Assembly: GCA_947184155.2 (NCBI GenBank)
Contig: CAMXCT020001433.1
Location: 65,119 to 129,118, forward strand
From: Cladocopium goreaui
Taxonomy: Eukaryota; Sar; Dinophyceae; Suessiales; Symbiodiniaceae
Direction: 5' to 3'
Length of the DNA stretch: 64,000 bases
The position numbers were made by a program, and so were the translations under genes. This document shows, one piece after another, positions 1 through 64,000 of this stretch (positions are counted from its first letter, which is position 1; every line of letters begins with the position of its first letter). The notes beneath the pieces are model-generated. The model had not been told where the DNA came from. It saw nothing but the letters and a program-made list of their open reading frames with translations, and did not search any database.

Positions 1-1400
1 CAAGAGTTGGCAAATTCCAAGGGCACTTCTACTACCCCCTTGCTTCAGAAAAGGTTTTTCCTCCATATTCCATGGTAATTTGCTGTGTCACTGCAAATAT
101 AACGGCATACATTTTAGAATCATAAATGTACTCATGATTGCGGGTAAAACTTAAATTATGCCAGTATAAGTTTGTCATGGTATCCAAAAGGGCACACAAC
201 CAAGCAAAAGAAACACCTTTGCAACCTTACCAAACAATTGTATCTATAGAATGGCAGCCTTGTTTTGTGCATCGATGCAGCAAGTTACCATGAAGTATGC
301 CAACAAAAATATTGCAACTACTTGAGCAGGGACAGCAGATTGGAATTTGTACTTTCCTTTGCTAAAAGAGTTCCACTGGAACTGTCGTGTCAACCAAAAG
401 ACGACCTGGCAGTCCAATAGCAAAAACCACCAATGCAAATACCACGTGCTATGTACATATATATATATACACGCTGTCTTTGCAATAGCTGTATACCTAG
501 GTAGTACCTGTATTTTAATATACATATATATAGATAGATATAGATATACATGAAGTACCAACTGACATCAAGAATCTAGCTGTATGCCTAGGTAGTAACA
601 ACTGACAAATCCTATGAACTTATCTATATCACACTAAAGGTATGCAGTAAATGACAAAAAAAACACAAAACACATGAACAAACAGAGAAAAACACTGAAA
701 AACACGGGCCCTCACAACGTCCCACTCTCTCTCTCTCTATATATATATATTTACATACATACATATATATATATATTTATACACATAATAGTTTTTATAT
801 AATCCATGATATTTCCCATTCATTAAATGTTGGTGGATGACTCTGGCTGGATCTTCGAGATCTGGCGGATTTTTGAGGCGAAAACGGCGACGCCGAAGAA
901 GCACTCTGTGAATCCTTCTGAGGAGAAGTTCGACGAGGAGCCACCGATGGCCTACCGATGGGGATATGATGGGGATATACCCTGGAAATTCACAGTTTGA
1001 CCATGTTTGAGTGGCAACTCATCTTTTTTAGCCCCTTTTTGGCAGGGTCTATAGTTTGTTTACTGGAGGGTAACATGATATAACGGGGATGGCAATCCAT
1101 GACTCTAGCATTGATAAAATGGCCCTAGATAGCCTTAGAACGGTGGGATTTAGCATGATATCACCAATAGAAATTGGATTTAAACATGATTTGACCAATA
1201 CAGCTGATGGGAGTATAATGGGGAGATGTAACCTTCAGTTGGTGGAATTGATGGTTCATAATTGATATGGACAAAATATGACAACCTCACTACGTTCTCA
1301 CGACGTGGATGATGGTTGGTACTTGTAGGGGTAGCTATCATTAATTATAATTAAGTATCCCAAAATAGACTTTTTTGTCACATTAGTGAATTGTCAAAAT
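1..1400. other. AT-rich noncoding stretch
   Basis: No convincing gene is seen. TA-rich microsatellites lie near 452-545 and 725-785. A short word containing CCTAGGTAGTA occurs twice, near 489-506 and 580-597, suggesting a small duplication. The short open frames here are low-complexity and not protein-like. Confidence 0.5.
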
Positions 1401-1787
1401 TCACCCAAAATGTTTGGATACGTTTGATCCAGTTTTTTGGTGCACCGCTTCATGTTCAGCCAAATTGGCAAAGGTGTGGTCCAGTGGCTGCCTCATGAAA
1501 CAGTTAAACAATGCATGCACGTGCCAGTCTGCCCCATTCGTATCAACAGCCAAGTGAGCCGGGGCTAAGCCCTGAAGACTAACAGATCCAGAAGTTGATT
1601 CGCTGCTGTACATGATATCAACATCTAGACGAACCATCAAGTCCGCTTGATGGTTCACGCCGCTTGATGGTTCATGCCGGGAATAGTGATGGTGGCTTAT
1701 TTCAGCGAAATTAGCCCACGGATCCTTTTTCTTTGCAAAATCTGCAAGATTCACCCCTTTCACCACCAAGTCTCTTGTGAAATTCAT
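1401..1787 (-). CDS. Possible gene fragment, ankyrin-like
   Basis: An open frame of about 128 residues starts at an ATG (1787-1785) and ends with a stop at 1401. Its composition is protein-like and not repetitive, unlike most open frames nearby. The middle reads GLAPAHLAVDTNGADWHVHALF, close to the ankyrin helix-turn-helix signature (G-TPLHLA---G), followed by a second weaker stretch near LANLAEHEAV. One or two degenerate ankyrin units are therefore possible. A 14-bp word containing GAACCATCAAG is duplicated at 1638-1675, so part of the frame may be repeat-derived. No partner exon was found, so it may be a single exon, a fragment or a chance frame. Confidence 0.3.
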   Translation of the reverse strand: MNFTRDLVVKGVNLADFAKKKDPWANFAEISHHHYSRHEPSSGVNHQADLMVRLDVDIMYSSESTSGSVSLQGLAPAHLAVDTNGADWHVHALFNCFMRQPLDHTFANLAEHEAVHQKTGSNVSKHFG

Positions 1788-1799
1788 GATCACCGTTTG

Positions 1800-4758
1800 T
1801 ATCTATTAAGATATATATGTATATATATATATATAATTATATCACATGATTTTAAACTGCTTATAACTTGGGGGGTACATATTTTCTTCGTATCCCGGCA
1901 CCTTTTTTGTTCCGATGTGTATCTCTCCAGGACGATGTCTTCACTGTGATGATGCGAAACATCCCCAACAAGTCGGCTTGTTGGGAGGGGAGGGACATGG
2001 CATCATGGAGAGGTGAGGAGATTGAGGAAAATCCACTGATGGGACATGTCTTTTTGTTGTTGGGGGCCCGGCAAAGTTCGTATTTTTTGTTGACTTGAGA
2101 ATTGGAACATCAGCGATGGTGAACTTGGAAATCTGTATATGAGATGTATCCCTTCAATAGATATGAACATAATTGTAAATATACCCTCATTACACTTCAC
2201 TAACCTGGATGCAGCCGTAACGGTTGGCCGAGTCTTGGGTCAATTTCGGGATTCCAAGTCGTCCCGTCCCCCAATCCGCGGCCTGGACCTCTTCATTATT
2301 GTTGACCTGGAAGTGTCATGTGGTGTTAACCCAGTGCCATAAACACTTTTTTTTGTCATACTGGGAATGGTTTCTTGTTGGGTTTAGTGGTTTAGCAAAC
2401 ACCAGAGTTTCTCCACGTTCTTTCTGCTTGGGCTCATGACGTCCAGGTACACCCAGCGCATGCTGATTGATGAAATCAACGAAGCCGGCTTTGATGGTGC
2501 TTACGCTCCTTGGCTGCCTTGGCTGCGAACTGGGACTTAGGGTGACATCCTGAGGCCAGATCCCCACAGGTAACATGAAGTACAGGCCGTGTTGAGGTCT
2601 CACTTCGTATGCGCCAAGTATGAATATGAGAAGCTGATACAGCAGTGAGAAACAAAAACAAAGTGGCTGAAATATCCACTGCAATATCGCTATTTATGCC
2701 CACAAACATATAGAATTTGAATGGTATTGATACTTATGCAGTGCGTGAATATAAATGCATGATACATTTAAAGACATGTAATCATGTAATCATGTTATTA
2801 AGGGCTGCCGCCCCTGACCCCTGCTGCCGACCCTGTTTCAAACTAGTGAAAGCGCTAGCTTTCAGCAACTGACGCGCTCTCCCTGCTGGCGGATAAACCC
2901 CACAACGACCTCAAAGATCTGAATCAAAATCTCCAAGATCTGAAAAAACACGCGCAAAGGGGTTAGCCTTGAACCACCTCGGAAACACCACAAAAGACAA
3001 TGTTTTGACCCCCCCATCAAAAGTGACAGATTTGTTTCTGTGAACAATTTCGGGTGAATATACTTAGCTTCCAAAATCCCCTTTAGATTAAATTACTTTT
3101 GCTATCATCAATCAATCCCTACAGAGGCCTCCTAAATAAAGTGCGCAATTTTTGGGACCTTCCTAAAAAGCCAAAGAAAAAACGTGTCTAATTCAACTTC
3201 AAGCCAATTTAGATTCCATTTCAATATCAAATGGATGCGTTCTCAATATGATATGTATTTGTGTTCAGTTCGGCAATTTGTTTTGCAATGCTAACGTGCA
3301 AAGGTTTTCTCGATAGGTAAAGGTTTTCAATTAGGTAAATTGTGTGGGAATACTAGAGTGCAAAGGCTTTCCCAATATGTACCTCGCTTTTGTTTGGCAC
3401 TGCTAAAATGACAATCATGTATTCGTTTTCCATTGGGCAATTTGTTCGGCAGAACTTAATGTATGGCTTCATTTTTACTATGACTACAATTATGTTTGAA
3501 ATTGTTTGAGGGGGGTCATTAATACGAGGTAGACAGCCCATATTTACTATGTAATACATCTCCATTGCCATCCCTTCCTTTTTTTGAATGTTGGTTGCCA
3601 TTTGGCTTAGGCCGTGCTCGGGACATGTGGACATGGACGGTAACATTTGTTGAACACAGAGATATGGCTGGTCGAAGTGGCCGTGGGATGATAGTCCGAA
3701 TGCTTGGACATTTTAAGCCATAAACCAGTGTCATTTCAGCCGGATTGAGCACTGAACTTTTTTCTCTCAGGACTTCTTGTATTTGCCCATCGCCCGGGCT
3801 CCAAGAGCCACAAGACTGGCTGGTGATGTTCAGTAGAGTGGCTGGTGATTTCACATGGTCAGTGGATGTCAGTGAATGTTAGTGGTTTGAATGGTGTTGT
3901 CTCAGAGTTTTTTTTGCCATGTGCCTCTCGTTGTCTCACCACTGAAAGCTGGGGCGAGTTGGATGGCCACGGCCAGGGATTGTGCTTGTGCTGGAGAGAA
4001 TGTCAGCAATGAAGAATCATGTCTCTCGCCGCGCAATTGTATTCCTGAGGACAAAGAGTCAAATGCCAACAAGGGTTACGCATTCCTGAACTTTCTCCGC
4101 GCGGAAACCTAGGGCTTGGACGGGCCCAAAAAACTTGGGACCTGCTCAACGTGGATTCTGGGAGCTCAGAATCCTCCTTTTCTTTGTTAAGTTGTCAAAA
4201 TGGTTCCATTTTCACCAACATATACAATATGTATCAATATGGTTTTCTATATTATATAATACTATATGTCACTATATGACACTGGTATATCAATGGCCAC
4301 TTCAGGAACCGATTTATTGGAGGTACCTACCATTTATAAGGTTAAAATTGTAAGGGGATACAACCCCAAACTATGACTTGATATGGTACAGCACCTCCAT
4401 TTTACGATCCTCGAATTCTCTTTGGGCATGTCATACCAAATACACACTAAGAGTTTATAAAAACACTATATTGATGAATACTAATAGTGCAAAAATCAAA
4501 ACAGTTGACCCCAAGTTTGAGATGATTGATCCCATGTTGGCTAAAACACGTGGAAACACGCTGTTCCAAGCTAGATATGGTGGTGAATGCCTTTGTGTTT
4601 CGCACGTTTATTATGTTCATATTTGTTTATATATATATATATATGTTGTTGGTGCCCCATTTTGCTCGATGATTTGCATATCAGACATGACATGCCGTAG
4701 CTACAGAATAAGTTGCCAGAGGGTGAATATGTATATCCTCATTATGCACCATTGCTGA
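1800..4758. other. Noncoding region, no gene recognised
   Basis: TA repeats lie near 1811-1845 and 4628-4645. Open frames here (for example 2316-2684 minus, 3519-3854 minus, 3891-4112 plus) have no recognisable motif and overlap one another on both strands. The segment 4286-4345 is a partial copy of the GGATCC/GGTACC-type inverted repeat listed elsewhere. Confidence 0.45.
4286..4345. repeat. Partial copy of family B inverted-repeat element
   Basis: The words ATGGCCACTTCAGGAACC and GGAGGTACCTACCAT match the right arm of the family B elements at 7.1, 42.1, 50.6 and 59.5 kb, in reverse orientation. Only one arm is visible, so this looks like a truncated copy. Confidence 0.5.
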
Positions 4759-5262
4759 TTGTTAAATCCTGATAAATCTCATGAAATTCCCAACAATTTC
4801 TTTGTTCGTTGGTCCATTCCCTATTTTTCTAGCTTAAATAACCACGATTGCCGGCTCCGGCCCGATGGCCTTACAGGCCCCGACCTGGCCTATGCGTTCA
4901 AGTGGCGGCACCCGGCACTAGATGGGATTGTCAGCGAAAAAAGGGAGAGGTTACTTCAAATGGTTGAAGCCAAGTTCAATGATGATGATTATTATGATGA
5001 TTATGATGATGATGATGGTGGTGGTGGTGATGGTGATGAGCCTGATGATGAGCATGAGGATGAGGATGAGGACGAGGAGGAGAACGACGAGGACGACCAC
5101 GACGACGACGACGACGACGACGACGCCGGCGACGACGACGACGACGACGACGCATATAGACATGCTGCTAGCACTGCAGACAAAACACTTGTGAAGCTGC
5201 TTGGAAGAGTAAAGGGCGTGCTGCATGACAGGGAGGCAGTTTTTGGCAGCTTTAGTTTCTGA
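4759..5262 (+). CDS. Asp/Glu-rich open frame, possible exon
   Basis: The open frame is 167 codons from a non-ATG start. Residues about 30-75 (around LAYAFKWRHPALDGIV) and about 133-167 (TADKTLVKLLGRVKGVLHD) look like ordinary protein and flank a run of about 58 almost pure Asp/Glu/Gly codons. In this frame the repeat changes from GAT through GAG to GAC codons, so acidity is kept while the third base varies. That is compatible with selection on the acidic tract, but trinucleotide repeats can also drift this way. GC content is higher than in flanking DNA. No function can be assigned. It could be an exon of a plus-strand gene or a captured gene fragment. Confidence 0.3.
   Translation: MLNPDKSHEIPNNFFVRWSIPYFSSLNNHDCRLRPDGLTGPDLAYAFKWRHPALDGIVSEKRERLLQMVEAKFNDDDYYDDYDDDDGGGGDGDEPDDEHEDEDEDEEENDEDDHDDDDDDDDAGDDDDDDDAYRHAASTADKTLVKLLGRVKGVLHDREAVFGSFSF
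4979..5157. repeat. GAT/GAG/GAC trinucleotide repeat
   Basis: About 180 bases of trinucleotide repeat, GAT-rich on the left and GAC-rich on the right, with GGT and GAG interruptions. In the plus frame it encodes the acidic tract of the open frame at 4759-5262. Confidence 0.9.
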
Positions 5263-5374
5263 TCAGCAGGTAAACTTGATCACTTTATGTATTAGGTCAA
5301 CCAGAGACAGTTCGATGATTTGGGGTGCAGCATAGGAAATGGCCCATAGTATGCATGTCCCTATATACTTGAGT

Positions 5375-5610
5375 ATGATATGAGTAACCGACAAAATTAG
5401 CGGACGACTAAAGTAGTGGGGAGTGGACGAGGATGTTCAAATTTGTGCTAAAACATTCACAACTCACAACCGATAGGGGTCCACCCACTTACCCATGCCC
5501 TATTTTTTGCACATAGCATGGAAGTAAAAAAACCTTCACAACCGATAGGGGACCACTCACATTGGCCATGTCCATTGCGGGTAGTAAGTAATTTTGTCCG
5601 CCACTCATAT
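5375..5610. repeat. Inverted-repeat element with CCGATAGGGG words (family H)
   Basis: The left end reads CCGACAAAATTAGCGGAC and the right end TAATTTTGTCCGCC, giving imperfect inverted ends about 220 bases apart. Inside, the word ACAACCGATAGGGG occurs twice (near 5466 and 5538). A related segment lies at 44155-44345. Confidence 0.45.
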
Positions 5611-6973
5611 AATTAATTGTTGGGTTTTGGAGATTCAAACCTTGCAAGAAATTATATCTTTGACCCAAAATGTTACCAAGTATTCCTACTGCACTGGATA
5701 CGAAACCATTTGGAGGTGCATAGCCATGAACAATGAACCAAAGCCATCACTATGCTGGCAGTGGTTAGCTATCCGGCTTAGGGGAGGTAGAACAGTAATG
5801 TGCCCCTCCTCCCAATCACCGGGGCTTGACTAATCCTTGGTTAACATCAGGTGGTTTATTTCATTTTATTTCCACCCATGGAAGTATGAAGATGCTCCAT
5901 GATGCTCCTATATAATTGTTTAGGAATGTCTAGACGTGGTACCACCGACCCGAAATGTATTACACCAAAGAAGCACCTTCGACTTCCCGTAGTTGAGATC
6001 CCGAGGGTTTGTTACCTTCAATGTGGATACACCGTAAGTCAATACCCAAGAAAACCGTGTGTCCATGGACATCACAACATAGACCAATAAGTGCAATATA
6101 GTGAAATGCTGAGAGGCTGCCAGCGTACCAGGGTGAAATGAACCGATCCCATGGTTTTACCGAAAACCGCGATTTTTTTGGGTGTGATCATGGTTTCTGT
6201 GAGAATACACCAAATGCGTGGCTGGCCCATTTCCATCCATTTCCTCGATTGCAGGTTGGCCTACGATGGGAAGCAGATGGCGCAATTCAAATCAACTAAG
6301 ATTGTCAGCGTTTGGTCCTCATTTGGGATTTTCTGCTGCCTGTTTTTGGGCCACGAAATGTGGGATCAATGTGTTCATCATAGGTTTTCTTCGAAACCTG
6401 AAATCCATGACAGCAATGAGCCCATAACCATTGAATACAGCTACGGGTTGACCATACGTGGTGAAACTTGAATTAGGCATAATTAGGCTAAGTTGGGTCC
6501 ATTCGACCAACTAGACACAGTGAGACTGCAGCGCTTGACGCGAACTCATGCCCATGCATTCTATAAACCAACACAAGCCAATAATTGATGAATTCACTTC
6601 AACAGTCACCACCCATATACGGATCCCAAAAATACTGGTTCAAAAAAAACACATAGCCATCAAACATCATCAAACATTTATTAGGGACGACTTTTTCAAT
6701 GTTCTTTGATCTATCGTTGCTGTGTGGTGACCCCTTCAAGTGTGATGAACCCAACTATAGATTATAAGCCATTCCTACTATTATGATATTATAAATAGAT
6801 GGTAGTATAGATGGTAAAGCCATTCCTAATATTATTATAGCCCAACTATAGATGGTAAATATCCATAAATGGTTTGTACAACCGTTTGGTTTACCATCCA
6901 TTATGCTAATTGCTGATTGATTGTTTATGGGCCTTGCTGGCATTGGGTAAATAAACCACCTTCGGCCACCAAG
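5611..6973. other. Noncoding region, no gene recognised
   Basis: Open frames at 5594-5833, 5899-6090 and 6151-6471 plus have no recognisable motifs. The stretch 6760-6860 contains short repeats around CTATAGATGGTA. Confidence 0.4.
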
Positions 6974-7090
6974 TACCCTCTGGTAAACATACAAAAAACT
7001 ATGGAAAGATCAGATCCACCATTTTTAATGGGTAAATCCACTATTTCTATTGCCATTTTCAAAAGCTATGTAGAAAACTACTAGATGGTA
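6974..7090. mobile_element. MITE family A copy (TACCCTCTGGTAA ends)
   Basis: Starts TACCCTCTGGTAAACAT and ends CTAGATGGTA. The centre has the family core CCATTTTTAATGGGTAA followed by ATCCACTATTTCTAT. The whole is an imperfect palindrome of about 117 bases. Confidence 0.8.
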
Positions 7091-7140
7091 ACTACTATAA
7101 ACCATAGATTATCCATACGTATATTAACCATAGTTTATCT

Positions 7141-7282
7141 CAATGGGAATTTCAGGATCCTAAAATGGAGGTACTGTACCATATTTCAGGCCTTATGTTC
7201 AAGATATATTCCCTTACATAGGCCTTATATAGGCCTTATATATGGTAGGTACCTCCAATTTAGGTTCCTGAAATTCCTATGG
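7141..7282. mobile_element. MITE family B copy (GGATCC/GGTACC type)
   Basis: The left arm has CAATGGGAATTTCAGGATCC then AAAATGGAGGTAC. The right arm has GGTAGGTACCTCCAATTTAG then GTTCCTGAAATT. The arms are inverted, with AGGCCTTAT words in the middle. Confidence 0.75.
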
Positions 7283-7674
7283 ATTATCCATTTATATCAA
7301 GTACATATTAACCATATATATATATACAATGTGAGGCCCCCGTTCGATAGCTAAGTTGGTGAACATAACTCCAATTTCACTATGGTTTATGGTACGCAAA
7401 TAACATCTTATAACGAACTAGTATTCCTGGGGCTTTTGTTAACTCCAATAACTATGGTTTATGGAACTTATAACTATAGTTACTGGGGCTTTTGTTAACC
7501 AACGTTCACATCACAACGGGGGGCCTCACCCCTTTCGTCGGCTGAGGTGGCCCCTGCGACGATTCAAGGCTTTGACGCCAATTATGAGCCCGGAACACCG
7601 AGAATTTTCACATCGGATGGTGGGAAATTCCTGGGTGAAAAAAGTGTTGGTTTTTATAGTGGTTTTCATAGGCT

Positions 7675-7770
7675 ATAAACCTGGTCTTTATAGTGGTTAA
7701 TAGTGTTGGTTAATAGTGGTTAATAGGCTATAAACCTGGTTTTCATAGTGGTTAATGATTATCAATGGTG
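7675..7770. repeat. Short tandem repeat around TAGTGGTTAA
   Basis: The word TAGTGGTTAATAG recurs with small changes through this stretch and is followed by a TA run. A similar cluster lies at 44595-44650. Confidence 0.6.
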
Positions 7771-7870
7771 ATATGTATATATATATATATATATATATAT
7801 CTGGTGAGTGGTTAAAAAAAGTGGTGAAAGATGCTATAAACCAAGAACAATGGGAATATGATGGTTATAG

Positions 7871-7975
7871 CTGGTTGGTGGTTTCAAACATGACTTTTAT
7901 TTTCCATAATAAGTATATGGGATGTCATCCTTCCCATTGACGAACTCATTTTTTTTTAGATGGTTAAAACCAGCA
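7871..7975. mobile_element. MITE family C copy (CTGGTTGGTGGT ends)
   Basis: Begins CTGGTTGGTGGTTTCAAAC and contains TTATTTTCCATAATA, GATGTCATCCTTCCCATTG and ACGAACTCAT, all shared with copies at 43.7, 51.8, 53.2, 53.3 and 54.6 kb. The right end is diverged. Confidence 0.7.
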
Positions 7976-8079
7976 ACTAGCTACAATCTCCTTTGCCATT
8001 CTGTCTCAACACAAGCACTTTGATGACTTATGACTTGAGTGGTCCCACGTTTCACGTTTTCTGACCTATACTATCACAC

Positions 8080-8407
8080 TCTCCCTGGCATTTTATCAGG
8101 CATTCTATGTGACATATATAATGATATATATATATATCTTGTCACATTATCTGTCATTCAATCTGACCGAGACTGTTATTGTTGATTTAGCACTCAATTG
8201 GTCATACATTCTGATATTCTATCTGACATATCATTTGATATGCTTTCTGACAAAAAACTTGATCTGACTTTTTATCCGGATTTTTATTTGTCATTTTATC
8301 TGGCATTCTATTTGGCATTCTATTTGGAATTTGATCTGGCATTATATCTGGCATTCTGTCTGACAGAAATATGTATATATATGTATATATATATATATAT
8401 ATGTATG

Positions 8408-8438
<31 letters not shown>

Positions 8439-8690
8439 GTATGTATATATATATATGTATATATATATATATGTATATGTATATATATATATGTATATAT
8501 ATATGTATATGTATATATATATATTCTGACATTCTACCTGCCATACATTCTGTCATTCAGTGTGACATGTTACTTGAAATTTTACGTGGCAGTCGTCTTT
8601 GAGCATTTGATCTAGCAGCACTCTCTGGCATTCTATCTTACAGTCTGTCTGATATATGAGGCTCTGGCATTTCTGGCATATACCCTCTGG
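8080..8690. repeat. Degenerate TCTGGCATTCTATC minisatellite with a TA array
   Basis: Units of about 15 bases such as TCTGGCATTCTATTTGGCAT repeat with heavy divergence from 8080 to 8365 and again from 8525 to 8690. A TATATGTATA array at 8366-8525 splits the block. The same unit type recurs 52 kb away at 60.9-61.1 kb. Confidence 0.75.
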
Positions 8691-8806
8691 TTATGACTAA
8701 CAGTTCGCCATGGAAAGATCCACCCATTTTTAAGAACGGTAAACCATCTATTTCTATGGGCCATCGAATAACCATGGCGAACTGTGAATGTCATAACCAG
8801 AGGGTA
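8681..8806. mobile_element. MITE family A copy (TACCCTCTGGTTATGAC subtype)
   Basis: Ends are TACCCTCTGGTTATGAC and GTCATAACCAGAGGGTA (the left one with a small mismatch), with inner inverted words AGTTCGCCATGG and CCATGGCGAACT. This is a strong palindrome of 126 bases, and its right arm is nearly identical to the copy at 12.1 kb. Confidence 0.85.
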
Positions 8807-11800
8807 GTGTTGGGGTCCGGCAAGTCACAGAGAGCTGGCAGTCCGGTGTCCGGGTGTCCGGGATGTCTTGTTAAAATCTATAGAAAGGGTTTCATCTGGC
8901 GTCGGGACAGAATGAGTTCATGAACTTCAATTTTTCTTTAACCATAAAATCCAACAAAAATGAGGATTCAACCAGCATGGATCGATGTGGAGGTTTTAAC
9001 CCTACAAGAAATAGGGAGGTTTCTTGGCAAGAAATAGGTTTTTTTGAGAGGACCCCTCCTGACCCCTGTCCCGTGGAGAAGATGGGGGTGTTTCGAAATT
9101 TTGACTCCCGTTCCATCCACTTTCCATTGTTTAATTGCTCATACTTTAACAATCTTTTGTTTCATCTGATTACCGATGGAAAGTTTCAGTTTACCACCAA
9201 TGATCTTAGTTTGATCTGTTCCATTGTAAATTGATCATAGCTTTCCAGTTTACCGTCTTTTGTTTCATCTGATTCGCAAGAAAGCAGTTGTGCAGTTGTG
9301 CTCTCATTGGTTTCATCATTTATCATAATTTCTCACAATATGTTTTTTCCCTGGTGATTGGTAAATCGGGAGCACCCCGCCAAGAAAATGCCAGTCCCTC
9401 AGGCACTTTTCCCGCACGCGGGTGAACTACGGAGCCGCTCAGCTGGACTTGCCATGGAGGTACAATTCCATGGAGCTCCGCTCCGCTCAATTTTACCCAT
9501 GGAATTGGGAACATCTGGGAAATCTTTAGGGAATAATTAAGCGTCTTAATTTTTTTTAGGAGCCAAGGACTTATGTATATTTGCTTTGGGACGAAAAAAC
9601 ATGGACCCACTAAATAGAATGTCAGGATACACAGGCATAGATGGGTCCAAACGCATTTTGGGACCTGTTTTTGACGTGTTCTTTGTGGTGAATCCTGGGT
9701 TAGACATTTTTAGACCCACATCTAGTTGCAAACATGGTTGTTTTGAAACTGTACAACTTACAACATGCTCCCCCATCAGTCCCTAAGACTGTGTACCATG
9801 TGCCGCGGTCAATTGGACATGTTCTATATCAATAAACAAATCCAAATTTGTGTATGTTTAATTATGTTTAGATTTGTGTATATCATCTGACTTAGTATTG
9901 TAGGTCTGCTCCTTGCAATAACTGTATATATCATTAGCAGGATTAAGATCTTAATTGCGTTAGCCAAAGATTACCTCCATAGATGTTGCTATGGACAGTA
10001 TCTTTCAAAATTCTTTCCATATTATCTAGCAACCATTTTGCCAGCCTACAAACTAAGAAGGACAACTGCATACCTCGAAATTGTGCAAGGGTATTCTCTA
10101 TCATGGGCATGATTGATTTGAACACATTCATTGTATGCAATGTCTCTGTGGGCTGCAGATTGCACTGATTTTATTGGATATTCCAAGCTCCCTGTTTGAT
10201 TTGCATTCCTAGTTTGCTAGGGGAATCTGCACAAGGAAGTGATAAAAGCCTTGCTATATACCAGAAGACTTCGATTTGTTTTTTCTTTTTGGGGCCAAGT
10301 TCTTGGAATGTTTATGCTATGGATCAGGTTGAAACCAATATATTTCAATGTATTTCATATAAATCTAGACTGGTATCGTAAGATACTATATACATTGGAT
10401 TATGTAATTATATGGTTGGCTTGAGTACAAGCATCTTTCAGCATGACATGAACAGTAAATGAATCACAGCATTTAGAGTCTCAATATTGGATAATGAGAT
10501 GCTGCATGCAATGCCATGGTGCCTTGTGATAGGGATGTCATTGATTGTAAGGCTTGACCCTAACCTACCCTCACTTTCCAGCTTGGATCCTTTGAGTTTG
10601 TTCTTGGGGTCCTTTTAATTCCAAGCAGAGTTGTTTCTATCGAAGAGTTTGGGATTGGCATGTGTATGTGTCCAGAGGATTCTTGCAAGATAAGTTTCAC
10701 TTTTCCTTTGCTGATGCAATTATCAGCATGGAAATGGTTCAATTCAGTTTTCCTTGTGAGATATATCCAGCTCAATCACTTAGAATACACAGTTCTTTTC
10801 ACAACACACCTAGTTTACACTGATACATCAAGGAAGATATTTGCTTAGAAGATATATATATATACATGTTTTACTTCAAGGTATTGTCAACATATTCTAC
10901 ATCAAACACGTTTTCAGCAGGTTTGTTCATACTGTTCAATAATTTAGATAATATAAAATGAAGGGATGCGCATTTTTTTCACCCTCACTATCTTATGTAT
11001 GTGTGAAGGATTGTTCAGGAACAATAAATTATATTATTGTGAAAGAAACACTGGAAGTTAAATATAAGAATGACCAAAAAACATTTTAAAAACAACGTAA
11101 AGATGGGGCCTCAGTGTACCACTTTTTTTGATATATATCGGGGAGTTTGGGCTTCCATTTTTTTTGATTATATATATAAACACTATATATATATATCTTG
11201 TATAATATGTATATAGTTGCATGTAATTATACATATATCGCACCTCTACTGCTACTATTCCTGGTTCCTTTGCATTACCAATATCGAGCAGCAGTGGTGT
11301 TTCTCAGCAGACTTCGTGTCGTACCAATCATCGACCCAGATAGATCTCCTCCGGTGTGATCATACATGGCTCGCTGGGAAATCCACGAACGAACTGGCCG
11401 TGGAAATGAGGAGATCACCTAATATTCCGTATCTAAGTTTGATGAGCGAAGGGTAAAACATTAAAACAACTCGAGAGATTTCACTGGCCAGTGTTTGCCT
11501 CCAACGATTATCTGAGGGGAAAATGTATGGTTGAAACCATGGTTTTACAGATGTTCAACATTCAACGAGCCCCACGATGTCCCAAGGATGCGGACAGTCG
11601 CCCATTGTTCTTGAAGGCGAAAAAGGCCCAGCCCCGGCCTTGGTGGATGATAGGGTATGAAACCTGGGGATCTAGACTTCACATATTCTAAACCATATGC
11701 TCCATGTATAGTAGATTTACCTACATTTGGGTCATTTAGGGGTTTTAATTTTGGCAAATATTCCAGCAGCATGGAACATATTTCAGATATTCCAGCAGAT

Positions 11801-12079
11801 ATTCTAAGTTCAATCCCAATCATCTCCCTCTCGGATGGTATTCTGAGATATTCCAAGGCTAACCCAATGGGATTGGTTCCCTGAGACGAGACCGACTACT
11901 GAGTTCGAAGGGTTAGAATTCGCATCAACCTACCACTACACTACTGTACGGAATTGACGTGAGGATTTCAATTACTGGTTACCAAGGGGTATCAATTTGT
12001 GTTGTCCTTTCGCTAGTGGCGTTTGTGCAACGTATTTTTCGAATATTACCCGGTAGCCACGCTTTGACACAACATCTAT
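8807..12079. other. Noncoding region, no gene recognised
   Basis: A slightly GC-richer patch lies near 9400-9500, and a TA run near 10852-10866. Open frames (8892-9152 minus, 9323-9610 minus, 10196-10424 plus, 11491-11884) overlap on both strands and carry no recognised motif. Confidence 0.4.
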
Positions 12080-12199
12080 TACCATCTGGTTATTTAACAT
12101 AGCCATGGTATAGATGGCCCATAGAAATAGATGGTTTACCGTTCTTAAAAATTGGTGGATCTTTCCATGGCGAACTGTGAATGTCATAACCAGAGGGTA
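12080..12199. mobile_element. MITE family A copy (AACCAGAGGGTA subtype)
   Basis: Begins TACCATCTGGTTATTTAAC and ends GTCATAACCAGAGGGTA. The right half (CCATGGCGAACTGTGAATG) matches the copy at 8681-8806, while the left half (CATAGCCATGGTATAGATGG) matches the copy at 40482-40594. It therefore looks like an intermediate or recombinant subtype. Confidence 0.8.
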
Positions 12200-14106
12200 G
12201 GTTTTCACAAGCTGCAACAATTTTCACCAAATGATTGGGATTTGGGCATGGATCAATACCTATAGATACATTTTTAGTGGGATGAACATCCATTTACCAG
12301 CTATTTTGATGTTCACCAGGGGTACAAGGTTTTGACCCACCCCCATTTATGTATTGGTTTCCCTCAAATGTTCACCCATTTTGTTCGCCCAGTTGAATGG
12401 AAATCCAATGGTGGTGCCCATGGGATCCACAGAAGTTTCCCATCGTTTCCAGATGTAAGTTTTTAGATCAACCAGCACACATGAAATAAACACAGATCAT
12501 CCAGTTTTATGTAGGAAATATACTCCAGTTATGAATCTGGGGGCTCACCATAAGATCTCCTGCATCTCCAGTTCTCGCACGGCAGGGAAAGAGCAAGACC
12601 CACATGTGGGGACACTCAGCAGATGGCCGTTTAAAAGTAAGATCCAACTAAACGAGATGATGCATTATCGACTTTACTGTCTTTTTGTTAGGAGGTTGCG
12701 GAACATGTTTTAAATATAAACATACCTATAATATATATATATATATACACATGTATATCGTATAATGTTCATATGCTATATTAATATACATGTATGATCA
12801 TGTATAATGTTCCATGTCTATGTAGGGACTGCTTGAATTTGATGACAAAATATGGGAACTAAATGACCGGGGATACAATGTGTACGTGTGTATATATATA
12901 CACACACACACATTTTGTTTAACGTACACAAGATAATGATTTTGATTATGCATGTATATGTTCAGATTATACGATTATATGTTTTAACATACCTATGTGT
13001 AAAAGTAGCAATTGCATTGTGTATTGCATCTCTTCGTGTCTTATGATTTGTTTGAACCCAACGGGTCATAGGGTGTCCATATTCCGCAACACAAGGGGCG
13101 GAAGATAAAACTTCTGCACTGTGTCGAAAGTCGGTTGGGGATGTCTTGTCCAGTAATTTCCATCAGACGCATTGGGTATGAGGAAAGAAAAAGTAACAAT
13201 GGACTCGAAGAATTGGTCATGTGTCGTCTGAATCCCTCCAATTTGGAAGTCAATAGTTTGATCCGCAGCCATATCACCCCATTTCTTTCTATGTTATTCT
13301 GGTGAATGTCCCTATTTAAGCATATATGACGACTGACAAGTATGTACTCTAATATCCCTCTCCTATCAACTAAGCACAGCATGCGGTGGTGAAAATTATC
13401 GTCCCAGACCCAGAGCTGCAGTTCCGCAGTGTGATTCTGCTTGGCTCTAGAGTAAATATGCACATGTTAATATTTTGGTGTTATGTTTTCCCTTATTGCA
13501 ACATCTGATATGGTAGATTATTCTCGAGCATTATCTATTGCCATCTTTCATTATTCTGTATTCCCTTTCATTGTCTATTAGTATCCAGTATCCTTATATC
13601 AACATTGTAGCATAATCGAAATCAATTTTCTATCTACTATCTAGCATATATTATTTCAAATGTTATTTGATTTATTACTATATGTTATCTTTTATATCAA
13701 ACTTACGATCGTAATATATATATATATATTACTTATCTATGTTATCTACTTATCGTATCTATTACTATGTTATCAATAGACTATATAGATATTACTATAC
13801 TAAGATATTACTAATATATATATATATATCAAACTTACTAATATATGGTACCTAATATTATTATATATATATGAAACATATTACTATGTTATCTATAAAT
13901 ATCTACTATTAGTGTTTGATTCCACGTTTCCTTCAGGACCCAGGCCGCTCCCATCCGACCAGTGGCGCGCAGGCCTGGAAATCTGAAGAAGACACGCACG
14001 GTTTCTTGGTGCAGACGACTGTGCCATGAAGGGCGGGTCTCCGGAAGGGATTGAATGGAGAGATCATGGGGATTTTGTGGGATTTTCAAGGGATGTATTG
14101 GAATCT
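12200..14106. other. AT-rich region with one exon-like island
   Basis: TA runs occur at 12731-12748, 13711-13728 and 13812-13830. The exon-like island at 13066-13272 is listed separately. Nothing else is recognised. Confidence 0.4.
13066..13272 (-). CDS. Exon-like open frame, function unknown
   Basis: This 68-codon frame (beginning MAADQTIDFQIGG and ending LPPLVLRNMDTL) has balanced, protein-like composition. A second minus frame (13041-13463) overlaps it, so the correct frame is uncertain. No domain is recognised and no neighbouring exon was found. It may be one exon of a minus-strand gene or a gene fragment. Confidence 0.2.
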   Translation of the reverse strand: MAADQTIDFQIGGIQTTHDQFFESIVTFSFLIPNASDGNYWTRHPQPTFDTVQKFYLPPLVLRNMDTL

Positions 14107-14212
14107 TACCCTCTGGTAAACGTTTACATAACTATGGAAAATCACATTTTTTAAAGGGTAAGTCAGCTATAAATCACCATGTTCAATAGCTATGTTAAAT
14201 TACCAGAGGGTA
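14107..14212. mobile_element. MITE family A copy, clean palindrome
   Basis: Starts TACCCTCTGGTAAACG, ends TAAATTACCAGAGGGTA and is 106 bases long. Central words CACATTTTTTAAAGGGTAA and CTATAAATCACCAT follow the family pattern. The terminal TA at both ends could be the target duplication. Confidence 0.85.
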
Positions 14213-14869
14213 ACGGCACTTGAATGGGGCAATCATTGGAAGGTCTTTTGAGACAGCCAACCATGGATACCCTATGATACTTTAACATAGCTGCACAATA
14301 TCACCACGTTCAATCCGTATATCAACACTCACTAAATGGGCCATCTATGCCAGCTCACAAACTGTAACAAATTACAAAAATATATATTATATTTTATTGC
14401 CATGATATCTCCATTTTACTTGGTTATATCAAGTTTATTTCCTTTAAAGTCTCTATGACGTCCCCATGCACCTTCCAAGGCACCAGACAACATGACCGGA
14501 AGTCTGCCAGGACCACGGTGTTTCTATTGCTTCTATTGTTTATTTGTGTTTGCATTTACAAATTATGATTTATTATAACTAGATATACATTTAAAATCAT
14601 TTAAACTACTGTGATATGCAATATATATATATATATATACAGTGATATACAATGTATATTGTATATTTACAGTGATATACAGTGTATATACATATTACGT
14701 ACACTGTATTTACATGTACAGAGTCAGTACTTGATACAATGTATACATACATGTGTGTATGCATATATATATATATATATACATAAACACATTATACACA
14801 GAGGTGTATCTGTAGATGCACTATAAAAATACGGATAAATAGGGTAACATATTTGTATATTAGAATTTC
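14213..14869. other. AT-rich noncoding stretch
   Basis: TA-rich runs at 14620-14638 and 14762-14782 and several copies of ACAGTGATATACA near 14638-14685. No gene is recognised. Confidence 0.5.
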
Positions 14870-14971
14870 TAGGGTAAACTAACATAGATGTGGACAATGT
14901 TCCATTTATAGAGGATTTACAGTATAGAGGATTGCTGATTTGCCACATCTATGTTAGTTTACAGGAGGGTA
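14870..14971. mobile_element. MITE family A-like copy, diverged centre
   Basis: Arms TAGGGTAAACTAACATAGAT and ATCTATGTTAGTTTACAGG (inverted) flank a diverged centre. The left CCTCTGG motif is lost but the AACTAACATAG arm is kept. The right end, AGGAGGGTA, runs into a TA array. Confidence 0.65.
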
Positions 14972-15110
14972 TATATATAGTATTTATATATATATATGTA
15001 TATATATAGTATATATATAGTATATGTATATATAATTTATATATATATATACATATAGTATATAGATAGTATACATATAGTGTATATATATATATATGTA
15101 TACTACTGTA
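14972..15110. repeat. TA-rich microsatellite
   Basis: Nearly continuous TATATA with TAGTATA interruptions. Confidence 0.85.
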
Positions 15111-15123
15111 AAGAAAAAAACAA

Positions 15124-15235
15124 CGTGAATCGAAGCTGTCAGGAGGGATGTCTCCCATGTCACCCATTGGAATGGCAACAGCTGTCGCGGACATGCACGA
15201 GGCCCCGTCCGAAAATAACCTGATCTTTCAGCTGA
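15124..15235 (+). CDS. Exon-like island, function unknown
   Basis: A GC-richer segment gives a protein-like plus frame with the words KLSGGMSPMSPIGMATAV and ADMHEAPSENNL, then runs into a stop after AT-rich sequence. A GTGAG donor-like site follows at about 15234. There is no motif and no other exon of a common gene nearby. The minus frame is also open, so coding status is uncertain. Confidence 0.2.
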
Positions 15236-15576
15236 GTGAGTTTTATTATAACTTTCCCATATATATGTAGTGACAAGATATGGCAGTTGAAATAATTATA
15301 AGTAGTGTGTTAATATATGAGTAATTGTAATAGTTGAGGTGATTTTTTGTTTTCTTTTGTTTAAGAAAGAAGTGATTCAGATACTGCATTGGTTCAAGAG
15401 TGAGCACGGGATTATAAGATATTAGTAGATGCTTACATCATATAACCATTTGCTACATCACATCATTGATATTGTGATGTTTGCGAGGATCAGGAACCAC
15501 GTGGGATGTCCCAGCACACTTCTCGAAGTTGAGGATACCCTTTTGCTTTGGGGAAACATGTGATTTTGACCTATTA

Positions 15577-15660
15577 ACCATGAATATGAACCATGAATAT
15601 TAACCATGAATATTAACCATGAATATTAACCATTAATATTAACCATTAACATATTATATT
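15577..15660. repeat. Tandem repeat around ATTAACCATGAAT
   Basis: A 13-base unit of the form ATTAACCATGAAT is repeated about six times with minor changes. A looser TTAACCAT cluster appears at 53.43-53.50 kb. Confidence 0.8.
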
Positions 15661-16505
15661 AACCTTTTGGTTTGGGGATCCATGTTTGGAAAATCTGAGA
15701 ACCACAGATTTAGATCGTCGTTTGGATTTGAACTTAGTTACCTTCGTTGATCCTATTGGGTCTGAACATGGCAAAACGACCAGTTGCATCCCATGGTTCA
15801 AAACAGCATATTTTGGCCATGCTCAAAGCTATTTGCACTGAAGGCCCATCCTGGATTTCCAGCTACCAAAGGCACTATGTTGTTTGTTATATTCCGTTGA
15901 TATCCTATTAATGTCCCGTTATTCATGTCATTCATTCCGCATGTCTTTCCAGTTGACGAATACCTTGGGGGTGCCGATTTTGGCGCGTTTGGGCTTTTTC
16001 GGGCCAGCGAAAACAAGGGGCTGTTCGGGCCCAACTTGGAACGAGAAACAACGCGAAGTGATGAAACATGGCTTGCATAGATGTGACATCGATGATATGG
16101 GATGATGTATATATCAGTAGATATGGATTATATGAGATGGATGATCATGAGAATACATGATCATGTTGACTGTAAATAGAGAATATAGATCTGACTAATG
16201 ATAACAGTAGATAATATATATTAATTATACATATATGATATATATATATGTATACAACAACATTTACTATATGATGTATGGATGATATGGCCGGTTGTCC
16301 ATTTCCCACTCCTTGGTTTTTCTTTGATACAGGGGTTAACCCCCTGAAAACAGACCAATAGGTAACTTATTGCAATGGTATACTAAGTATACCAAACTGG
16401 CTCCGGCAACATGTTTCCCAAAGGACATTGTTGACAAGTTGATTGTGGTCTAAAGATTATGAACGAAATTTGGTTTCATGTCAAGGTCAAAATATGATTA
16501 ACTGA
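15661..16505. other. Noncoding stretch, no gene recognised
   Basis: AT-rich DNA with a TA-rich patch near 16210-16250. The overlapping frames at 15798-16105 on the two strands carry no motif. Confidence 0.4.
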
Positions 16506-16508
16506 GTT

Positions 16509-16757
16509 GTGGGAAAAACTAGTAGGTATTGCGACTCTGAACTCCTTGTTGGTGATATCATATCTAAGATGCCGGAAAAATGCAGATCATGGTGTATCAG
16601 CAGCATCAATGGTAATTTCTTCGTGGGTAGACTCAACAAAGAAGGACCACAGCTGGATCCATGTTCAAGAAGATTTGATAACATCTTGCGGGAATACGTA
16701 GAAACGACTCGGGACTCGGAACAAAGATTGTTGTCACAAGGTATCCATAGGTATCCA
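16509..16757 (+). CDS. Exon-like open frame, function unknown
   Basis: The frame reads with balanced composition (words GKTSRYCDSELLVGDII, KMPEKCRSWCISSING and FDNILREYVETTRDSEQ). No domain is recognised. The opposite strand is also open over much of it. Following DNA carries a GGTATCCATA repeat and no clear further exon. It could be a single exon or a gene remnant. Confidence 0.22.
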
Positions 16758-18050
16758 TAGGCATCCTCGAATCCATGGCTTGATCATATGGTCACATGTC
16801 CAGGCTTCATCACCGCACGGGTCACAACGGACACTGCTCAACTAGAAATCCATCCATTTCGTGGGGAATGGGACACATTAGGATGGCTTGATACTTGATA
16901 CGAGACATTTTCGGGTGTTGATTTGCTTTCATCTCATGTAATGCTAATATTTGTTATAATATGTTATAATATATATATATACAATCATTTGTATGGGTTT
17001 GTTTTATTTATCATCATTATTGGCATCAAACTGTTCTATACTGGCTCTGAATCAGTATCTGAATCCAAAATCATCAATTGTTCAAACCCGAATATCATGT
17101 TGTTGGCTGCTACTATATCCACCTATATCACCCTACATCCCAGTACACCACATTATCTACACCTCATTATATCCATCATTGTTGGTAAAATCAACCTTTT
17201 TTGGTTCAACCCTTGCAGTGTGGTTGACAGATGCCGACCGTGGACCGTCTGCAAGGCTGGATTTTGCCCTTTCTGCGGTACCAGGCAGGGACGGATTTTG
17301 ATCGGTGCCAAGTTATTTTTTCTTTTCCGTGTAATGTATAGTCAGGAGTAATAAAACCCCCTATAGGTAGCGAAACCCATATTCTCTCCTCCGATTTTGG
17401 GGCAATACTAAAGTCAATTAGGTGCTGTTTTCCGCCCCTAATAATATTTTCCAACCCCCAATTAGCGAAACCCATCCAGGATCCCCAAATTTTTGGTGGG
17501 ACTAATTTGCTATTACTCCCTTTTACTTTTTTTACATGTTCCAGGGTTACTCAGTGATCCTTTCCTATCTTATTCCTATTTTGTTTTTATTTCAAGACGC
17601 CAACAATGAAAAAGAAAATATTTCCCAAATGAATCCAAATGATCGATTTCTAATTAACATAAATTTAAAAATGCAGTTTTTGGGAGCTCAGAAAGGCTAC
17701 CCCCCTTGAGTGCTGCCCCCCCACAAATAGAAAGATGCCTCCCCCCAATTAGAAAACTGCACCCAGCCGCGAAGAGTTGTTTCATTATTCTTTTCTCATG
17801 TTTACCATTGGTTTTCTAATCTTTTCCCATAGGAATCTGATGATTATCGTTGATGGATGAATGAAAGCAACATTATTTCGGGGGGGTTGGTTTTCTTGAT
17901 TCCCTGACTGGACCTTGTTGACCTTGTTGACCTATAGGGGGGGTTAGGTGTTTCATGACAGATCAATTCCCATGTAGGAGACACATGTTGTGCTACAATG
18001 GGAAAATCGCAACGCGCATTGGTACGAGGCCATCAGCTCTGCACTCAACT
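16758..18050. other. Noncoding stretch with duplicated GCGAAACCCAT words
   Basis: TAGCGAAACCCATAT near 17368 and TTAGCGAAACCCATCC near 17463 bracket about 110 bases and may mark a small repeat. Poly-C/G tracts occur near 17701-17755 and 17879-17942. No gene is recognised. Confidence 0.4.
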
Positions 18051-18054
18051 TTCC

Positions 18055-18235
18055 ATTTTTGAAAGAAGTCTCGCAGAATTGCTTCGTTTTTGATGTTGTC
18101 AACTTCGAACATTGAGAAAGTCACGCAGAATTGTGTCATGCTTGACGTTGTCAAATTCAAAATTGAGGAAGTCTCGCAGAATCGCTGCGTTTTTGATGTT
18201 GTCAAGTTCAAAAAGCTGAGAAAGTCCCGCACAAT
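18055..18235. repeat. 57-bp tandem repeat (GTCTCGCAGAATTGC)
   Basis: Three or so units of about 57 bases share GAAGTCTCGCAGAATTGC, TTTTTGATGTTGTCAA and AAATTGAG. Matching units reappear at 18925-19025, so the same minisatellite lies on both sides of the CTA-rich block. Confidence 0.8.
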
Positions 18236-18269
18236 AGCTTCATTTTCAAAGCTTGCAGATAGACAGATA

Positions 18270-18880
18270 GATAGACAACTACAACTACCACTACACGAAA
18301 CTACTACTACAACTACAAGTAATTACAAACGCAAGTATACTACGCGACATTGCACTAATTACACTACACTAATTACATCTGGTTATACCACATTACACTA
18401 ATTACACCACAACAACAACAACAACAACTACTACTACTACTACTCCTGCTGCTGCTGCTGCTACTGCTCCTTCCACCACTACTTCCACTGCTACAATTAC
18501 AACTACACTACACCAATTGCATTGCAGCACTCTACAAATACAAATGCAACTAAAACTACAGGACGTTACGCAACACTACACTAAAGTAATTAACATACAT
18601 TACGCTACAGCTACAACTACAACTACAACTGCAACGACAACTACAGCTACCACTACATTACACTGCGCTACACTACGCTACAACTACAACTACACTACTT
18701 TACACTACGCTAAGCTACACTACACTACACTAATTACACCACACCACAACTACAACTGCAACAGCAACTGCAGCTACACTACGCTAATTACACTACATTA
18801 CACTACAACTCCACTACGCTACACTACAGCTACAACTACAACTGCACTACACCACACTACATCCAGCAGTTGTGGTGAAG
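18270..18880. repeat. CTA/ACTAC-rich simple repeat block
   Basis: About 600 bases of degenerate (CTA)n, (CAA)n, (CTG)n and TACACTACAC units on the plus strand. Open frames here encode only Thr/Tyr/Leu-rich low complexity and are not treated as genes. Confidence 0.9.
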
Positions 18881-18924
18881 TGACCTCTGCAACCATTGCA
18901 ACCACATTGCAACCACTCCAACTT

Positions 18925-19025
18925 TCTATTTTTGATAGAAGTCTCGCAGGATTGCTTCGTTTTTTATGTTGTCAACTTGAAAATTGAGGAAGTCTCGCAG
19001 AATTGCTTTGTTTTTGATGTTGTGC
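18925..19025. repeat. Second block of the 57-bp tandem repeat
   Basis: Two units with AGAAGTCTCGCAGGATTGC and GAAGTCTCGCAGAATTGC, related to 18055-18235 and in the same orientation. Confidence 0.8.
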
Positions 19026-19149
19026 ACCATAGGGATCGTGGTAGAGTGATTTCTCACATTTTTAAGTTTTAGAAGTTGCACCACAACTCAAACCCGGTTC
19101 TGTTCGCACTGTTTGGTTTCTGTGCAACTGTCGAAATATCTAGACGACG

Positions 19150-19640
19150 GAAAGATGAGGATTCAGATAGATGGATGGGTGAAATGCTTCGGTACTGAAA
19201 TGGATTGAATGGACAGCTGGATGGGCAGATAGACAACAAAACAGATGGATAGACCGAAAGACAAGTGGAAAGATATACGGATAGACAAGGAAATGGACAG
19301 ATCCCGAAAGAGAAAAATAGAACGAAAGAGAAAAAATAGAAAGAACGATAGATAGACAGATAGACACATAGACAGGCAGTTTGATCGATAGACGGCTGCA
19401 TAGACAGATAGAGAGCTAAGCAGACAGATGGAAAGACAGATAGATGGATAGGTAGATAGACCGATAGTAGATAAGTAGACAGACAACTAGAAGGATAGGT
19501 AGATAGATAGATAGATAGATAGATCGATAGATAGATAGATAGATAGATGGATAGAGAAAGAGTTAAATAGACAGATAGGCAGATAGACAGACAAATGGAT
19601 GGATAGATAGAAAGATGGATGGATAGATAGACAGCTGGAC
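19150..19640. repeat. GATA/GACA-rich simple repeat block
   Basis: About 490 bases of GATAGATAGACAGATAG-type tetranucleotides, purest near 19496-19550. Minus-strand frames over it encode repetitive Ser/Leu/Tyr strings and are shadows of the repeat. Confidence 0.9.
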
Positions 19641-19644
19641 ATTC

Positions 19645-21180
19645 CAACCACCTTTCGGTCCATCAGTGGATTCGCTCTGCCATCCGTGATTCACAACAAC
19701 CAACCTCTCCTATAGTTTTTTTCTATTTTTGAAGCTTCCGCCACCGCCTTGCGCGGTACTAGTGGTAATCTCTAATGATTATGTAACATCGTAACATAGT
19801 GGACATATGCACTAGTTGAGTCATTATCTGGGATGATGCATCAATGCATCATTGGTCCTGCTGAAACCATCAATGAATCTATATTTTAGAGCCCTAGCCA
19901 CATATATATATATATATGAGTCATTGGAAACAGTTGATTTTGGTGTTCGTTTGAATGGTTGATGCTGGCGCTACACTCCAATTTGAATGACTGGGTTAGA
20001 GGTCCACAATTTGCGAAAAGGTCATGTCAGAGCAAACAGAAAACCTTGCACTTTTAAACACCATGTAAATGTAGATAGGTGACACTGCATACAACTAATG
20101 ACGCTGCTAGGCGAGTGCCAGTTTGATGCAAACACTCTAGTTTTTGGAGGTTTCCTGAAAAATATGGGTATTTCCAAATCATCCATTGGTTTATAGGATT
20201 TTCCATTACATATAAACCAAAAAAAATGTGGTAACCCCATTTTAGGAAACCTCCATATGCTGGTGGTTTCACAGTGAATCAAATGATGGTTTCTTTGGGT
20301 TTCATGCCAACTCGGGGATCGGAAATTCTCGGGGTCCATGGTCATTTGGGGAATTGTACAGTAATACTTTGATGTTTTGTCAATTTTTGTCATATCTGGT
20401 TTGGTTTTGTCCAAACATACATGCCTACCCGAAGTCATTGTTATTTCCATGGGCAAAATAATGAATCATCTGTCGGGTTTTTGTGTAATTACTCCCTACG
20501 TGGATCAGTGGAACTGTTGGTTCTGCTAACCTGAAAAAATCTGACCAGTGAGTTTCTAATATGTTTTGTTGATTTCCATTGCTGTGTGGTTTCAAGTTAA
20601 TACGGTATTTTTTTGATGGTTCATGACTTTGAGATGTTTCCGGCTGTGGTTGAACTGCCAATCAGCCGGGAGGGAAATGCCGGGAAAGCGCCGCTTTGTA
20701 AAATGTATTGTTCTAAGTAGGCGGTCTCACAAGATAGTTGTTCTGAAAAGATGGACGGTCTGGAGTCAGTCAGTCATGTTTTTTGACGTGCCCATGTTGA
20801 CAATTTAAAGTTTCAAAAATGGGTTAAACCATGTTAAGCCAATGGTTTGAGAGAACGAACCCTTAAAATATGGTTTCCTAATGTTTCCTATATGGTTCTG
20901 ACGGTTGCCGACGGTTTCAGCGTGCGCTGTGTCGACAGGCGCGCAGCTCATTTTGTTTTTTGCCAGGGATGTGGAACGCTGGGACGCCCAGTGAGGTCCC
21001 TGATGGGTTCAAAGGTGTATAATTATAGTGTATGTATGAATATATATACCTGAAGCTTCCCCTTGTGCATTATTTTCATACTTACCATTAAGTCTGAAAA
21101 TTTCAATACCCAAACATGAATTTCATACCTAATCAAAATTTCCATACCTAGCACTTTGGGGAACCCATTAGTTTTGGCAG
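19645..21180. other. Noncoding region beside the coding cluster
   Basis: Contains a TA run at 19902-19917 and the inverted repeat at 20145-20255. Open frames here have no recognised motif. Whether the 3' end of the composite element reaches into this stretch could not be decided. Confidence 0.4.
20145..20255. mobile_element. MITE-like inverted repeat (TGGAGGTTTCCT ends)
   Basis: Left end TGGAGGTTTCCTGAAAAA and right end TTTTAGGAAACCTCCA are inverted. Inner words TTGGTTTATAGG and TATAAACCAA are also inverted. About 111 bases, single copy in this window. Confidence 0.7.
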
Positions 21181-21182
21181 TT

Positions 21183-21563
21183 TCAAGGGGTTCTCAGCCT
21201 CCAACGCTCGTGCTCCAAGTTGCTGCAGCATTGCTCCACCAGGAATTCATCCAAGAAATGAACCACATTTAATGTTTGAAACAGTAGTGTTGATAAAAAT
21301 TGAATCAGCTTCAATGAATAGAATAGACCAATGATCCCAGTCACTGGCTGATGGCTGATAGACCAACATTTTTCTTGATCACCTTTGACGCACTTCGCCA
21401 ATCACTTTTTATCCGGTGGCCATGGGGTGCCGGTTCAATGATCCAGCCGTCAGGATCCCAGCGGGCAAGAAAGCCATGTTGCGCAAGGAATGTTTCATTT
21501 AATGGGCACAGCGATAGTCAGCACAATTTTCTAAAATCACTCTTTTCCCAACGCAACAGGTAG
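21183..21563 (-). CDS. Exon-like frames downstream of the transposase
   Basis: Immediately 3' of the transposase stop two minus frames look protein-like: one with CPLNETFLAQHGFLARWD and DGWIIEPAPHGHR (about 21400-21510), the other with FLDEFLVEQCCSNLEHERW (about 21190-21250). They are in different frames, and stops lie between them. They could be 3' exons of the same transcription unit or remnants. No family is recognised. Confidence 0.25.
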
Positions 21564-21568
21564 CAAAG

Positions 21569-23602
21569 TTACTGAAAGCGTTTCTTCTTGAATCTTTTGA
21601 TGACAAATTTTGTTTTCACTTTGTATGCCAATAGGGTGTTTTCCACCACATTGACAAAAGATACCCTTCGCGATTGTTTTGATACTTTTCCAATGAAGTC
21701 CTCACTCATACTGCAATCATAAACTGCCGGGTTAAGTGAGTAATCGTCGTACTCCTGCAAACCCAACTGAACAGGAAAGTGATCCAAAGCGTGGAGTTTT
21801 GGAACCATAGCATAGAGTTGCCTTTGATTTGTAAAGGCAATGTAGGCCAACCGCGCATAGGACTGATCAAAATCTTTTGCTGCTCGAATAATTTTGGTCC
21901 TGCACGTAGGCATCAGCCACATTCCGTGTGCGTGTATGCACTGGAAAGCTAAACCACCATCGCACGCTTTGAGCACTAAGCGAAAAATAGCCATCTCAGG
22001 ATGCTCGCGGCCATGCAGCACAGCCAAAAAGCGAAGCCACTTTAGTAACAGAATGGAATCTGACCCCTTCCCGCCACACCAAGGGAACGATCCCATTGTG
22101 GGTAAATGCATTTTTTCCTTTGAAAATGACCGGATTGCACCAGGAGTCACATGGTGTGTGTCACACCACAAGGCAAATGAGCTCCAAGCTCTTCCCAAAC
22201 GCGCATCGATCCCAAGACTGTCGGAATCATCAAAATCAAAAACACCTTCAAGACAGAATAGCACGATGGTGCTACCAATGAAGTTTCTGGCTATGCCAAG
22301 TCGAAAAATATGAAATGGGTCTTTCTTGAAGAATCTTCCAGCACCTCCCGTGTTCCAATCCTCAAATGGGATATGCTTGAATGGAGGAGGCACCCTCCAA
22401 GGAGGAGTGGCATATAAGGTTTCAGTCCATGTGGGGTTGCTTGATACTTCCTCAAAAGGATATGCAAGTTCCCCTGCCTTGCATTCATGGCAGCATGGAA
22501 TGAAGTTCTTGTGTCCAACATTTTGGTACGACCGGTTGAGCACACCTGTTTTGGCATGGTACTCCATATCTCCAGACATGCCTAGCACAGCTATATGGAA
22601 CAAAGTGTCCCCAACCGAAATGCCATCGCAGCAAGCTGTCTTGAGGTCCACAGATGTAGCCTCTAAGAGAGACTGGAGAAGGCCAGGAGTGGTTTTGAAT
22701 TTCTTCGAGGGAAAAGCAAATACCAGGAAGTGAGTCAAGTATGAATTGTTTTTCTGATTCAACCGCATTGACATTGCATCCTGTTTGTTGGCACCATGGT
22801 ACACCACCGACTCATTGCAAGTGCATTTCAAAGGGGCCTGCTCTGTGTCAATCCCAAGTGCCGGCCTGATGCTCACAACCTCTAATGGGGTCTTCTTCTG
22901 TGTGCGCCCTCCATCACCATGAATGAACACTGGTATGGTGTGATCTAATTGGACCTTGTTGTCCCTTGCCATCTGAAAGACTTCATGAGATCCATGTTCA
23001 TTCCGGTAAAGTTGCCAGAATGTAGACAATAGCTTCTGTGCTTCTCTCCCTGGCTTCAATCCACCCAAGAGTAGCCACGGCTCATTGGTCAACAAATATC
23101 TCAAGATATCAGTGGGCCGCAAGTAGGCAAGTCTGACCACAGTCCCATTCTCCTCATACTGATGGTAGGATGTCGGAATGTTCCTGAGATGAGGGCAAGC
23201 AATGCGCGGAGTATATATAGGGGCTGGATCAACATGAGGAAATCCATCTTCAGTTGGGTGGTCCCTGAAATAAATAAGTTCAGCCATTGCAAAGAACCAA
23301 GTGTCACGGATAACCCAAATCTTTTCACTGTGCGTTTGTATTGCCTTGATGCATTTTTTGGTTGGCAACCAAGCCCACTGGTTGACAGTTTTGAGAACAC
23401 TTCCCTATCATCCAGCTCCTCTCGCAAGGCTTCAGTGTGCTGCGCCAGAGAAACAGCTGGAGCCTCAGCAGAAGGATTGGGAGGCCTACGCATGGGTAAA
23501 TTGGCCCACAGGGTGAGTTGGTCCACCGGGCTTGCATTCAAGAAACTCCATCAGCAACCTTTTCCACTAGATGTTCCAGTAGCGGGCGGTGTTGGTTGAC
23601 AT
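21569..23602 (-). CDS. Large DDE-type transposase-like protein (divergent CACTA/Plavaka-like)
   Basis: This is the longest open frame in the window: 599 codons without a stop from 23368 to 21569, and intronless. Counting from 23368, candidate features are an HGDGGR motif with Asp152 that could be the first catalytic acid; a conserved-looking SGD (Asp267) just before a CC-x2-C cluster (292-296); KDPFHIFRLGIARNF (349-363), which resembles the D-x2-H...LG segment of CACTA/Plavaka transposases; HALDHFPVQ (526-534); and a Lys/Arg-rich tail. The order and spacing suit a CACTA-superfamily DDE enzyme that cuts and rejoins DNA in the nucleus, but the assignment is by eye. The last catalytic acid is not certain. 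The 5' end is damaged or split. An ATG at 23602-23600 in the same frame is followed by TAG at 23567-23569. The segment with ALREELDDREVF lies in another frame (23420-23541) before the long frame resumes. It is the last major unit of the co-oriented cluster. Confidence 0.65.
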
Positions 23603-23609
23603 CGTTGCG

Positions 23610-24055
23610 TTCACCTGGCTTGAAGTAGGCCGTCCGCACTAGGAAAAATAAATTGGTTCGTTATACTTGATATCTGAAAACCATCCATTTACAGTATGTC
23701 TAGCACATTCAAATCATGGAGTCATCAAACACCATATGTCAAAAAAACAAGAGTATGCATGCACAGATACATACGCTTTTGCTGAACCCCAGTGATGCCG
23801 TGTAGTCGCACGCATCGCTCACAGATCAAATGGCCAAATTGCCGTGATCCAAACAAGGATGTTTGTCACCCTTGTTGGCAGAACCCCTTCAGAGATTGAG
23901 AGCCTTCAGCTGTGCAAAACATAAACAAACCAGTGGTATGATAGAAATCGAGATTACAAATTTTCAGTCCAATGCCATTTTATGTTTCCTGGGGCATGCC
24001 ACATGGCATGCAGCTCGCTTTCGAGCTCTAGAGCATGATTGTCACATGCCAAGGT
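23610..24055. other. Spacer between transposase and upstream exons
   Basis: No convincing exon is recognised. A few short open frames on either strand lack motifs. Confidence 0.4.
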
Positions 24056-24059
24056 CGCT

Positions 24060-24185
24060 CATCTGGATCTTCTACTGGAAGCCTTTGGCTCCACCTTCAC
24101 ACGGGCAGGTGCGGGTGTCCGAGGGTTTTCCTCTTTCTCCATATCTTTCATCCTTTTCCTCTCCTGGGACTTGATGTGCTGAAGG
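24060..24185 (-). CDS. Lys/Glu-rich exon, probable C-terminal exon
   Basis: A minus frame with SQERKRMKDMEKEENP followed by RTPAPVKVEPKASSRRSR ends in TGA near 24060. The highly charged tail is typical of a disordered, possibly nuclear-targeting C-terminus. A competing frame (24072-24356, with QDLLRTFSLSAKAIP) overlaps it. It follows the GIY-YIG exon by about 370 bases and may close that gene. Confidence 0.35.
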
Positions 24186-24553
24186 AATGGCCTTGGCTGA
24201 CAGGCTGAAGGTTCTCAACAAATCTTGTTTCTTGAAGGTTGGCGAAGGTTCAAATATCATTTGATTGAACAGGTTTCGTCGTGTTATCATCTTGATTTTC
24301 TTTACAGCTGTAACATGTATGTTGGATCCGTCCCAGTCACTGTGCCCTGGTTGCAAGGCTCAAAGCTTCGGCGCACCTAAGTTGATGCAAAGGCTGGAAG
24401 GCCAGGGCTAATTTTGAACATGGCAAGATGGGAAGTGGAAAGGAATGGTGGAGGTCGATCTATATTTTTCTGCCAGCATCAGAAACGAATAGCACTGATA
24501 CATCAGCTAGCAGCTGGCACCAATTCAATGTGCAAACAGCGAATTATCTATAC

Positions 24554-25052
24554 CTACCCAACCCTTTTTAATTGGTCGGCTCTGCCACCGGTGATGTACG
24601 TAAAAAAAGGTGGTCCCAAATGCTTCTTCCTATTGAGCCCACCTTCACCCCCACTTTCTGGCGCATTTCTGCAGCCAGTGGAAGTATGAAACTCCGAAAT
24701 CAAGGCTGCCTCCAACATATGGGTAAGGCCCAGATCATCACTGATGTAGAGGACCCACATCACGGTGAATGCTTTGGTCATGTAGTCAGAGAAGCGGTTC
24801 ATTGGGTCTGCCGTAACACCAATCTTGAAAACACAAAGCTTCACATCCAAGGATTCCCGGAAGGCATATACCATTCTTTTGCAATGGGCAAGAATTTTCC
24901 CCGATGTTGGCAACTTCGGTTGGATCTTCATAGTTTTGTTATGGATGTTGAACCGGAGCAACTGGACCCAATCCACTTGCAGTTGCCCACATTCAACAGC
25001 ATTGGACACTGGTGTGCTCTTTCTTTCCTTAAGTGTTTCGATGCAGGGGTGT
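24554..25052 (-). CDS. GIY-YIG-like nuclease domain exon
   Basis: A continuous frame of about 165 codons. Counted from 25009, it contains FKIGVTADPMNRF (61-73), then LEAALISEFH (99-108), then GCRNAPESGGEG (112-123). This is the pattern of T5orf172/MUG113-type GIY-YIG domains: K-I-G-x-T followed by a catalytic Arg (R72), a metal-binding Glu (E100) and an Asn with a GGEG loop (N115). The first half of the signature (GIY) would fall near MVYAF (46-50) and is weak. Upstream, around CRHPCIETLKERK, the frame stays open to an AG acceptor-like site near 25052. Family members cut DNA using one metal ion. In an element with a transposase it could serve in mobility, but that is inference. The frame ends after GGRADQLKRVG. 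A donor before the stop is possible. Confidence 0.65.
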
Positions 25053-25269
25053 CGGCAGAATAACGATCAATGGTTGCTTCCAGCCCACATTAAATATGAT
25101 CTTTTTTTGGATTCCAATGGGCCCCTGACATGAGGCAGCAAGCGAAGGAAAATTCAAGGACTGAACTACGGGAAGTTGGATGAAGAGAAACAAACAATAG
25201 GAAAACCCATAATTCAAAAAATCCTGTTGTCTTGTAGGACTTGAAGCACCACAGAAAATTATTTTGGAT

Positions 25270-25437
25270 CAACCAAGCATCCTCTTCAACCAACAGTGGT
25301 TTCTTAACCGCCATAGGCGTTTCCAGTTCCGCACTGATGGCACATCGTTTTCTGCCAGTGAATGGGCAGGTGTAGGTCAACAAGTCCAAGAAGAATTCGT
25401 CCATTGCACGGGACCAGGGCAAAGTCAGACCATGCAT
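25270..25437 (-). CDS. Exon with CPFTGRKRC motif
   Basis: A minus frame contains RAMDEFFLDLLTYTCPFTG, then RKRCAISAELETP and AVKKPLLVEED. The C-x5-7-C spacing is too little to claim a zinc site. It lies about 220 bases upstream of the GIY-YIG exon in the same orientation and is probably part of the same transcript. Function unknown. Confidence 0.45.
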
Positions 25438-25769
25438 GTATTTTTGTAGATGAGGTATGATTATGATGAAGCTGTAAGGATACTATCCGGTCTTGACTCC
25501 AAAAAGTTACATGGTAATATAAATTAATATAAATTATAAATATGGGCCATGGGGGTCTCATGGTCGGACCCTAGATCAAGGACTTAAAGTATTTGAGCCT
25601 CTCTTACCATGCAATTGTAATGAATCATAATTATAGTGTAGTTTATGTTGACAGAATGTTTGAACTTTGCATCCGTTCACCAGAAACAAAAGGGTGAATT
25701 TCGCACATGCATGCACAATGACATAAACACAATCCATACCAATAACACATGCATGATGCATGCAAAGAA

Positions 25770-25900
25770 TGCATTCCGACAGGGACTGCCCCATCCACCG
25801 CATTCCCTGACAGGGCACTGCTTGCGCGCTTCTTTGAACATCTCTTCCAACTGATCCTGCTGCCTCAGGCGCAATTGGGGACAAGCAGAGAAGGGAAGAT
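25770..25900 (-). CDS. Short exon (QQDQLEEMFKEARKQC)
   Basis: A minus frame reads LRLRQQDQLEEMFKEARKQC and continues PVRECGG before losing protein-like character. Highly charged and helical. Probably one exon of the unknown module between the methyltransferase-like and nuclease units. Confidence 0.4.
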
Positions 25901-25999
25901 GGGCCAATGGACGGGCAGGGAAAACAAAATGTCGTTGACACAAGCCGATTAATTTAGTGATTACATTACTATAGTAATACATGTGTTGAAAGCAAGGGG

Positions 26000-26105
26000 C
26001 TCTGGCTTGAAGCCTTCAATGATTCCCTGAGTGTTGGTAGAAGTGATCTTTGACTCCACCTCAACCAGCGCTTTGTCGATTTGACCAGCTCGACTTCCCA
26101 ACCTT
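26000..26105 (-). CDS. Short exon (GQIDKALVEVESK)
   Basis: A minus frame reads LGSRAGQIDKALVEVESK and ITSTNTQGIIEGFKPEPLAF. Helical first half. Same orientation as neighbours, function unknown. Confidence 0.4.
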
Positions 26106-26194
26106 GGTCCACTGCATCTACTTTGGGTCACTCCTAGCAGTGTTTTTGCTAAACAAAAGATATCACAAGATAACTTGATGCTACAGCATGTCAG

Positions 26195-26415
26195 CTATTT
26201 GATGTGAGCAACGGTTGAACATTGTCAGGTTTCTCTTCCAAGCTATCCAAGGTCTCAATGATACCATTCATTTTGACCCTCCACTTTGCAAGGGCACCCA
26301 AGATCTTCTGGATATAGCTTGATGGCAATGCATCATCGTCCATCACAGGAAAACTCAGCGCCTTAAGCGCTTTCTGAGTATCCACGTTGCCATCAGCCTC
26401 CACCAAGATCACGGG
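26195..26415 (-). CDS. Exon (DPVILVEADGNVD ... KWRVKMNGIIETLDSLEE)
   Basis: A protein-like minus frame of about 70 codons containing ALPSSYIQKILGALAKWR and GIIETLDSLEEKPD, predicted helical. It lies between an acidic exon (26.5-26.7 kb) and the short exon at 26.0 kb. No domain is recognised. Confidence 0.45.
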
Positions 26416-26504
26416 ATCTGCAGGGGGTGTTCAATCTTGAGCTTAGGGGGAACATGCACAGATCTCACATGTTGCAAATTGGTGTATGATGGTAAATAGA
26501 CCAT

Positions 26505-26680
26505 GCATCATATACATGTCATGTGCAGTAGAGGTGCCCGTCGTGTCTTTGGGCAAGACAAAGTCAGAAGGGAACCCCTCCATCTCATTCTTCAACTTTT
26601 CCATTTCATCCGCCGAAATTTCATCTTCTTCTTCAAGAACTTGTCGCTTACGTTTCCTTTCAAAAAGCATGCGTGATTTG
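26505..26680 (-). CDS. Acidic/basic exon (KRKRQVLEEEDEIS)
   Basis: The minus frame begins with a KRKRKRQ basic cluster, a plausible nuclear signal. It is followed by an acidic helix (EEEDEISADEMEKLKNEMEG) and then FPSDFVLPKDTTGTSTAHD. Part of the unknown module. Confidence 0.45.
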
Positions 26681-26789
26681 TTTATAGAAAGGTTACACAC
26701 TTGATGTTTTTCATGATGGGAAAAGTGGTACAAACATATAGTTATATACATATAATATATGCATTAACAGTGTTATCAGTTAAATGCAC

Positions 26790-26875
26790 CCAAGAAACAG
26801 CTTGCGGCCACCCTGCTTCGTCTCCACCCAATAGAGCTTGACCTGCTTCTCATACTTGTCTCTCCTCAGGGCCAT
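26790..26875 (-). CDS. Exon (LRRDKYEKQVKLYWVETKQGGRK)
   Basis: A short minus frame reads RRDKYEKQVKLYWVETKQG then GRKLFLG, directly followed by a GTGCAT donor-like site at 26789. An in-frame ATG lies at 26875-26873. I recall similar VE-K-GGRK-LG segments from dinoflagellate proteins, but this could not be checked. Confidence 0.5.
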
Positions 26876-27303
26876 TGCGGGTATATAGAGAAGGAGCTGG
26901 AGAGGCTGGATCCAGGGGGTGTCAGTCCTGTCTAGCTAGAGGGGTCAGCATTACAAGAGCAAGAATCATACAAAGCCATCCGGGATTGGGTTCATTTCTT
27001 TCAAGATGAAACCACTTCAAAATTGTTTCAGCAAGTGAAGCAAAAATAAAGCATATACTTTGATAGCTTTGTTCTGATTGACCACCTCATATAAATTTCA
27101 GCCTGGTGACCGGATCCAACCTTAATGTTTTGCACACTCCGCTTTGATAGCGGCGATGCGGGTCCTTAGCGGGCAGTGTATATACAACATGTTAATATTG
27201 TTGATTTAATATAACCAGATGACATTCGACCCGAGAATGCTCCTCCACAAGCATATCATGTGATGATGCATGAAGTTATATGAAGTTCATTGCAAGAGGA
27301 TAC

Positions 27304-27516
27304 CTTCAAAATATCACAGTTGTTCTTAATCCTCATGTGGTGTGCCCATGCTATGGCATGGCTCAACAGGTGAAACATATCGATAGTGATAGTGCCAAGA
27401 CTCTCTTTGTATCCCTCATCCGCCATGTCAGCCTCAGCCATGAACTCACCCTCCACATACAAGTCCTCTTCACTGATTTGCTCGATCTTGCGACGGCAGG
27501 TCTTCACGAAAGCATC
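27304..27516 (-). CDS. Exon of the unknown module (DAFVKTCRRKIEQISEED)
   Basis: The frame reads DAFVKTCRRKIEQISEED, then LYVEGEFMAEADMADEGY and ends DMFHLLSHAIAWAHHMRIKN before an AAG/GTATCC donor at 27304-27303. The acceptor is best placed at TTGCAAG/GATG (27517-27516), because it then joins in frame to the previous exon (27629-27786). The resulting CNK-DAFVK junction has the form I recall from repeated dinoflagellate proteins. Function unknown. Mixed charge, likely cytosolic or nuclear. Confidence 0.6.
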
Positions 27517-27628
27517 CTTGCAACGACGGCTGTGGATGTGAAATGAGGAGACCCTCGGGAAACACAGTTGGGACATATCTTATAAATATTAGGACCACGT
27601 GTGTTTCTTTCCAACTTGATCTAGGGTC

Positions 27629-27786
27629 CTTGTTGCATCCACATTGCTCATATAAACGTAAGACTTCCGAGCGCCCACCCCCAGCAATATCTTTGAACTT
27701 TGCAATGATCTCTTCAGGGACTAGGAAGGATCCATCCGCACGGGGCTGGACAAGTCGACGTAGGCATTTCATAGCGTTGCTCTCAC
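27629..27786 (-). CDS. Exon of the unknown module (RADGSFLVPEEIIAKFKD), GA donor
   Basis: The acceptor is GAGGCAG/GTGAGAG at 27787-27786. The frame reads ESNAMKCLRRLVQPRADGS, then FLVPEEIIAKFKDIAGGG and RSEVLRLYEQCGCNK. The best donor is CAACAAG/GACCCT at 27629, i.e. a GA dinucleotide. No GT near there keeps the frame and the junction to the next exon. GA-AG and GC-AG introns are known in dinoflagellates. A glycine-rich loop followed by LYEQCGCNKD suggests a small helical domain without a known name. Confidence 0.6.
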
Positions 27787-27928
27787 CTGCCTCAGAAAAA
27801 CATGGAGAAGAGCAGGCCCAATATAACCCCAAAGATAAAGTCATTGCACTGTAAAGATCTCAATCTAACCAATTGGCAGTTGTGAAGTGAACATGCATTC
27901 ACGGAAAAATAAGCTGCAGCCATAATAC

Positions 27929-28040
27929 CTTGTAGGTCTTTGGTGTTCCGGTGTCTTGGTTCGGTGTCAAGGATGCAGAGGGTGCAGTGTCCACCTGGAG
28001 TCGCGGGAGGCGACCCATTGATGTTGAAGGGGTACAAACA
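27929..28040 (-). CDS. Short exon (MGRLPRLQVDTAPSAS)
   Basis: A minus frame reads GRLPRLQVDTAPSASLTPN then QDTGTPKTYK, followed by AAG/GTATTATG, a good donor at 27929-27928. Low-complexity linker-like composition. Confidence 0.4.
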
Positions 28041-28142
28041 CACAGCACAAATGCTTTAAAGAGAAAACATATGCCTGAAGAAGCGAACCAATCTCCTACT
28101 TGAAAGATTCCACATCGGCCAGTTTGGTTTAAGGTAAAGCAC

Positions 28143-28240
28143 CTTCGAATCATCACCCAAGGAATTCTCATTCCCTTTCTCAGCCATCGCCACATCCTCC
28201 TGCAGCGCATCAACCCCCAAAGCATGCATGTTTTTGAATT
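28143..28240 (-). CDS. Short exon (LGVDALQEDVAMAEKGNEN)
   Basis: The frame NMHALGVDALQEDVAMAEK continues GNENSLGDDSK and reaches a TCGAAG/GTGCTT donor at 28143-28142. Helical, acidic. Part of the unknown module. Confidence 0.4.
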
Positions 28241-28364
28241 CGATATACACTCAATGTGATGTTGCTTCGAAGGCATGACTGTGGTTTGCTGTTATAGGCA
28301 CTTCAGGGCCGTGACATATAGTAATTCTGCTTATATACAAGGTATACAAAATTTCCGTGCACAC

Positions 28365-28433
28365 CAGTCCCCAATCCTGGGCAAAAGCAGCAGCCAGAGC
28401 ATCCATCACCGCCAGCTGGTCTGGTTTCAGATC
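28365..28433 (-). CDS. Short exon (DLKPDQLAVMDALAAAF)
   Basis: Acceptor CATACAG/GATCTG at 28434-28433, then DLKPDQLAVMDALAAAFAQD, then WGL, then a GTGTGC donor at 28364. Predicted helical. It fits well as an internal exon of 69 bases. Confidence 0.5.
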
Positions 28434-28602
28434 CTGTATGACGCTGGCACAGGGATGGAAGGTGATTATAGTCAAATTCAATATAATAATCATGCAAACA
28501 AAAATGTTGGTTTGCTTTACCAATGATGTTGGAGCATTCATGCACTAAATGCTAATTGTACATCATGTTTGATTTTGTCAGCAATGTTGTGAGACCCCAG
28601 AC

Positions 28603-28714
28603 CTGGGCATCATCAGCATTGGGTAGTCCGAAGTATGGGTCATCTACAGCAGGGGTCTCCGAGGTGAAGTCTTCAGGAAATGCCAACTCACCAGTTTGTA
28701 AGCGTCTCAGCAAT
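28603..28714 (-). CDS. Acidic exon (DELLRRLQTGELAFPEDF)
   Basis: The minus frame reads DELLRRLQTGELAFPEDF then TSETPAVDDPYFGLPNADDA and reaches a GCCCAG/GTCTGG donor at 28603-28602. An ATTGAG acceptor-like site lies near 28714. Acidic linker character. Confidence 0.5.
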
Positions 28715-28767
28715 TCATCCTCAATACATGCAGAGACAGCATAAGAGTGGACATACAGCGATAGGCT

Positions 28768-28771
28768 TATC

Positions 28772-28813
<42 letters not shown>
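28768..28813. repeat. GAT trinucleotide microsatellite in an intron
   Basis: About 14 to 15 GAT units in a row on the plus strand, between the exons at 28.84 and 28.71 kb. Confidence 0.95.
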
Positions 28814-28837
28814 ACTTGAACTATTTGCCACTTTTAC

Positions 28838-28975
28838 CAGCAACCAGTTAGTCCAAGGGTCATCCTCCGCTGAATCATAGCCATCAACCAAGTCCCGAAC
28901 CGACATGCCATGGTCAGGAGGGTTGTCCTCACCAGAAGGAGGACTCTCAGCTGTTCGGCCGTTACCTGGGCAGTT
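28838..28975 (-). CDS. Acidic exon (SVRDLVDGYDSAEDDPW)
   Basis: The minus frame reads SPPSGEDNPPDHGMSVRDL then VDGYDSAEDDPWTNWLL and ends at a CTG/GTAAAAG donor at 28838-28837. The 5' boundary is uncertain. Pro/Asp-rich and probably disordered. Confidence 0.45.
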
Positions 28976-29250
28976 TGGGCTTTACAACAACTCATGAAAT
29001 CAGGGCTGAGGGAACGTTTAAGTTTTTTTTTTGTTGGGTTCAAGCGCCCAGGGGGTATCTAATCTATTTCACACCCAACCAAAAAAGGTTTTTTTTGGGG
29101 GGTAAGGGAACCCACTGACTAAGTAATTACTTTGAAAATGAAATCAAAGTTTCACTTTTTAGCGCAACAATGATCAATAAACAGATTACCATATAATATA
29201 TAGAACTGCAGTCAATACAGCTAGGAGGCACTACGCATCAAGAATGCAAG
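28976..29250. other. Intron-like stretch
   Basis: Contains poly-T and poly-G tracts (29024-29035, 29088-29106) and no protein-like frame. Confidence 0.4.
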
Positions 29251-29254
29251 ATAC

Positions 29255-29347
29255 CTCCAAATCAGCTGGGATGGTATCCTCATGTGGTCCCAACTGTTCT
29301 CCACCAGCTCGGACAGGAGTTGGAATGACACGGCTCGCTCTCAAGGC
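29255..29347 (-). CDS. Short exon (RASRVIPTPVRAGGEQLG)
   Basis: Acceptor TGTAG/GCCTTG at 29348-29347, frame ALRASRVIPTPVRAGGEQLG then PHEDTIPADLE, donor GAG/GTATCT at 29255-29254. Both borders are canonical GT-AG. Confidence 0.5.
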
Positions 29348-29519
29348 CTACAGCACTCATGGTGGAATCATGCGGAATCTGTTTTGCCGATGGAGGCATA
29401 GCCACACCATTGAAAAACTGATAGAATGGAAGATTCAAAGTCCAACCAGCATTTGAATATAAATTTAGTATACCAATGGCATATTATACATGCATGTGAA
29501 TACCACACCTTGATTTTAC

Positions 29520-29715
29520 CATCCATTTGGCACAGGATCACACTTGGGACAGGCCTCAAGGTCTTTGAGTTCTTGTTCCATTTGGGCAATATCCACACCA
29601 GAAAGGTCATCCATGCCTATCTCAGCCTTCACCACAGCAAGACCCTCTACGAGCGTCTCTGAAGAAAACACCCTTGAAGCAAGCTCAGTGGGCATAAGAG
29701 CTATACTAATGGTAA
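29520..29715 (-). CDS. Exon (SRVFSSETLVEGLAVVKAEI)
   Basis: The frame reads LMPTELASRVFSSETLVEG, then LAVVKAEIGMDDLSGVDIAQ and MEQELKDLEACPKCDPVPN, then a TG/GTAAAA donor at 29520-29519. A CPKC pair near the end is suggestive of, but not enough for, a zinc site. Amphipathic helical character. Confidence 0.5.
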
Positions 29716-30009
29716 ATGATCCACTCAAGCGGCTGCAGATATTTTTATTGTGAATTTGTTTTAGCAGAAAGCTCTGAGTTCATGATTCATGAGCAATGTC
29801 GATTTCTTCACAATGCTCTGAGTTCATGATTCCCTGATTTTCTCATAATGCATGAGCCCTCAGATGGACGACCGGTTATTTCCTGCTTTTTCCTGGGTAT
29901 TTCCTGCTTTTTCCTGGGTATTTCCGGCCACAATTTTTGTGATTCATGAAGAAACTCATGAAAATCGTGTTCATGGACCCCTGAAGCTTTGTTCATGGAA
30001 TTCCTTTCA

Positions 30010-30215
30010 TCCCCTTTATGATCCCTGAAGTGTGTTCATTAACTTTATGATCCCTGAAGTGTGTTCATTCCCTTTATGATCCCTGAAGTGTGTTCATTCC
30101 CTTTATGATCCCTGAAGTATGTTCATCCCCTTTATGATCCCTGAAGTTTGTTATTTCCAGTATGATCCCTGAGGTTTGCTCATGGATGAGGTTTGCTCAT
30201 GGATCAGTATGGTCC
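30010..30215. repeat. 27-28-bp tandem repeat (TTTATGATCCCTGAAGT)
   Basis: About six to seven units of the form TTTATGATCCCTGAAGTGTG TTCATTCCC (written in two parts) run through this stretch, with decay toward the right. Located in an intron-like gap between the exons at 30.56 and 29.72 kb. Confidence 0.85.
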
Positions 30216-30415
30216 CTGAAGTCGGTTAAACTTCATAGATCATGCTTATACATGCATTCATGATGTTTCCGGGCATCCCTGAAGGCATCCTTGTTTTCTC
30301 CATTGTATATAGTAATAAGGGTATACCTGACGTCTGTTAAACTTCATAGACCGTGCTTATATATGCATTCATGATGATACTGGGCATCCCTGAAGTCATC
30401 CTTGTTTTCTCAATT
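30212..30415. repeat. Tandem duplication of about 105 bp
   Basis: The segments starting near 30213 and 30325 share GTTAAACTTCATAGA, TGCATTCATGATG, GGGCATCCCTGAAG and CATCCTTGTTTTCTC in the same order, with scattered changes. Confidence 0.8.
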
Positions 30416-30559
30416 GGAAGAAGTAAAAGAAATAATATCTTAGTAATAAGGGTTTTGGTATACTCATGGCAAGCTCTTTTTTGTGATCCAGACCCCATGA
30501 AGTCTTTATCTCTCAAAACTGATATCCTGAATGCTAGACTCGTTTTGTTGATAGTATTG

Positions 30560-30705
30560 GGTCCTTTGGACAATATCTGGGATATGGCTATACATGCCTC
30601 ATATTGTTTACAATCAAAATGCATTTTGGCAACCAAAACATTTTCCACAATCTCCTCATACCAACCCCAATCTACCGATCCCGAAGTTGCCACGGATAGA
30701 TCCAT
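30560..30705 (-). CDS. Exon (DWGWYEEIVENVLVAKMHF)
   Basis: An ATG at 30705-30703 opens MDLSVATSGSVDWGWYEEI, then VENVLVAKMHFDCKQYEAC and IAISQILSKGP. It may be the first exon of the unknown module, as the upstream unit appears to stop at 30873-30875. No domain is recognised. Confidence 0.4.
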
Positions 30706-30872
30706 ATCACCTTTCCACCCACTGGCGCAAGCTTGTCACTCTGCCATGCAGGAGCTAGGGCATTGGAAGCGAAGGAAGCACAAAGTGTGATGGTCATCAT
30801 GTGCCAATAAAGGTATCTGGATTGCACTTATTCATGGTATCTAAACTGCCCAAGCCATTTAATTTGGTTCAA

Positions 30873-31043
30873 TTAGATTTCAGTTGGGAGCAAAGGCCGC
30901 CATTCACTAGGAATATGGAGTCTCTTGGACCCCCTGGCATAGCGAATCACACGTCTAAGATCAGCCTCCTGGTCCCAAGCTTGGCCCTCATCACAAAAGG
31001 CCATAGTAGCAAAAAGTTCCAAGGCTGTGGATTCACTCTCCAC
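30873..31043 (-). CDS. C-terminal exon of methyltransferase-like module
   Basis: The acceptor is CTGGCAG/GTGGAG at 31044-31043. The frame reads ESTALELFATMAFCDEGQAW, then DQEADLRRVIRYARGSKR and LHIPSEWRPLLPTEI, ending in TAA at 30875-30873. The SEWR-LLP ending is what I recall closing related dinoflagellate proteins. Helical. It probably ends the protein that carries the methyltransferase-like domain. Confidence 0.55.
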   Translation of the reverse strand: MESESTALELFATMAFCDEGQAWDQEADLRRVIRYARGSKRLHIPSEWRPLLPTEI

Positions 31044-31129
31044 CTGCCAGGGCCAAGAGCAGAGGAAAATCAGGGATGATAGAATGGGGGAGTATCAAAT
31101 TGACATTTATTATTGTAGAAAATGATGGT

Positions 31130-31232
31130 TTAATTCAACAATGCCTCCACGGGAAAGTCACGAGCTTTGGAGTCAGCTTGAAATTCTGGGATGAGCTGTA
31201 CCAACTTTGCTGCATACTTGTAGGTGTAAATC
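31130..31232 (-). CDS. Exon (YTYKYAAKLVQLIPEFQAD)
   Basis: A minus frame with YTYKYAAKLVQLIPEFQAD then SKARDFPVEALL, after an ATGAG acceptor-like site near 31232. The downstream donor is unclear. By position it continues the methyltransferase-like domain after the motif VIII-like exon (31462-31666). Confidence 0.45.
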
Positions 31233-31461
31233 CTCATGAGTTTGACCCATGCAAGAACATGGAACCCCTGAGCAGGCCACTAAAGAGTGTATAAAACATA
31301 GGGAGAGTTGAACCCATCATTTCTTGAACATGAACCTGATCCAAACATCCCCAAACAAAATTTATCCCCAAACAAAAGCGCGATTTGGGTCAATACAGTT
31401 GAAAAGGTGGTGCACAAATTGAAACCACACACATGCACATGAATGCTTTAAAGCTTCTGAG

Positions 31462-32854
31462 ATTTCTTAAGGTTTCCATTTCCTTTGAATTTTAGTTTGC
31501 CCGATTTGTCTCGATATCTTGTAGTAGTCGGTCTGGCAGTGTTTCGCTCTTGACGTGTCAAACGGCCCTTGTCCAGGGCCCCGATACTGCGACTGTTTGA
31601 CCATAACCATGTGCGTTTCCATGACAAAGCGCCGAATTTCCTCATCCAAAACGCTACCTTCCATACCTTGGGATAGGCCCAATATAGAGTGGAAGCAGTA
31701 GGAGATTAATTACTTGTTCAAAACATGTTTTCATCATAAACATGTTCCATGCCCTATTTTGGAGCGAATAAAACACACAGTGCTTGGATCGCCTAGGCAC
31801 AAAGACATGGTATTTACGAAGGCATTCGAGGAACCAGACCCACCGGGGGTGAAGGGCGATCAATGAGTTGGCAGGGTTTTCTACCAGGAACGTTCCTCCA
31901 GCGGCGAAAATCATAGCCATTATGATTATGCACCTTCAGGGGCCACCCAGAAAGATCATTCAAATGTTCCAAATGATATAGCAGCTGTAATAGCATTGTT
32001 GAACTTCAACAGGGTATGTTATTTCGGGGGATATTCATGATGGACAGCACACTACTGAAGAATGTTTTTTTTTTAAATCAACGTTGTTTGAACAAATCTC
32101 ATCCCAAAGGCCTGGATGTCATTTTGTTCGAACGCCTCACTGCCAAAAAGGATTCATTTCCAAGTGGCGTTAGAATTCCCCTGCCAGTACTACCGCGATT
32201 GACAGGCACCCATGATGAACAGACTATGGCAAGGAAGCCAACCAGTTCTTCCCATTGCGAAGTCAACACCAAATGGATACATAACCTGAAGTTCAAGGGT
32301 TTCTCACTGAAAGCTGAACCGGAGCAAAGCCCAATGGATTCCCTTGGCCTGTATGACTATCCCATGTACCCAGTCTTTGCAATAGAGTATTTAAAAATTC
32401 TATGATATTATGGGTTCATTCATTCCTTTTTCCATGGGGTCCCCAGATTGGAAAACATGTTTAATGCAAACTCGGGACAATAATCCTGCATCAGAGTTGA
32501 TATCCATAGGTGAGCGTTTGCCCACCCGTTCCCACCTTTCCTTCGCATACTCAAGGTCAATGGCCGCTGACTTGAACCCAGCAAATTTGGATAGGGCTGC
32601 TATCCTTCCTACCCCTGCAAACATCTCAATCACTTGGTAAGGGTCACCTTGTGGCGGAAGGTCAAGCCACCAAACCAGCAAGATGAGTAAGATCACTACC
32701 TCAGTTCAGTTTCTAAGGGTATAAATATATGCAAGAGGGGATCCAGTCTTGTTGCACCATGGAAGCATGGCTTGACGGATGCAGGACAAGCATCTTTTGG
32801 GATGCCAAACTTGATGAGCCGCTTGATGAACAGCTCGAATTGAGGCGGGGTCAT
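31462..32854 (-). CDS. C5-cytosine methyltransferase-like domain (five exons)
   Basis: Exons are roughly 32758-32854, 32486-32647, 32112-32285, 31793-31930 and 31462-31666. The first has an ATG (MTPPQFELFIKRLIKFG). The second has EMFAGVGRIAALSKFAGF, a motif I-like SAM-binding loop, with DLEYAKERW following at the motif II position. The third has VCSSWVPVNRGSTGRG in the place of motif IV (normally PCQ; the Pro is missing but a Cys is present). The fourth has GGTFLVENPANSL, a motif VI-like ENP. The fifth has VAFWMRKFGALSWKRTWLW, similar to motif VIII (Q-R-R region), then a basic tail with KSGKLKFKGNG. The order I-IV-VI-VIII is that of C5 DNA methyltransferases, but with altered catalytic surroundings. 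It may be an inactive or differently acting SAM-dependent protein. Donors at 32112 (CCAG/GC) and 31793 (CTAG/GC) look like GC-AG introns. Exon joins are approximate. Confidence 0.55.
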
Positions 32855-33615
32855 GGCGAAAGATCAATGGATCTTTTTAGAAGAAGTGAAACAGTGAAAC
32901 ACCTTTCAAATATGTTTTCCAACAAGGTGTGATGTGGTGTGTTATGGTTACCAGATATTTTGGGGTATACAATATTACATTGGATTATATGCATGTGCAT
33001 ACATGCACATGGGTATTTCTCAAAATGGTGGATGCTCGAAAACCGCCTACTAGTACTTAATATCGAATAATTTCGAGCATCCCCCATTTTGAGAAGTATA
33101 TGCATAATGGATTTATTGGACCTTGATTCATTGCACATGCTTTGTTGGTGGATTTCAACAGTATGAGTCATCGATGTATGGCAAATCAATACGTTGTTTG
33201 GGATAAATATACCCTTGCAATCACAGCTTGTTTTCAGCCAGAACTGCCACCGCAAGAATGGACATATTTCTGAAAAAAAAACTTGTGGCGAACACTACAA
33301 CATAGAAGAATGGACAAAATATGAACACCGCGAAATACTCCCTCCCAACACACCACAAAACCAGCAGGGACCACCTCCAGTAGTCACTGTGCTAATGCCG
33401 AATTTGGCAAGGTTCCGGCATCCTCGTTGGATGGGCATTCACCTGGCCAGCGTGCAAATAAACAGCATTTGTTCGTGGGGGGTCAAGCAATGGGAATGGG
33501 AGAAAAAAAAGGCTTGTACACGAGGCAACAGGTTCATCATTCATATTCGTTTTGAAAGGTTCTTTTCATTTAAAGAATGGTTTGGCTCATACAGAGATGT
33601 TCAAATAAAGCTTCC
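32855..33615. other. Intron-like stretch
   Basis: Contains the hairpin repeat at 33017-33095. A plus open frame at 33194-33619 has no motif and is probably chance. Confidence 0.4.
33017..33095. repeat. Hairpin inverted repeat (TTCTCAAAATGG)
   Basis: TTCTCAAAATGGTGGATGCT and CGAAA are mirrored by TTTCGAGCATCCCCCATTTT and GAGAA, with a loop of about 30 bases that includes ACTAGTACTTAATAT. Could be a MITE remnant; only one copy here. Confidence 0.75.
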
Positions 33616-33734
33616 CTGAATGCTGTCATATTTTCCGACACCAGCGACAAGCAAGATTGAAAGAGCCGGCAAAGCCAAGCAGACAGCTACTGCAAAAAAC
33701 GGCTAAGAAACACGTTGAATGATCAAGCTGCCAA

Positions 33735-33905
33735 GTAAGATCCCCAAATTGCGCAGCCACTTCAGACTGCATGACCCTAAGAAATTTGGAACAAAGAGGT
33801 GCATAGTGCATAGTATATGTTATGCACACCTCCCAAAAAGCAAGCTCTCCTGTCAGTCCCTTCGCGCCCCTCTCAGGCCAGGTTACAATGCACAAACAAT
33901 CACAA
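33735..33905 (-). CDS. Exon candidates (PERGAKGLTGELAFWE; VMQSEVAAQFGDLTWQLD)
   Basis: Two short minus frames, one ending AFWE before GAG/GTGTGC near 33836 and one containing MQSEVAAQFGDLTWQLDHS near 33730-33780. Both are in the orientation of the cluster, but boundaries are weak. Confidence 0.35.
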
Positions 33906-33995
33906 ACAGCTTTAGAAACAAGGCTAAGATGTTAAGAGCGATCTAGCGCATTTCTTATCACATTGCAAATGTTTCATTTCAGGGACCAAAGCGTT

Positions 33996-34176
33996 TCATT
34001 CCAGGTTTGGCCACTCTTCCGTGGGAATGCAAGAGTCGCGACAGAACTCCCTCAGTTGGTGCATGGCCACAGGCTTCAACTTCTCAGCGATGGCATCACC
34101 ACCCAAGCCGCGTAGATTCTCGTTGCTCACGCTGTCCTCAGTCAACTTGTCCATAGCCCACTCCCACCATTCAACC
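33996..34176 (-). CDS. Exon (VEWWEWAMDKLTEDSVSNEN)
   Basis: Acceptor CCCTCAG/GTTGAATGG near 34177-34176, frame EWWEWAMDKLTEDSVSNENL, then RGLGGDAIAEKLKPVAMHQL and REFCRDSCIPTEEWPNL. It ends at CCTG/GAATGA, again a possible GA donor. Helical, Trp-rich start. It sits between the Lys/Ala-rich exon and the methyltransferase-like domain. Confidence 0.5.
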
Positions 34177-34422
34177 TGAGGGACAGGTTCACAGGCAGGC
34201 ATAGTGATGAAAGAACAGCCCCGTTTAAAGAATAGAATGGTGGTTATTTGACACCAGAAATGGACAGCAACCACTTCAAAGTCAAAGATCAATGGATACC
34301 AAGAGGAACTAAATTCTCAGGTTGAACATAAAATAAAGATGCAAAGATTATATAGGGTTCAAGTTGGAAAACAGTAACTAAGATTGCCCTTTCCATCCTT
34401 TTTGTGGTTTGGTATCATTCAC

Positions 34423-35626
34423 CAGGCCTCCCATTTGTAGATCGGAAATCCCACCAACTTCAAAGCAGGCACCAAATGCTCGTTGAAAACGTCCCGGATA
34501 ACCAACCACCTGTCCCTTGATGGTGAAGTCTTTGGGGGCGGGCGACGGGCGAAAGACTGCAAGTCGTTCTTTTTCTTGTCAGTGTTTGGTTCTGGTTCCT
34601 GATTCTCATGTTCACCCAAATCAGACCCAGCAACGCTCTCACATTCCTCACCAGCCTGACCCTTCCCATTCCCTTCCTCCCAGTTGAAAGCTTCTTCTAT
34701 GTCAGCCTTACCTTCCTCAGTGACTGGCTTGTATTTGATGGGGGGCTCCTTGTTTTCCTTGCTGTCAGAGGCTTTGGCCGAATGCTCATTGCTGCCGGAT
34801 GGCTCTGTTTTGGCTGCAGACTTGGCTCGGGCCTTTCTTGCAACACGCTTTCTCTGCGAAGGTTTTGCCACCTCTTCCTCAGGAACCTCACCTTCCTCTC
34901 CTGAGGCCAAAACTTCAACAGTCTCCTCTGCTTTTCTCTTACTGTTCTTCTTGCTTTTTGCTTCCTTGCCTTTCCCTTGCACCTTGCTCTTTGCTTTGGC
35001 CTTTGCCTTGGCCTTAGGCCCTGCCTTGGCCTTGGCCTTTGCCTTTGGTTTCTGCTGCCACTGTTCTACCCGCCGAACCATGGGGGGCTCACCGGTTTCA
35101 ACGTCAGGCTGTGTTTCCTTTGTTTTGCTAAGGGGGTCCAGGTCAGTAGCCACAGGTTCATCGTCATCCACTGACTTTTCAGGTTCTCGTTCCTCCTCCT
35201 CCTCCTCCTCCATGTCACAATCCTTTTGAGACAGCTGTTGGGCCATCTCTTCTTCATCATCCTCCACCTCCTCATTCATCATCTCCGCTTTCTCATCCTC
35301 CACCTGTTCACCAACGGCTGTAACTTTTCCATTCTCAACCTCGCCACCACCCATCCCAATGTCATCAGCCTCCATGTCCTCACCACCCGTTTCGTTTTTC
35401 TCAGCCTCTATTTTCACATCCTCCGCCTGCTCAGTACCCACCTGTTCACCACCCACTTCATTCTTTTCAGCCTCCATGTGCTCACCACCCAAATCAGCCT
35501 CCACCTGCTGATCATTCATTTCGTTTTCATCCTCCACCCTTTGGTCAGAACCTTGATCATCCACCTCCCCCGTCGGGTTCTGGAGTATGGGAACTTCCAT
35601 GGCATCCAAGCGGTCCTTTCGATCAC
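34423..35626 (-). CDS. Long exon: acidic repeats then Lys/Ala-rich basic tract
   Basis: An open frame of about 400 codons from acceptor CCCAG/GTGATC (35627-35626) to donor CCTG/GTGAATG (34423-34422). The first third is a degenerate acidic repeat (words DLGGEHMEAEKNEVGGEQV, EAEKNETGGEDMEA, then DEEEMAQQLSQKDCDMEEEE). The centre is extremely basic and repetitive (KAKAKAKAGPKAKAKAKAK, then SKKNSKRKAEE), a likely nuclear or DNA-binding tract. The last part is charged and ends near DRWLVIRDVFNEHLVPALK, which looks folded. The layout suggests a disordered nuclear linker N-terminal to the methyltransferase-like domain. A plus-strand frame of 181 codons over it is a shadow. Confidence 0.6.
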
Positions 35627-35799
35627 CTGGGAAAGGGGTATAGAGTCATGCTGTTGGTCGAACATACGGTCCAAGTCAAACCAATATCCAATACCAAATA
35701 CAATGAAACCTGTCAAGAACAAATGAAACCAGGAACAGGGCTTGCGTATGCACGCAAAAGATGTAATTCAAACCCATTTAAAGCTGATATATTTTGGAC

Positions 35800-36018
35800 C
35801 TGGCCTTCTTCAGAAAACATGGCACTGCTGAAATCTGCTGCCAAAGACCTGCACACTGCCCCAGGCCCATCACCATCAGATTGTGTATCCTCAACCCAAA
35901 TCGGAGCACCAGCCTCCTGCATGTCAGAAGCCACTTGAGTCGCATCGAACGCCAGGGTGTCCACAGCATCCATTGCACAAGGTTGGGCAGGCTGAGGCTT
36001 CTTCGTTGCAAGCCGCCG
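35800..36018 (-). CDS. Acidic exon (DTLAFDATQVASDMQEAG)
   Basis: The frame reads CAMDAVDTLAFDATQVASD, then MQEAGAPIWVEDTQSDGDG and SLAADFSSAMFSEEGQ, then a CCAG/GTCCAA donor at 35800-35799. The acceptor is probably CCTAG/GCGG near 36018. Acidic, low complexity. Confidence 0.5.
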
Positions 36019-36179
36019 CCTAGGCAGTCGGAAGCAAAGGGACCGAATAAAGAAAGCAAACATGAAATAGAACAGGTAAACCATGACTGACGTTGTAGAC
36101 GGTCAGGGTTCCTTTTCATTTGCATCATGAATTCTAAAGGAAAGAAACTTAATAAAGGAAACATGTACTTAATATAGTG

Positions 36180-36788
36180 ACCATTGCCATGTATTGCCAC
36201 TGCTTTTGTTTGGACTTGGTTCCCCTTTGCAACACAAAAAACTTTTTGTCGAAACATAATATGTGCAAGTTGCTTCAAGCTTGCAATCTTTTCATCAAGG
36301 TCTTTGTTGGAGATCTCTTTCGCCGGGGTGAATGGGACTTTGGTAACTGAAGCCTTTGGTGTGGTAGAGATACATCCCACTGGTTCCGGTTGCTCAACAT
36401 GGGGTTTGGCTGGGCTCTTTCCCTCAACCCCAACTGCACCAGGTGGATCAAGAGGTTTCTCCAAACCATCACATTCAACCTTGTCCTCATGTTTGCCTTG
36501 CTCTGCGTGAACACCCTCGCCCTCACCAGTCTCAATTGGTTCACTGCCCAAAGCTAGCAAAAGCTCATCATCAGGCATCATTTGGGTGAAGTAAGGGTCC
36601 ATCAACGCATATGAATTCTCATTCCCCCCACTTTCTTCTTCTTCCTCCTCACCCTTCACCGAAAACAACCCACTCAGGTCCATCCCGTTGTCACTGTCAT
36701 CCTCCTTCTCCAAGTCAATCAGCACCGGCTTCGCCTTAGGACGCCAGTGTTCGAACAACTCCTCGTAGAACTCATTGACTGCTGGGTC
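36180..36788 (-). CDS. Acidic exon (DPAVNEFYEELFEHWRPKAK)
   Basis: Acceptor CACAAG/GACCCA at 36789-36788. About 200 codons: DPAVNEFYEELFEHWRPKAK, acidic stretches (EKEDDSDNGMDLSGLFSVKG, EEEEEESGG), MDPYFTQMMPDDELLLALG, Pro/Lys-rich segments and a final helical EKIASLKQLAHIMFRQKV. The frame runs on past 36180, but protein-like character is lost there, so a donor (possibly GC) should lie near 36180-36200. Likely the disordered N-terminal half of the methyltransferase-like protein. Confidence 0.55.
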
Positions 36789-37021
36789 CTTGTGCGCACA
36801 CACGCATGCAGGATATATGCAGTATGCATCTATTGATTTGTTACTACCTGCTGTGTAAACGTAAGCTTCCTGTCAAACATGCATGCATTAAACAATATTG
36901 AGCAGTTGTTTCTATCAAACTCACGTAACATGGGGAACTTTCGTTTATCAAAAAAAATCTTAGGTCCATGGGCTAAGCCAAGGGTTGCGACGGATGGGAC
37001 TCTTGTCATTCCCAAATCCAC

Positions 37022-37124
37022 CCTTGGCACATCCATATGTGAAGAGCTTTTTAAGGCCCCACGAATCAGCCTCTAGAAGGGCGGAATCAAGCTTGAAGCC
37101 GCACGCAGCTTTCAATTCAAGGAC
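37022..37124 (-). CDS. Exon (VLELKAACGFKLDSALLEAD)
   Basis: Acceptor ACGCAG/GTCCTT at 37125-37124, frame VLELKAACGFKLDSALLEAD then SWGLKKLFTYGCAK, donor CCAAGG/GTGGAT at 37022-37021. Helical, clean GT-AG borders. Confidence 0.5.
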
Positions 37125-37325
37125 CTGCGTGCAAAAGTAAAGCCTGGGTTCGACCACAAATGGGAAACTGGAGGAATTATGGATTCACTTTTCATTTTAG
37201 ATGACCATGGGCAGAACTTGTATTCACACCAGTAGCTGTAGGAATGATCTATAATGACTCAACCTGATTGAAAACAATTTTGATACCGAAATCAAAAAAT
37301 ACTTGAAACTGGGGATGTTCCAAAC

Positions 37326-37639
37326 CTCGCCTCTTTTCTGACCAAATGGATGCTAGGGGACTTGGCCACCTTCTTGGCTTTCGGGCACCAGTATCGAGCT
37401 AGGATAGTAAGCACCCTCACATTCATGGCAATGATGGGCATCGCCAATTGCCCAACCACATCATTACCCTTTTCATTTTTCATCCACCTAAGAAGCTTTC
37501 CCTCCTCTCTGTACCGAAGGCGGTTTCGAACGCGGACATCAGCTTCAAGCATGCCGGCAAGTGAAGCCGGGTCTAGCTTGCATTCTTCCGGCTCTAAGTT
37601 TTCCGCTTCAGAAGCAGCACGCCGAGGGAAAGCCGGCAT
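37326..37639 (-). CDS. Exon (LEADVRVRNRLRYREEGKLL)
   Basis: The frame runs from an ATG at 37639-37637, or from a later AG acceptor (TTCTGAAG near 37607), to donor GCGAG/GTTTGG at 37326-37325. It contains LEPEECKLDPASLAGMLEAD, VRVRNRLRYREEGKLLRWMK, QLAMPIIAMNVRVLTILARY and CPKAKKVAKSPSIHLVRK. Basic and helical. Function unknown. Confidence 0.5.
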
Positions 37640-37816
37640 GGTTGGGACAGAAATGAAACCAGTTCAGCCCCACAATAACTTTAAAAATGTTGACTTACAA
37701 TGGATTGGGCTCATGCGCATTTGTGTAAACCAGGGGGCTGTAAGTTAAAGCGGGTTGGACGTGTATAACTGGGTATGAATCAAATTAGGATTGCATGGGA
37801 TTGCATGACGGCATAC

Positions 37817-37962
37817 CTATGGAGAAGCTTGTGGCTGCAGAAGTGGAAAGCAGAATCAGCTAGGGTCAAAAGACCTTTGTTTCTGAGAAACTTGAAAACC
37901 TGCTGGCAAATCTTCACAGGATTCGCATCACTCTGACACATGCCAGCAACACCAACCGTTGC
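37817..37962 (-). CDS. Exon (VKICQQVFKFLRNKGLLTLA)
   Basis: Acceptor AAATAG/GCAACG at 37963-37962, frame VGVAGMCQSDANPVKICQQV then FKFLRNKGLLTLADSAFHFC and SHKLLHR, donor GGTATG at 37816. Protein-like with clear borders. The reading-frame phase to the exon at 38041-38138 does not fit simple GT-AG joining, so one border may be non-canonical. Confidence 0.5.
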
Positions 37963-38040
37963 CTATTTTTAGCTACAATTTGCCATCATTTACCTCCAGT
38001 TTTGAAGGTGGCTAGTCACAGAATTGTATGCATAGGGTAC

Positions 38041-38138
38041 CTTTGGGCCCAGTCCAGTCAGCCACCCGCTCATGTCTGCAAACACGCAGGGTTGACATGA
38101 GTAGCTTGGTCAAGGCCAGCTGCGTGAGAATCATTTGC
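38041..38138 (-). CDS. Exon (LALTKLLMSTLRVCRHERVA)
   Basis: Acceptor TCTGCAG/GCAAATG at 38139-38138 and donor CAAAG/GTACCC at 38041-38040. The frame QMILTQLALTKLLMSTLRV then CRHERVADWTGPK joins in phase to the first exon at 38592-38650. Confidence 0.45.
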
Positions 38139-38591
38139 CTGCAGAAGGCGCTTGAAGAAGGTGGAAGAAGGAGGAATAAGGGTATAGAAAATGGGGATAA
38201 GTAAGTGTGTTCACCAACATTCCAGGATGAAGCTCTGGCAACAAAAAATGATAACACATGCATGCAATATCATGCAATGCTGTTTTCAACAAGATTCCTG
38301 CCCCACACTTTGCCTGGTTCCAGTTCCACCTTGCTTCCCTTGCATTGTGTGAGAAGCCGCCAACACCATGTGGCTGGGCAACAAGTTTGAAAGAAAAGGA
38401 AGGATGGGCAGTCGGTCCTTTTCATGTGTGCCCCAAAACTACATCTATTTTAAGCCATTGCGGACACCTGGTGATAAATCTATTGCGTTGCATCAGCGGG
38501 ACATGTTGAATGATCAATGATTAATGCCTCTATGGTTTGTGTGATTCATAAACTTTGGTTTTCTTTTCTCACAACAAGTCCCTGCACAGAC

Positions 38592-38650
38592 CTTAGGTAG
38601 CCACTTTTGAGCCACTGAATGATTGGCGCAGCTTCACCTTGCTGATTCAT
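38592..38650 (-). CDS. Possible first exon (MNQQGEAAPIIQWLKSGYLR)
   Basis: An ATG at 38650-38648 opens MNQQGEAAPIIQWLKSGYLR, followed by CTAAG/GTCTGT, a good donor at 38592-38591. It joins in phase to the exon at 38041-38138. Upstream no further exon was recognised, so this may be the start of the cluster's transcript. No spliced-leader relict was recognised with confidence. Confidence 0.4.
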
Positions 38651-38834
38651 CGGGGCCTGGAAATGAGGATGTTTATGGTGATAGATCTCTTGATATCTCT
38701 TGTTCAATATCTCAAGAGGTGTGCAAACCTTGAAAATACAAAATCACGACATACCTCAGAATTCCGGCTGTGATTTGAAAGGTTGATTTTGCCAATAAGG
38801 CAGGAAATTATGCAGGTCCTGGAGGTTACAGGTA

Positions 38835-38915
38835 TATATATACATATATATATATATGTATATACGTACATATAGATACACTAGAATATATGTGTATATA
38901 TATACATGTGTAATG
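38835..38915. repeat. TA-rich microsatellite
   Basis: TATATATACATATATATA type array. Confidence 0.85.
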
Positions 38916-38919
38916 TGCA

Positions 38920-40229
38920 TTACCGATTTGGTTTCTGGAGTTCTGACGTAGCGTTTGTTGGACGAGTTACCAACCTTACGAGGGCACCTTATTCGAGGTG
39001 AACTATGATTTTCCAATGGAGGAACATGTTCTCTTAAAGTAGAAACATACCAGTTCAGAGCACATCACCATTTTGGTTGGGTCTTCTCCCCATCTTGATT
39101 TGTTAGCATCCGTTATTCCCTTTCAGATTTTTTTTCCATGTGCACAAGTATATAGGTCTTGGATTGGTTTTGGATCATCAATCACAATTTTATGCTTAAG
39201 TTTATGCTTAAGGATTGATGCCGAAATCATGCGGAAATCGACAAAATTCATCAACAAAATCCATCCACGATCCAGGAAATTCTGAGCTGTGCTGCGGAGC
39301 ATCAACTGGCCATGGAGCATGGTGAGGGACAACATGGTTTTACTCAACCAACAAGTCTGGGAATTATTGGGAATTCAGTGGAATCGACATGAATGATCTA
39401 ACGATTGCTGTGTGAAGTGATTGGCATTTATTGACATAGATGTGTTTTTTTCTAAGTGGTTAGTACCGATTAATGCATGACATACACGGATCCCATCGGA
39501 TATTGCAATTGTAGGGGGCTGGGGCATGGCAAATGGAGCTCTTTGTCTACAAGTTTTCTGTTTTCAAAAATGTGGGATACCGGGATACACATCCCTGTCC
39601 TACTTTATTTGGAACATATATTCCTTGCGAACTACAACCATCGAGAACCAAAGCTGAAGAGAACCAGTCGCAAATTTGATCAAAATTGCTCATATCATTT
39701 TGGATGGTGAAAATATGATTTGCTGAGATTGGTCGGATGAAACATGCTCTTCCAAGCCCAATCGCGAAAAGCGTGGGCATGCGACGTTTGCGGAACGTCA
39801 CGTTTGTGTTGCCGCACTTTGCTCAATCTGCCAATGCAGATGTTCAATCCACCTGTTGCAATCAAGAAGGGAAGGAGGCTGGTATGTTCAAAACATTTTG
39901 TCCGGGGTATTGAACATAAGTAAATTGCAAAATTGCCATACCATTTTAGTTTCTGAACAAAACAACACGATGGCTAGGGCTTTGACCCATACTCATATCC
40001 GTTTTCTTCGAAGTGGTGTTGTTGTGTGATAGGTGAATAAAAGTCAGCAGCCACCTTGATCACAGCACATTCAGCTTGATACCCAAAGTACAGGGCAAGT
40101 ACATCCGCCGTCTTTTGTTCGAGGAGAGTGATTCACTTATTTTTGGATCACTTTTTGTCTACTCCCTGGCAATTTCACAATGGACAAATCCAACATTTAG
40201 TTGTGACAGATACATGATACAATCACCTA
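38920..40229. other. Noncoding region, no gene recognised
   Basis: A plus-strand patch at 39745-39880 is GC-richer and open in two frames before a GGTATG donor-like site, but the frame cannot be chosen. Nothing else is recognised. Confidence 0.4.
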
Positions 40230-40333
40230 CCCATAGGATCCATGTATGCTATTTATGGTAACATATGGTAACATTTACCATCAATATACCCCAAATGTTA
40301 GCATTTATATACCAGCACCATGGATCCTATGGG
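40230..40333. mobile_element. Inverted-repeat element (CCCATAGGATCCATG ends)
   Basis: CCCATAGGATCCATG at 40230-40244 is perfectly mirrored by CATGGATCCTATGGG at 40319-40333. Inside, TGCTATTTATGGTAACAT is partly mirrored by ATGTTAGCATTTATA. 104 bases. No clear target duplication. The ends resemble, but are not the same as, those of the 100-bp element at 47.8 and 56.0 kb. Confidence 0.75.
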
Positions 40334-40481
40334 CTTTAATCGATGAATTGTCAGCTGATTCGCCTTTTTCTGAACGGAGTTCGTCAGGGAAGGCTTGCCT
40401 CAGACTTAGATTGACCTTCTTGATTTGAAGTTTTCGATTTCACCATGGTTTTTCAATCGGATGAAACTTCCCCCCTAGATT

Positions 40482-40594
40482 TACCCTCTGGTTATTTGTT
40501 ACATAGCCATGGTATAGATGGCCCATAGAAATAGATGGTTTACCTATTAAAAATGGTGATTTTCCATGGCAATGTTAGTCATAACCAGATGGTA
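40482..40594. mobile_element. MITE family A copy
   Basis: TACCCTCTGGTTATTTGTTA at the left and AGTCATAACCAGATGGTA at the right, with the family centre ATGGTTTACCTATTAAAAAT. Left half almost identical to the copy at 12080-12199. Confidence 0.85.
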
Positions 40595-41390
40595 CATGGA
40601 ACCCGAAAAAATGCCATGCCCAAGAGGAAAATCATCTCACTTATGGAACTTTCCGGGCTTCCATGTGTTCCTTTTAAATTTATTGGGCACTTCACATTGA
40701 TAGCACATTGCACAAAGATTGCCGTACTTCACCGTAGTTTCTATAAGGTTTCTAAGCCTTGGTGGTGAAGCACCACGAGGATTTCTGGGACGATTTGAAC
40801 GAGGATTTAACGATTGGAACATGATTTTTGAGGATTTAATAACGATGGATGGTCAGAGTTCGCCCTAACTAAAATTGTGGTTCATGGTAAATTGATGTAA
40901 ACTGTGGTTCGCCCTAAGAGTAATCGAGTTGGGCAGTCACACCTGAAAGAATTGGTTTCTACTCGGGAATTTCATTTATGTTTAGGGGAAGGGCTATGTC
41001 AGATATACAACAACAGCTTCGGAGTAAAACTATACTGTAGTTGCTAGTGGTATTGACTCAATGTCATACCGTCATACCATTTAACAGTAATAGTTTCTAC
41101 TTTGTTGGTAGTCAATAACATTGATACTAAGGTATTCAAATTGTCACAGTAGTAAGAAGGCCATGATATTGGGTACTAGTACTTAATATCCTTGGTGTCT
41201 CCATAGTACAATGGGCTACTATCCCTCTCAACCACCCGAACCGAACTACAGCGCCCCTTCAAGCCGCAACAGCTTCCGTGCGCAGCTGAGCAGGTCGGGA
41301 CTCCCAGGTGGGCAAATATCCGATACCTCAGAGCCAGGGATATGGATAGTATACATTAGTTTGATTTAGTTAGTATACTCCGTGAATATT
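40595..41390. other. Noncoding stretch
   Basis: No protein-like frame. The word TACTAGTACTTAATAT near 41173 also occurs in the loop of the hairpin at 33.05 kb. Confidence 0.4.
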
Positions 41391-41394
41391 CGTG

Positions 41395-41725
41395 TGAATA
41401 TATATATATATAAATAAATAATATGATATATATATAATATAATATACTATAATATAACATAACATAACATAATAGAATATAATAAAATATGTATATATTG
41501 TAATATGTATCATATCAGTGAAATGATCAAAAACAAGCGGGGTGACCCAGCCATATTTGGGGTCAGCCATGTGGCAGCCATGGATCGCCAATGTTGGATG
41601 ACCCGTGGAAATTTTGGTTGTCCCTAAATGTTGATACACATCCATACTGTATGTAGCATATATATATATATACAGTATATATATATATATACACATCTTG
41701 ATATATATATATATATATATATAAC
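41395..41725. repeat. TA- and TAACA-rich microsatellites around a short unique segment
   Basis: TATATA runs at 41398-41440, ATAACATAACATAACATAAT near 41452-41475 and TA runs at 41658-41722. Confidence 0.8.
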
Positions 41726-41839
41726 ACGGGCCCACCATTGATAGCTAAGTTGGTTTTGTTTGGTAGGTGAAGCACCACTGGAGCACCTTGTAACGGGTCA
41801 CAAAAACCTGGGGTCGTCCCCTCAGTCATTCTGAATCCG

Positions 41840-42035
41840 CAGGGTGGGATCATCATACCACCATTTTTAATGGGTACCCTCTGGTAAATTAACATAGACC
41901 CTGAAAATAGCCTAGTTTTAATGGAAACTCATCTTCCAACCCCAACAACTGCCAGGGTCCAACTGTTAATTTACCAGGGGGTAAATCCACTATTTCTATG
42001 GCTATTTTCACTAGCTAGAAAATTTCCAGATGGTA
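41840..42035. mobile_element. Two nested MITE family A copies
   Basis: An inner copy (41875-41983, TACCCTCTGGTAAATTAAC to TTAATTTACCAGGGGGTA) sits inside an outer copy. The outer left part ends CCATTTTTAATGGG and the outer right part resumes AATCCACTATTTCTATGGC and ends CCAGATGGTA at 42035. Removing the inner copy and one TA restores the family centre AATGGGTAAATCCACTATTT seen intact elsewhere. The outer left terminus is degraded. Confidence 0.85.
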
Positions 42036-42056
42036 ACTATTAATCATAGATTATCT

Positions 42057-42211
42057 CAATGGGAACTCCAGGATCCAACAGATGGAGGTACTAACTTAGT
42101 ACCATATTTCAGGCCTTATTTTGTAGGGATATTCCCTGAAATTTAGGCCTGAAAAATAGGCCTTATATACGGTAGGTACCTCCAATGAATCGGTTCCTGA
42201 AATGGCCCTTG
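42057..42211. mobile_element. MITE family B copy
   Basis: CAATGGGAACTCCAGGATCC at the left and CGGTTCCTGAAATGGCCCTTG at the right, with ATGGAGGTACTAACTTAGTA and GGTAGGTACCTCCAAT inside. Confidence 0.8.
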
Positions 42212-43655
42212 ATACATACTCATACTCATATACAATGTTTTGACCGTGGCACTGGTTGGCACTGTGGCACATATACGTCTTGCTTATCCTGCCAAGTTTG
42301 ATACAATTTGGTCTTGGCATGATGATGGTGAACAGGAACCAATGTCTCAGCCATGCGTTTGGGCCACAATCCTTTGAACAATTTCCACATGTAACCGTCA
42401 ACAAATGCTTAGAATTTTCCATAACAAAATATGAACAACATGCGTCGGAAACATGTGGCTTTCCCATCCAGACAAAGAGAAATTCACCCTACAAAAAGCA
42501 CCATTTTCCCAGCACCAAACACTGAAAGAAAACGGCCTTTTGTTTGCCCGACTGCAGGCGGCCTTGTCGACCACGACAGGCATATGCTGCCGGGTTGCTG
42601 GCGTGCCGACTTGATACGGCAGGGGCGGCAGGGGATGAAACCAACTGGATTGGACTGGATAAAAACTGGGATGTTTCACCATTTTTCCCAAGAAAATTCG
42701 GGAGAAACATATCATGTGTTTGCCAAAAAAGCACGGAAAAACATGTTTGAGGTTTCAGGCAGCCCGGTAGTCGAACGAAGGCACTGCCGCCCAAAACGAT
42801 TCCCGATTTGACTGCCTGGATCCCTTGAGGGAAAGTTAAGATAATAATTACTGCAGTTGATAGGTACAAACCGTTGCAGTTAGATTTGTATGTAGATTAT
42901 ACATTATGATATCATTATAATATCTATAGCAATTGCTGTGTATATAATTATATATACACACCACATTGTACCATACAGATAGTAAGAGGTTTAAACTAGT
43001 GATGGTGATATGTTCCAGACAGGGTCACCAAGGGAGGGTTTGAGCCTCCATGATATGTTGATGTCACCTGCAACCCTAACGCCCGTTGATACCGTGACCG
43101 CCGTGACCGCCGTGATTGTGTCACCCCCCGTTCCATGTGCATTGTGTCGCGGCGACAGGATAGCGTCGTTCGCTAAGCCTGTCTCTGACCGCTATTTCTG
43201 CCACATTGTTTGGAAGGATTTGTTTGGCAAAATCACCTTCAAAACTTGTACTGTAGTAGTTGTGAGAAAGATAGTGTTAGGCATTCATAGACTCACAGAT
43301 GCATGAACAAAAAGCGTGCATCTCTTTGGTTCATTTTAGTTCTTTCATTTAGGTCCTTTAGGTTTAAGCATACACGAACGTATCATGTGTATATGATATG
43401 GACATAAATGTCAAAGCCGAATTAAGAAACTCTGGTGCATTGACTGGCTGGGTTACCCAAAAAAAGTATCAAACGCTTGGCCACTAAAAGGTTTCCCCGC
43501 TATTGAGCAACCTCGGGGGTTATTTATCCAATGTTCACTCAAAGCTGCCACGTAGGAGATCGTGAGGCAGCAAGGTGACCTTTCTTTCATGGAAACTGGA
43601 TTACAAATGGAGTTGGATTATAGGCTAGTAGCCTATTTTCAGAGAGACACATACA
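42212..43655. other. Noncoding stretch with weak coding islands
   Basis: The patch 42540-42640 is GC-rich and open on both strands without motifs. A plus frame at 43010-43306 contains LSLHDMLMSPATLTPVDTVT and CALCRGDRIASFAKPVSDRY. It could be an exon, but no border or domain supports it. Confidence 0.35.
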
Positions 43656-43776
43656 CTGGTTGTGGTTTGGAACATTTTTTATTTTCCATAATATATGGGA
43701 TGTCATCCTTCCCATTGACGAACTCATATTTTTCAGAGGGATTGAATTGACCCTCATTTTTTTCAGAGGCAACCAG
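43656..43776. mobile_element. MITE family C copy
   Basis: CTGGTTGTGGTTTGGAACAT at the left and CAGAGGCAACCAG at the right, with GGGATGTCATCCTTCCCATT and GACGAACTCATATTTTTCAG inside. The phrase TTTTTCAGAGG is duplicated at the right. Confidence 0.75.
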
Positions 43777-44154
43777 TACAGGTATGGTTCAAAATCTGAA
43801 AGCCCTTGGACACTTGGTCAGATGCTTTTCCTGTCGCCTTCTGGTAGAGTCGTGTCTCATGACAGGGAAGTTTCTCCAGATAAGAAACGATTGAAGCTGA
43901 CAATATAGGGTTTCATGATTCTCGATTCTTTATTGAGTGGCTTTGTTTGAAAGAATCCAGCCATTTCCTTTGGTTTGAGTGTTTTCTGGAATTTCGTCAA
44001 ACTCAGAGACCTATGGAGACCACAAGATGCTAATAGTACATGAAGATGTGATTGTGGAATCTTGTGGCACACTCTCAATCCATCCACTCTAAAAATCAGC
44101 CGACTAGACGCCCTGACTTGGGCATTTGATGTAGCTACTATATCAGATTATCAG

Positions 44155-44345
44155 TATCCGACAAAATTATTGTAATACTAATTTAGTCTTACGTCGCCTT
44201 GGCCTTGCTGAGGGGTGTGCAAAACCTTCATCACCAATAGGGGACGACCCTATACCGATACCCCTGTTTCGCATGAGTCGCCTCAAAGTCTGAGAATGCA
44301 GAAATCCCCACAAGTGATAGGGGGCGACCCTAATTTGTGCATGGC
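44155..44345. repeat. Family H relative (CCGACAAAATTA, ATAGGGG words)
   Basis: CCGACAAAATTATTGTAATAC matches the left end of the element at 5375-5610. CACCAATAGGGGACGACC and AAGTGATAGGGGGCGACC match its inner repeated word. The right end is diverged. Confidence 0.5.
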
Positions 44346-45285
44346 ATGAACAACAACAAGTGATTATCTACTGTACCATTCTTAATCATGGTGTTGATTA
44401 TAATTCATGGTCATTGTTATATTACTACATGACTATGTTCATTTGGAAGGAGTCTCAGATCAGAAACACCAAGACATGCCGTCACATTAAGTCAGTGGTG
44501 GATGGCCGCGGTCCTTGGCTTTTTTGAAAGCCGTATGATTCTCTCCATTGTCGACTGTCAGCGGGAATGGCGAGATTTTGGGGTTTTGGAGAGTTTCTGT
44601 TGTGGTTAATAGTGGTTAATAGTGATTAATACTGGTTGATAGTTGATAGTACACATATATATATATATATATATTGGTGGGATTACTGGTGATTAATGGA
44701 GTTACCCTCCGGTACTCACACATGTGTGGAAAATTCCCCATTAAGCTCGAGCATTTTCCCAGCTAGGAACCTCCAATGAGGAATTGTCCATTGTCAAAGT
44801 TGGGGAGTTGGATGCCCACCATGTACTTCTTCGCATCATCCCGAATTGTTTCGGCACAAAAAGGCCATAACGATCTAAGTGTCAGCGCCAAAACATCATT
44901 TCACACGGTCAAAAATGTTTGGTCGATGATGTATTGCCATGCTTGAGTACCATAGAGTCGAATCTTGAGTGCCACGATTCCAAACACCAAGTTTTCATCC
45001 AGTCCAAGTCTTTTCCGTTAGGTATTTTTAGATGTTTGGCACCAAACCGCTGAAAACAAGTGGACAAATGTGTAACGTTGCGGGAGCAACTTTGTGCATC
45101 AGCACTTCAATCTGGTTGGTGATTTCATTTCGTCCACTCTTTCATGATCCCTGCTTTTCATATTTCAGTAGGGTATGCCTGAATTTGACACAATCATCAT
45201 TCTCCATCTTATATACATATTGTTTCCCACATACTCATCATACTCCATGTACGGCGTATTACGCACATATATCCAAAAGGTAACT
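44346..45285. other. Noncoding stretch with a partial family A left end
   Basis: TAGTGGTTAATAG-type tandem repeat at 44595-44650, TA run at 44657-44674, and TTACCCTCCGGTACTCAC at 44702, which resembles a family A left end without a right end. Confidence 0.45.
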
Positions 45286-45345
45286 AAGTACCTACCTATC
45301 TACCTATCTACCTAAACTAACTAGCTAACTAACAAATTCATGAAG
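45286..45345. repeat. Tetranucleotide tract (CTAC/CTAA)
   Basis: TACCTACCTATCTACC type units followed by AACTAACTAGCTAACTAAC. Confidence 0.8.
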
Positions 45346-46755
45346 GTAAATAGGTAAATATATACCATACATGGAACGTCTTTTGGTATGTATTGGCCAT
45401 AAACGATCATGTTTACATGGGGTTGTCCATGGCCAAAATCTGGTATCCAGGTATCCCCAGTCATCCATTGGTAGGATGCCCCAGGTATCATTGGGATGAT
45501 CCAATTGTTCTTTTTGGTGGTATGTATTGGTCATTACTTGAAGGGTTTTTTCAGTAGTTCTAAAAAAATACACTTGATTATACTTGATTTATGTTCGTGT
45601 TCTTGTTAATGATCTTGCTGTTGTTGCTGTTTTGCACAAGAACTTGTTCAAGATGGCACCGATTGAGAGATTGACGTCGACACTCGTTTCGCCATGTTTC
45701 GCCGCGTACGCACCTGAGCCAAGTTCAGTGGTAAGCACGCGATGTCGGAGGCGGAGTGCAGAAGATTCAAGGGCCACATGTCCATCATCAGCTGATCAGC
45801 TTGGGGTGGAAGGTAGTTCCCCTTTTAGCTCAATGATTTTCCTAGAAACTTCATGAAACCTCCCAGCTTCTGTGGGATTTTCCATATATTTGATGACTGA
45901 AGGGTACGTCAATTAGACGATGGACATTCAGGGTCCTGGTCCTTAGTGCCGGTTCTCTAGCAAGGAATTTTTCGCGTCGTGACCTGCAGCATGGAAGAAG
46001 CGCACGAAGGGCATAAGACGAGTATCCCTGGATGGCACTGCAGTCCAGTCGAGTGTTGGTGAGTTTTTGGATGTGTCAATCTATACCAATTACATCCAAC
46101 CACCGATATTTTGAGGCGTGTTTGGAATGGGGAAGTTCCCGCAACTACGTCCATTTTATAGGGAACATGATGAAAATACCATGGGGATTTTGGGAGTACC
46201 CTATTTTGGGATCTCATATTTATTTGGCTGGTGTCAAATATTACCGATCCAATGATCCCAGTTATGGGGATGTCGGTGGACATGAATTGCAGCGGGAAAT
46301 CGATAGATGATATAATCTCGAGGATGGTGGATTTCTCCAACCAACCATGTGTTTTTTTTTCCCCCATGGAAATTTTCGGCAAGTTGGAAAGGGAAAAATT
46401 TGGTGGTTTTCATGACAAAGCATGGGATTCGGGGTTACCCGACGTCCAGACGGTTACCCCATTGTGTATTAGGGTGAAATTACCTATATTTGGGCGATGT
46501 GGGAGGATAAACGCCACCGGAATTTTTGCATAAGATGATACTTGCCGGCTGCAATCATGAGAGATGTTCGACAGGGTTTCAAAGTCTCTCTACCCTGCAT
46601 AGTTGAGGGACACTAGGAGTGGATGAAGATAATACTGTAATTTTGTCTCTGGCAATCAAACATACCTACGGAACATGGCCGATTTAGTTCGATAATGTTT
46701 CCTATTGAACATGGTCATATTCTGCAACTAATTGTTAAATTACCACAGTATATAA
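45346..46755. other. Noncoding stretch, no gene recognised
   Basis: Overlapping open frames at 45584-45856 plus, 45957-46382 minus and 46032-46533 plus carry no motif. A GC-richer patch lies at 45655-45800. Confidence 0.35.
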
Positions 46756-46759
46756 TATG

Positions 46760-47380
46760 TATCAATCTATCTATCTATCTATCTACCTATCTATCCATCC
46801 ATCTATCTATCCTTCTACCTGTCTGTTTGTTTATCTATATCTACCTATCTGTCTATCTATCTATCTGTCTATCTATCTATCTATCTATCTATCTACCTAT
46901 CTACCTCTCTATACCTCTCTATACCTATCTATACCTATCTATACGTATCTATACCTATCTATAGCTATCTATACCTATTTATAGCTTTCTATAGCTATCT
47001 ATAGCTATCTATAGCTATCTATAGCTATCTATACCTATCTATACCTATCGAAACCTATCTATACCTATCTTTACCTATCTATACCTATCTATACCTATCT
47101 ATAGCTTTCTATAGCTATCTATAGCTATCTATAGCTATCTATAGCTATCTATAGCTATCTATAGCTATCTATAGCTATCTATAGCTATCTATAGCTATCT
47201 ATAGCTGTCTATAGCTATCTTTACCTATCTATACCTATCTATACCTATCTATAGCTATCTATAGCTATCTATAGCTATCTATACCTATCTATCTAGCTAT
47301 CTAAGCTATCTGTCTGTCTGTCTATCTATCTATCTACCTATCTATCTATCTATCTATCTACCTATATCCATATCCATATC
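46760..47380. repeat. CTATCTATAG minisatellite with CTAT flanks
   Basis: A (CTAT)n microsatellite at 46765-46905 passes into a 10-base unit (CTATCTATAG and CTATCTATAC variants) repeated about 37 times to 47285, then returns to CTAT/CTGT and a CCATAT tail. The AG and AC unit variants occur in blocks, as expected from unequal exchange. Confidence 0.95.
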
Positions 47381-47821
47381 CATATCCACCCTGCAGCAAT
47401 CCAAGTTGTTTAACCACGGTTAAACATATAAGGGTCATACATCATCACCTTCATCAAGAACAGACTAGTTGGTGGTTTTAGATACTTTTGTTTTGTCATT
47501 CCTAAAAAAATATGTGATTCCGGATTCCTCCATTCTCAATCGGGTGGCGCAACCACTAAGCAGCAGATAATTGACCGTACCAACATACGCAAATTATCAT
47601 CGCCATCGGCCATCGATATATTATATAATCATTTGCGATTCTTGGGATGCACACCAAACCGATCCCTTCACTCATATTAAATGCACTTCCAGATCTTATG
47701 GTTCCCGGTATGTGTGTATAGAATCTATTCACTTTGGGGAGCCGATGAAAGATGGAAGTCAAGATGATCGGGGGCGGGATTGTCAACTGGGCTTTTGTAA
47801 ACAGGGGATGCCAAACAAATT
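47381..47821. other. Noncoding stretch
   Basis: No gene or repeat is recognised. Confidence 0.4.
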
Positions 47822-47921
47822 CCCTATGGATCCAAACACTGTCTGAGAAGGTACTTAAGCCTCCAAATTATAGTAAATTATACCCCAAACACTTCCTAAG
47901 AAGGTACTTGGATCCATAGGG
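47822..47921. mobile_element. 100-bp inverted-end element E, copy 1
   Basis: Starts CCCTATGGATCCAAACAC and ends GTACTTGGATCCATAGGG, giving 14-bp perfect inverted ends (CCCTATGGATCCAA). AGAAGGTACTT occurs twice inside. Flanked by ATT on both sides (47819-47821 and 47922-47924). Identical over all 100 bases to the copy at 56040-56139. Confidence 0.92.
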
Positions 47922-48183
47922 ATTGTTCAGATGTTTACAGCAAATCAAAGCGGACATTTTGATAAATTTGACGGAAATCCATTGCAATTTAAGTGATTTT
48001 AAGGGATGCAGGCCATGGAACGTCAATCTTTTGCTGGCAGCTCCATCCAGGAAAAAGGCCTTTAGCCTCGTCTGAAAGATGTTGCCCCCTTTCGCCTTGC
48101 CTAAGCTGTGTATGCCTCTCCTTCGTGGGTGCAGGTCTGATGAGCCTTCAGGCACCAGTCGGGCAGCAGGATGCAGCTAGTAT

Positions 48184-48391
48184 TAGCCTCTGATAAACTA
48201 ACATGGCGAACTGGAAAGTCACCATTTTTTAGATGTACCCTCTGGTAATTTAACATAGCTACGGAAAATCACCATTTTCAATGGGTAAATCCACTATAAA
48301 TAGCCATTTTCAATAGCTATGTTAAATTACCAGAGGGTAAAACAAATATAAAAGGCCAATTTCAGTAGCTATGTGAAATTACCAAAAGGTA
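48184..48391. mobile_element. Second nested pair of MITE family A copies
   Basis: The inner copy is 48236-48339 (104 bases, near-perfect palindrome, TACCCTCTGGTAATTTAAC to TTACCAGAGGGTA). The outer copy reads TAGCCTCTGATAAACTAAC ... CACCATTTTTTAGATG before it and AAACAAATATAAAAGGCC ... AAATTACCAAAAGGTA after it. The insertion point is again the central TA of the outer copy. Confidence 0.85.
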
Positions 48392-48934
48392 TACCTCTCA
48401 ACCAGTGGTGAGCTGGGGGTTTGGGTTGGTACAATGCCAGGATCTTATGAAGTGGAATATCACCATGGTACATCCAGAATTCCACACCACCAGATCAGCA
48501 GACCAGATAACCATTGGCTGGACCTCCCCCAAAAGAATTGATAAACAGGTGGAGTTGTTTTTTTCTTTATTGGGAGGGGGTGCCTCGTCATTATTTGGGG
48601 GTCCCGGTAATAAATCAGAAACCCATTACAACATGTTGCGTTCAACACACATTTAGATTTATGTTCAACATCTATCATTTATTCATATATTGTCAGCAAT
48701 TGGATTTCGAACGGTTGTCTACTTATAGAATTGTCTAGGTATAAGATAGATAACCCATTAAACAACAAATCACTTTCAAAAGCCGATTAAACACATTTGT
48801 TTATGTTCTTCTATTATTGCACAAAAGACCGGATTTCACAGGGTTGCCAAATTATAGAGTAAATATAAGATCCGAATGGAGAAAACAAACAGGTTGCTTT
48901 CAAAAACTACTTTAGATCCTTTCAACATCACATT

Positions 48935-48973
<39 letters not shown>

Positions 48974-49000
48974 GCATGGATTTGAGCGGGATCTCTAATG
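48392..49000. other. Noncoding stretch with a CAA microsatellite
   Basis: (CAA/ACA)n of about 11 units at 48941-48974. Nothing else is recognised. Confidence 0.5.
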
Positions 49001-50604
49001 ATAAAATAGATACTGTACCGCAAAAAAAGTGGTCGCTTTCAAACACTACGTGATTTAACATTTATACAAATATTGCCCAAACTTGGATTTCGAAGCGTTC
49101 CCTAATAATAAAGCGAATACCATAATCACCAAACAATCAGGGTAATCTTGGGACCCTAATAAATAACACCACGTGTTTTATAGCCTCAAAGACTTGATTG
49201 ACAGTTGAGGAGCCCGAAGCTGTTGGTTTCTTTGGGGGACGTTTAGTAATAGGAAGGGATTACAACGTTAGGTGGTGATGATCAAGGCAGGTTGGCATAA
49301 AGATTCAGTGGAGGTATACACAATTTTCAGACAAACCCAATATGTGTTTGTTCGTAATAATGGTTGCTGATTCCAATGGAGACATATTTATGTGAGATTG
49401 ACCGCCCCCCAGAAAGTGGACAGCTTGATTCTAAGGTCACTCCATTTTTGAGTACACCCAAGACTAGCAGCCGAAGCTTTTTCGTGGAAACTCCTGGAGT
49501 TTTACCATCGTTTGGTTACAGCCCCATTTATCCAAAATATCTTGGAGATTTCTCATTATCACAAGGCTTGGAACGGACCCAAAATAGGGATCTGTTCCTT
49601 GGAAGCGGTTGCTACCTGAACCTTGATGGTGGCAATGCCTGAAAAATGCTGTGAATGGTTATATCCCAAATGATGAAATATAGAACCCACCAATAAAGAG
49701 AGAAACGTCTTATGTATGTATTAATCATCACCGAGCTCGTAGGAATTTACTTTTTTTTTATATGTTTTTGGGAGGTGCGAAACCATGTGTGAGTTTTTTT
49801 TTAAACATGTATGAGTTACTCTCCAATGAGGGGATACGGGATATCCTCCAAACCCAAATCATCAATTTCCCAACATGGTCTGATATGTTCCCTATATTTC
49901 CCACGAGTTCCCAAGTGATGTACACATTAAAAATTGGGATGTCTTTTATTTTCAGATACAGCTAATCCCTAAGAGATGCCGTTAAATGAGTATTTTGAGC
50001 TGCAACCTGCAGCCCTTGGAACGCCAGAATTTTCGACTGTGTAAAGACTTGGGATGTGAACAGCACGCGCACGGATGGCTGAGAGTGTCGTTCTCGATCG
50101 TGATGGTCTATCTTCCACAGAAAGCTGATCGTTTGATTTTGAGAGCTGGATGAATCATTGCTGGGTCTATAGATTAATGAGGAATATGTTTTCTGACTCT
50201 ACAAGTGGGTTATCTCGCCTTTGTGGGAATGGGCTAAGCGGCTAAGCTTCTGAGATAATTTCATGGCAGGATTTGATACGGGGATGGGACATCACCTATT
50301 GCAGTTTATATTGATATACACATCAAACCACATCAAAAGATATAAATATATATATACAGTATATACTATGTTACACAATTTTTATATATATATTATTGTA
50401 GTAGTATGATTATACATTTGATTTTAATTCATATAGATATATACATTAATAGTAGTAGTATTATTATCAGATGTTTGAGGTGAAGCCCCCCCATTTCCAA
50501 GCGTTTTCTTCCGGGAAACCCAGTCAAAAGCCAATTTTATGCTGGGCGGCTATACTAGCCATACTGGGGACTATGATCATTTGTTGGGAAACTGGATCAT
50601 TTTT
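49001..50604. other. Noncoding stretch, no gene recognised
   Basis: AT-rich patches near 50340-50470. The open frames at 49364-49642 and 49762-49965 plus have no motif. Confidence 0.4.
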
Positions 50605-50745
50605 AGGGAATTTCAGGATCCTAAAATGGAGGTACGTTAGTACCATATGAGGCCATATTTTGTGGAGATATACCCTGCAATTTAGCCCTTACATAGGCCT
50701 TATATATGGTAGGTACCTCTAATTTAGGTTCATGAGATGGCCACT
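50605..50745. mobile_element. MITE family B copy
   Basis: GGGAATTTCAGGATCC at the left and GTTCATGAGATGGCCACTG at the right. Inner segment from AAAATGGAGGTACGTTAGTA to GGTAGGTACCTCTAATTTAG is very close to the copy at 59487-59618. Confidence 0.8.
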
Positions 50746-51573
50746 GAATATAGGGAAACTGGAGTTATAGTTGGGTAGTTTTCACATTGACTAAATGTCT
50801 TTGATCATATACCGGGATACCTGGGAATAGAACGGGGAATCCAGTTCTTAATCAAGCAGTTCAAATACTGGAATGACAGAGGGATTTGGAACACTGGAAT
50901 GACTTCTTATTCCACATGTTGTAGTTCATAGATTCATAGATGTTCATAGTACATATCCTATTTATGTTGCTTCTATGCATGTTTATCATTTTTATAGATT
51001 CTCACTTCTCTTGTAGCCTATATTTTCACATGTTTGGTTGGCGTTCTACTTAAATGCAACATAATGCAACCAATTTCCATTTGATAGATAACTCATGCCA
51101 CGCATTCTTTGTTGCCTTACTTATCCGTACTTGAAATGCGAGACTCAGCATCCGCGAAGTGTCTGTGCTTGCTTTGAAATTGAGAAATGCTGAGGAGGTT
51201 CTGACTGAGTGGAGATGTGCTGAGATGTGCTGCCTATCTTCGCCTTGGGTGGTGAAATTCCCGAACCTTCACTACCCTTCAAACGGTTTGTGTTCATGTG
51301 TTCAACCCATGTTTTCAATCCAATACGTATAGACCATCCCCAAATGGTAGTTTTGTTTTTGGGTTGCCCATGTTGAACGCATAACCTAAACCTCCACTTG
51401 GGGATATGTAAAGTAGATAAGTAGGATATATATTATGGATGTTTATGGTTTGGGCTACAACATTATCCTGGATGAGGAACATGTCGCGAGTTTGGTTTCT
51501 TGGCTGCCAGAGCTGCAAAGCTACGGTGTTGGTTGATTCTTTTGTGGTCGAAGATGACAAAACATGGAACTCT
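50746..51573. other. Noncoding stretch
   Basis: No gene or named repeat is recognised. Confidence 0.4.
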
Positions 51574-51682
51574 TACCCTCCAGTAAACCAACAAAGCTAA
51601 TTATGGACAATCACCATTTTTTATAGGTACATCATCTATAAATGGTCCATGTTCCATAGCTATGTTGGTTCACCAGAGGGTA
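51574..51682. mobile_element. MITE family A copy
   Basis: TACCCTCCAGTAAACCAAC at the left and GTTGGTTCACCAGAGGGTA at the right, with CACCATTTTTTATAGGTA and CTATAAATGGTCCAT in the centre. Confidence 0.85.
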
Positions 51683-51830
51683 TCGGATTGAAGCTGCTGA
51701 TTTGCAATCATGTTGGGTTGTCATGCCCGAGTGGTGTGATGTGTTTTGTTTGACTTCAAAGTGACGCTTTTCTGATGCCAAACTACGGCCCCCAAATTGC
51801 CATGAATAAGGGAAATGATCGTTATTTTTT

Positions 51831-51939
51831 CTGGTTGGTGGTTTGGAACATGTTTTTATTTGTCCATTCAGTTGGGAATGTCATCATCCCAACTGACATT
51901 CATATTTTCAGAGGGGTTGGTTGTTTTACCACCAACCAG
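51831..51939. mobile_element. MITE family C copy
   Basis: CTGGTTGGTGGTTTGGAAC at the left and TTACCACCAACCAG at the right (perfect 12-base inverted ends), with CAGTTGGGAATGTCATCATC inside. Confidence 0.85.
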
Positions 51940-52413
51940 TAACTCATGTTTTAAACCGGGTATCCATGGCTAGCCCATTGACCCATGGAAGCCGGAAGTT
52001 GAATCCTGTTTTAAATTCATCGCTCTGGCAGGAGCCACAGGAGCCACAATTGTGGGTTTTGTTGGAAATTGATGTGGTCAATTGTGTATGGTTTTTCTTT
52101 TGTCTTTGTCTGGTTTCGTGTATTGGTTTTGTATTGTTTGTGTATGTTTTTTGGTTGTTTTGGATTCTTCTTGGATGACCATTGAGTTCACATTTAGAAA
52201 AAAAAGTTTTCAGTCTCAGTCGGGCCACTCTCTGCTATCCCACAAGTCAAGACCGCAAATAGATATGTGCGTTTGATGCGATGGGCTGCTGTGGACACCA
52301 ACATTTGAAATGAGACAAGCGTTTCCCCGTGTGTAAGCAATAGACTGGAGAACTCCACGGAACATCATTCTATGTCTTAAGCTAGATGTCCCAAATGCTC
52401 CTTGGTGCTGCAA
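51940..52413. other. Noncoding stretch
   Basis: A plus frame at 51921-52178 is hydrophobic but T-rich and probably chance. No gene is recognised. Confidence 0.35.
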
Positions 52414-52517
52414 TACCCTCTGGTAAACTAACATAACTATGGAAAGCCACCATTTTTAATGGGAAAACTCACTATAAATGGCCATTTTCAATAGCTATGT
52501 TAGTTTACCAGAGGGTA
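52414..52517. mobile_element. MITE family A copy, near-consensus
   Basis: TACCCTCTGGTAAACTAACA at the left and TGTTAGTTTACCAGAGGGTA at the right are perfect 20-base inverted ends. Centre CACCATTTTTAATGGG and CTATAAATGGCCAT. Probably the best-preserved copy here. Confidence 0.9.
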
Positions 52518-52792
52518 CTTCCCAACATTTACCGTCTAAAGGACCCAACGGTCGGGAAATATTCCAACACCATGAAGCATATGAATGGCTCTGGTCGTTC
52601 CAAAAGCAGGACACACACAAGGACACACAAGCAGGGTCCAGCTGGTGATCACGCACGTTTGTGGAACATAGAGATGTATGGGCACACAATTCATAGTTGT
52701 AATGTGTTATATTCGTACATATTTGTAATTAATATGAACGTGTTATAGTTACAATTATATATGATGTCACTTATTGGTTTTGAATTGGCAGC

Positions 52793-52885
52793 GTTTTAGA
52801 TTGCATTGCGTTGTATCGCATCAAATTGTATTGCATCAAATTGGATTGCATGCGTCGCATGACATCGCATTGCGTCACCATTCCT
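52793..52885. repeat. Degenerate TTGCATCAAA repeat
   Basis: Words of the form GATTGCATTGCG, GTATCGCATCAAATT and GTATTGCATCAAATTGG recur about six times. A second small cluster lies at 53020-53050. Confidence 0.6.
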
Positions 52886-53209
52886 GCGTTGGTGCAAAAA
52901 AACATGCACGCGTATGAATACATTACATATATTACATACATGCATTCAGATATACAGTATATATGTATACATATGCATACACATGCAACCCATGATGAAA
53001 TTGGTTTACATTATATCGGATTGCAATGCACTAGATTGCATTCCATTAAATGAGCTACATGTCAACGCAGCAGAAACAAGGACCACCCGAACACAATACA
53101 CAGCATGCACAGACAACTTTCTGTGGATGGCGAAATCCTGCACCAGTTGGTAACCATTGACAAGAATTATATAAAACACTGTAGATTTCTATAGAATTTA
53201 TATACCATT

Positions 53210-53316
53210 CTGGTTGGTGGTTTGGAACATGTTTTATTTTTCCATTCAGTTGGGAATGTCATCATCCCAACCGACGAACTCATATTTTTCAGAGGGGTTG
53301 TTTTACCACCAACCAG
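53210..53316. mobile_element. MITE family C copy
   Basis: CTGGTTGGTGGTTTGGAAC to TTACCACCAACCAG, same length class and inner words as 51831-51939 with full ACGAACTCATATTTTTCAG. Confidence 0.85.
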
Positions 53317-53326
53317 TACAATATAT

Positions 53327-53428
53327 GGTGGTTTCAAACATATGTTATTTTCCATTTCATATATGGGATAATTAATCCTTCCCATTGACGAACTCATATT
53401 TTTCAAGATGGTTAAAATCACCAATCAG
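53327..53428. mobile_element. MITE family C copy, diverged subtype
   Basis: TATGGTGGTTTCAAACATAT to TCACCAATCAG with CCTTCCCATTGACGAACTCA inside. It resembles the copy at 7871 more than the adjacent copy. Confidence 0.7.
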
Positions 53429-53526
53429 ATTATTATTAATTAACCATCATTAACCATATAACAACCAGATATTAACCATCTATTAACCATATATTAACCA
53501 TGGTTTATGATACTAACTATTATATA

Positions 53527-53650
53527 TACTTGGTGGCTCATCCCACTTAGTAAGTGGGTTATAACCCCAGTTATAAGTGGATTAACCCTACTTATCCCAT
53601 TTATAACTGGGGTTATAACCCATTTACTAAGTGGGATGAGCCACCAAGTA
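53527..53650. mobile_element. 124-bp near-perfect hairpin element
   Basis: TACTTGGTGGCTCATCCCAC at the left is mirrored by GTGGGATGAGCCACCAAGTA at the right. The arms continue through GGTTATAACCCCAGTTATAA to about 50 bases each with only one or two mismatches around a short loop (GGATTAACCC). Single copy in the window. Ends TA at both sides. Confidence 0.85.
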
Positions 53651-54594
53651 CCATTTATATACCAACTGGCAAGATGTCGCTGCCGCCCGCAGTGAAGTCA
53701 CCCGGATCTTTCGGGATCGTTGGATAGGTACCCCATAAAGACCCCCGAAACATCCCATTGGGAAAAACCATGGTTGTCTGGATTTTTCCCTGAAGAAAAA
53801 CGCGAAAAACCATGGTTTTCCGATTTTTGCCTGAAAAAAAACATAGAACCTTAAAAATCTTAATTGATGAATCCAGAGAGGTTTCGATTTGGATCACATC
53901 TCGGTTTCATGGTTTCGTTGGTGGACACCGCAAGTCCAGCGCCGAGACGGGCGCGTAGGGTTTTTTCGTCCAAGCGGCTGCTCGCCAAAAAATCGTTCCG
54001 TTTCGTGGAAAAGAAATTGATAGGTCGCGAAGGTCGTTTGGGGTGCAGAGTCCTTTGCCCAGAGTTACCAGAGTTGGTTGATGGAGGGGCCAAGAGTTTT
54101 TTAGCCACCAAGGTCTAGTCATGAACCTCCGACGCTGGATAAGGATAGGCTGTTGGGATAGCTATCCTATGTTTTGACAATTCTTGGTAAAATGATAATG
54201 ATTTAATATAATTTATCAAGATGCTTATGTAGGCAGTGTAAGGAAAATCTGGACTCAGATGTTGGATACATTCAATAGTTGCTTAGTTATATCTGGTTTA
54301 TTGTGGAACATGTTACATCTCTCGTGCAAAGCGGTGGATATGGAGATGCAATCAACAATCAGGGGCGTGCAAATTAGTTGGGGCCTCGTATCTGATTTAC
54401 AGGATTGCCGTGAAACCAAATGTTGTCATTTGGATTCATTTGGGTCTTTTGGCCTGGGCCATTCCCATTCTTTTGCAAAATTGAGTTTCATAGTTACCAG
54501 TTTCCTTGTGATCAAAGATGCTAGGGAGGAGATTTTCTCTGCCATTTTGAAGAAAATATGTCAGTTCAATGAATCCCTTCCCCATAATATGAAC
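53651..54594. other. Noncoding stretch with weak open frames
   Basis: The frame 53864-54118 plus (containing RRARRVFSSKRLLAKKSFRF) and its overlap on the minus strand are both open. The word CCATGGTTTTTC/GAAAAACCATGG type repeats lie at 53764-53820. A plus frame at 54259-54615 has no motif. Confidence 0.35.
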
Positions 54595-54694
54595 CTGGTG
54601 GTTTGGAACATTTAATTTTTATGTTCCCCAATAGTTGGGATGATGATCCAATCTGACTCACATTTTTCAGAGGGGTTGTTTTACCACCAACCAG
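54595..54694. mobile_element. MITE family C copy
   Basis: CCTGGTGGTTTGGAACAT to GTTTTACCACCAACCAGG. The centre (GTTGGGATGATGATCCAATC) is diverged from other copies. Confidence 0.8.
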
Positions 54695-55059
54695 GACCCA
54701 TAGATGTCTTTTTCCCATTGGTTGGTTGATTAATAGAAGGGTTTCTTCAGAAACCCCTTTAACAACAGCTATATAAATGATGATAGATGGGATTAAGTGA
54801 TTAGCCAGTCACCGGCCCCTATACCTATTTTTAACAAAAGGACACATTATTGCCAATAGCTGGTTGGTTGGTTTATTTCTTGGAACATCCCATCTATAAA
54901 CGGATGAAATCCCATTTATAAATGGATGAAGTCCCATCTATAAATGGATGATTTGGATGATAACTAGGGGTACCCCTTATGACTTTGGAAACCATCGCCG
55001 AAGCGGCTGGGAACGAGGGGAACGAGGGGCTTTCAACGAGGGCATCCACGGATAGAATT
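54695..55059. other. Noncoding stretch
   Basis: The phrase AATCCCATTTATAAATGGATG and close variants recur two to three times at 54898-54950. No gene is recognised. Confidence 0.4.
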
Positions 55060-55171
55060 TACCCGGCCTGGTAAACTAACAGTTTGCTATTGAAAATGGC
55101 CATAGAAATAGTGCATATTTACCCTTTCAAAATGGTGATTTTCCATAGTTACGTTTTTTTACCAGAGGGTA
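55060..55171. mobile_element. MITE family A copy, inverted relative to most
   Basis: TACCCGGCCTGGTAAACTAAC to TTTACCAGAGGGTA. The centre reads AATGGCCATAGAAATAGTG then TTTACCCTTTCAAAATGG, i.e. the family centre in the opposite orientation. Confidence 0.8.
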
Positions 55172-55872
55172 TTGTTGCTTGTATGTTGTTTAGTTGATCT
55201 ATATGCTAATCTGATTAGCGGTTACATTTCGCTACACTTTCAGATTCGTCTGAGAAGTTGAAACATGTGCTGTCCTCGTTGCTGATTCGAGAATGTCTTC
55301 ATTCTTTAAAATGATCATGCAGGTCATGTTCTGTATACAGCGACCCTCGAAAGATAAACAAGTGTAGAAATGTAACATCCTACTCGTACTTTAATAGTGT
55401 GAACTTACCTCTATTTTTTTAGGGGATTGCTAAACTTTTCTGACAAGGTCATAGTTTTGACCCCGTGGTTTGTGCGCTGATCAATGGTAGGGGTGGTATG
55501 ACATGACCGGATGCCAATATTGACGGCTCTTTGGATTTCCTGAACATTTGTAATATGAGACAAAAGGATACAAAAGGGCAAAATAAATCCAATGGTCACA
55601 CAGCAGGAAGAGAGAGATTACAATAATTAGTAGATTTGCAAAGGTCCCATCCCGATTTTCTTGCAACATACTGTTGTTTCACCAACGGAGTCAAATTCAA
55701 AAAAGGACTTGTTGTTTTTGGTGGCAAGGATCAAAAGCAATCTGCCAATGGCCCTCATTTGCGGGTTAAACATGCCAAAGCAGGCTAAAGCATGCTAAAG
55801 CTAGATTGATTAGATCGACTTTTCTTGCTGCAGGTTCATGAATTTCACAAAACAAGATGTTTCGCAATCATC
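55172..55872. other. Noncoding stretch
   Basis: No gene is recognised. The phrase ATGTTTCGCAATCATC occurs at about 55858 and again at about 56003, on either side of the inverted repeat at 55873-55978. Confidence 0.4.
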
Positions 55873-55978
55873 TTACTGGTGCTTAGCAGGGAATTTTCGG
55901 GAATGATCCAGAATCACTAGTAATAATCATCCCAGCAACCCCATTGCCATCCATTCCCTACGTAAAAAGCACCAGTAA
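55873..55978. mobile_element. Inverted-end element (TTACTGGTGCTT)
   Basis: TTACTGGTGCTT at 55873-55884 is perfectly mirrored by AAGCACCAGTAA at 55967-55978. GGGAATGATCC and CATTCCC words lie inside. 106 bases, single copy. Confidence 0.6.
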
Positions 55979-56039
55979 GTCATGAAACTGTAGAGAACAA
56001 AAATGTTTCGCAATCATCAAACTGTATAGACCTGTATAG

Positions 56040-56139
56040 CCCTATGGATCCAAACACTGTCTGAGAAGGTACTTAAGCCTCCAAATTATAGTAAATTATA
56101 CCCCAAACACTTCCTAAGAAGGTACTTGGATCCATAGGG
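56040..56139. mobile_element. 100-bp inverted-end element E, copy 2
   Basis: Base-for-base identical to 47822-47921. Flanked by TAG on both sides (56037-56039 and 56140-56142), a different triplet from copy 1. Confidence 0.92.
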
Positions 56140-56740
56140 TAGTACAATGATGTATCATGCGCATGATGATCAGTCATGGGTCCCACACCATTGGTGCTGT
56201 AACGCTTGCCGCTTCCGGGACCGCGCCATTGGGCAATGGGCATCGAACGGATCCTGGCGTCCTCGGAACGTGACTTTGTGGCGAAGAGTGTGGACTACAT
56301 CGAGGCGTTGGTTATGGCGGGTTAAGATTTGATGTGGTCATGTTAAATATGGCTTACACATGTTTATTTTGACATATCATTATTTATATGTGTATATATA
56401 TATATAGAGAGAGACAGAGATTGCTCTTAGAATGTTTATTCTTTATGGTTATGAACTTATCCAATATGGAAACGTGGCCTTCTAGCGGCAATTGCTGCCA
56501 CGCCAATCAGCAGGTTATGAGATGACAGCAGGATTTTGCCACACATTTTTTCCGATAAAGTTTGGGGAGGGAAGAAGTTCTGCACTCCACAGGGCATCTC
56601 AACTCCGACTGCGTTTTTTAAACTCTGACTATTGTTTAGTTTCTTAACTCCGGCCCCGCTAGGGTTTTAACCCCGACTGTTTTGAGATTTCCAACCCCGA
56701 CTGTTTTGAACCATGCCGACTAATTGCAATTCCAAATAGA
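56140..56740. other. Noncoding stretch
   Basis: Includes TATATA/GAGAGA near 56392-56415 and three diverged AACTCCGACT words at 56595-56705 (phrases of the form CTCCGACTG and CCCCGACTGTTTTGA). No gene is recognised. Confidence 0.4.
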
Positions 56741-56744
56741 GGCT

Positions 56745-57600
56745 CTGGCTCCATTTCCAGCTCCAAATAGAGCCGCTGGCCCCATTTCCATTCCATATAG
56801 AGCCGCTGGCTCCATTTCCAGCTTCAAATAGAGCAGCGGCTGGCTCTAGTTGGAAATGAAGCCCGGCTCAAAGAAAATGGAGCCCCGCTCTATTTGGAAA
56901 TGGAGCCCGGCTTTTTTTGGAAATGGAGCCCGGCTCTATTTGGACAGCTGCTGCACAAGCGTCCGGAAGGGTAGGAGGGTGATGGCTTGTTGCCAGCAGG
57001 ACAGCAGACTCAAGCCCCAAGCCCGGGCAGCCCAATGGTATAAGAACCTGTTGCCCTTTGGGTGCGGCGTCGCTCCTTGCAGCGGTCAGTCGGGGCTTCA
57101 AATTCCGGCTCCTTTTCGAAATGAAGTCCGGCTATAATTGAAAATGGGGATCGGCTTTATTTGGAATGGAGCCTGGCTTCATTTGGAAATGAAGCCCGGA
57201 CATGGACCCCGGCTCTTTTTGAAAATGGAGCCCGGCTCTATTTGAAAATGGAGCCCGGCTCCATTTGGAAATGAAGCCCGACTCCATTTGGAAATGAAGC
57301 CCGGACATGAAGCCCGGCTCCATTTGGAAATGAATCCCGGCTCCATTTTGAAATGGAGCCCGGCTCTATGTGAAAATGGAGCCCGACTTTATTTGGAAAT
57401 GGAGCCCGGCTCTATTTGGAAATGGAGCCCAGCTCTATTTGAAAATGGAGCTCGGCTCTATTTGAACATGGAGCCCGGCTCCATTTGAAAATGGAGCCCA
57501 GCTCTATTTGGAAATGAAGCCCGGCTCCATTTGGAAATGGAGCCCGGCTCTATGTGAAAATGGAGCCCGGCTTTATTTGGAAATGGAGCCCGGTTTTTTT
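56745..57600. repeat. 24-bp minisatellite (ATTTGGAAATGGAGCCCGGC)
   Basis: About 25 to 30 units with the pattern TCTATTTGGAAATGGAGCCC GGC (shown in two parts) and variants (CCATTTGAAAATG, AAGCCCGGACATG). A unique GC-rich insert of about 165 bases at 56945-57105 interrupts the array. Units left of the insert include inverted-orientation versions (GGCTCCATTTCCA). Open frames over the array are repeat translations. Confidence 0.9.
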
Positions 57601-59486
57601 TTGAGCTTGGAGCTCTAGACGGCCTGGTTCAAAACAATGTGGGTTCAGACCCTAAACGGGCCAGAGTTGAGACCCTTAAGCAAGCGTGGTTAACAAGCAC
57701 ACCTGAGACACAGTTTGAAAGCCCCAAAACGGTCCTAGTTAAGACGCCCCCTCTTCTACACTCCCCCCAGAAAAAGAAACTCAGAATAGCTGAGTAGCTA
57801 CTTCTTTTGGGGACATATATATATATATATATATATATATTTGTAGATACATACATACCTAGAACGCAAATTACCATTTTTTGACGTTAAATCCTCCATG
57901 TTATGGGTCAAATGCTCCAAGATAGGGTCAGCTGGGTTCCAGGTAGCTACGTATAATATATATATATGTAAATATGAAGACATATAATTGAGTATGTATA
58001 TATATATATACACATGTAATATTGTAATACGTTATTTGAGTTTCTAGCCATCAGGGTGGTTTCTGACCATTACTTCACTTGAAATTATGTGCTGTTAGCA
58101 CCCCTTTTGTCAGTGGCGTAGGTTAGGGCAAGATTTACAGACCATTTCGTAACTTCAAGGGTCACAACAGGAAACTATTACATAGGATTTTCATGGGGAA
58201 GGGGGGAGAACCTGACAGATGTTGGTATGATGCCAGCCTCATTCTGTTAAGTCAGGTTTGGTTGACACCTATTATTGTTAAGTAAGGGTGAGCTGGGCTG
58301 TACGTTGGATGCAATCTTTTGACCCATCCCGTTTCGTCCACTCCCTCCTATATTCCTTTGACTATTGGCACGTGTGTCTTGTGAGCAGCTCTACTGAACA
58401 TCTATTCAAGATTGAGCATTTCGACGGAAACCAAACAAGTCTGAAAAACTACCGAAGGCACCTGAGACCCTGAAGGCTAGTGACATTCACAATTATATAT
58501 ACCATTTTTTTTTGGCCAAAACTAAAATGGGTTTACCACAGTTCACAGTTGACGGATGTTGAAGCCAGCAAGGAAACTTCAAGCCACATAAATAGTTGTT
58601 GATCTCTTTTAAACTGCAATTTATTTAGACACATGATGTATATGTATATATATATACATAATACATATAAAACATAGTATACAAATACACTTATTTCAAA
58701 TTCAGCAGAATCTATGTGTTGCATGACCATTTTCCAAGCGCTCTTAGCTCGCGGAGCCGCGAGAGGAATGCATTGCCAAACACCAAGGACGAAGTGTCCG
58801 GGGGCCCGGGGCCAGAATTGTTGGATTTATTGGACCCCCATTACTATTGGAAACAAAAACAAACAAGTTATCATATGATGATTGATTAATTACTATTGAT
58901 GATTATATGGGGATTTTATTGTTCCAATAACATGTATGGGGATTATATCAATGATCATATGATCATCATTTGATTATTCATATGATGATTATATTAGTTT
59001 TTTTGATTTATTAACTATATTTCATCATTTACTGATTGATGATCACCTACTGAAATCGCGGTTACATCTCAGTTATTTGTTCTTGTCATCATATCTTCTG
59101 TTAAATCATTGGTCTGACACTCTGACAGTCTCATACTTTCTTTTGGGTTCAGTACATACCACAATATTCGTGTTTGCTATTCCATACCATTTTGGGTGGT
59201 TTAATATACAATTACCAATTAATTATATCATCAGATTGTATATCCCGATAAAGTGCAATGTTTTTACCCATAAACCATCCATTCACATCCATTTACAAAA
59301 AATGTTCATAGTTTATCATATTTCATCATTGCATAGATATAGGTAAATATACATATCCCACTGTCCCCTTTATTCTCTACATATCCACGAATCCAAACTT
59401 TTTTTTTCTGAGATATGTTGGATTCCAATGGGAGAGTCCAAGCGAGTGCATACATAGCTGATTTTTTATGTTTGATTCTAAATATT
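57601..59486. other. Noncoding stretch, no gene recognised
   Basis: TA runs at 57817-57840, 57955-57967, 57995-58011 and 58632-58658. A short GC-rich patch with CGCGGAGCCGCG lies at 58740-58830. Repeated ATGATGATTATAT and GATCATATGATC words occur at 58865-58990. Confidence 0.45.
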
Positions 59487-59618
59487 CAATGGGAATTCCA
59501 GGATCCTAAAATGGAGGTACGTTAGTACCATATAAGGCCATATTTTGTGGAGATATTCCCTTACATAGGCCTTATATATGGTAGGTACCTCCAATTTAGG
59601 TTCCTGAAATGGCCATTG
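59487..59618. mobile_element. MITE family B copy with possible 7-bp target duplication
   Basis: CAATGGGAATTCCAGGATCC to GGTTCCTGAAATGGCCATTG, 132 bases. AAATATT directly precedes (59480-59486) and directly follows (59619-59625) the element. Confidence 0.85.
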
Positions 59619-59683
59619 AAATATTCTGGTTTTGAATATGTCATTGTTATGAATTGATGTTGACCATTGATTCCAATATGGTC

Positions 59684-59792
59684 GACCCTCTAGTGAATAT
59701 ACAAGAAGCTATGGAAATCACCATTTTTTAAAGGTAAACCAACTATTTCTATGGCCATCTATACCATAGCTATGTGAAGCTACCCAAGGGTA
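59684..59792. mobile_element. MITE family A copy, diverged ends
   Basis: GACCCTCTAGTGAATATAC to GTGAAGCTACCCAAGGGTA. The centre CACCATTTTTTAAAGGTAAA and CTATTTCTATGGCCAT is intact. Confidence 0.7.
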
Positions 59793-59799
59793 ATCCTAA

Positions 59800-59948
59800 T
59801 GATCCTCAAATCCATGTCAATGGTCGAACTATGCTGGACCAAGGCTGCCAGCTTCGTCCTGGGTCTCTCTGCCTCCAATGGCCGCATGCGCCGTGCCAGG
59901 TGCGCTATCGGGGGCGCTGGGTCGAGGTGAAAAATTGGGATATGAGAC
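59800..59948 (+). CDS. Exon-like island, function unknown
   Basis: A GC-rich patch gives a plus frame QIHVNGRTMLDQGCQLRPGS, then LCLQWPHAPCQVRYRGRWVE. The minus strand is also open. No acceptor or donor is clearly placed and no domain is recognised. Confidence 0.2.
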
Positions 59949-60914
59949 ACCCAAGGGTGGGATATTTGATGTGAATATACAGTTGTATTTAATTTCATAT
60001 ATGGATATACATTTACATACATGGTTGGTGGTTTGAGCTATGTTGTTTTAAATCCTGAAACTCAAGGGTGATTATGATTTTGTTTTTGAAATTTGTGGCA
60101 TAGCTTGAAACCAATCGATTGGGTCCAGGAGCGGATCCCATGGGCTATAGGGGTCGCTTCGGTAGAACCATGATGGTCCATTTTGTATCCATACGGATTC
60201 ACATTGTTCTATCGGTTGTCTTTTCATCAGCGCACCACTGGGAAGAGGACACATACTACATGGCTTTCAGCGCCATAAGCACATATATATATATATTATA
60301 TGTTACGTATTACATATTGCATAGTATATTTGTTTTTGGTGTTTTACTTTATATTACAGTATATATATATATGTTGGATATGTTAATTTATGTAATACTA
60401 TTATTAAACAACTATTGCATTATGTATATATATATATTATGTTTTGATTATGTATGATGTGTGTATGTTATTTTTTATATATTTTACTAATTATATGTAT
60501 GTTATTGTATATTAACAATTGTATTATATTACTATGTTATATTATGCTATTAAATGATTATATATATATATATTATGTTTATTATATATATATTATATAA
60601 ATGTTATTGTCTTATATTTTATATAGTTTATCATAGTTTACTATCTTATATCGTATTTTATTATGTTTTATATATTATTTAGATTGTTATTTTGATTTAT
60701 ATTTAAAATATATTACATTACTGTATATGTTATGTTTTAATATGTCATGTTAGGTTGTGTTATATGTTATGTTTTGTTATGTTATGTTATGGTTTGTTAT
60801 GTTATGTTATGTTATGTATGTTTTGTGTTCCCCCATTTTGGGGAACCAAATCTATGTCTAAAATCCAGAAAAACTACTTTCTTCGAGTGATCCCCACCCT
60901 GGATCAATACATGA
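59949..60914. other. Very AT-rich stretch
   Basis: 60280-60840 is dominated by TA, TATTA and TTATG words, with a purer (TTATG)n near 60773-60822. No gene is recognised. Confidence 0.6.
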
Positions 60915-61135
60915 TTCTGACATAGTTTCTGACATACCATCTGGAAGTCATTCTTTTTGGCATATACCCTGACATTCTGTCTGGCATTCTATCAGGCATC
61001 TATTCTGACATCATACCTCATACCTTCTGGCATATATTCTGACATTCTTTCTGGCATTCTATCTGGCATATCTTCTGACATTCTTTCTTGCATTCTACCT
61101 GGTATATCTTCGGAGATTCTTTGTAATTGAGGTCT
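60915..61135. repeat. Degenerate TCTGGCATTCTATC minisatellite, second locus
   Basis: Units such as CTGACATTCTTTCTGGCATT and CTATCTGGCATATCTTCTGA recur. Same unit type as 8080-8690. Confidence 0.75.
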
Positions 61136-61300
61136 GGCGGGGAACACTGCGATCACGAGCTTGCAGTTGAGGTACTCGATCTGATCCCGAGCTTGAACAG
61201 TGCGACCCGAGCTTGCAGTTGAGGTCCGGCGGGGACCACTCGATCTGATCCATCGGGTCTGCTTGCAGTTGAGGTCCGGCGGCGGCGGACGAGGTGAAGG
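61125..61300. repeat. GC-rich tandem repeat (CTTGCAGTTGAGGTCCGGCGG)
   Basis: Three to four units of GCTTGCAGTTGAGGTCCGGC with CACTCGATCTGATCC spacers. Directly abuts the TCTGGCATTC repeat. Confidence 0.75.
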
Positions 61301-62040
61301 AGAAGGAGGAGGAGGATTACAGCTGACATAAACTTTAACAACCCTCACCTGACAGTTTTCGTGGCGAAAACCGAAAAATTGAACTTGGGTGAAATCAGCA
61401 TTTTGCTGGTGGGATCCCAAAGTTTTCCCATATTTTCCACACAATTTCGGCGCATTTTCATACATTTTCCAGGTGAATGCCCCAACCCCCTAGGCAGGCG
61501 GACGTGTGGTCCACCCTGGCTGGCCGCATGAGCGTGGACTGGTCCAGAGTCTATGTCTCTTGGCCTGGTTGTGGGGAAAGGCAAAAGGCGACAATGGGCA
61601 ATGAAATGCGTTTATCTCAATGGAAATTTGTATATGCAGATGCCATTGCATCCCCCAAGATATCCCTACAGTATATCGGCCATGGTCAAGGCTTGGGTAA
61701 ATCGCCTATATTGGAGGATGGTCATCACTCCATGCGGAATGGAATTACCTATGAGACATCCGGCACCGATGATGTTTGCATTCCCATTCTGGGATTGATG
61801 ATTATACCTGATATTGTCATATGTGCCATGGTAAAAAACAATTGTATACCCATATTGGGGGATGGTCCGGAATGGTCATCAACCCACTGATAGGGATTTA
61901 AAAACACTCATTTCCCCGGCAAGAGACCCCAAACAGTGTGTAGTTAGGATTACAAAGAGCAAGGTGGAAAGGACCTAAAATCATCAGTGGCTGCAAGCTA
62001 GCAGGGCCAGAGCGACCCTAGTAGTGAAAAGAAGAGATAC
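61301..62040. other. Noncoding stretch with a weak coding island
   Basis: A plus frame at 61495-61575 (ADVWSTLAGRMSVDWSRVYV) is protein-like for about 30 codons but has no supporting borders. Other open frames (61477-61890 plus) are without motif. Confidence 0.3.
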
Positions 62041-62044
62041 CAGG

Positions 62045-63145
62045 TCAGATTCTGCAAGTTTCCCTTTGTGAAGATCTCTGTAGAAGATCGTGCGCAAGAT
62101 CTCACTGAGAAGTTCTCTGTAGAAGCTGCTGTGCAAGATTCCTGTGTAAGGCTATCTGTACAAGGTGTCTCTATAGGAGATCTCCACAGAAGATCTTTGC
62201 ACGGGATCTCAAAGTAAGATCTCTGCTCAAGCTATTACTATCTCTAAATGATCTCCGAGCAAGACCTCTGCTCTCTTCACCAGGTCCCTGTACAAGATCT
62301 CCAAAAGAGGTCCCCTGGCAAGATCTCTGTACAAGATCTCTATAAGAGCTCTCTCTGCACAGATCTCTTGAAGAGGTCTCTGGGCAAGACGACCAAGATA
62401 TCTATACGAGATCTCTTGGCAAGATCTCTTTACGACATCTGTATAAGCTCTCTATAAATGCCCTCTTGGCAAGATGTATGTAAGAAACCTCTTGGCAAGA
62501 TCCCTGCAACAGATCTCCATGCACTGTCTCTGTGCAAAGTCTGCAGAAGAGGTGTCCTGGCAAGATCTCTGTACAAGAGCTTTATAAGAGGTCTCTTAGC
62601 AACAATTCTGCAAGGGGTGTCTTGGCAAGACCTCAACAGATATCTATGCAATGTCTCTGTACAAGATCTCTTTATGAAATCTCCTATACAAGCTCTCTGG
62701 AAGAGTTCTCTTGGAAAGATTTATGTAAGAGACCTATTGGCAAGATCTCTGCAACAGGTCTCCATGCGATGTCTCTGTACAAGATCTCCAAAAGAGGTGT
62801 CCTGGCAAGATCTCTGCACAAGATCCCCGTATGAGGTCTATTGGCAAGACCGTGAAAAAAGATCTCTCCATAAGAGATTGCCACAGAAGATCTCTGTGAG
62901 GCACCCGAGAGCAAGATCTCTGTTCAAGCTCTTATAAAAGATCTCTGAGAAAGATCGCTGCTCTCTTCACCAGGTCTCTGTACTTAATCTCTATAAGAGC
63001 TCTGTTGGCAAGATCTCTGTAAGAGACCTATTGGCAAGATCTCTGAACAAGATCTTCACAAGAGGTCTCCTGGCAAGATCTCTGTACAATCTCCCGATAA
63101 AGAGGTCTCTTGGCAAGAGTTCTGTATGAGATGTCTCGTTTTGTC
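62045..63145. repeat. AAGATCTCTGT satellite block, 1.1 kb
   Basis: A degenerate tandem array built from words such as GGCAAGATCTCTGTACAAGA, TCTCTATAAGAGGTCTCTTG and GAAGATCTCTG. The shortest regular period is about 18-20 bases (AAGATCTCTGTA + AGAGGTCTC), with a higher-order spacing of roughly 200 bases visible between the repeated CTCTGCTCTCTTCACCAGGT phrases. AGATCT palindromes recur dozens of times. Open frames are repeat translations. Confidence 0.9.
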
Positions 63146-63149
63146 CGAG

Positions 63150-63368
63150 CCTAGTGCCAGACGCTAACCCCGCCACACCCGTTTTGTGCGAGCCTGCGCA
63201 GTCGAAATGGACATGGACATGTCACAAGAGCCATTTTGTGTGGAATTTTAGACCGGACGCTAATCTCGGGGCCACTGTTTTGTGTGAGCCTGCGCAGTCG
63301 AAATGCACATGGACATTTCACAAGGCAATTTTGTGTTCAAATGTTCAGGGAAAATGCCGGACGCTAAG
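63150..63368. repeat. Tandem duplication of about 100 bp
   Basis: Both units contain GACGCTAA, TTTTGTG, GAGCCTGCGCAGTCGAAATG and ACATGGACAT followed by TTCACAAG or GTCACAAG. A third partial GCCGGACGCTAAGG closes the block at 63357. Confidence 0.85.
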
Positions 63369-63514
63369 GAAACCACCTCGATTGAACACCGGGCCTTAAC
63401 TGTTACCATAAGAACCCTCAGTGTGGCCACACTGCTTGGGGAAGTATGTTTGGATTCCCATGGCATGGAATGGATGACCATATTACAAACCACTAACCCC
63501 ATGTAACTTGACCC

Positions 63515-63780
63515 ATTCGCACACACACACATACAATAATAATTACACACATTTATATACATATGTATAGCATGTATTTTTATTTACATGTACATACTAT
63601 ATGTACATAATGTACGGTACATACTATACATATATATACTGTACACACATATTTAATATATGTATATTATTATATATATATTGATACAACAGAAATACTA
63701 TATATATATAAATATATACAATACGTTTAAGTACACATACATATTTTACATCTATACTACATACAATACATCGATAACTT
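63515..63780. repeat. CA- and TA-rich microsatellite stretch
   Basis: ACACACACACA near 63521 followed by TACATA/TATATA runs to 63780. Confidence 0.8.
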
Positions 63781-63794
63781 GACCATGTAACTTC

Positions 63795-63900
63795 ATCATG
63801 GCCCGGCATTGGACAACGCTTTTGGCAAGGTCTTCCTGGTGGACGAGCGCTATGGCTGCCGCAGCCAGGAGGAGACGAGACCCAGGGCCTACAGCGAAAA
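63795..63900 (+). CDS. Exon-like island at window edge
   Basis: A GC-rich patch has a plus frame GPALDNAFGKVFLVDERYG then CRSQEETRPRAYSEK that looks coding. Two other frames are also open. No splice border upstream is obvious. It may belong to a gene continuing to the right of the window. Confidence 0.25.
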
Positions 63901-64000
63901 AACATCAAAATGGGGTTCATGGGGCTACATGGCCATAATTTCTTGAAATTCATGTCCAATTTGTTGATTGATTTGGAATGTTCTGGATGAATGACGGGAA

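What the first reader, a model, noticed from the sequence alone, without database searches (positions are those of the whole stretch)
21183..38650. Candidate 17-kb composite element: methyltransferase-like + GIY-YIG nuclease + DDE transposase
All protein-like blocks between 21.2 and 38.65 kb share one strand. They combine three DNA-acting functions with an unknown multi-exon module. The flanks are crowded with MITE families A-C and E, which are absent from this interval, consistent with a single later arrival or a functionally constrained unit. Capture of DNA methyltransferases by eukaryotic transposons is known, but this combination with a GIY-YIG nuclease and a CACTA-like transposase is not one I can name.
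Basis: partly seen in the sequence, partly recalled or inferred. Interest (0 to 1): 0.9.

Follow-up and report, generated by a model that had tools for sequence, protein, structure and literature searches.

The report
RAG-like transposase unit in dinoflagellates
In what looks like the genome of a coral-symbiont type of alga, a run of genes on one strand encodes a DNA-cutting enzyme shaped like the one that rearranges our antibody genes, coupled to a second predicted nuclease and preceded by a DNA-methyltransferase-like protein; parts of this set recur in the same order in related algae, so it is probably a large mobile element or its descendant.

Summary
The observation mostly holds; the ends do not. 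The window looks like dinoflagellate DNA: every listed relative with a named organism is Symbiodiniaceae. On the minus strand lie a 7-exon, 356-aa methyltransferase-like gene (32.85-30.87 kb), a multi-exon middle module (29.7-24.1 kb), one GIY-YIG-like exon (25.03-24.56 kb) and a 537-aa DDE exon (23.18-21.57 kb).

No terminal repeats above background; the own-genome search did not complete, so mobility and borders are unproven. One-strandedness is the dinoflagellate norm. Best reading: a copy or descendant of a RAG-like (CMCT) transposon lineage with fused GIY-YIG nuclease and C5-methyltransferase-like partner. The 34-38 kb acidic gene is not shown to belong.

The parts
21569..23183 (-). DDE transposase exon (537 aa plus stop): D90 at 22915-22913, D205 at 22570-22568, C231xxC234 at 22492-22481, H464xxxH468 at 21793-21779, E494 at 21703-21701
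23306..23463 (-). Linker exon (APAVSLAQHTEALREEL...VKRFGLSV) between GIY-YIG or middle module and the DDE exon; noncanonical GA donor inferred
   Evidence: joined in frame in script; matched in P0007, P0138, P0009, P0011, P0046, P0067, P0075, P0082
23544..23621 (-). Alternative or additional small exon (KPGERNDVNQHRPLLEHLVEKVADGV)
   Evidence: matched by P0009 and P0085, weakly by P0089 and P0093
24062..24214 (-). Basic exon (PFLQHIKSQERKRMKDMEKEENP...); its counterpart is followed by linker or DDE sequence in P0032 and P0138 and ends P0122
24563..25030 (-). GIY-YIG-like exon (FKIG, R, E, N conserved); donor AAAAGG|GTTGGG at 24563/24562; 5' end of the exon uncertain (ORF open from 25066)
25812..29701 (-). 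Middle multi-exon module (acidic/coiled, function unknown); homology-supported pieces about 29534-29701, 27629-27793, 27403-27525, 27110-27166, 26783-26884, 26500-26679, 26206-26421, 25994-26194, 25812-25877. Pieces proposed at 29255-29338, 28823-28966 and 28561-28722 were matched by none of 25 relatives
   Evidence: tblastn and module matrix
30873..31043 (-). Methyltransferase-like exon 7, with stop codon; P0121 and P0128 instead run on into a counterpart of the 29.7-kb exon
   Evidence: P0132 ends at the same place and P0129 two residues later
31145..31232 (-). Methyltransferase-like exon 6
31455..31666 (-). Methyltransferase-like exon 5 (WMRKFG..WKRTW, motif VIII-like)
31807..31933 (-). Methyltransferase-like exon 4 (VENPANSL, motif VI-like)
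32112..32285 (-). Methyltransferase-like exon 3 (VCSSWVPVNRGS, motif IV-like, candidate catalytic Cys); GC donor
32479..32699 (-). Methyltransferase-like exon 2 (EMFAGVGRI motif I, AIDLEY motif II)
32777..32854 (-). Methyltransferase-like exon 1 (start MTPPQF...); 3' end uncertain
   Evidence: matched by P0007, P0087, P0121, P0122, P0125, P0132; junction options
33996..37663 (-). Upstream acidic/basic low-complexity gene(s): ORFs 37292-37663, 35778-36872, 34419-35645, last exon about 34211-33996; membership in the unit not shown
   Evidence: ORF lists and coding potential; not included in any protein search

Best explanation
The minus-strand block from about 32.9 to 21.5 kb is one copy, or a preserved descendant, of a multi-gene DNA transposon lineage of Symbiodiniaceae. 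Its core is a cut-and-paste DDE transposase with the RAG1/Transib fold (CMCT clade: EnSpm/CACTA, Plavaka, Transib, RAG1). SHOWN by computation: the fold, the D-D-E order, the C(2)C and H(3)H motifs, the in-frame GIY-YIG-linker-DDE join, and the recurrence of the pairs methyltransferase-middle, middle-DDE and GIY-DDE in the window's order elsewhere. INFERRED: the transposase nicks the element ends and, as RAG1 and Transib do (recalled), makes hairpinned or paired ends and inserts them elsewhere. The fused GIY-YIG domain supplies a second DNA-cutting activity, such as opening hairpins, cutting the second strand or nicking the target. The C5-methyltransferase-like protein modifies DNA, either to shield the element or its ends from its own nuclease or to alter host silencing marks. 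The middle module would be an assembly or DNA-binding partner. The unit may also include a further upstream acidic gene.
Against: No inverted repeats above background and no target duplications found. No second genomic copy could be examined. 0 of 139 retrieved proteins showed both methyltransferase and GIY-YIG. P0122, P0138, P0076 and P0032 have other exons where the GIY exon would be, so it may be alternative or absent there. The methyltransferase frame has its own stop, shared with P0132, so it can be a separate gene. DNMTs of Symbiodinium retrotransposons are intronless while exon-rich DNMT genes are described as ordinary genes (PMC5890265, section 6 read); this one is exon-rich. No Pfam methyltransferase, GIY-YIG or transposase model is matched above its cut-off.
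Confidence: 0.55

Rival explanations
1. Domesticated host gene family: an ancient RAG-like transposase, with or without the GIY-YIG domain, was captured by the host, gained introns upstream, and has since duplicated as a multi-exon gene family that acts on host DNA, for example in rearrangement or repair. (The rivals' odds overlap with one another and with the 'descendant' half of the best reading, so they do not sum to one.)
For: Exon-rich upstream part; open frames; the modules stay together across deep paralogs in several genera; no element ends found.
Against: Very many divergent copies (132 clusters, several with tens of member sequences). The main exon is intronless also at the named Skav loci (locus spans of 1449-1638 bases for proteins of 482-545 aa), which is more typical of mobile elements.
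Confidence: 0.2
2. Ordinary unidirectional gene array: three or more unrelated dinoflagellate genes, one derived from a transposase, happen to be neighbours, and the composite proteins in databases are gene-prediction fusions of neighbours.
For: Dinoflagellate genes lie in long unidirectional arrays (PMC11071213, passages). The methyltransferase frame ends in its own stop. Some models are plainly variants of near-identical loci: P0123 and P0124 are 100% identical over 318 residues.
Against: The same order recurs in distinct paralogs, at D. trenchii contig lengths 608469, 659070, 1941049 and, for two separate models P0125 and P0032, 406239. The GIY-DDE pair recurs in Symbiodinium at 24-25% identity in the DDE part. 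Fusion by chance adjacency would not keep one order.
Confidence: 0.2
3. A smaller GIY-YIG plus DDE transposon that inserted next to, or inside, a separate methyltransferase and middle gene family; the methyltransferase is a bystander.
For: 0 of 20 proteins in the third search holds both GIY-YIG and methyltransferase: 15 match the methyltransferase, 5 the GIY-YIG exon. GIY-DDE fusions in Symbiodinium show no methyltransferase or middle parts.
Against: Methyltransferase and middle modules are linked to DDE in P0007, P0138, P0029 and P0087 without GIY-YIG, so their link to DDE does not depend on this locus.
Confidence: 0.25

Closest known systems
[quoted passage not shown]
   Same: RNase H-type DDE core; [quoted passage not shown] overall fold match to RAG1 and HzTransib
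   Different: Fused N-terminal GIY-YIG-like domain; methyltransferase-like and middle modules upstream; no CA..TG ends found; no Pfam transposase model matches. Which lineage within CMCT is undecided, since of the lineages named here only RAG1 and Transib turned up among the solved structures listed
Enlarged En/Spm families of the red alga Chondrus crispus (16-20 kb, 4-5 ORFs; Kojima et al. 2013 as cited in PMC6431247)
   Same: Size class and multiple ORFs around a CACTA-type transposase in an alga
   Different: I saw only the sentence in the review; no GIY-YIG or methyltransferase is mentioned there
SymbioLINE-Dnmt and SymbioDIRS-Dnmt3 (PMC5890265)
   Same: Methyltransferase coupled to a mobile element in Symbiodiniaceae
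   Different: Those are retrotransposons with reverse transcriptase and Pfam-recognised DNMT domains (PF00145), intronless; here a DDE transposase and a divergent C5-like domain that Pfam does not recognise
Fungal DNA transposons carrying TET/JBP dioxygenases (Kyakuja, Zisupton, EnSpm, Plavaka and others; PMC12730594)
   Same: DNA transposon carrying a DNA-modification enzyme
   Different: A methyl-oxidising enzyme rather than a methyltransferase-like one; 'GIY-YIG' occurs 0 times in that text
Penelope-like elements and terminons (RT with GIY-YIG)
   Same: GIY-YIG nuclease in a eukaryotic mobile element (PMC6431247 passages)
   Different: Reverse-transcriptase elements, not DDE

Membership tests
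CMCT-clade DDE transposase | Three acidic catalytic residues D, D, E in RNase H order | tested here: met
   D90 75/75, D205 75/75, E494 73/73 with two gaps; positions in the model fit
CMCT-clade DDE transposase | C(2)C and H(3-4)H between second D and last E (PMC12730594) | tested here: met
   C231xxC234 and H464xxxH468, each 74 of 75; also in P0136 at 25% identity
CMCT-clade DDE transposase | RAG1/Transib-type fold | tested here: met
CMCT-clade DNA transposon | 5'-CA..TG-3' termini and 2-5 bp target duplications | tested here: inconclusive
   Inverted matches between the flanks are at background level; no other copy to define the ends
EnSpm/CACTA specifically | Match to a Pfam transposase model | tested here: not met
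   No transposase family among Pfam hits of 75 members at E<=1. Not filed as CACTA
EnSpm/CACTA specifically | CACTA...TAGTG termini | tested here: inconclusive
   In the flanks scanned, one CACTA (19810) and three TAGTG (33804, 34202, 36175), none part of a shared longer repeat; the 13-base match beside the CACTA lacks TAGTG on the other side
RAG1/Transib specifically | Closer to RAG1/Transib than to other CMCT lineages | tested here: inconclusive
   Best solved matches are RAG1 and Transib, but no EnSpm or Plavaka structure appears among the listed rows for comparison
GIY-YIG nuclease superfamily | (G)IY..(Y/F)(K)IG, R, E, N order | tested here: met
   F68, I70-G71, R79, E107, N122 invariant in 6 of 6; the motif order is recalled knowledge and the first (GIY) element was not identified with certainty
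Pfam T5orf172 (GIY-YIG clan, recalled) | Score above gathering cut-off | tested here: not met
   14.4 bits against cut-off 20; 3 of 6 members match at E<=1, best 0.031. Called GIY-YIG-like only
DNA cytosine-C5 methyltransferase | Motif order I, II, IV (Cys), VI (EN), VIII | tested here: met
   G49/G51, D68, C115, E169-N170, R213 all 8 of 8; order as in Dcm. Motif IV is VCSS, not PCQ; VI is ENP, not ENV. Motif names are recalled
DNA cytosine-C5 methyltransferase | Recognised by PF00145 DNA_methylase | tested here: not met
   No such hit among 8 members at E<=1; hhalign with Dcm aligns only 16 columns at motif I, probability 1.5%, E 0.033. So 'C5-methyltransferase-like', not filed as DNMT
DNA cytosine-C5 methyltransferase | Fold | tested here: inconclusive
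Mobile element | Several dispersed copies with common ends in one genome | not testable with these tools
   The genome search 'own' unanswered at every one of 12 tries; dispersal only from contig and scaffold labels

The most novel reading that the evidence does not exclude
A new lineage of RAG1/Transib-fold transposons, so far seen only in Symbiodiniaceae, whose transposase carries a built-in GIY-YIG nuclease and travels with a cytosine-C5-methyltransferase-like protein. The pair could act as a self-protection system, with the methyltransferase guarding element DNA from its own nuclease, giving a eukaryotic transposon with a restriction-modification-like logic.
Probability: 0.3. Interest if true: 0.88.

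Novelty: new variant of a known kind. Interest (0 to 1): 0.72.

Why it matters
It places a RAG1/Transib-fold transposase family, with conserved catalytic residues and many copies, in Symbiodiniaceae, and shows a GIY-YIG/DDE coupling for which the library searches made here turned up no report (mostly seen as listings). That bears on how RAG-type recombinases diversified. It also gives Symbiodiniaceae, where methyltransferases are already known in retrotransposons, a candidate DNA transposon carrying a DNA-modifying protein, and it puts a name on a set of predicted proteins listed as uncharacterized or unnamed in these genomes.

Tried and rejected
Second protein search: a 1296-aa spliced composite was sent and 0 of 7997 scored candidates reached E<=0.001. 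Since P0007, P0029 and P0087 lie in its length range and match piecewise, I judge that common acidic words filled the candidate list; I draw nothing from it about absence. Viral contigs (GIY-YIG exon, DDE alignment, methyltransferase; the two single-sequence queries reach close relatives only) and prokaryote genomes (DDE alignment only): no relatives. Rfam: 0 matches; tRNA: 0. NCBIfam: 0 hits for 10 proteins; PHROGs: only weak hits, best E 0.015. PDB by sequence, five searches: no credible relative. Terminal repeats: two candidates, both at background. Considered and rejected: a frameshifted pseudogene. The apparent frame change near 23.4 kb is an intron, since relatives read NASRQYKR..FGLS-x-NIP-like sequence across it. 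Polysacc_deac_3, hit by 5 of 75 members (best 0.00035), is rejected as the identity in view of the RAG1 fold. Contig coincidences (equal longest-contig lengths for P0125/P0032, P0137/P0024 and P0135/P0103) are suggestive only; distances on those contigs are unknown. The structural search of the DDE model against viral predicted structures was tried once and not run. Rows left out before counts: A2 used 74 of 120 listed homologs (partial or read-through models dropped); A8 used 8 of the 15 methyltransferase-type hits of the third search (P0124 a near-duplicate, the others partial or unspliced); A5 used all 5 GIY-YIG hits plus the window.


Full report
WHERE THIS IS. No tool named the organism. 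All listed relatives with a named organism are Symbiodiniaceae: Durusdinium trenchii, Cladocopium goreaui, Symbiodinium sp. CCMP2456, Effrenium voratum, plus 'Skav' loci (a prefix I recall as S./Fugacium kawagutii) (family list). The nearest, P0001, is 99% identical over 86% of the ORF with no organism named. No relatives were found in the viral or prokaryotic collections searched. I therefore treat the window as a Symbiodiniaceae-like dinoflagellate.

THE GIY-YIG EXON. The 24.56-25.03 kb exon resembles T5orf172 and MUG113 below cut-off and a PHROG endonuclease weakly (E 0.097). Its relatives are 5 of the 20 hits of the third search. FKIG, R79, E107 and N122 are invariant in 6 of 6. In P0131 and P0136 this domain is followed in the same protein by a distant DDE relative; P0131's model lacks the stretch with the first D. 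The window exon ends GGRADQLKR|GTTGGG. Joining it to the acceptor at 23463 gives KR|APAVSLAQ, which parallels KR|APCKHAVE of P0136, and the whole GIY-linker-DDE frame stays open for 746 residues (one junction there uses a noncanonical GA donor). Other models (P0032, P0122, P0138, P0076) instead carry middle-module exons where the GIY exon would be, so it may be alternative or absent in those copies.

DO THEY BELONG TOGETHER. The matrix covers 25 proteins chosen from 139. Methyltransferase and DDE parts stand in one model in P0007, P0138, P0029 and P0087 (D. trenchii), middle and DDE in P0076; methyltransferase and middle in P0121-P0126 and P0128; GIY-YIG and DDE in P0131 and P0136. Where coordinates were printed the order is that of the window. 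In the tree of 80 DDE rows, P0007, the pair P0029/P0032, and P0076 lie in separate supported clades, and the five Skav copies scatter; P0032 there is linked to a methyltransferase model only by equal contig length. The association therefore looks older than much of the family's diversification. Against this, no protein showed methyltransferase and GIY-YIG together (0 of 139), the methyltransferase has its own stop, three proposed middle pieces have no match, and equal contig lengths (P0125/P0032, P0137/P0024, P0135/P0103) are only suggestive.

IS IT MOBILE. Many divergent, dispersed copies with conserved catalytic residues fit a transposon family. PMC8045281 (passage) notes that most LTRs and DNA transposons in Symbiodiniaceae hybrid assemblies are little diverged and may be active. 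PMC6431247 (passage) cites 16-20 kb En/Spm families with 4-5 ORFs in a red alga, a size precedent. But the inverted matches between the flanks are at background: 147 of 300 random pairs did as well or better than the best one, and the assembly search that would show copies did not complete (12 tries). Exon-rich structure is more like host genes by the account in PMC5890265 (section 6 read). Hence 0.55 for a mobile-element copy or descendant, with overlapping odds for domestication, plain gene array, and a smaller GIY-DDE element.

NOVELTY. Searches in the paper library: dinoflagellate with transposase, methyltransferase and GIY-YIG, 0 papers; dinoflagellate with GIY-YIG, 15, listing only; T5orf172, GIY-YIG and transposon, 3, listing only; GIY-YIG, DDE transposase and fusion, 6, one read in passages; dinoflagellate with EnSpm, 4, listing only; RAG1, Transib and dinoflagellate, 2, listing only. 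None of the titles or passages seen describes this combination. The library lacks most subscription papers.

Noticed in passing
window 32397-33506: P0127 (from a 2658-base contig of unnamed source) matches the window through the start of the methyltransferase gene and about 0.65 kb of upstream, apparently non-coding DNA, so at least one close relative of this locus shares sequence beyond the exons.
   Followed up: partly
window 19810-19827 with 37251-37263, and 21040-21060 with 38821-38841: Two inverted matches that would bracket most of the block, one beside a CACTA; both are at the level of random pairs of stretches from this window.
   Followed up: yes
window 21344-21517, minus strand: A 58-residue coding-like frame (FLAQHGFLARWDPDGWIIEPAPHGHRIKSDW) just 3' of the transposase stop and in the same frame.
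   Followed up: no
window 33996-37663, minus strand: Strongly coding-like upstream gene rich in Glu/Asp and in Lys-Ala repeats (KAKAKAKAG...), ending EEWPNLE; homologs were never searched.
   Followed up: partly
window 47822-47921 and 56040-56139: A 100-base direct repeat that is 100% identical, the only perfect pair in the self-comparison list: recent duplication or assembly artefact.
   Followed up: no
window 8700-8765 and 12113-12178: 66-base inverted arms 98% complementary, 3.35 kb apart, with further similar copies at 40.5 and 59.7 kb.
   Followed up: no
window 57202-57593: Array of a 23-base unit (ATGGAGCCCGGCTCCATTTGAAA consensus, partly palindromic), 17.5 copies.
   Followed up: no
window 62245-63126: Higher-order repeat of about 245 bases built from CTCTGTACAAGATCTC-like units.
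   Followed up: no
window 46760-47365: 0.6 kb array of TCTATAGCTA / TATC units whose reverse complement resembles the array at 19.3-19.6 kb.
   Followed up: no
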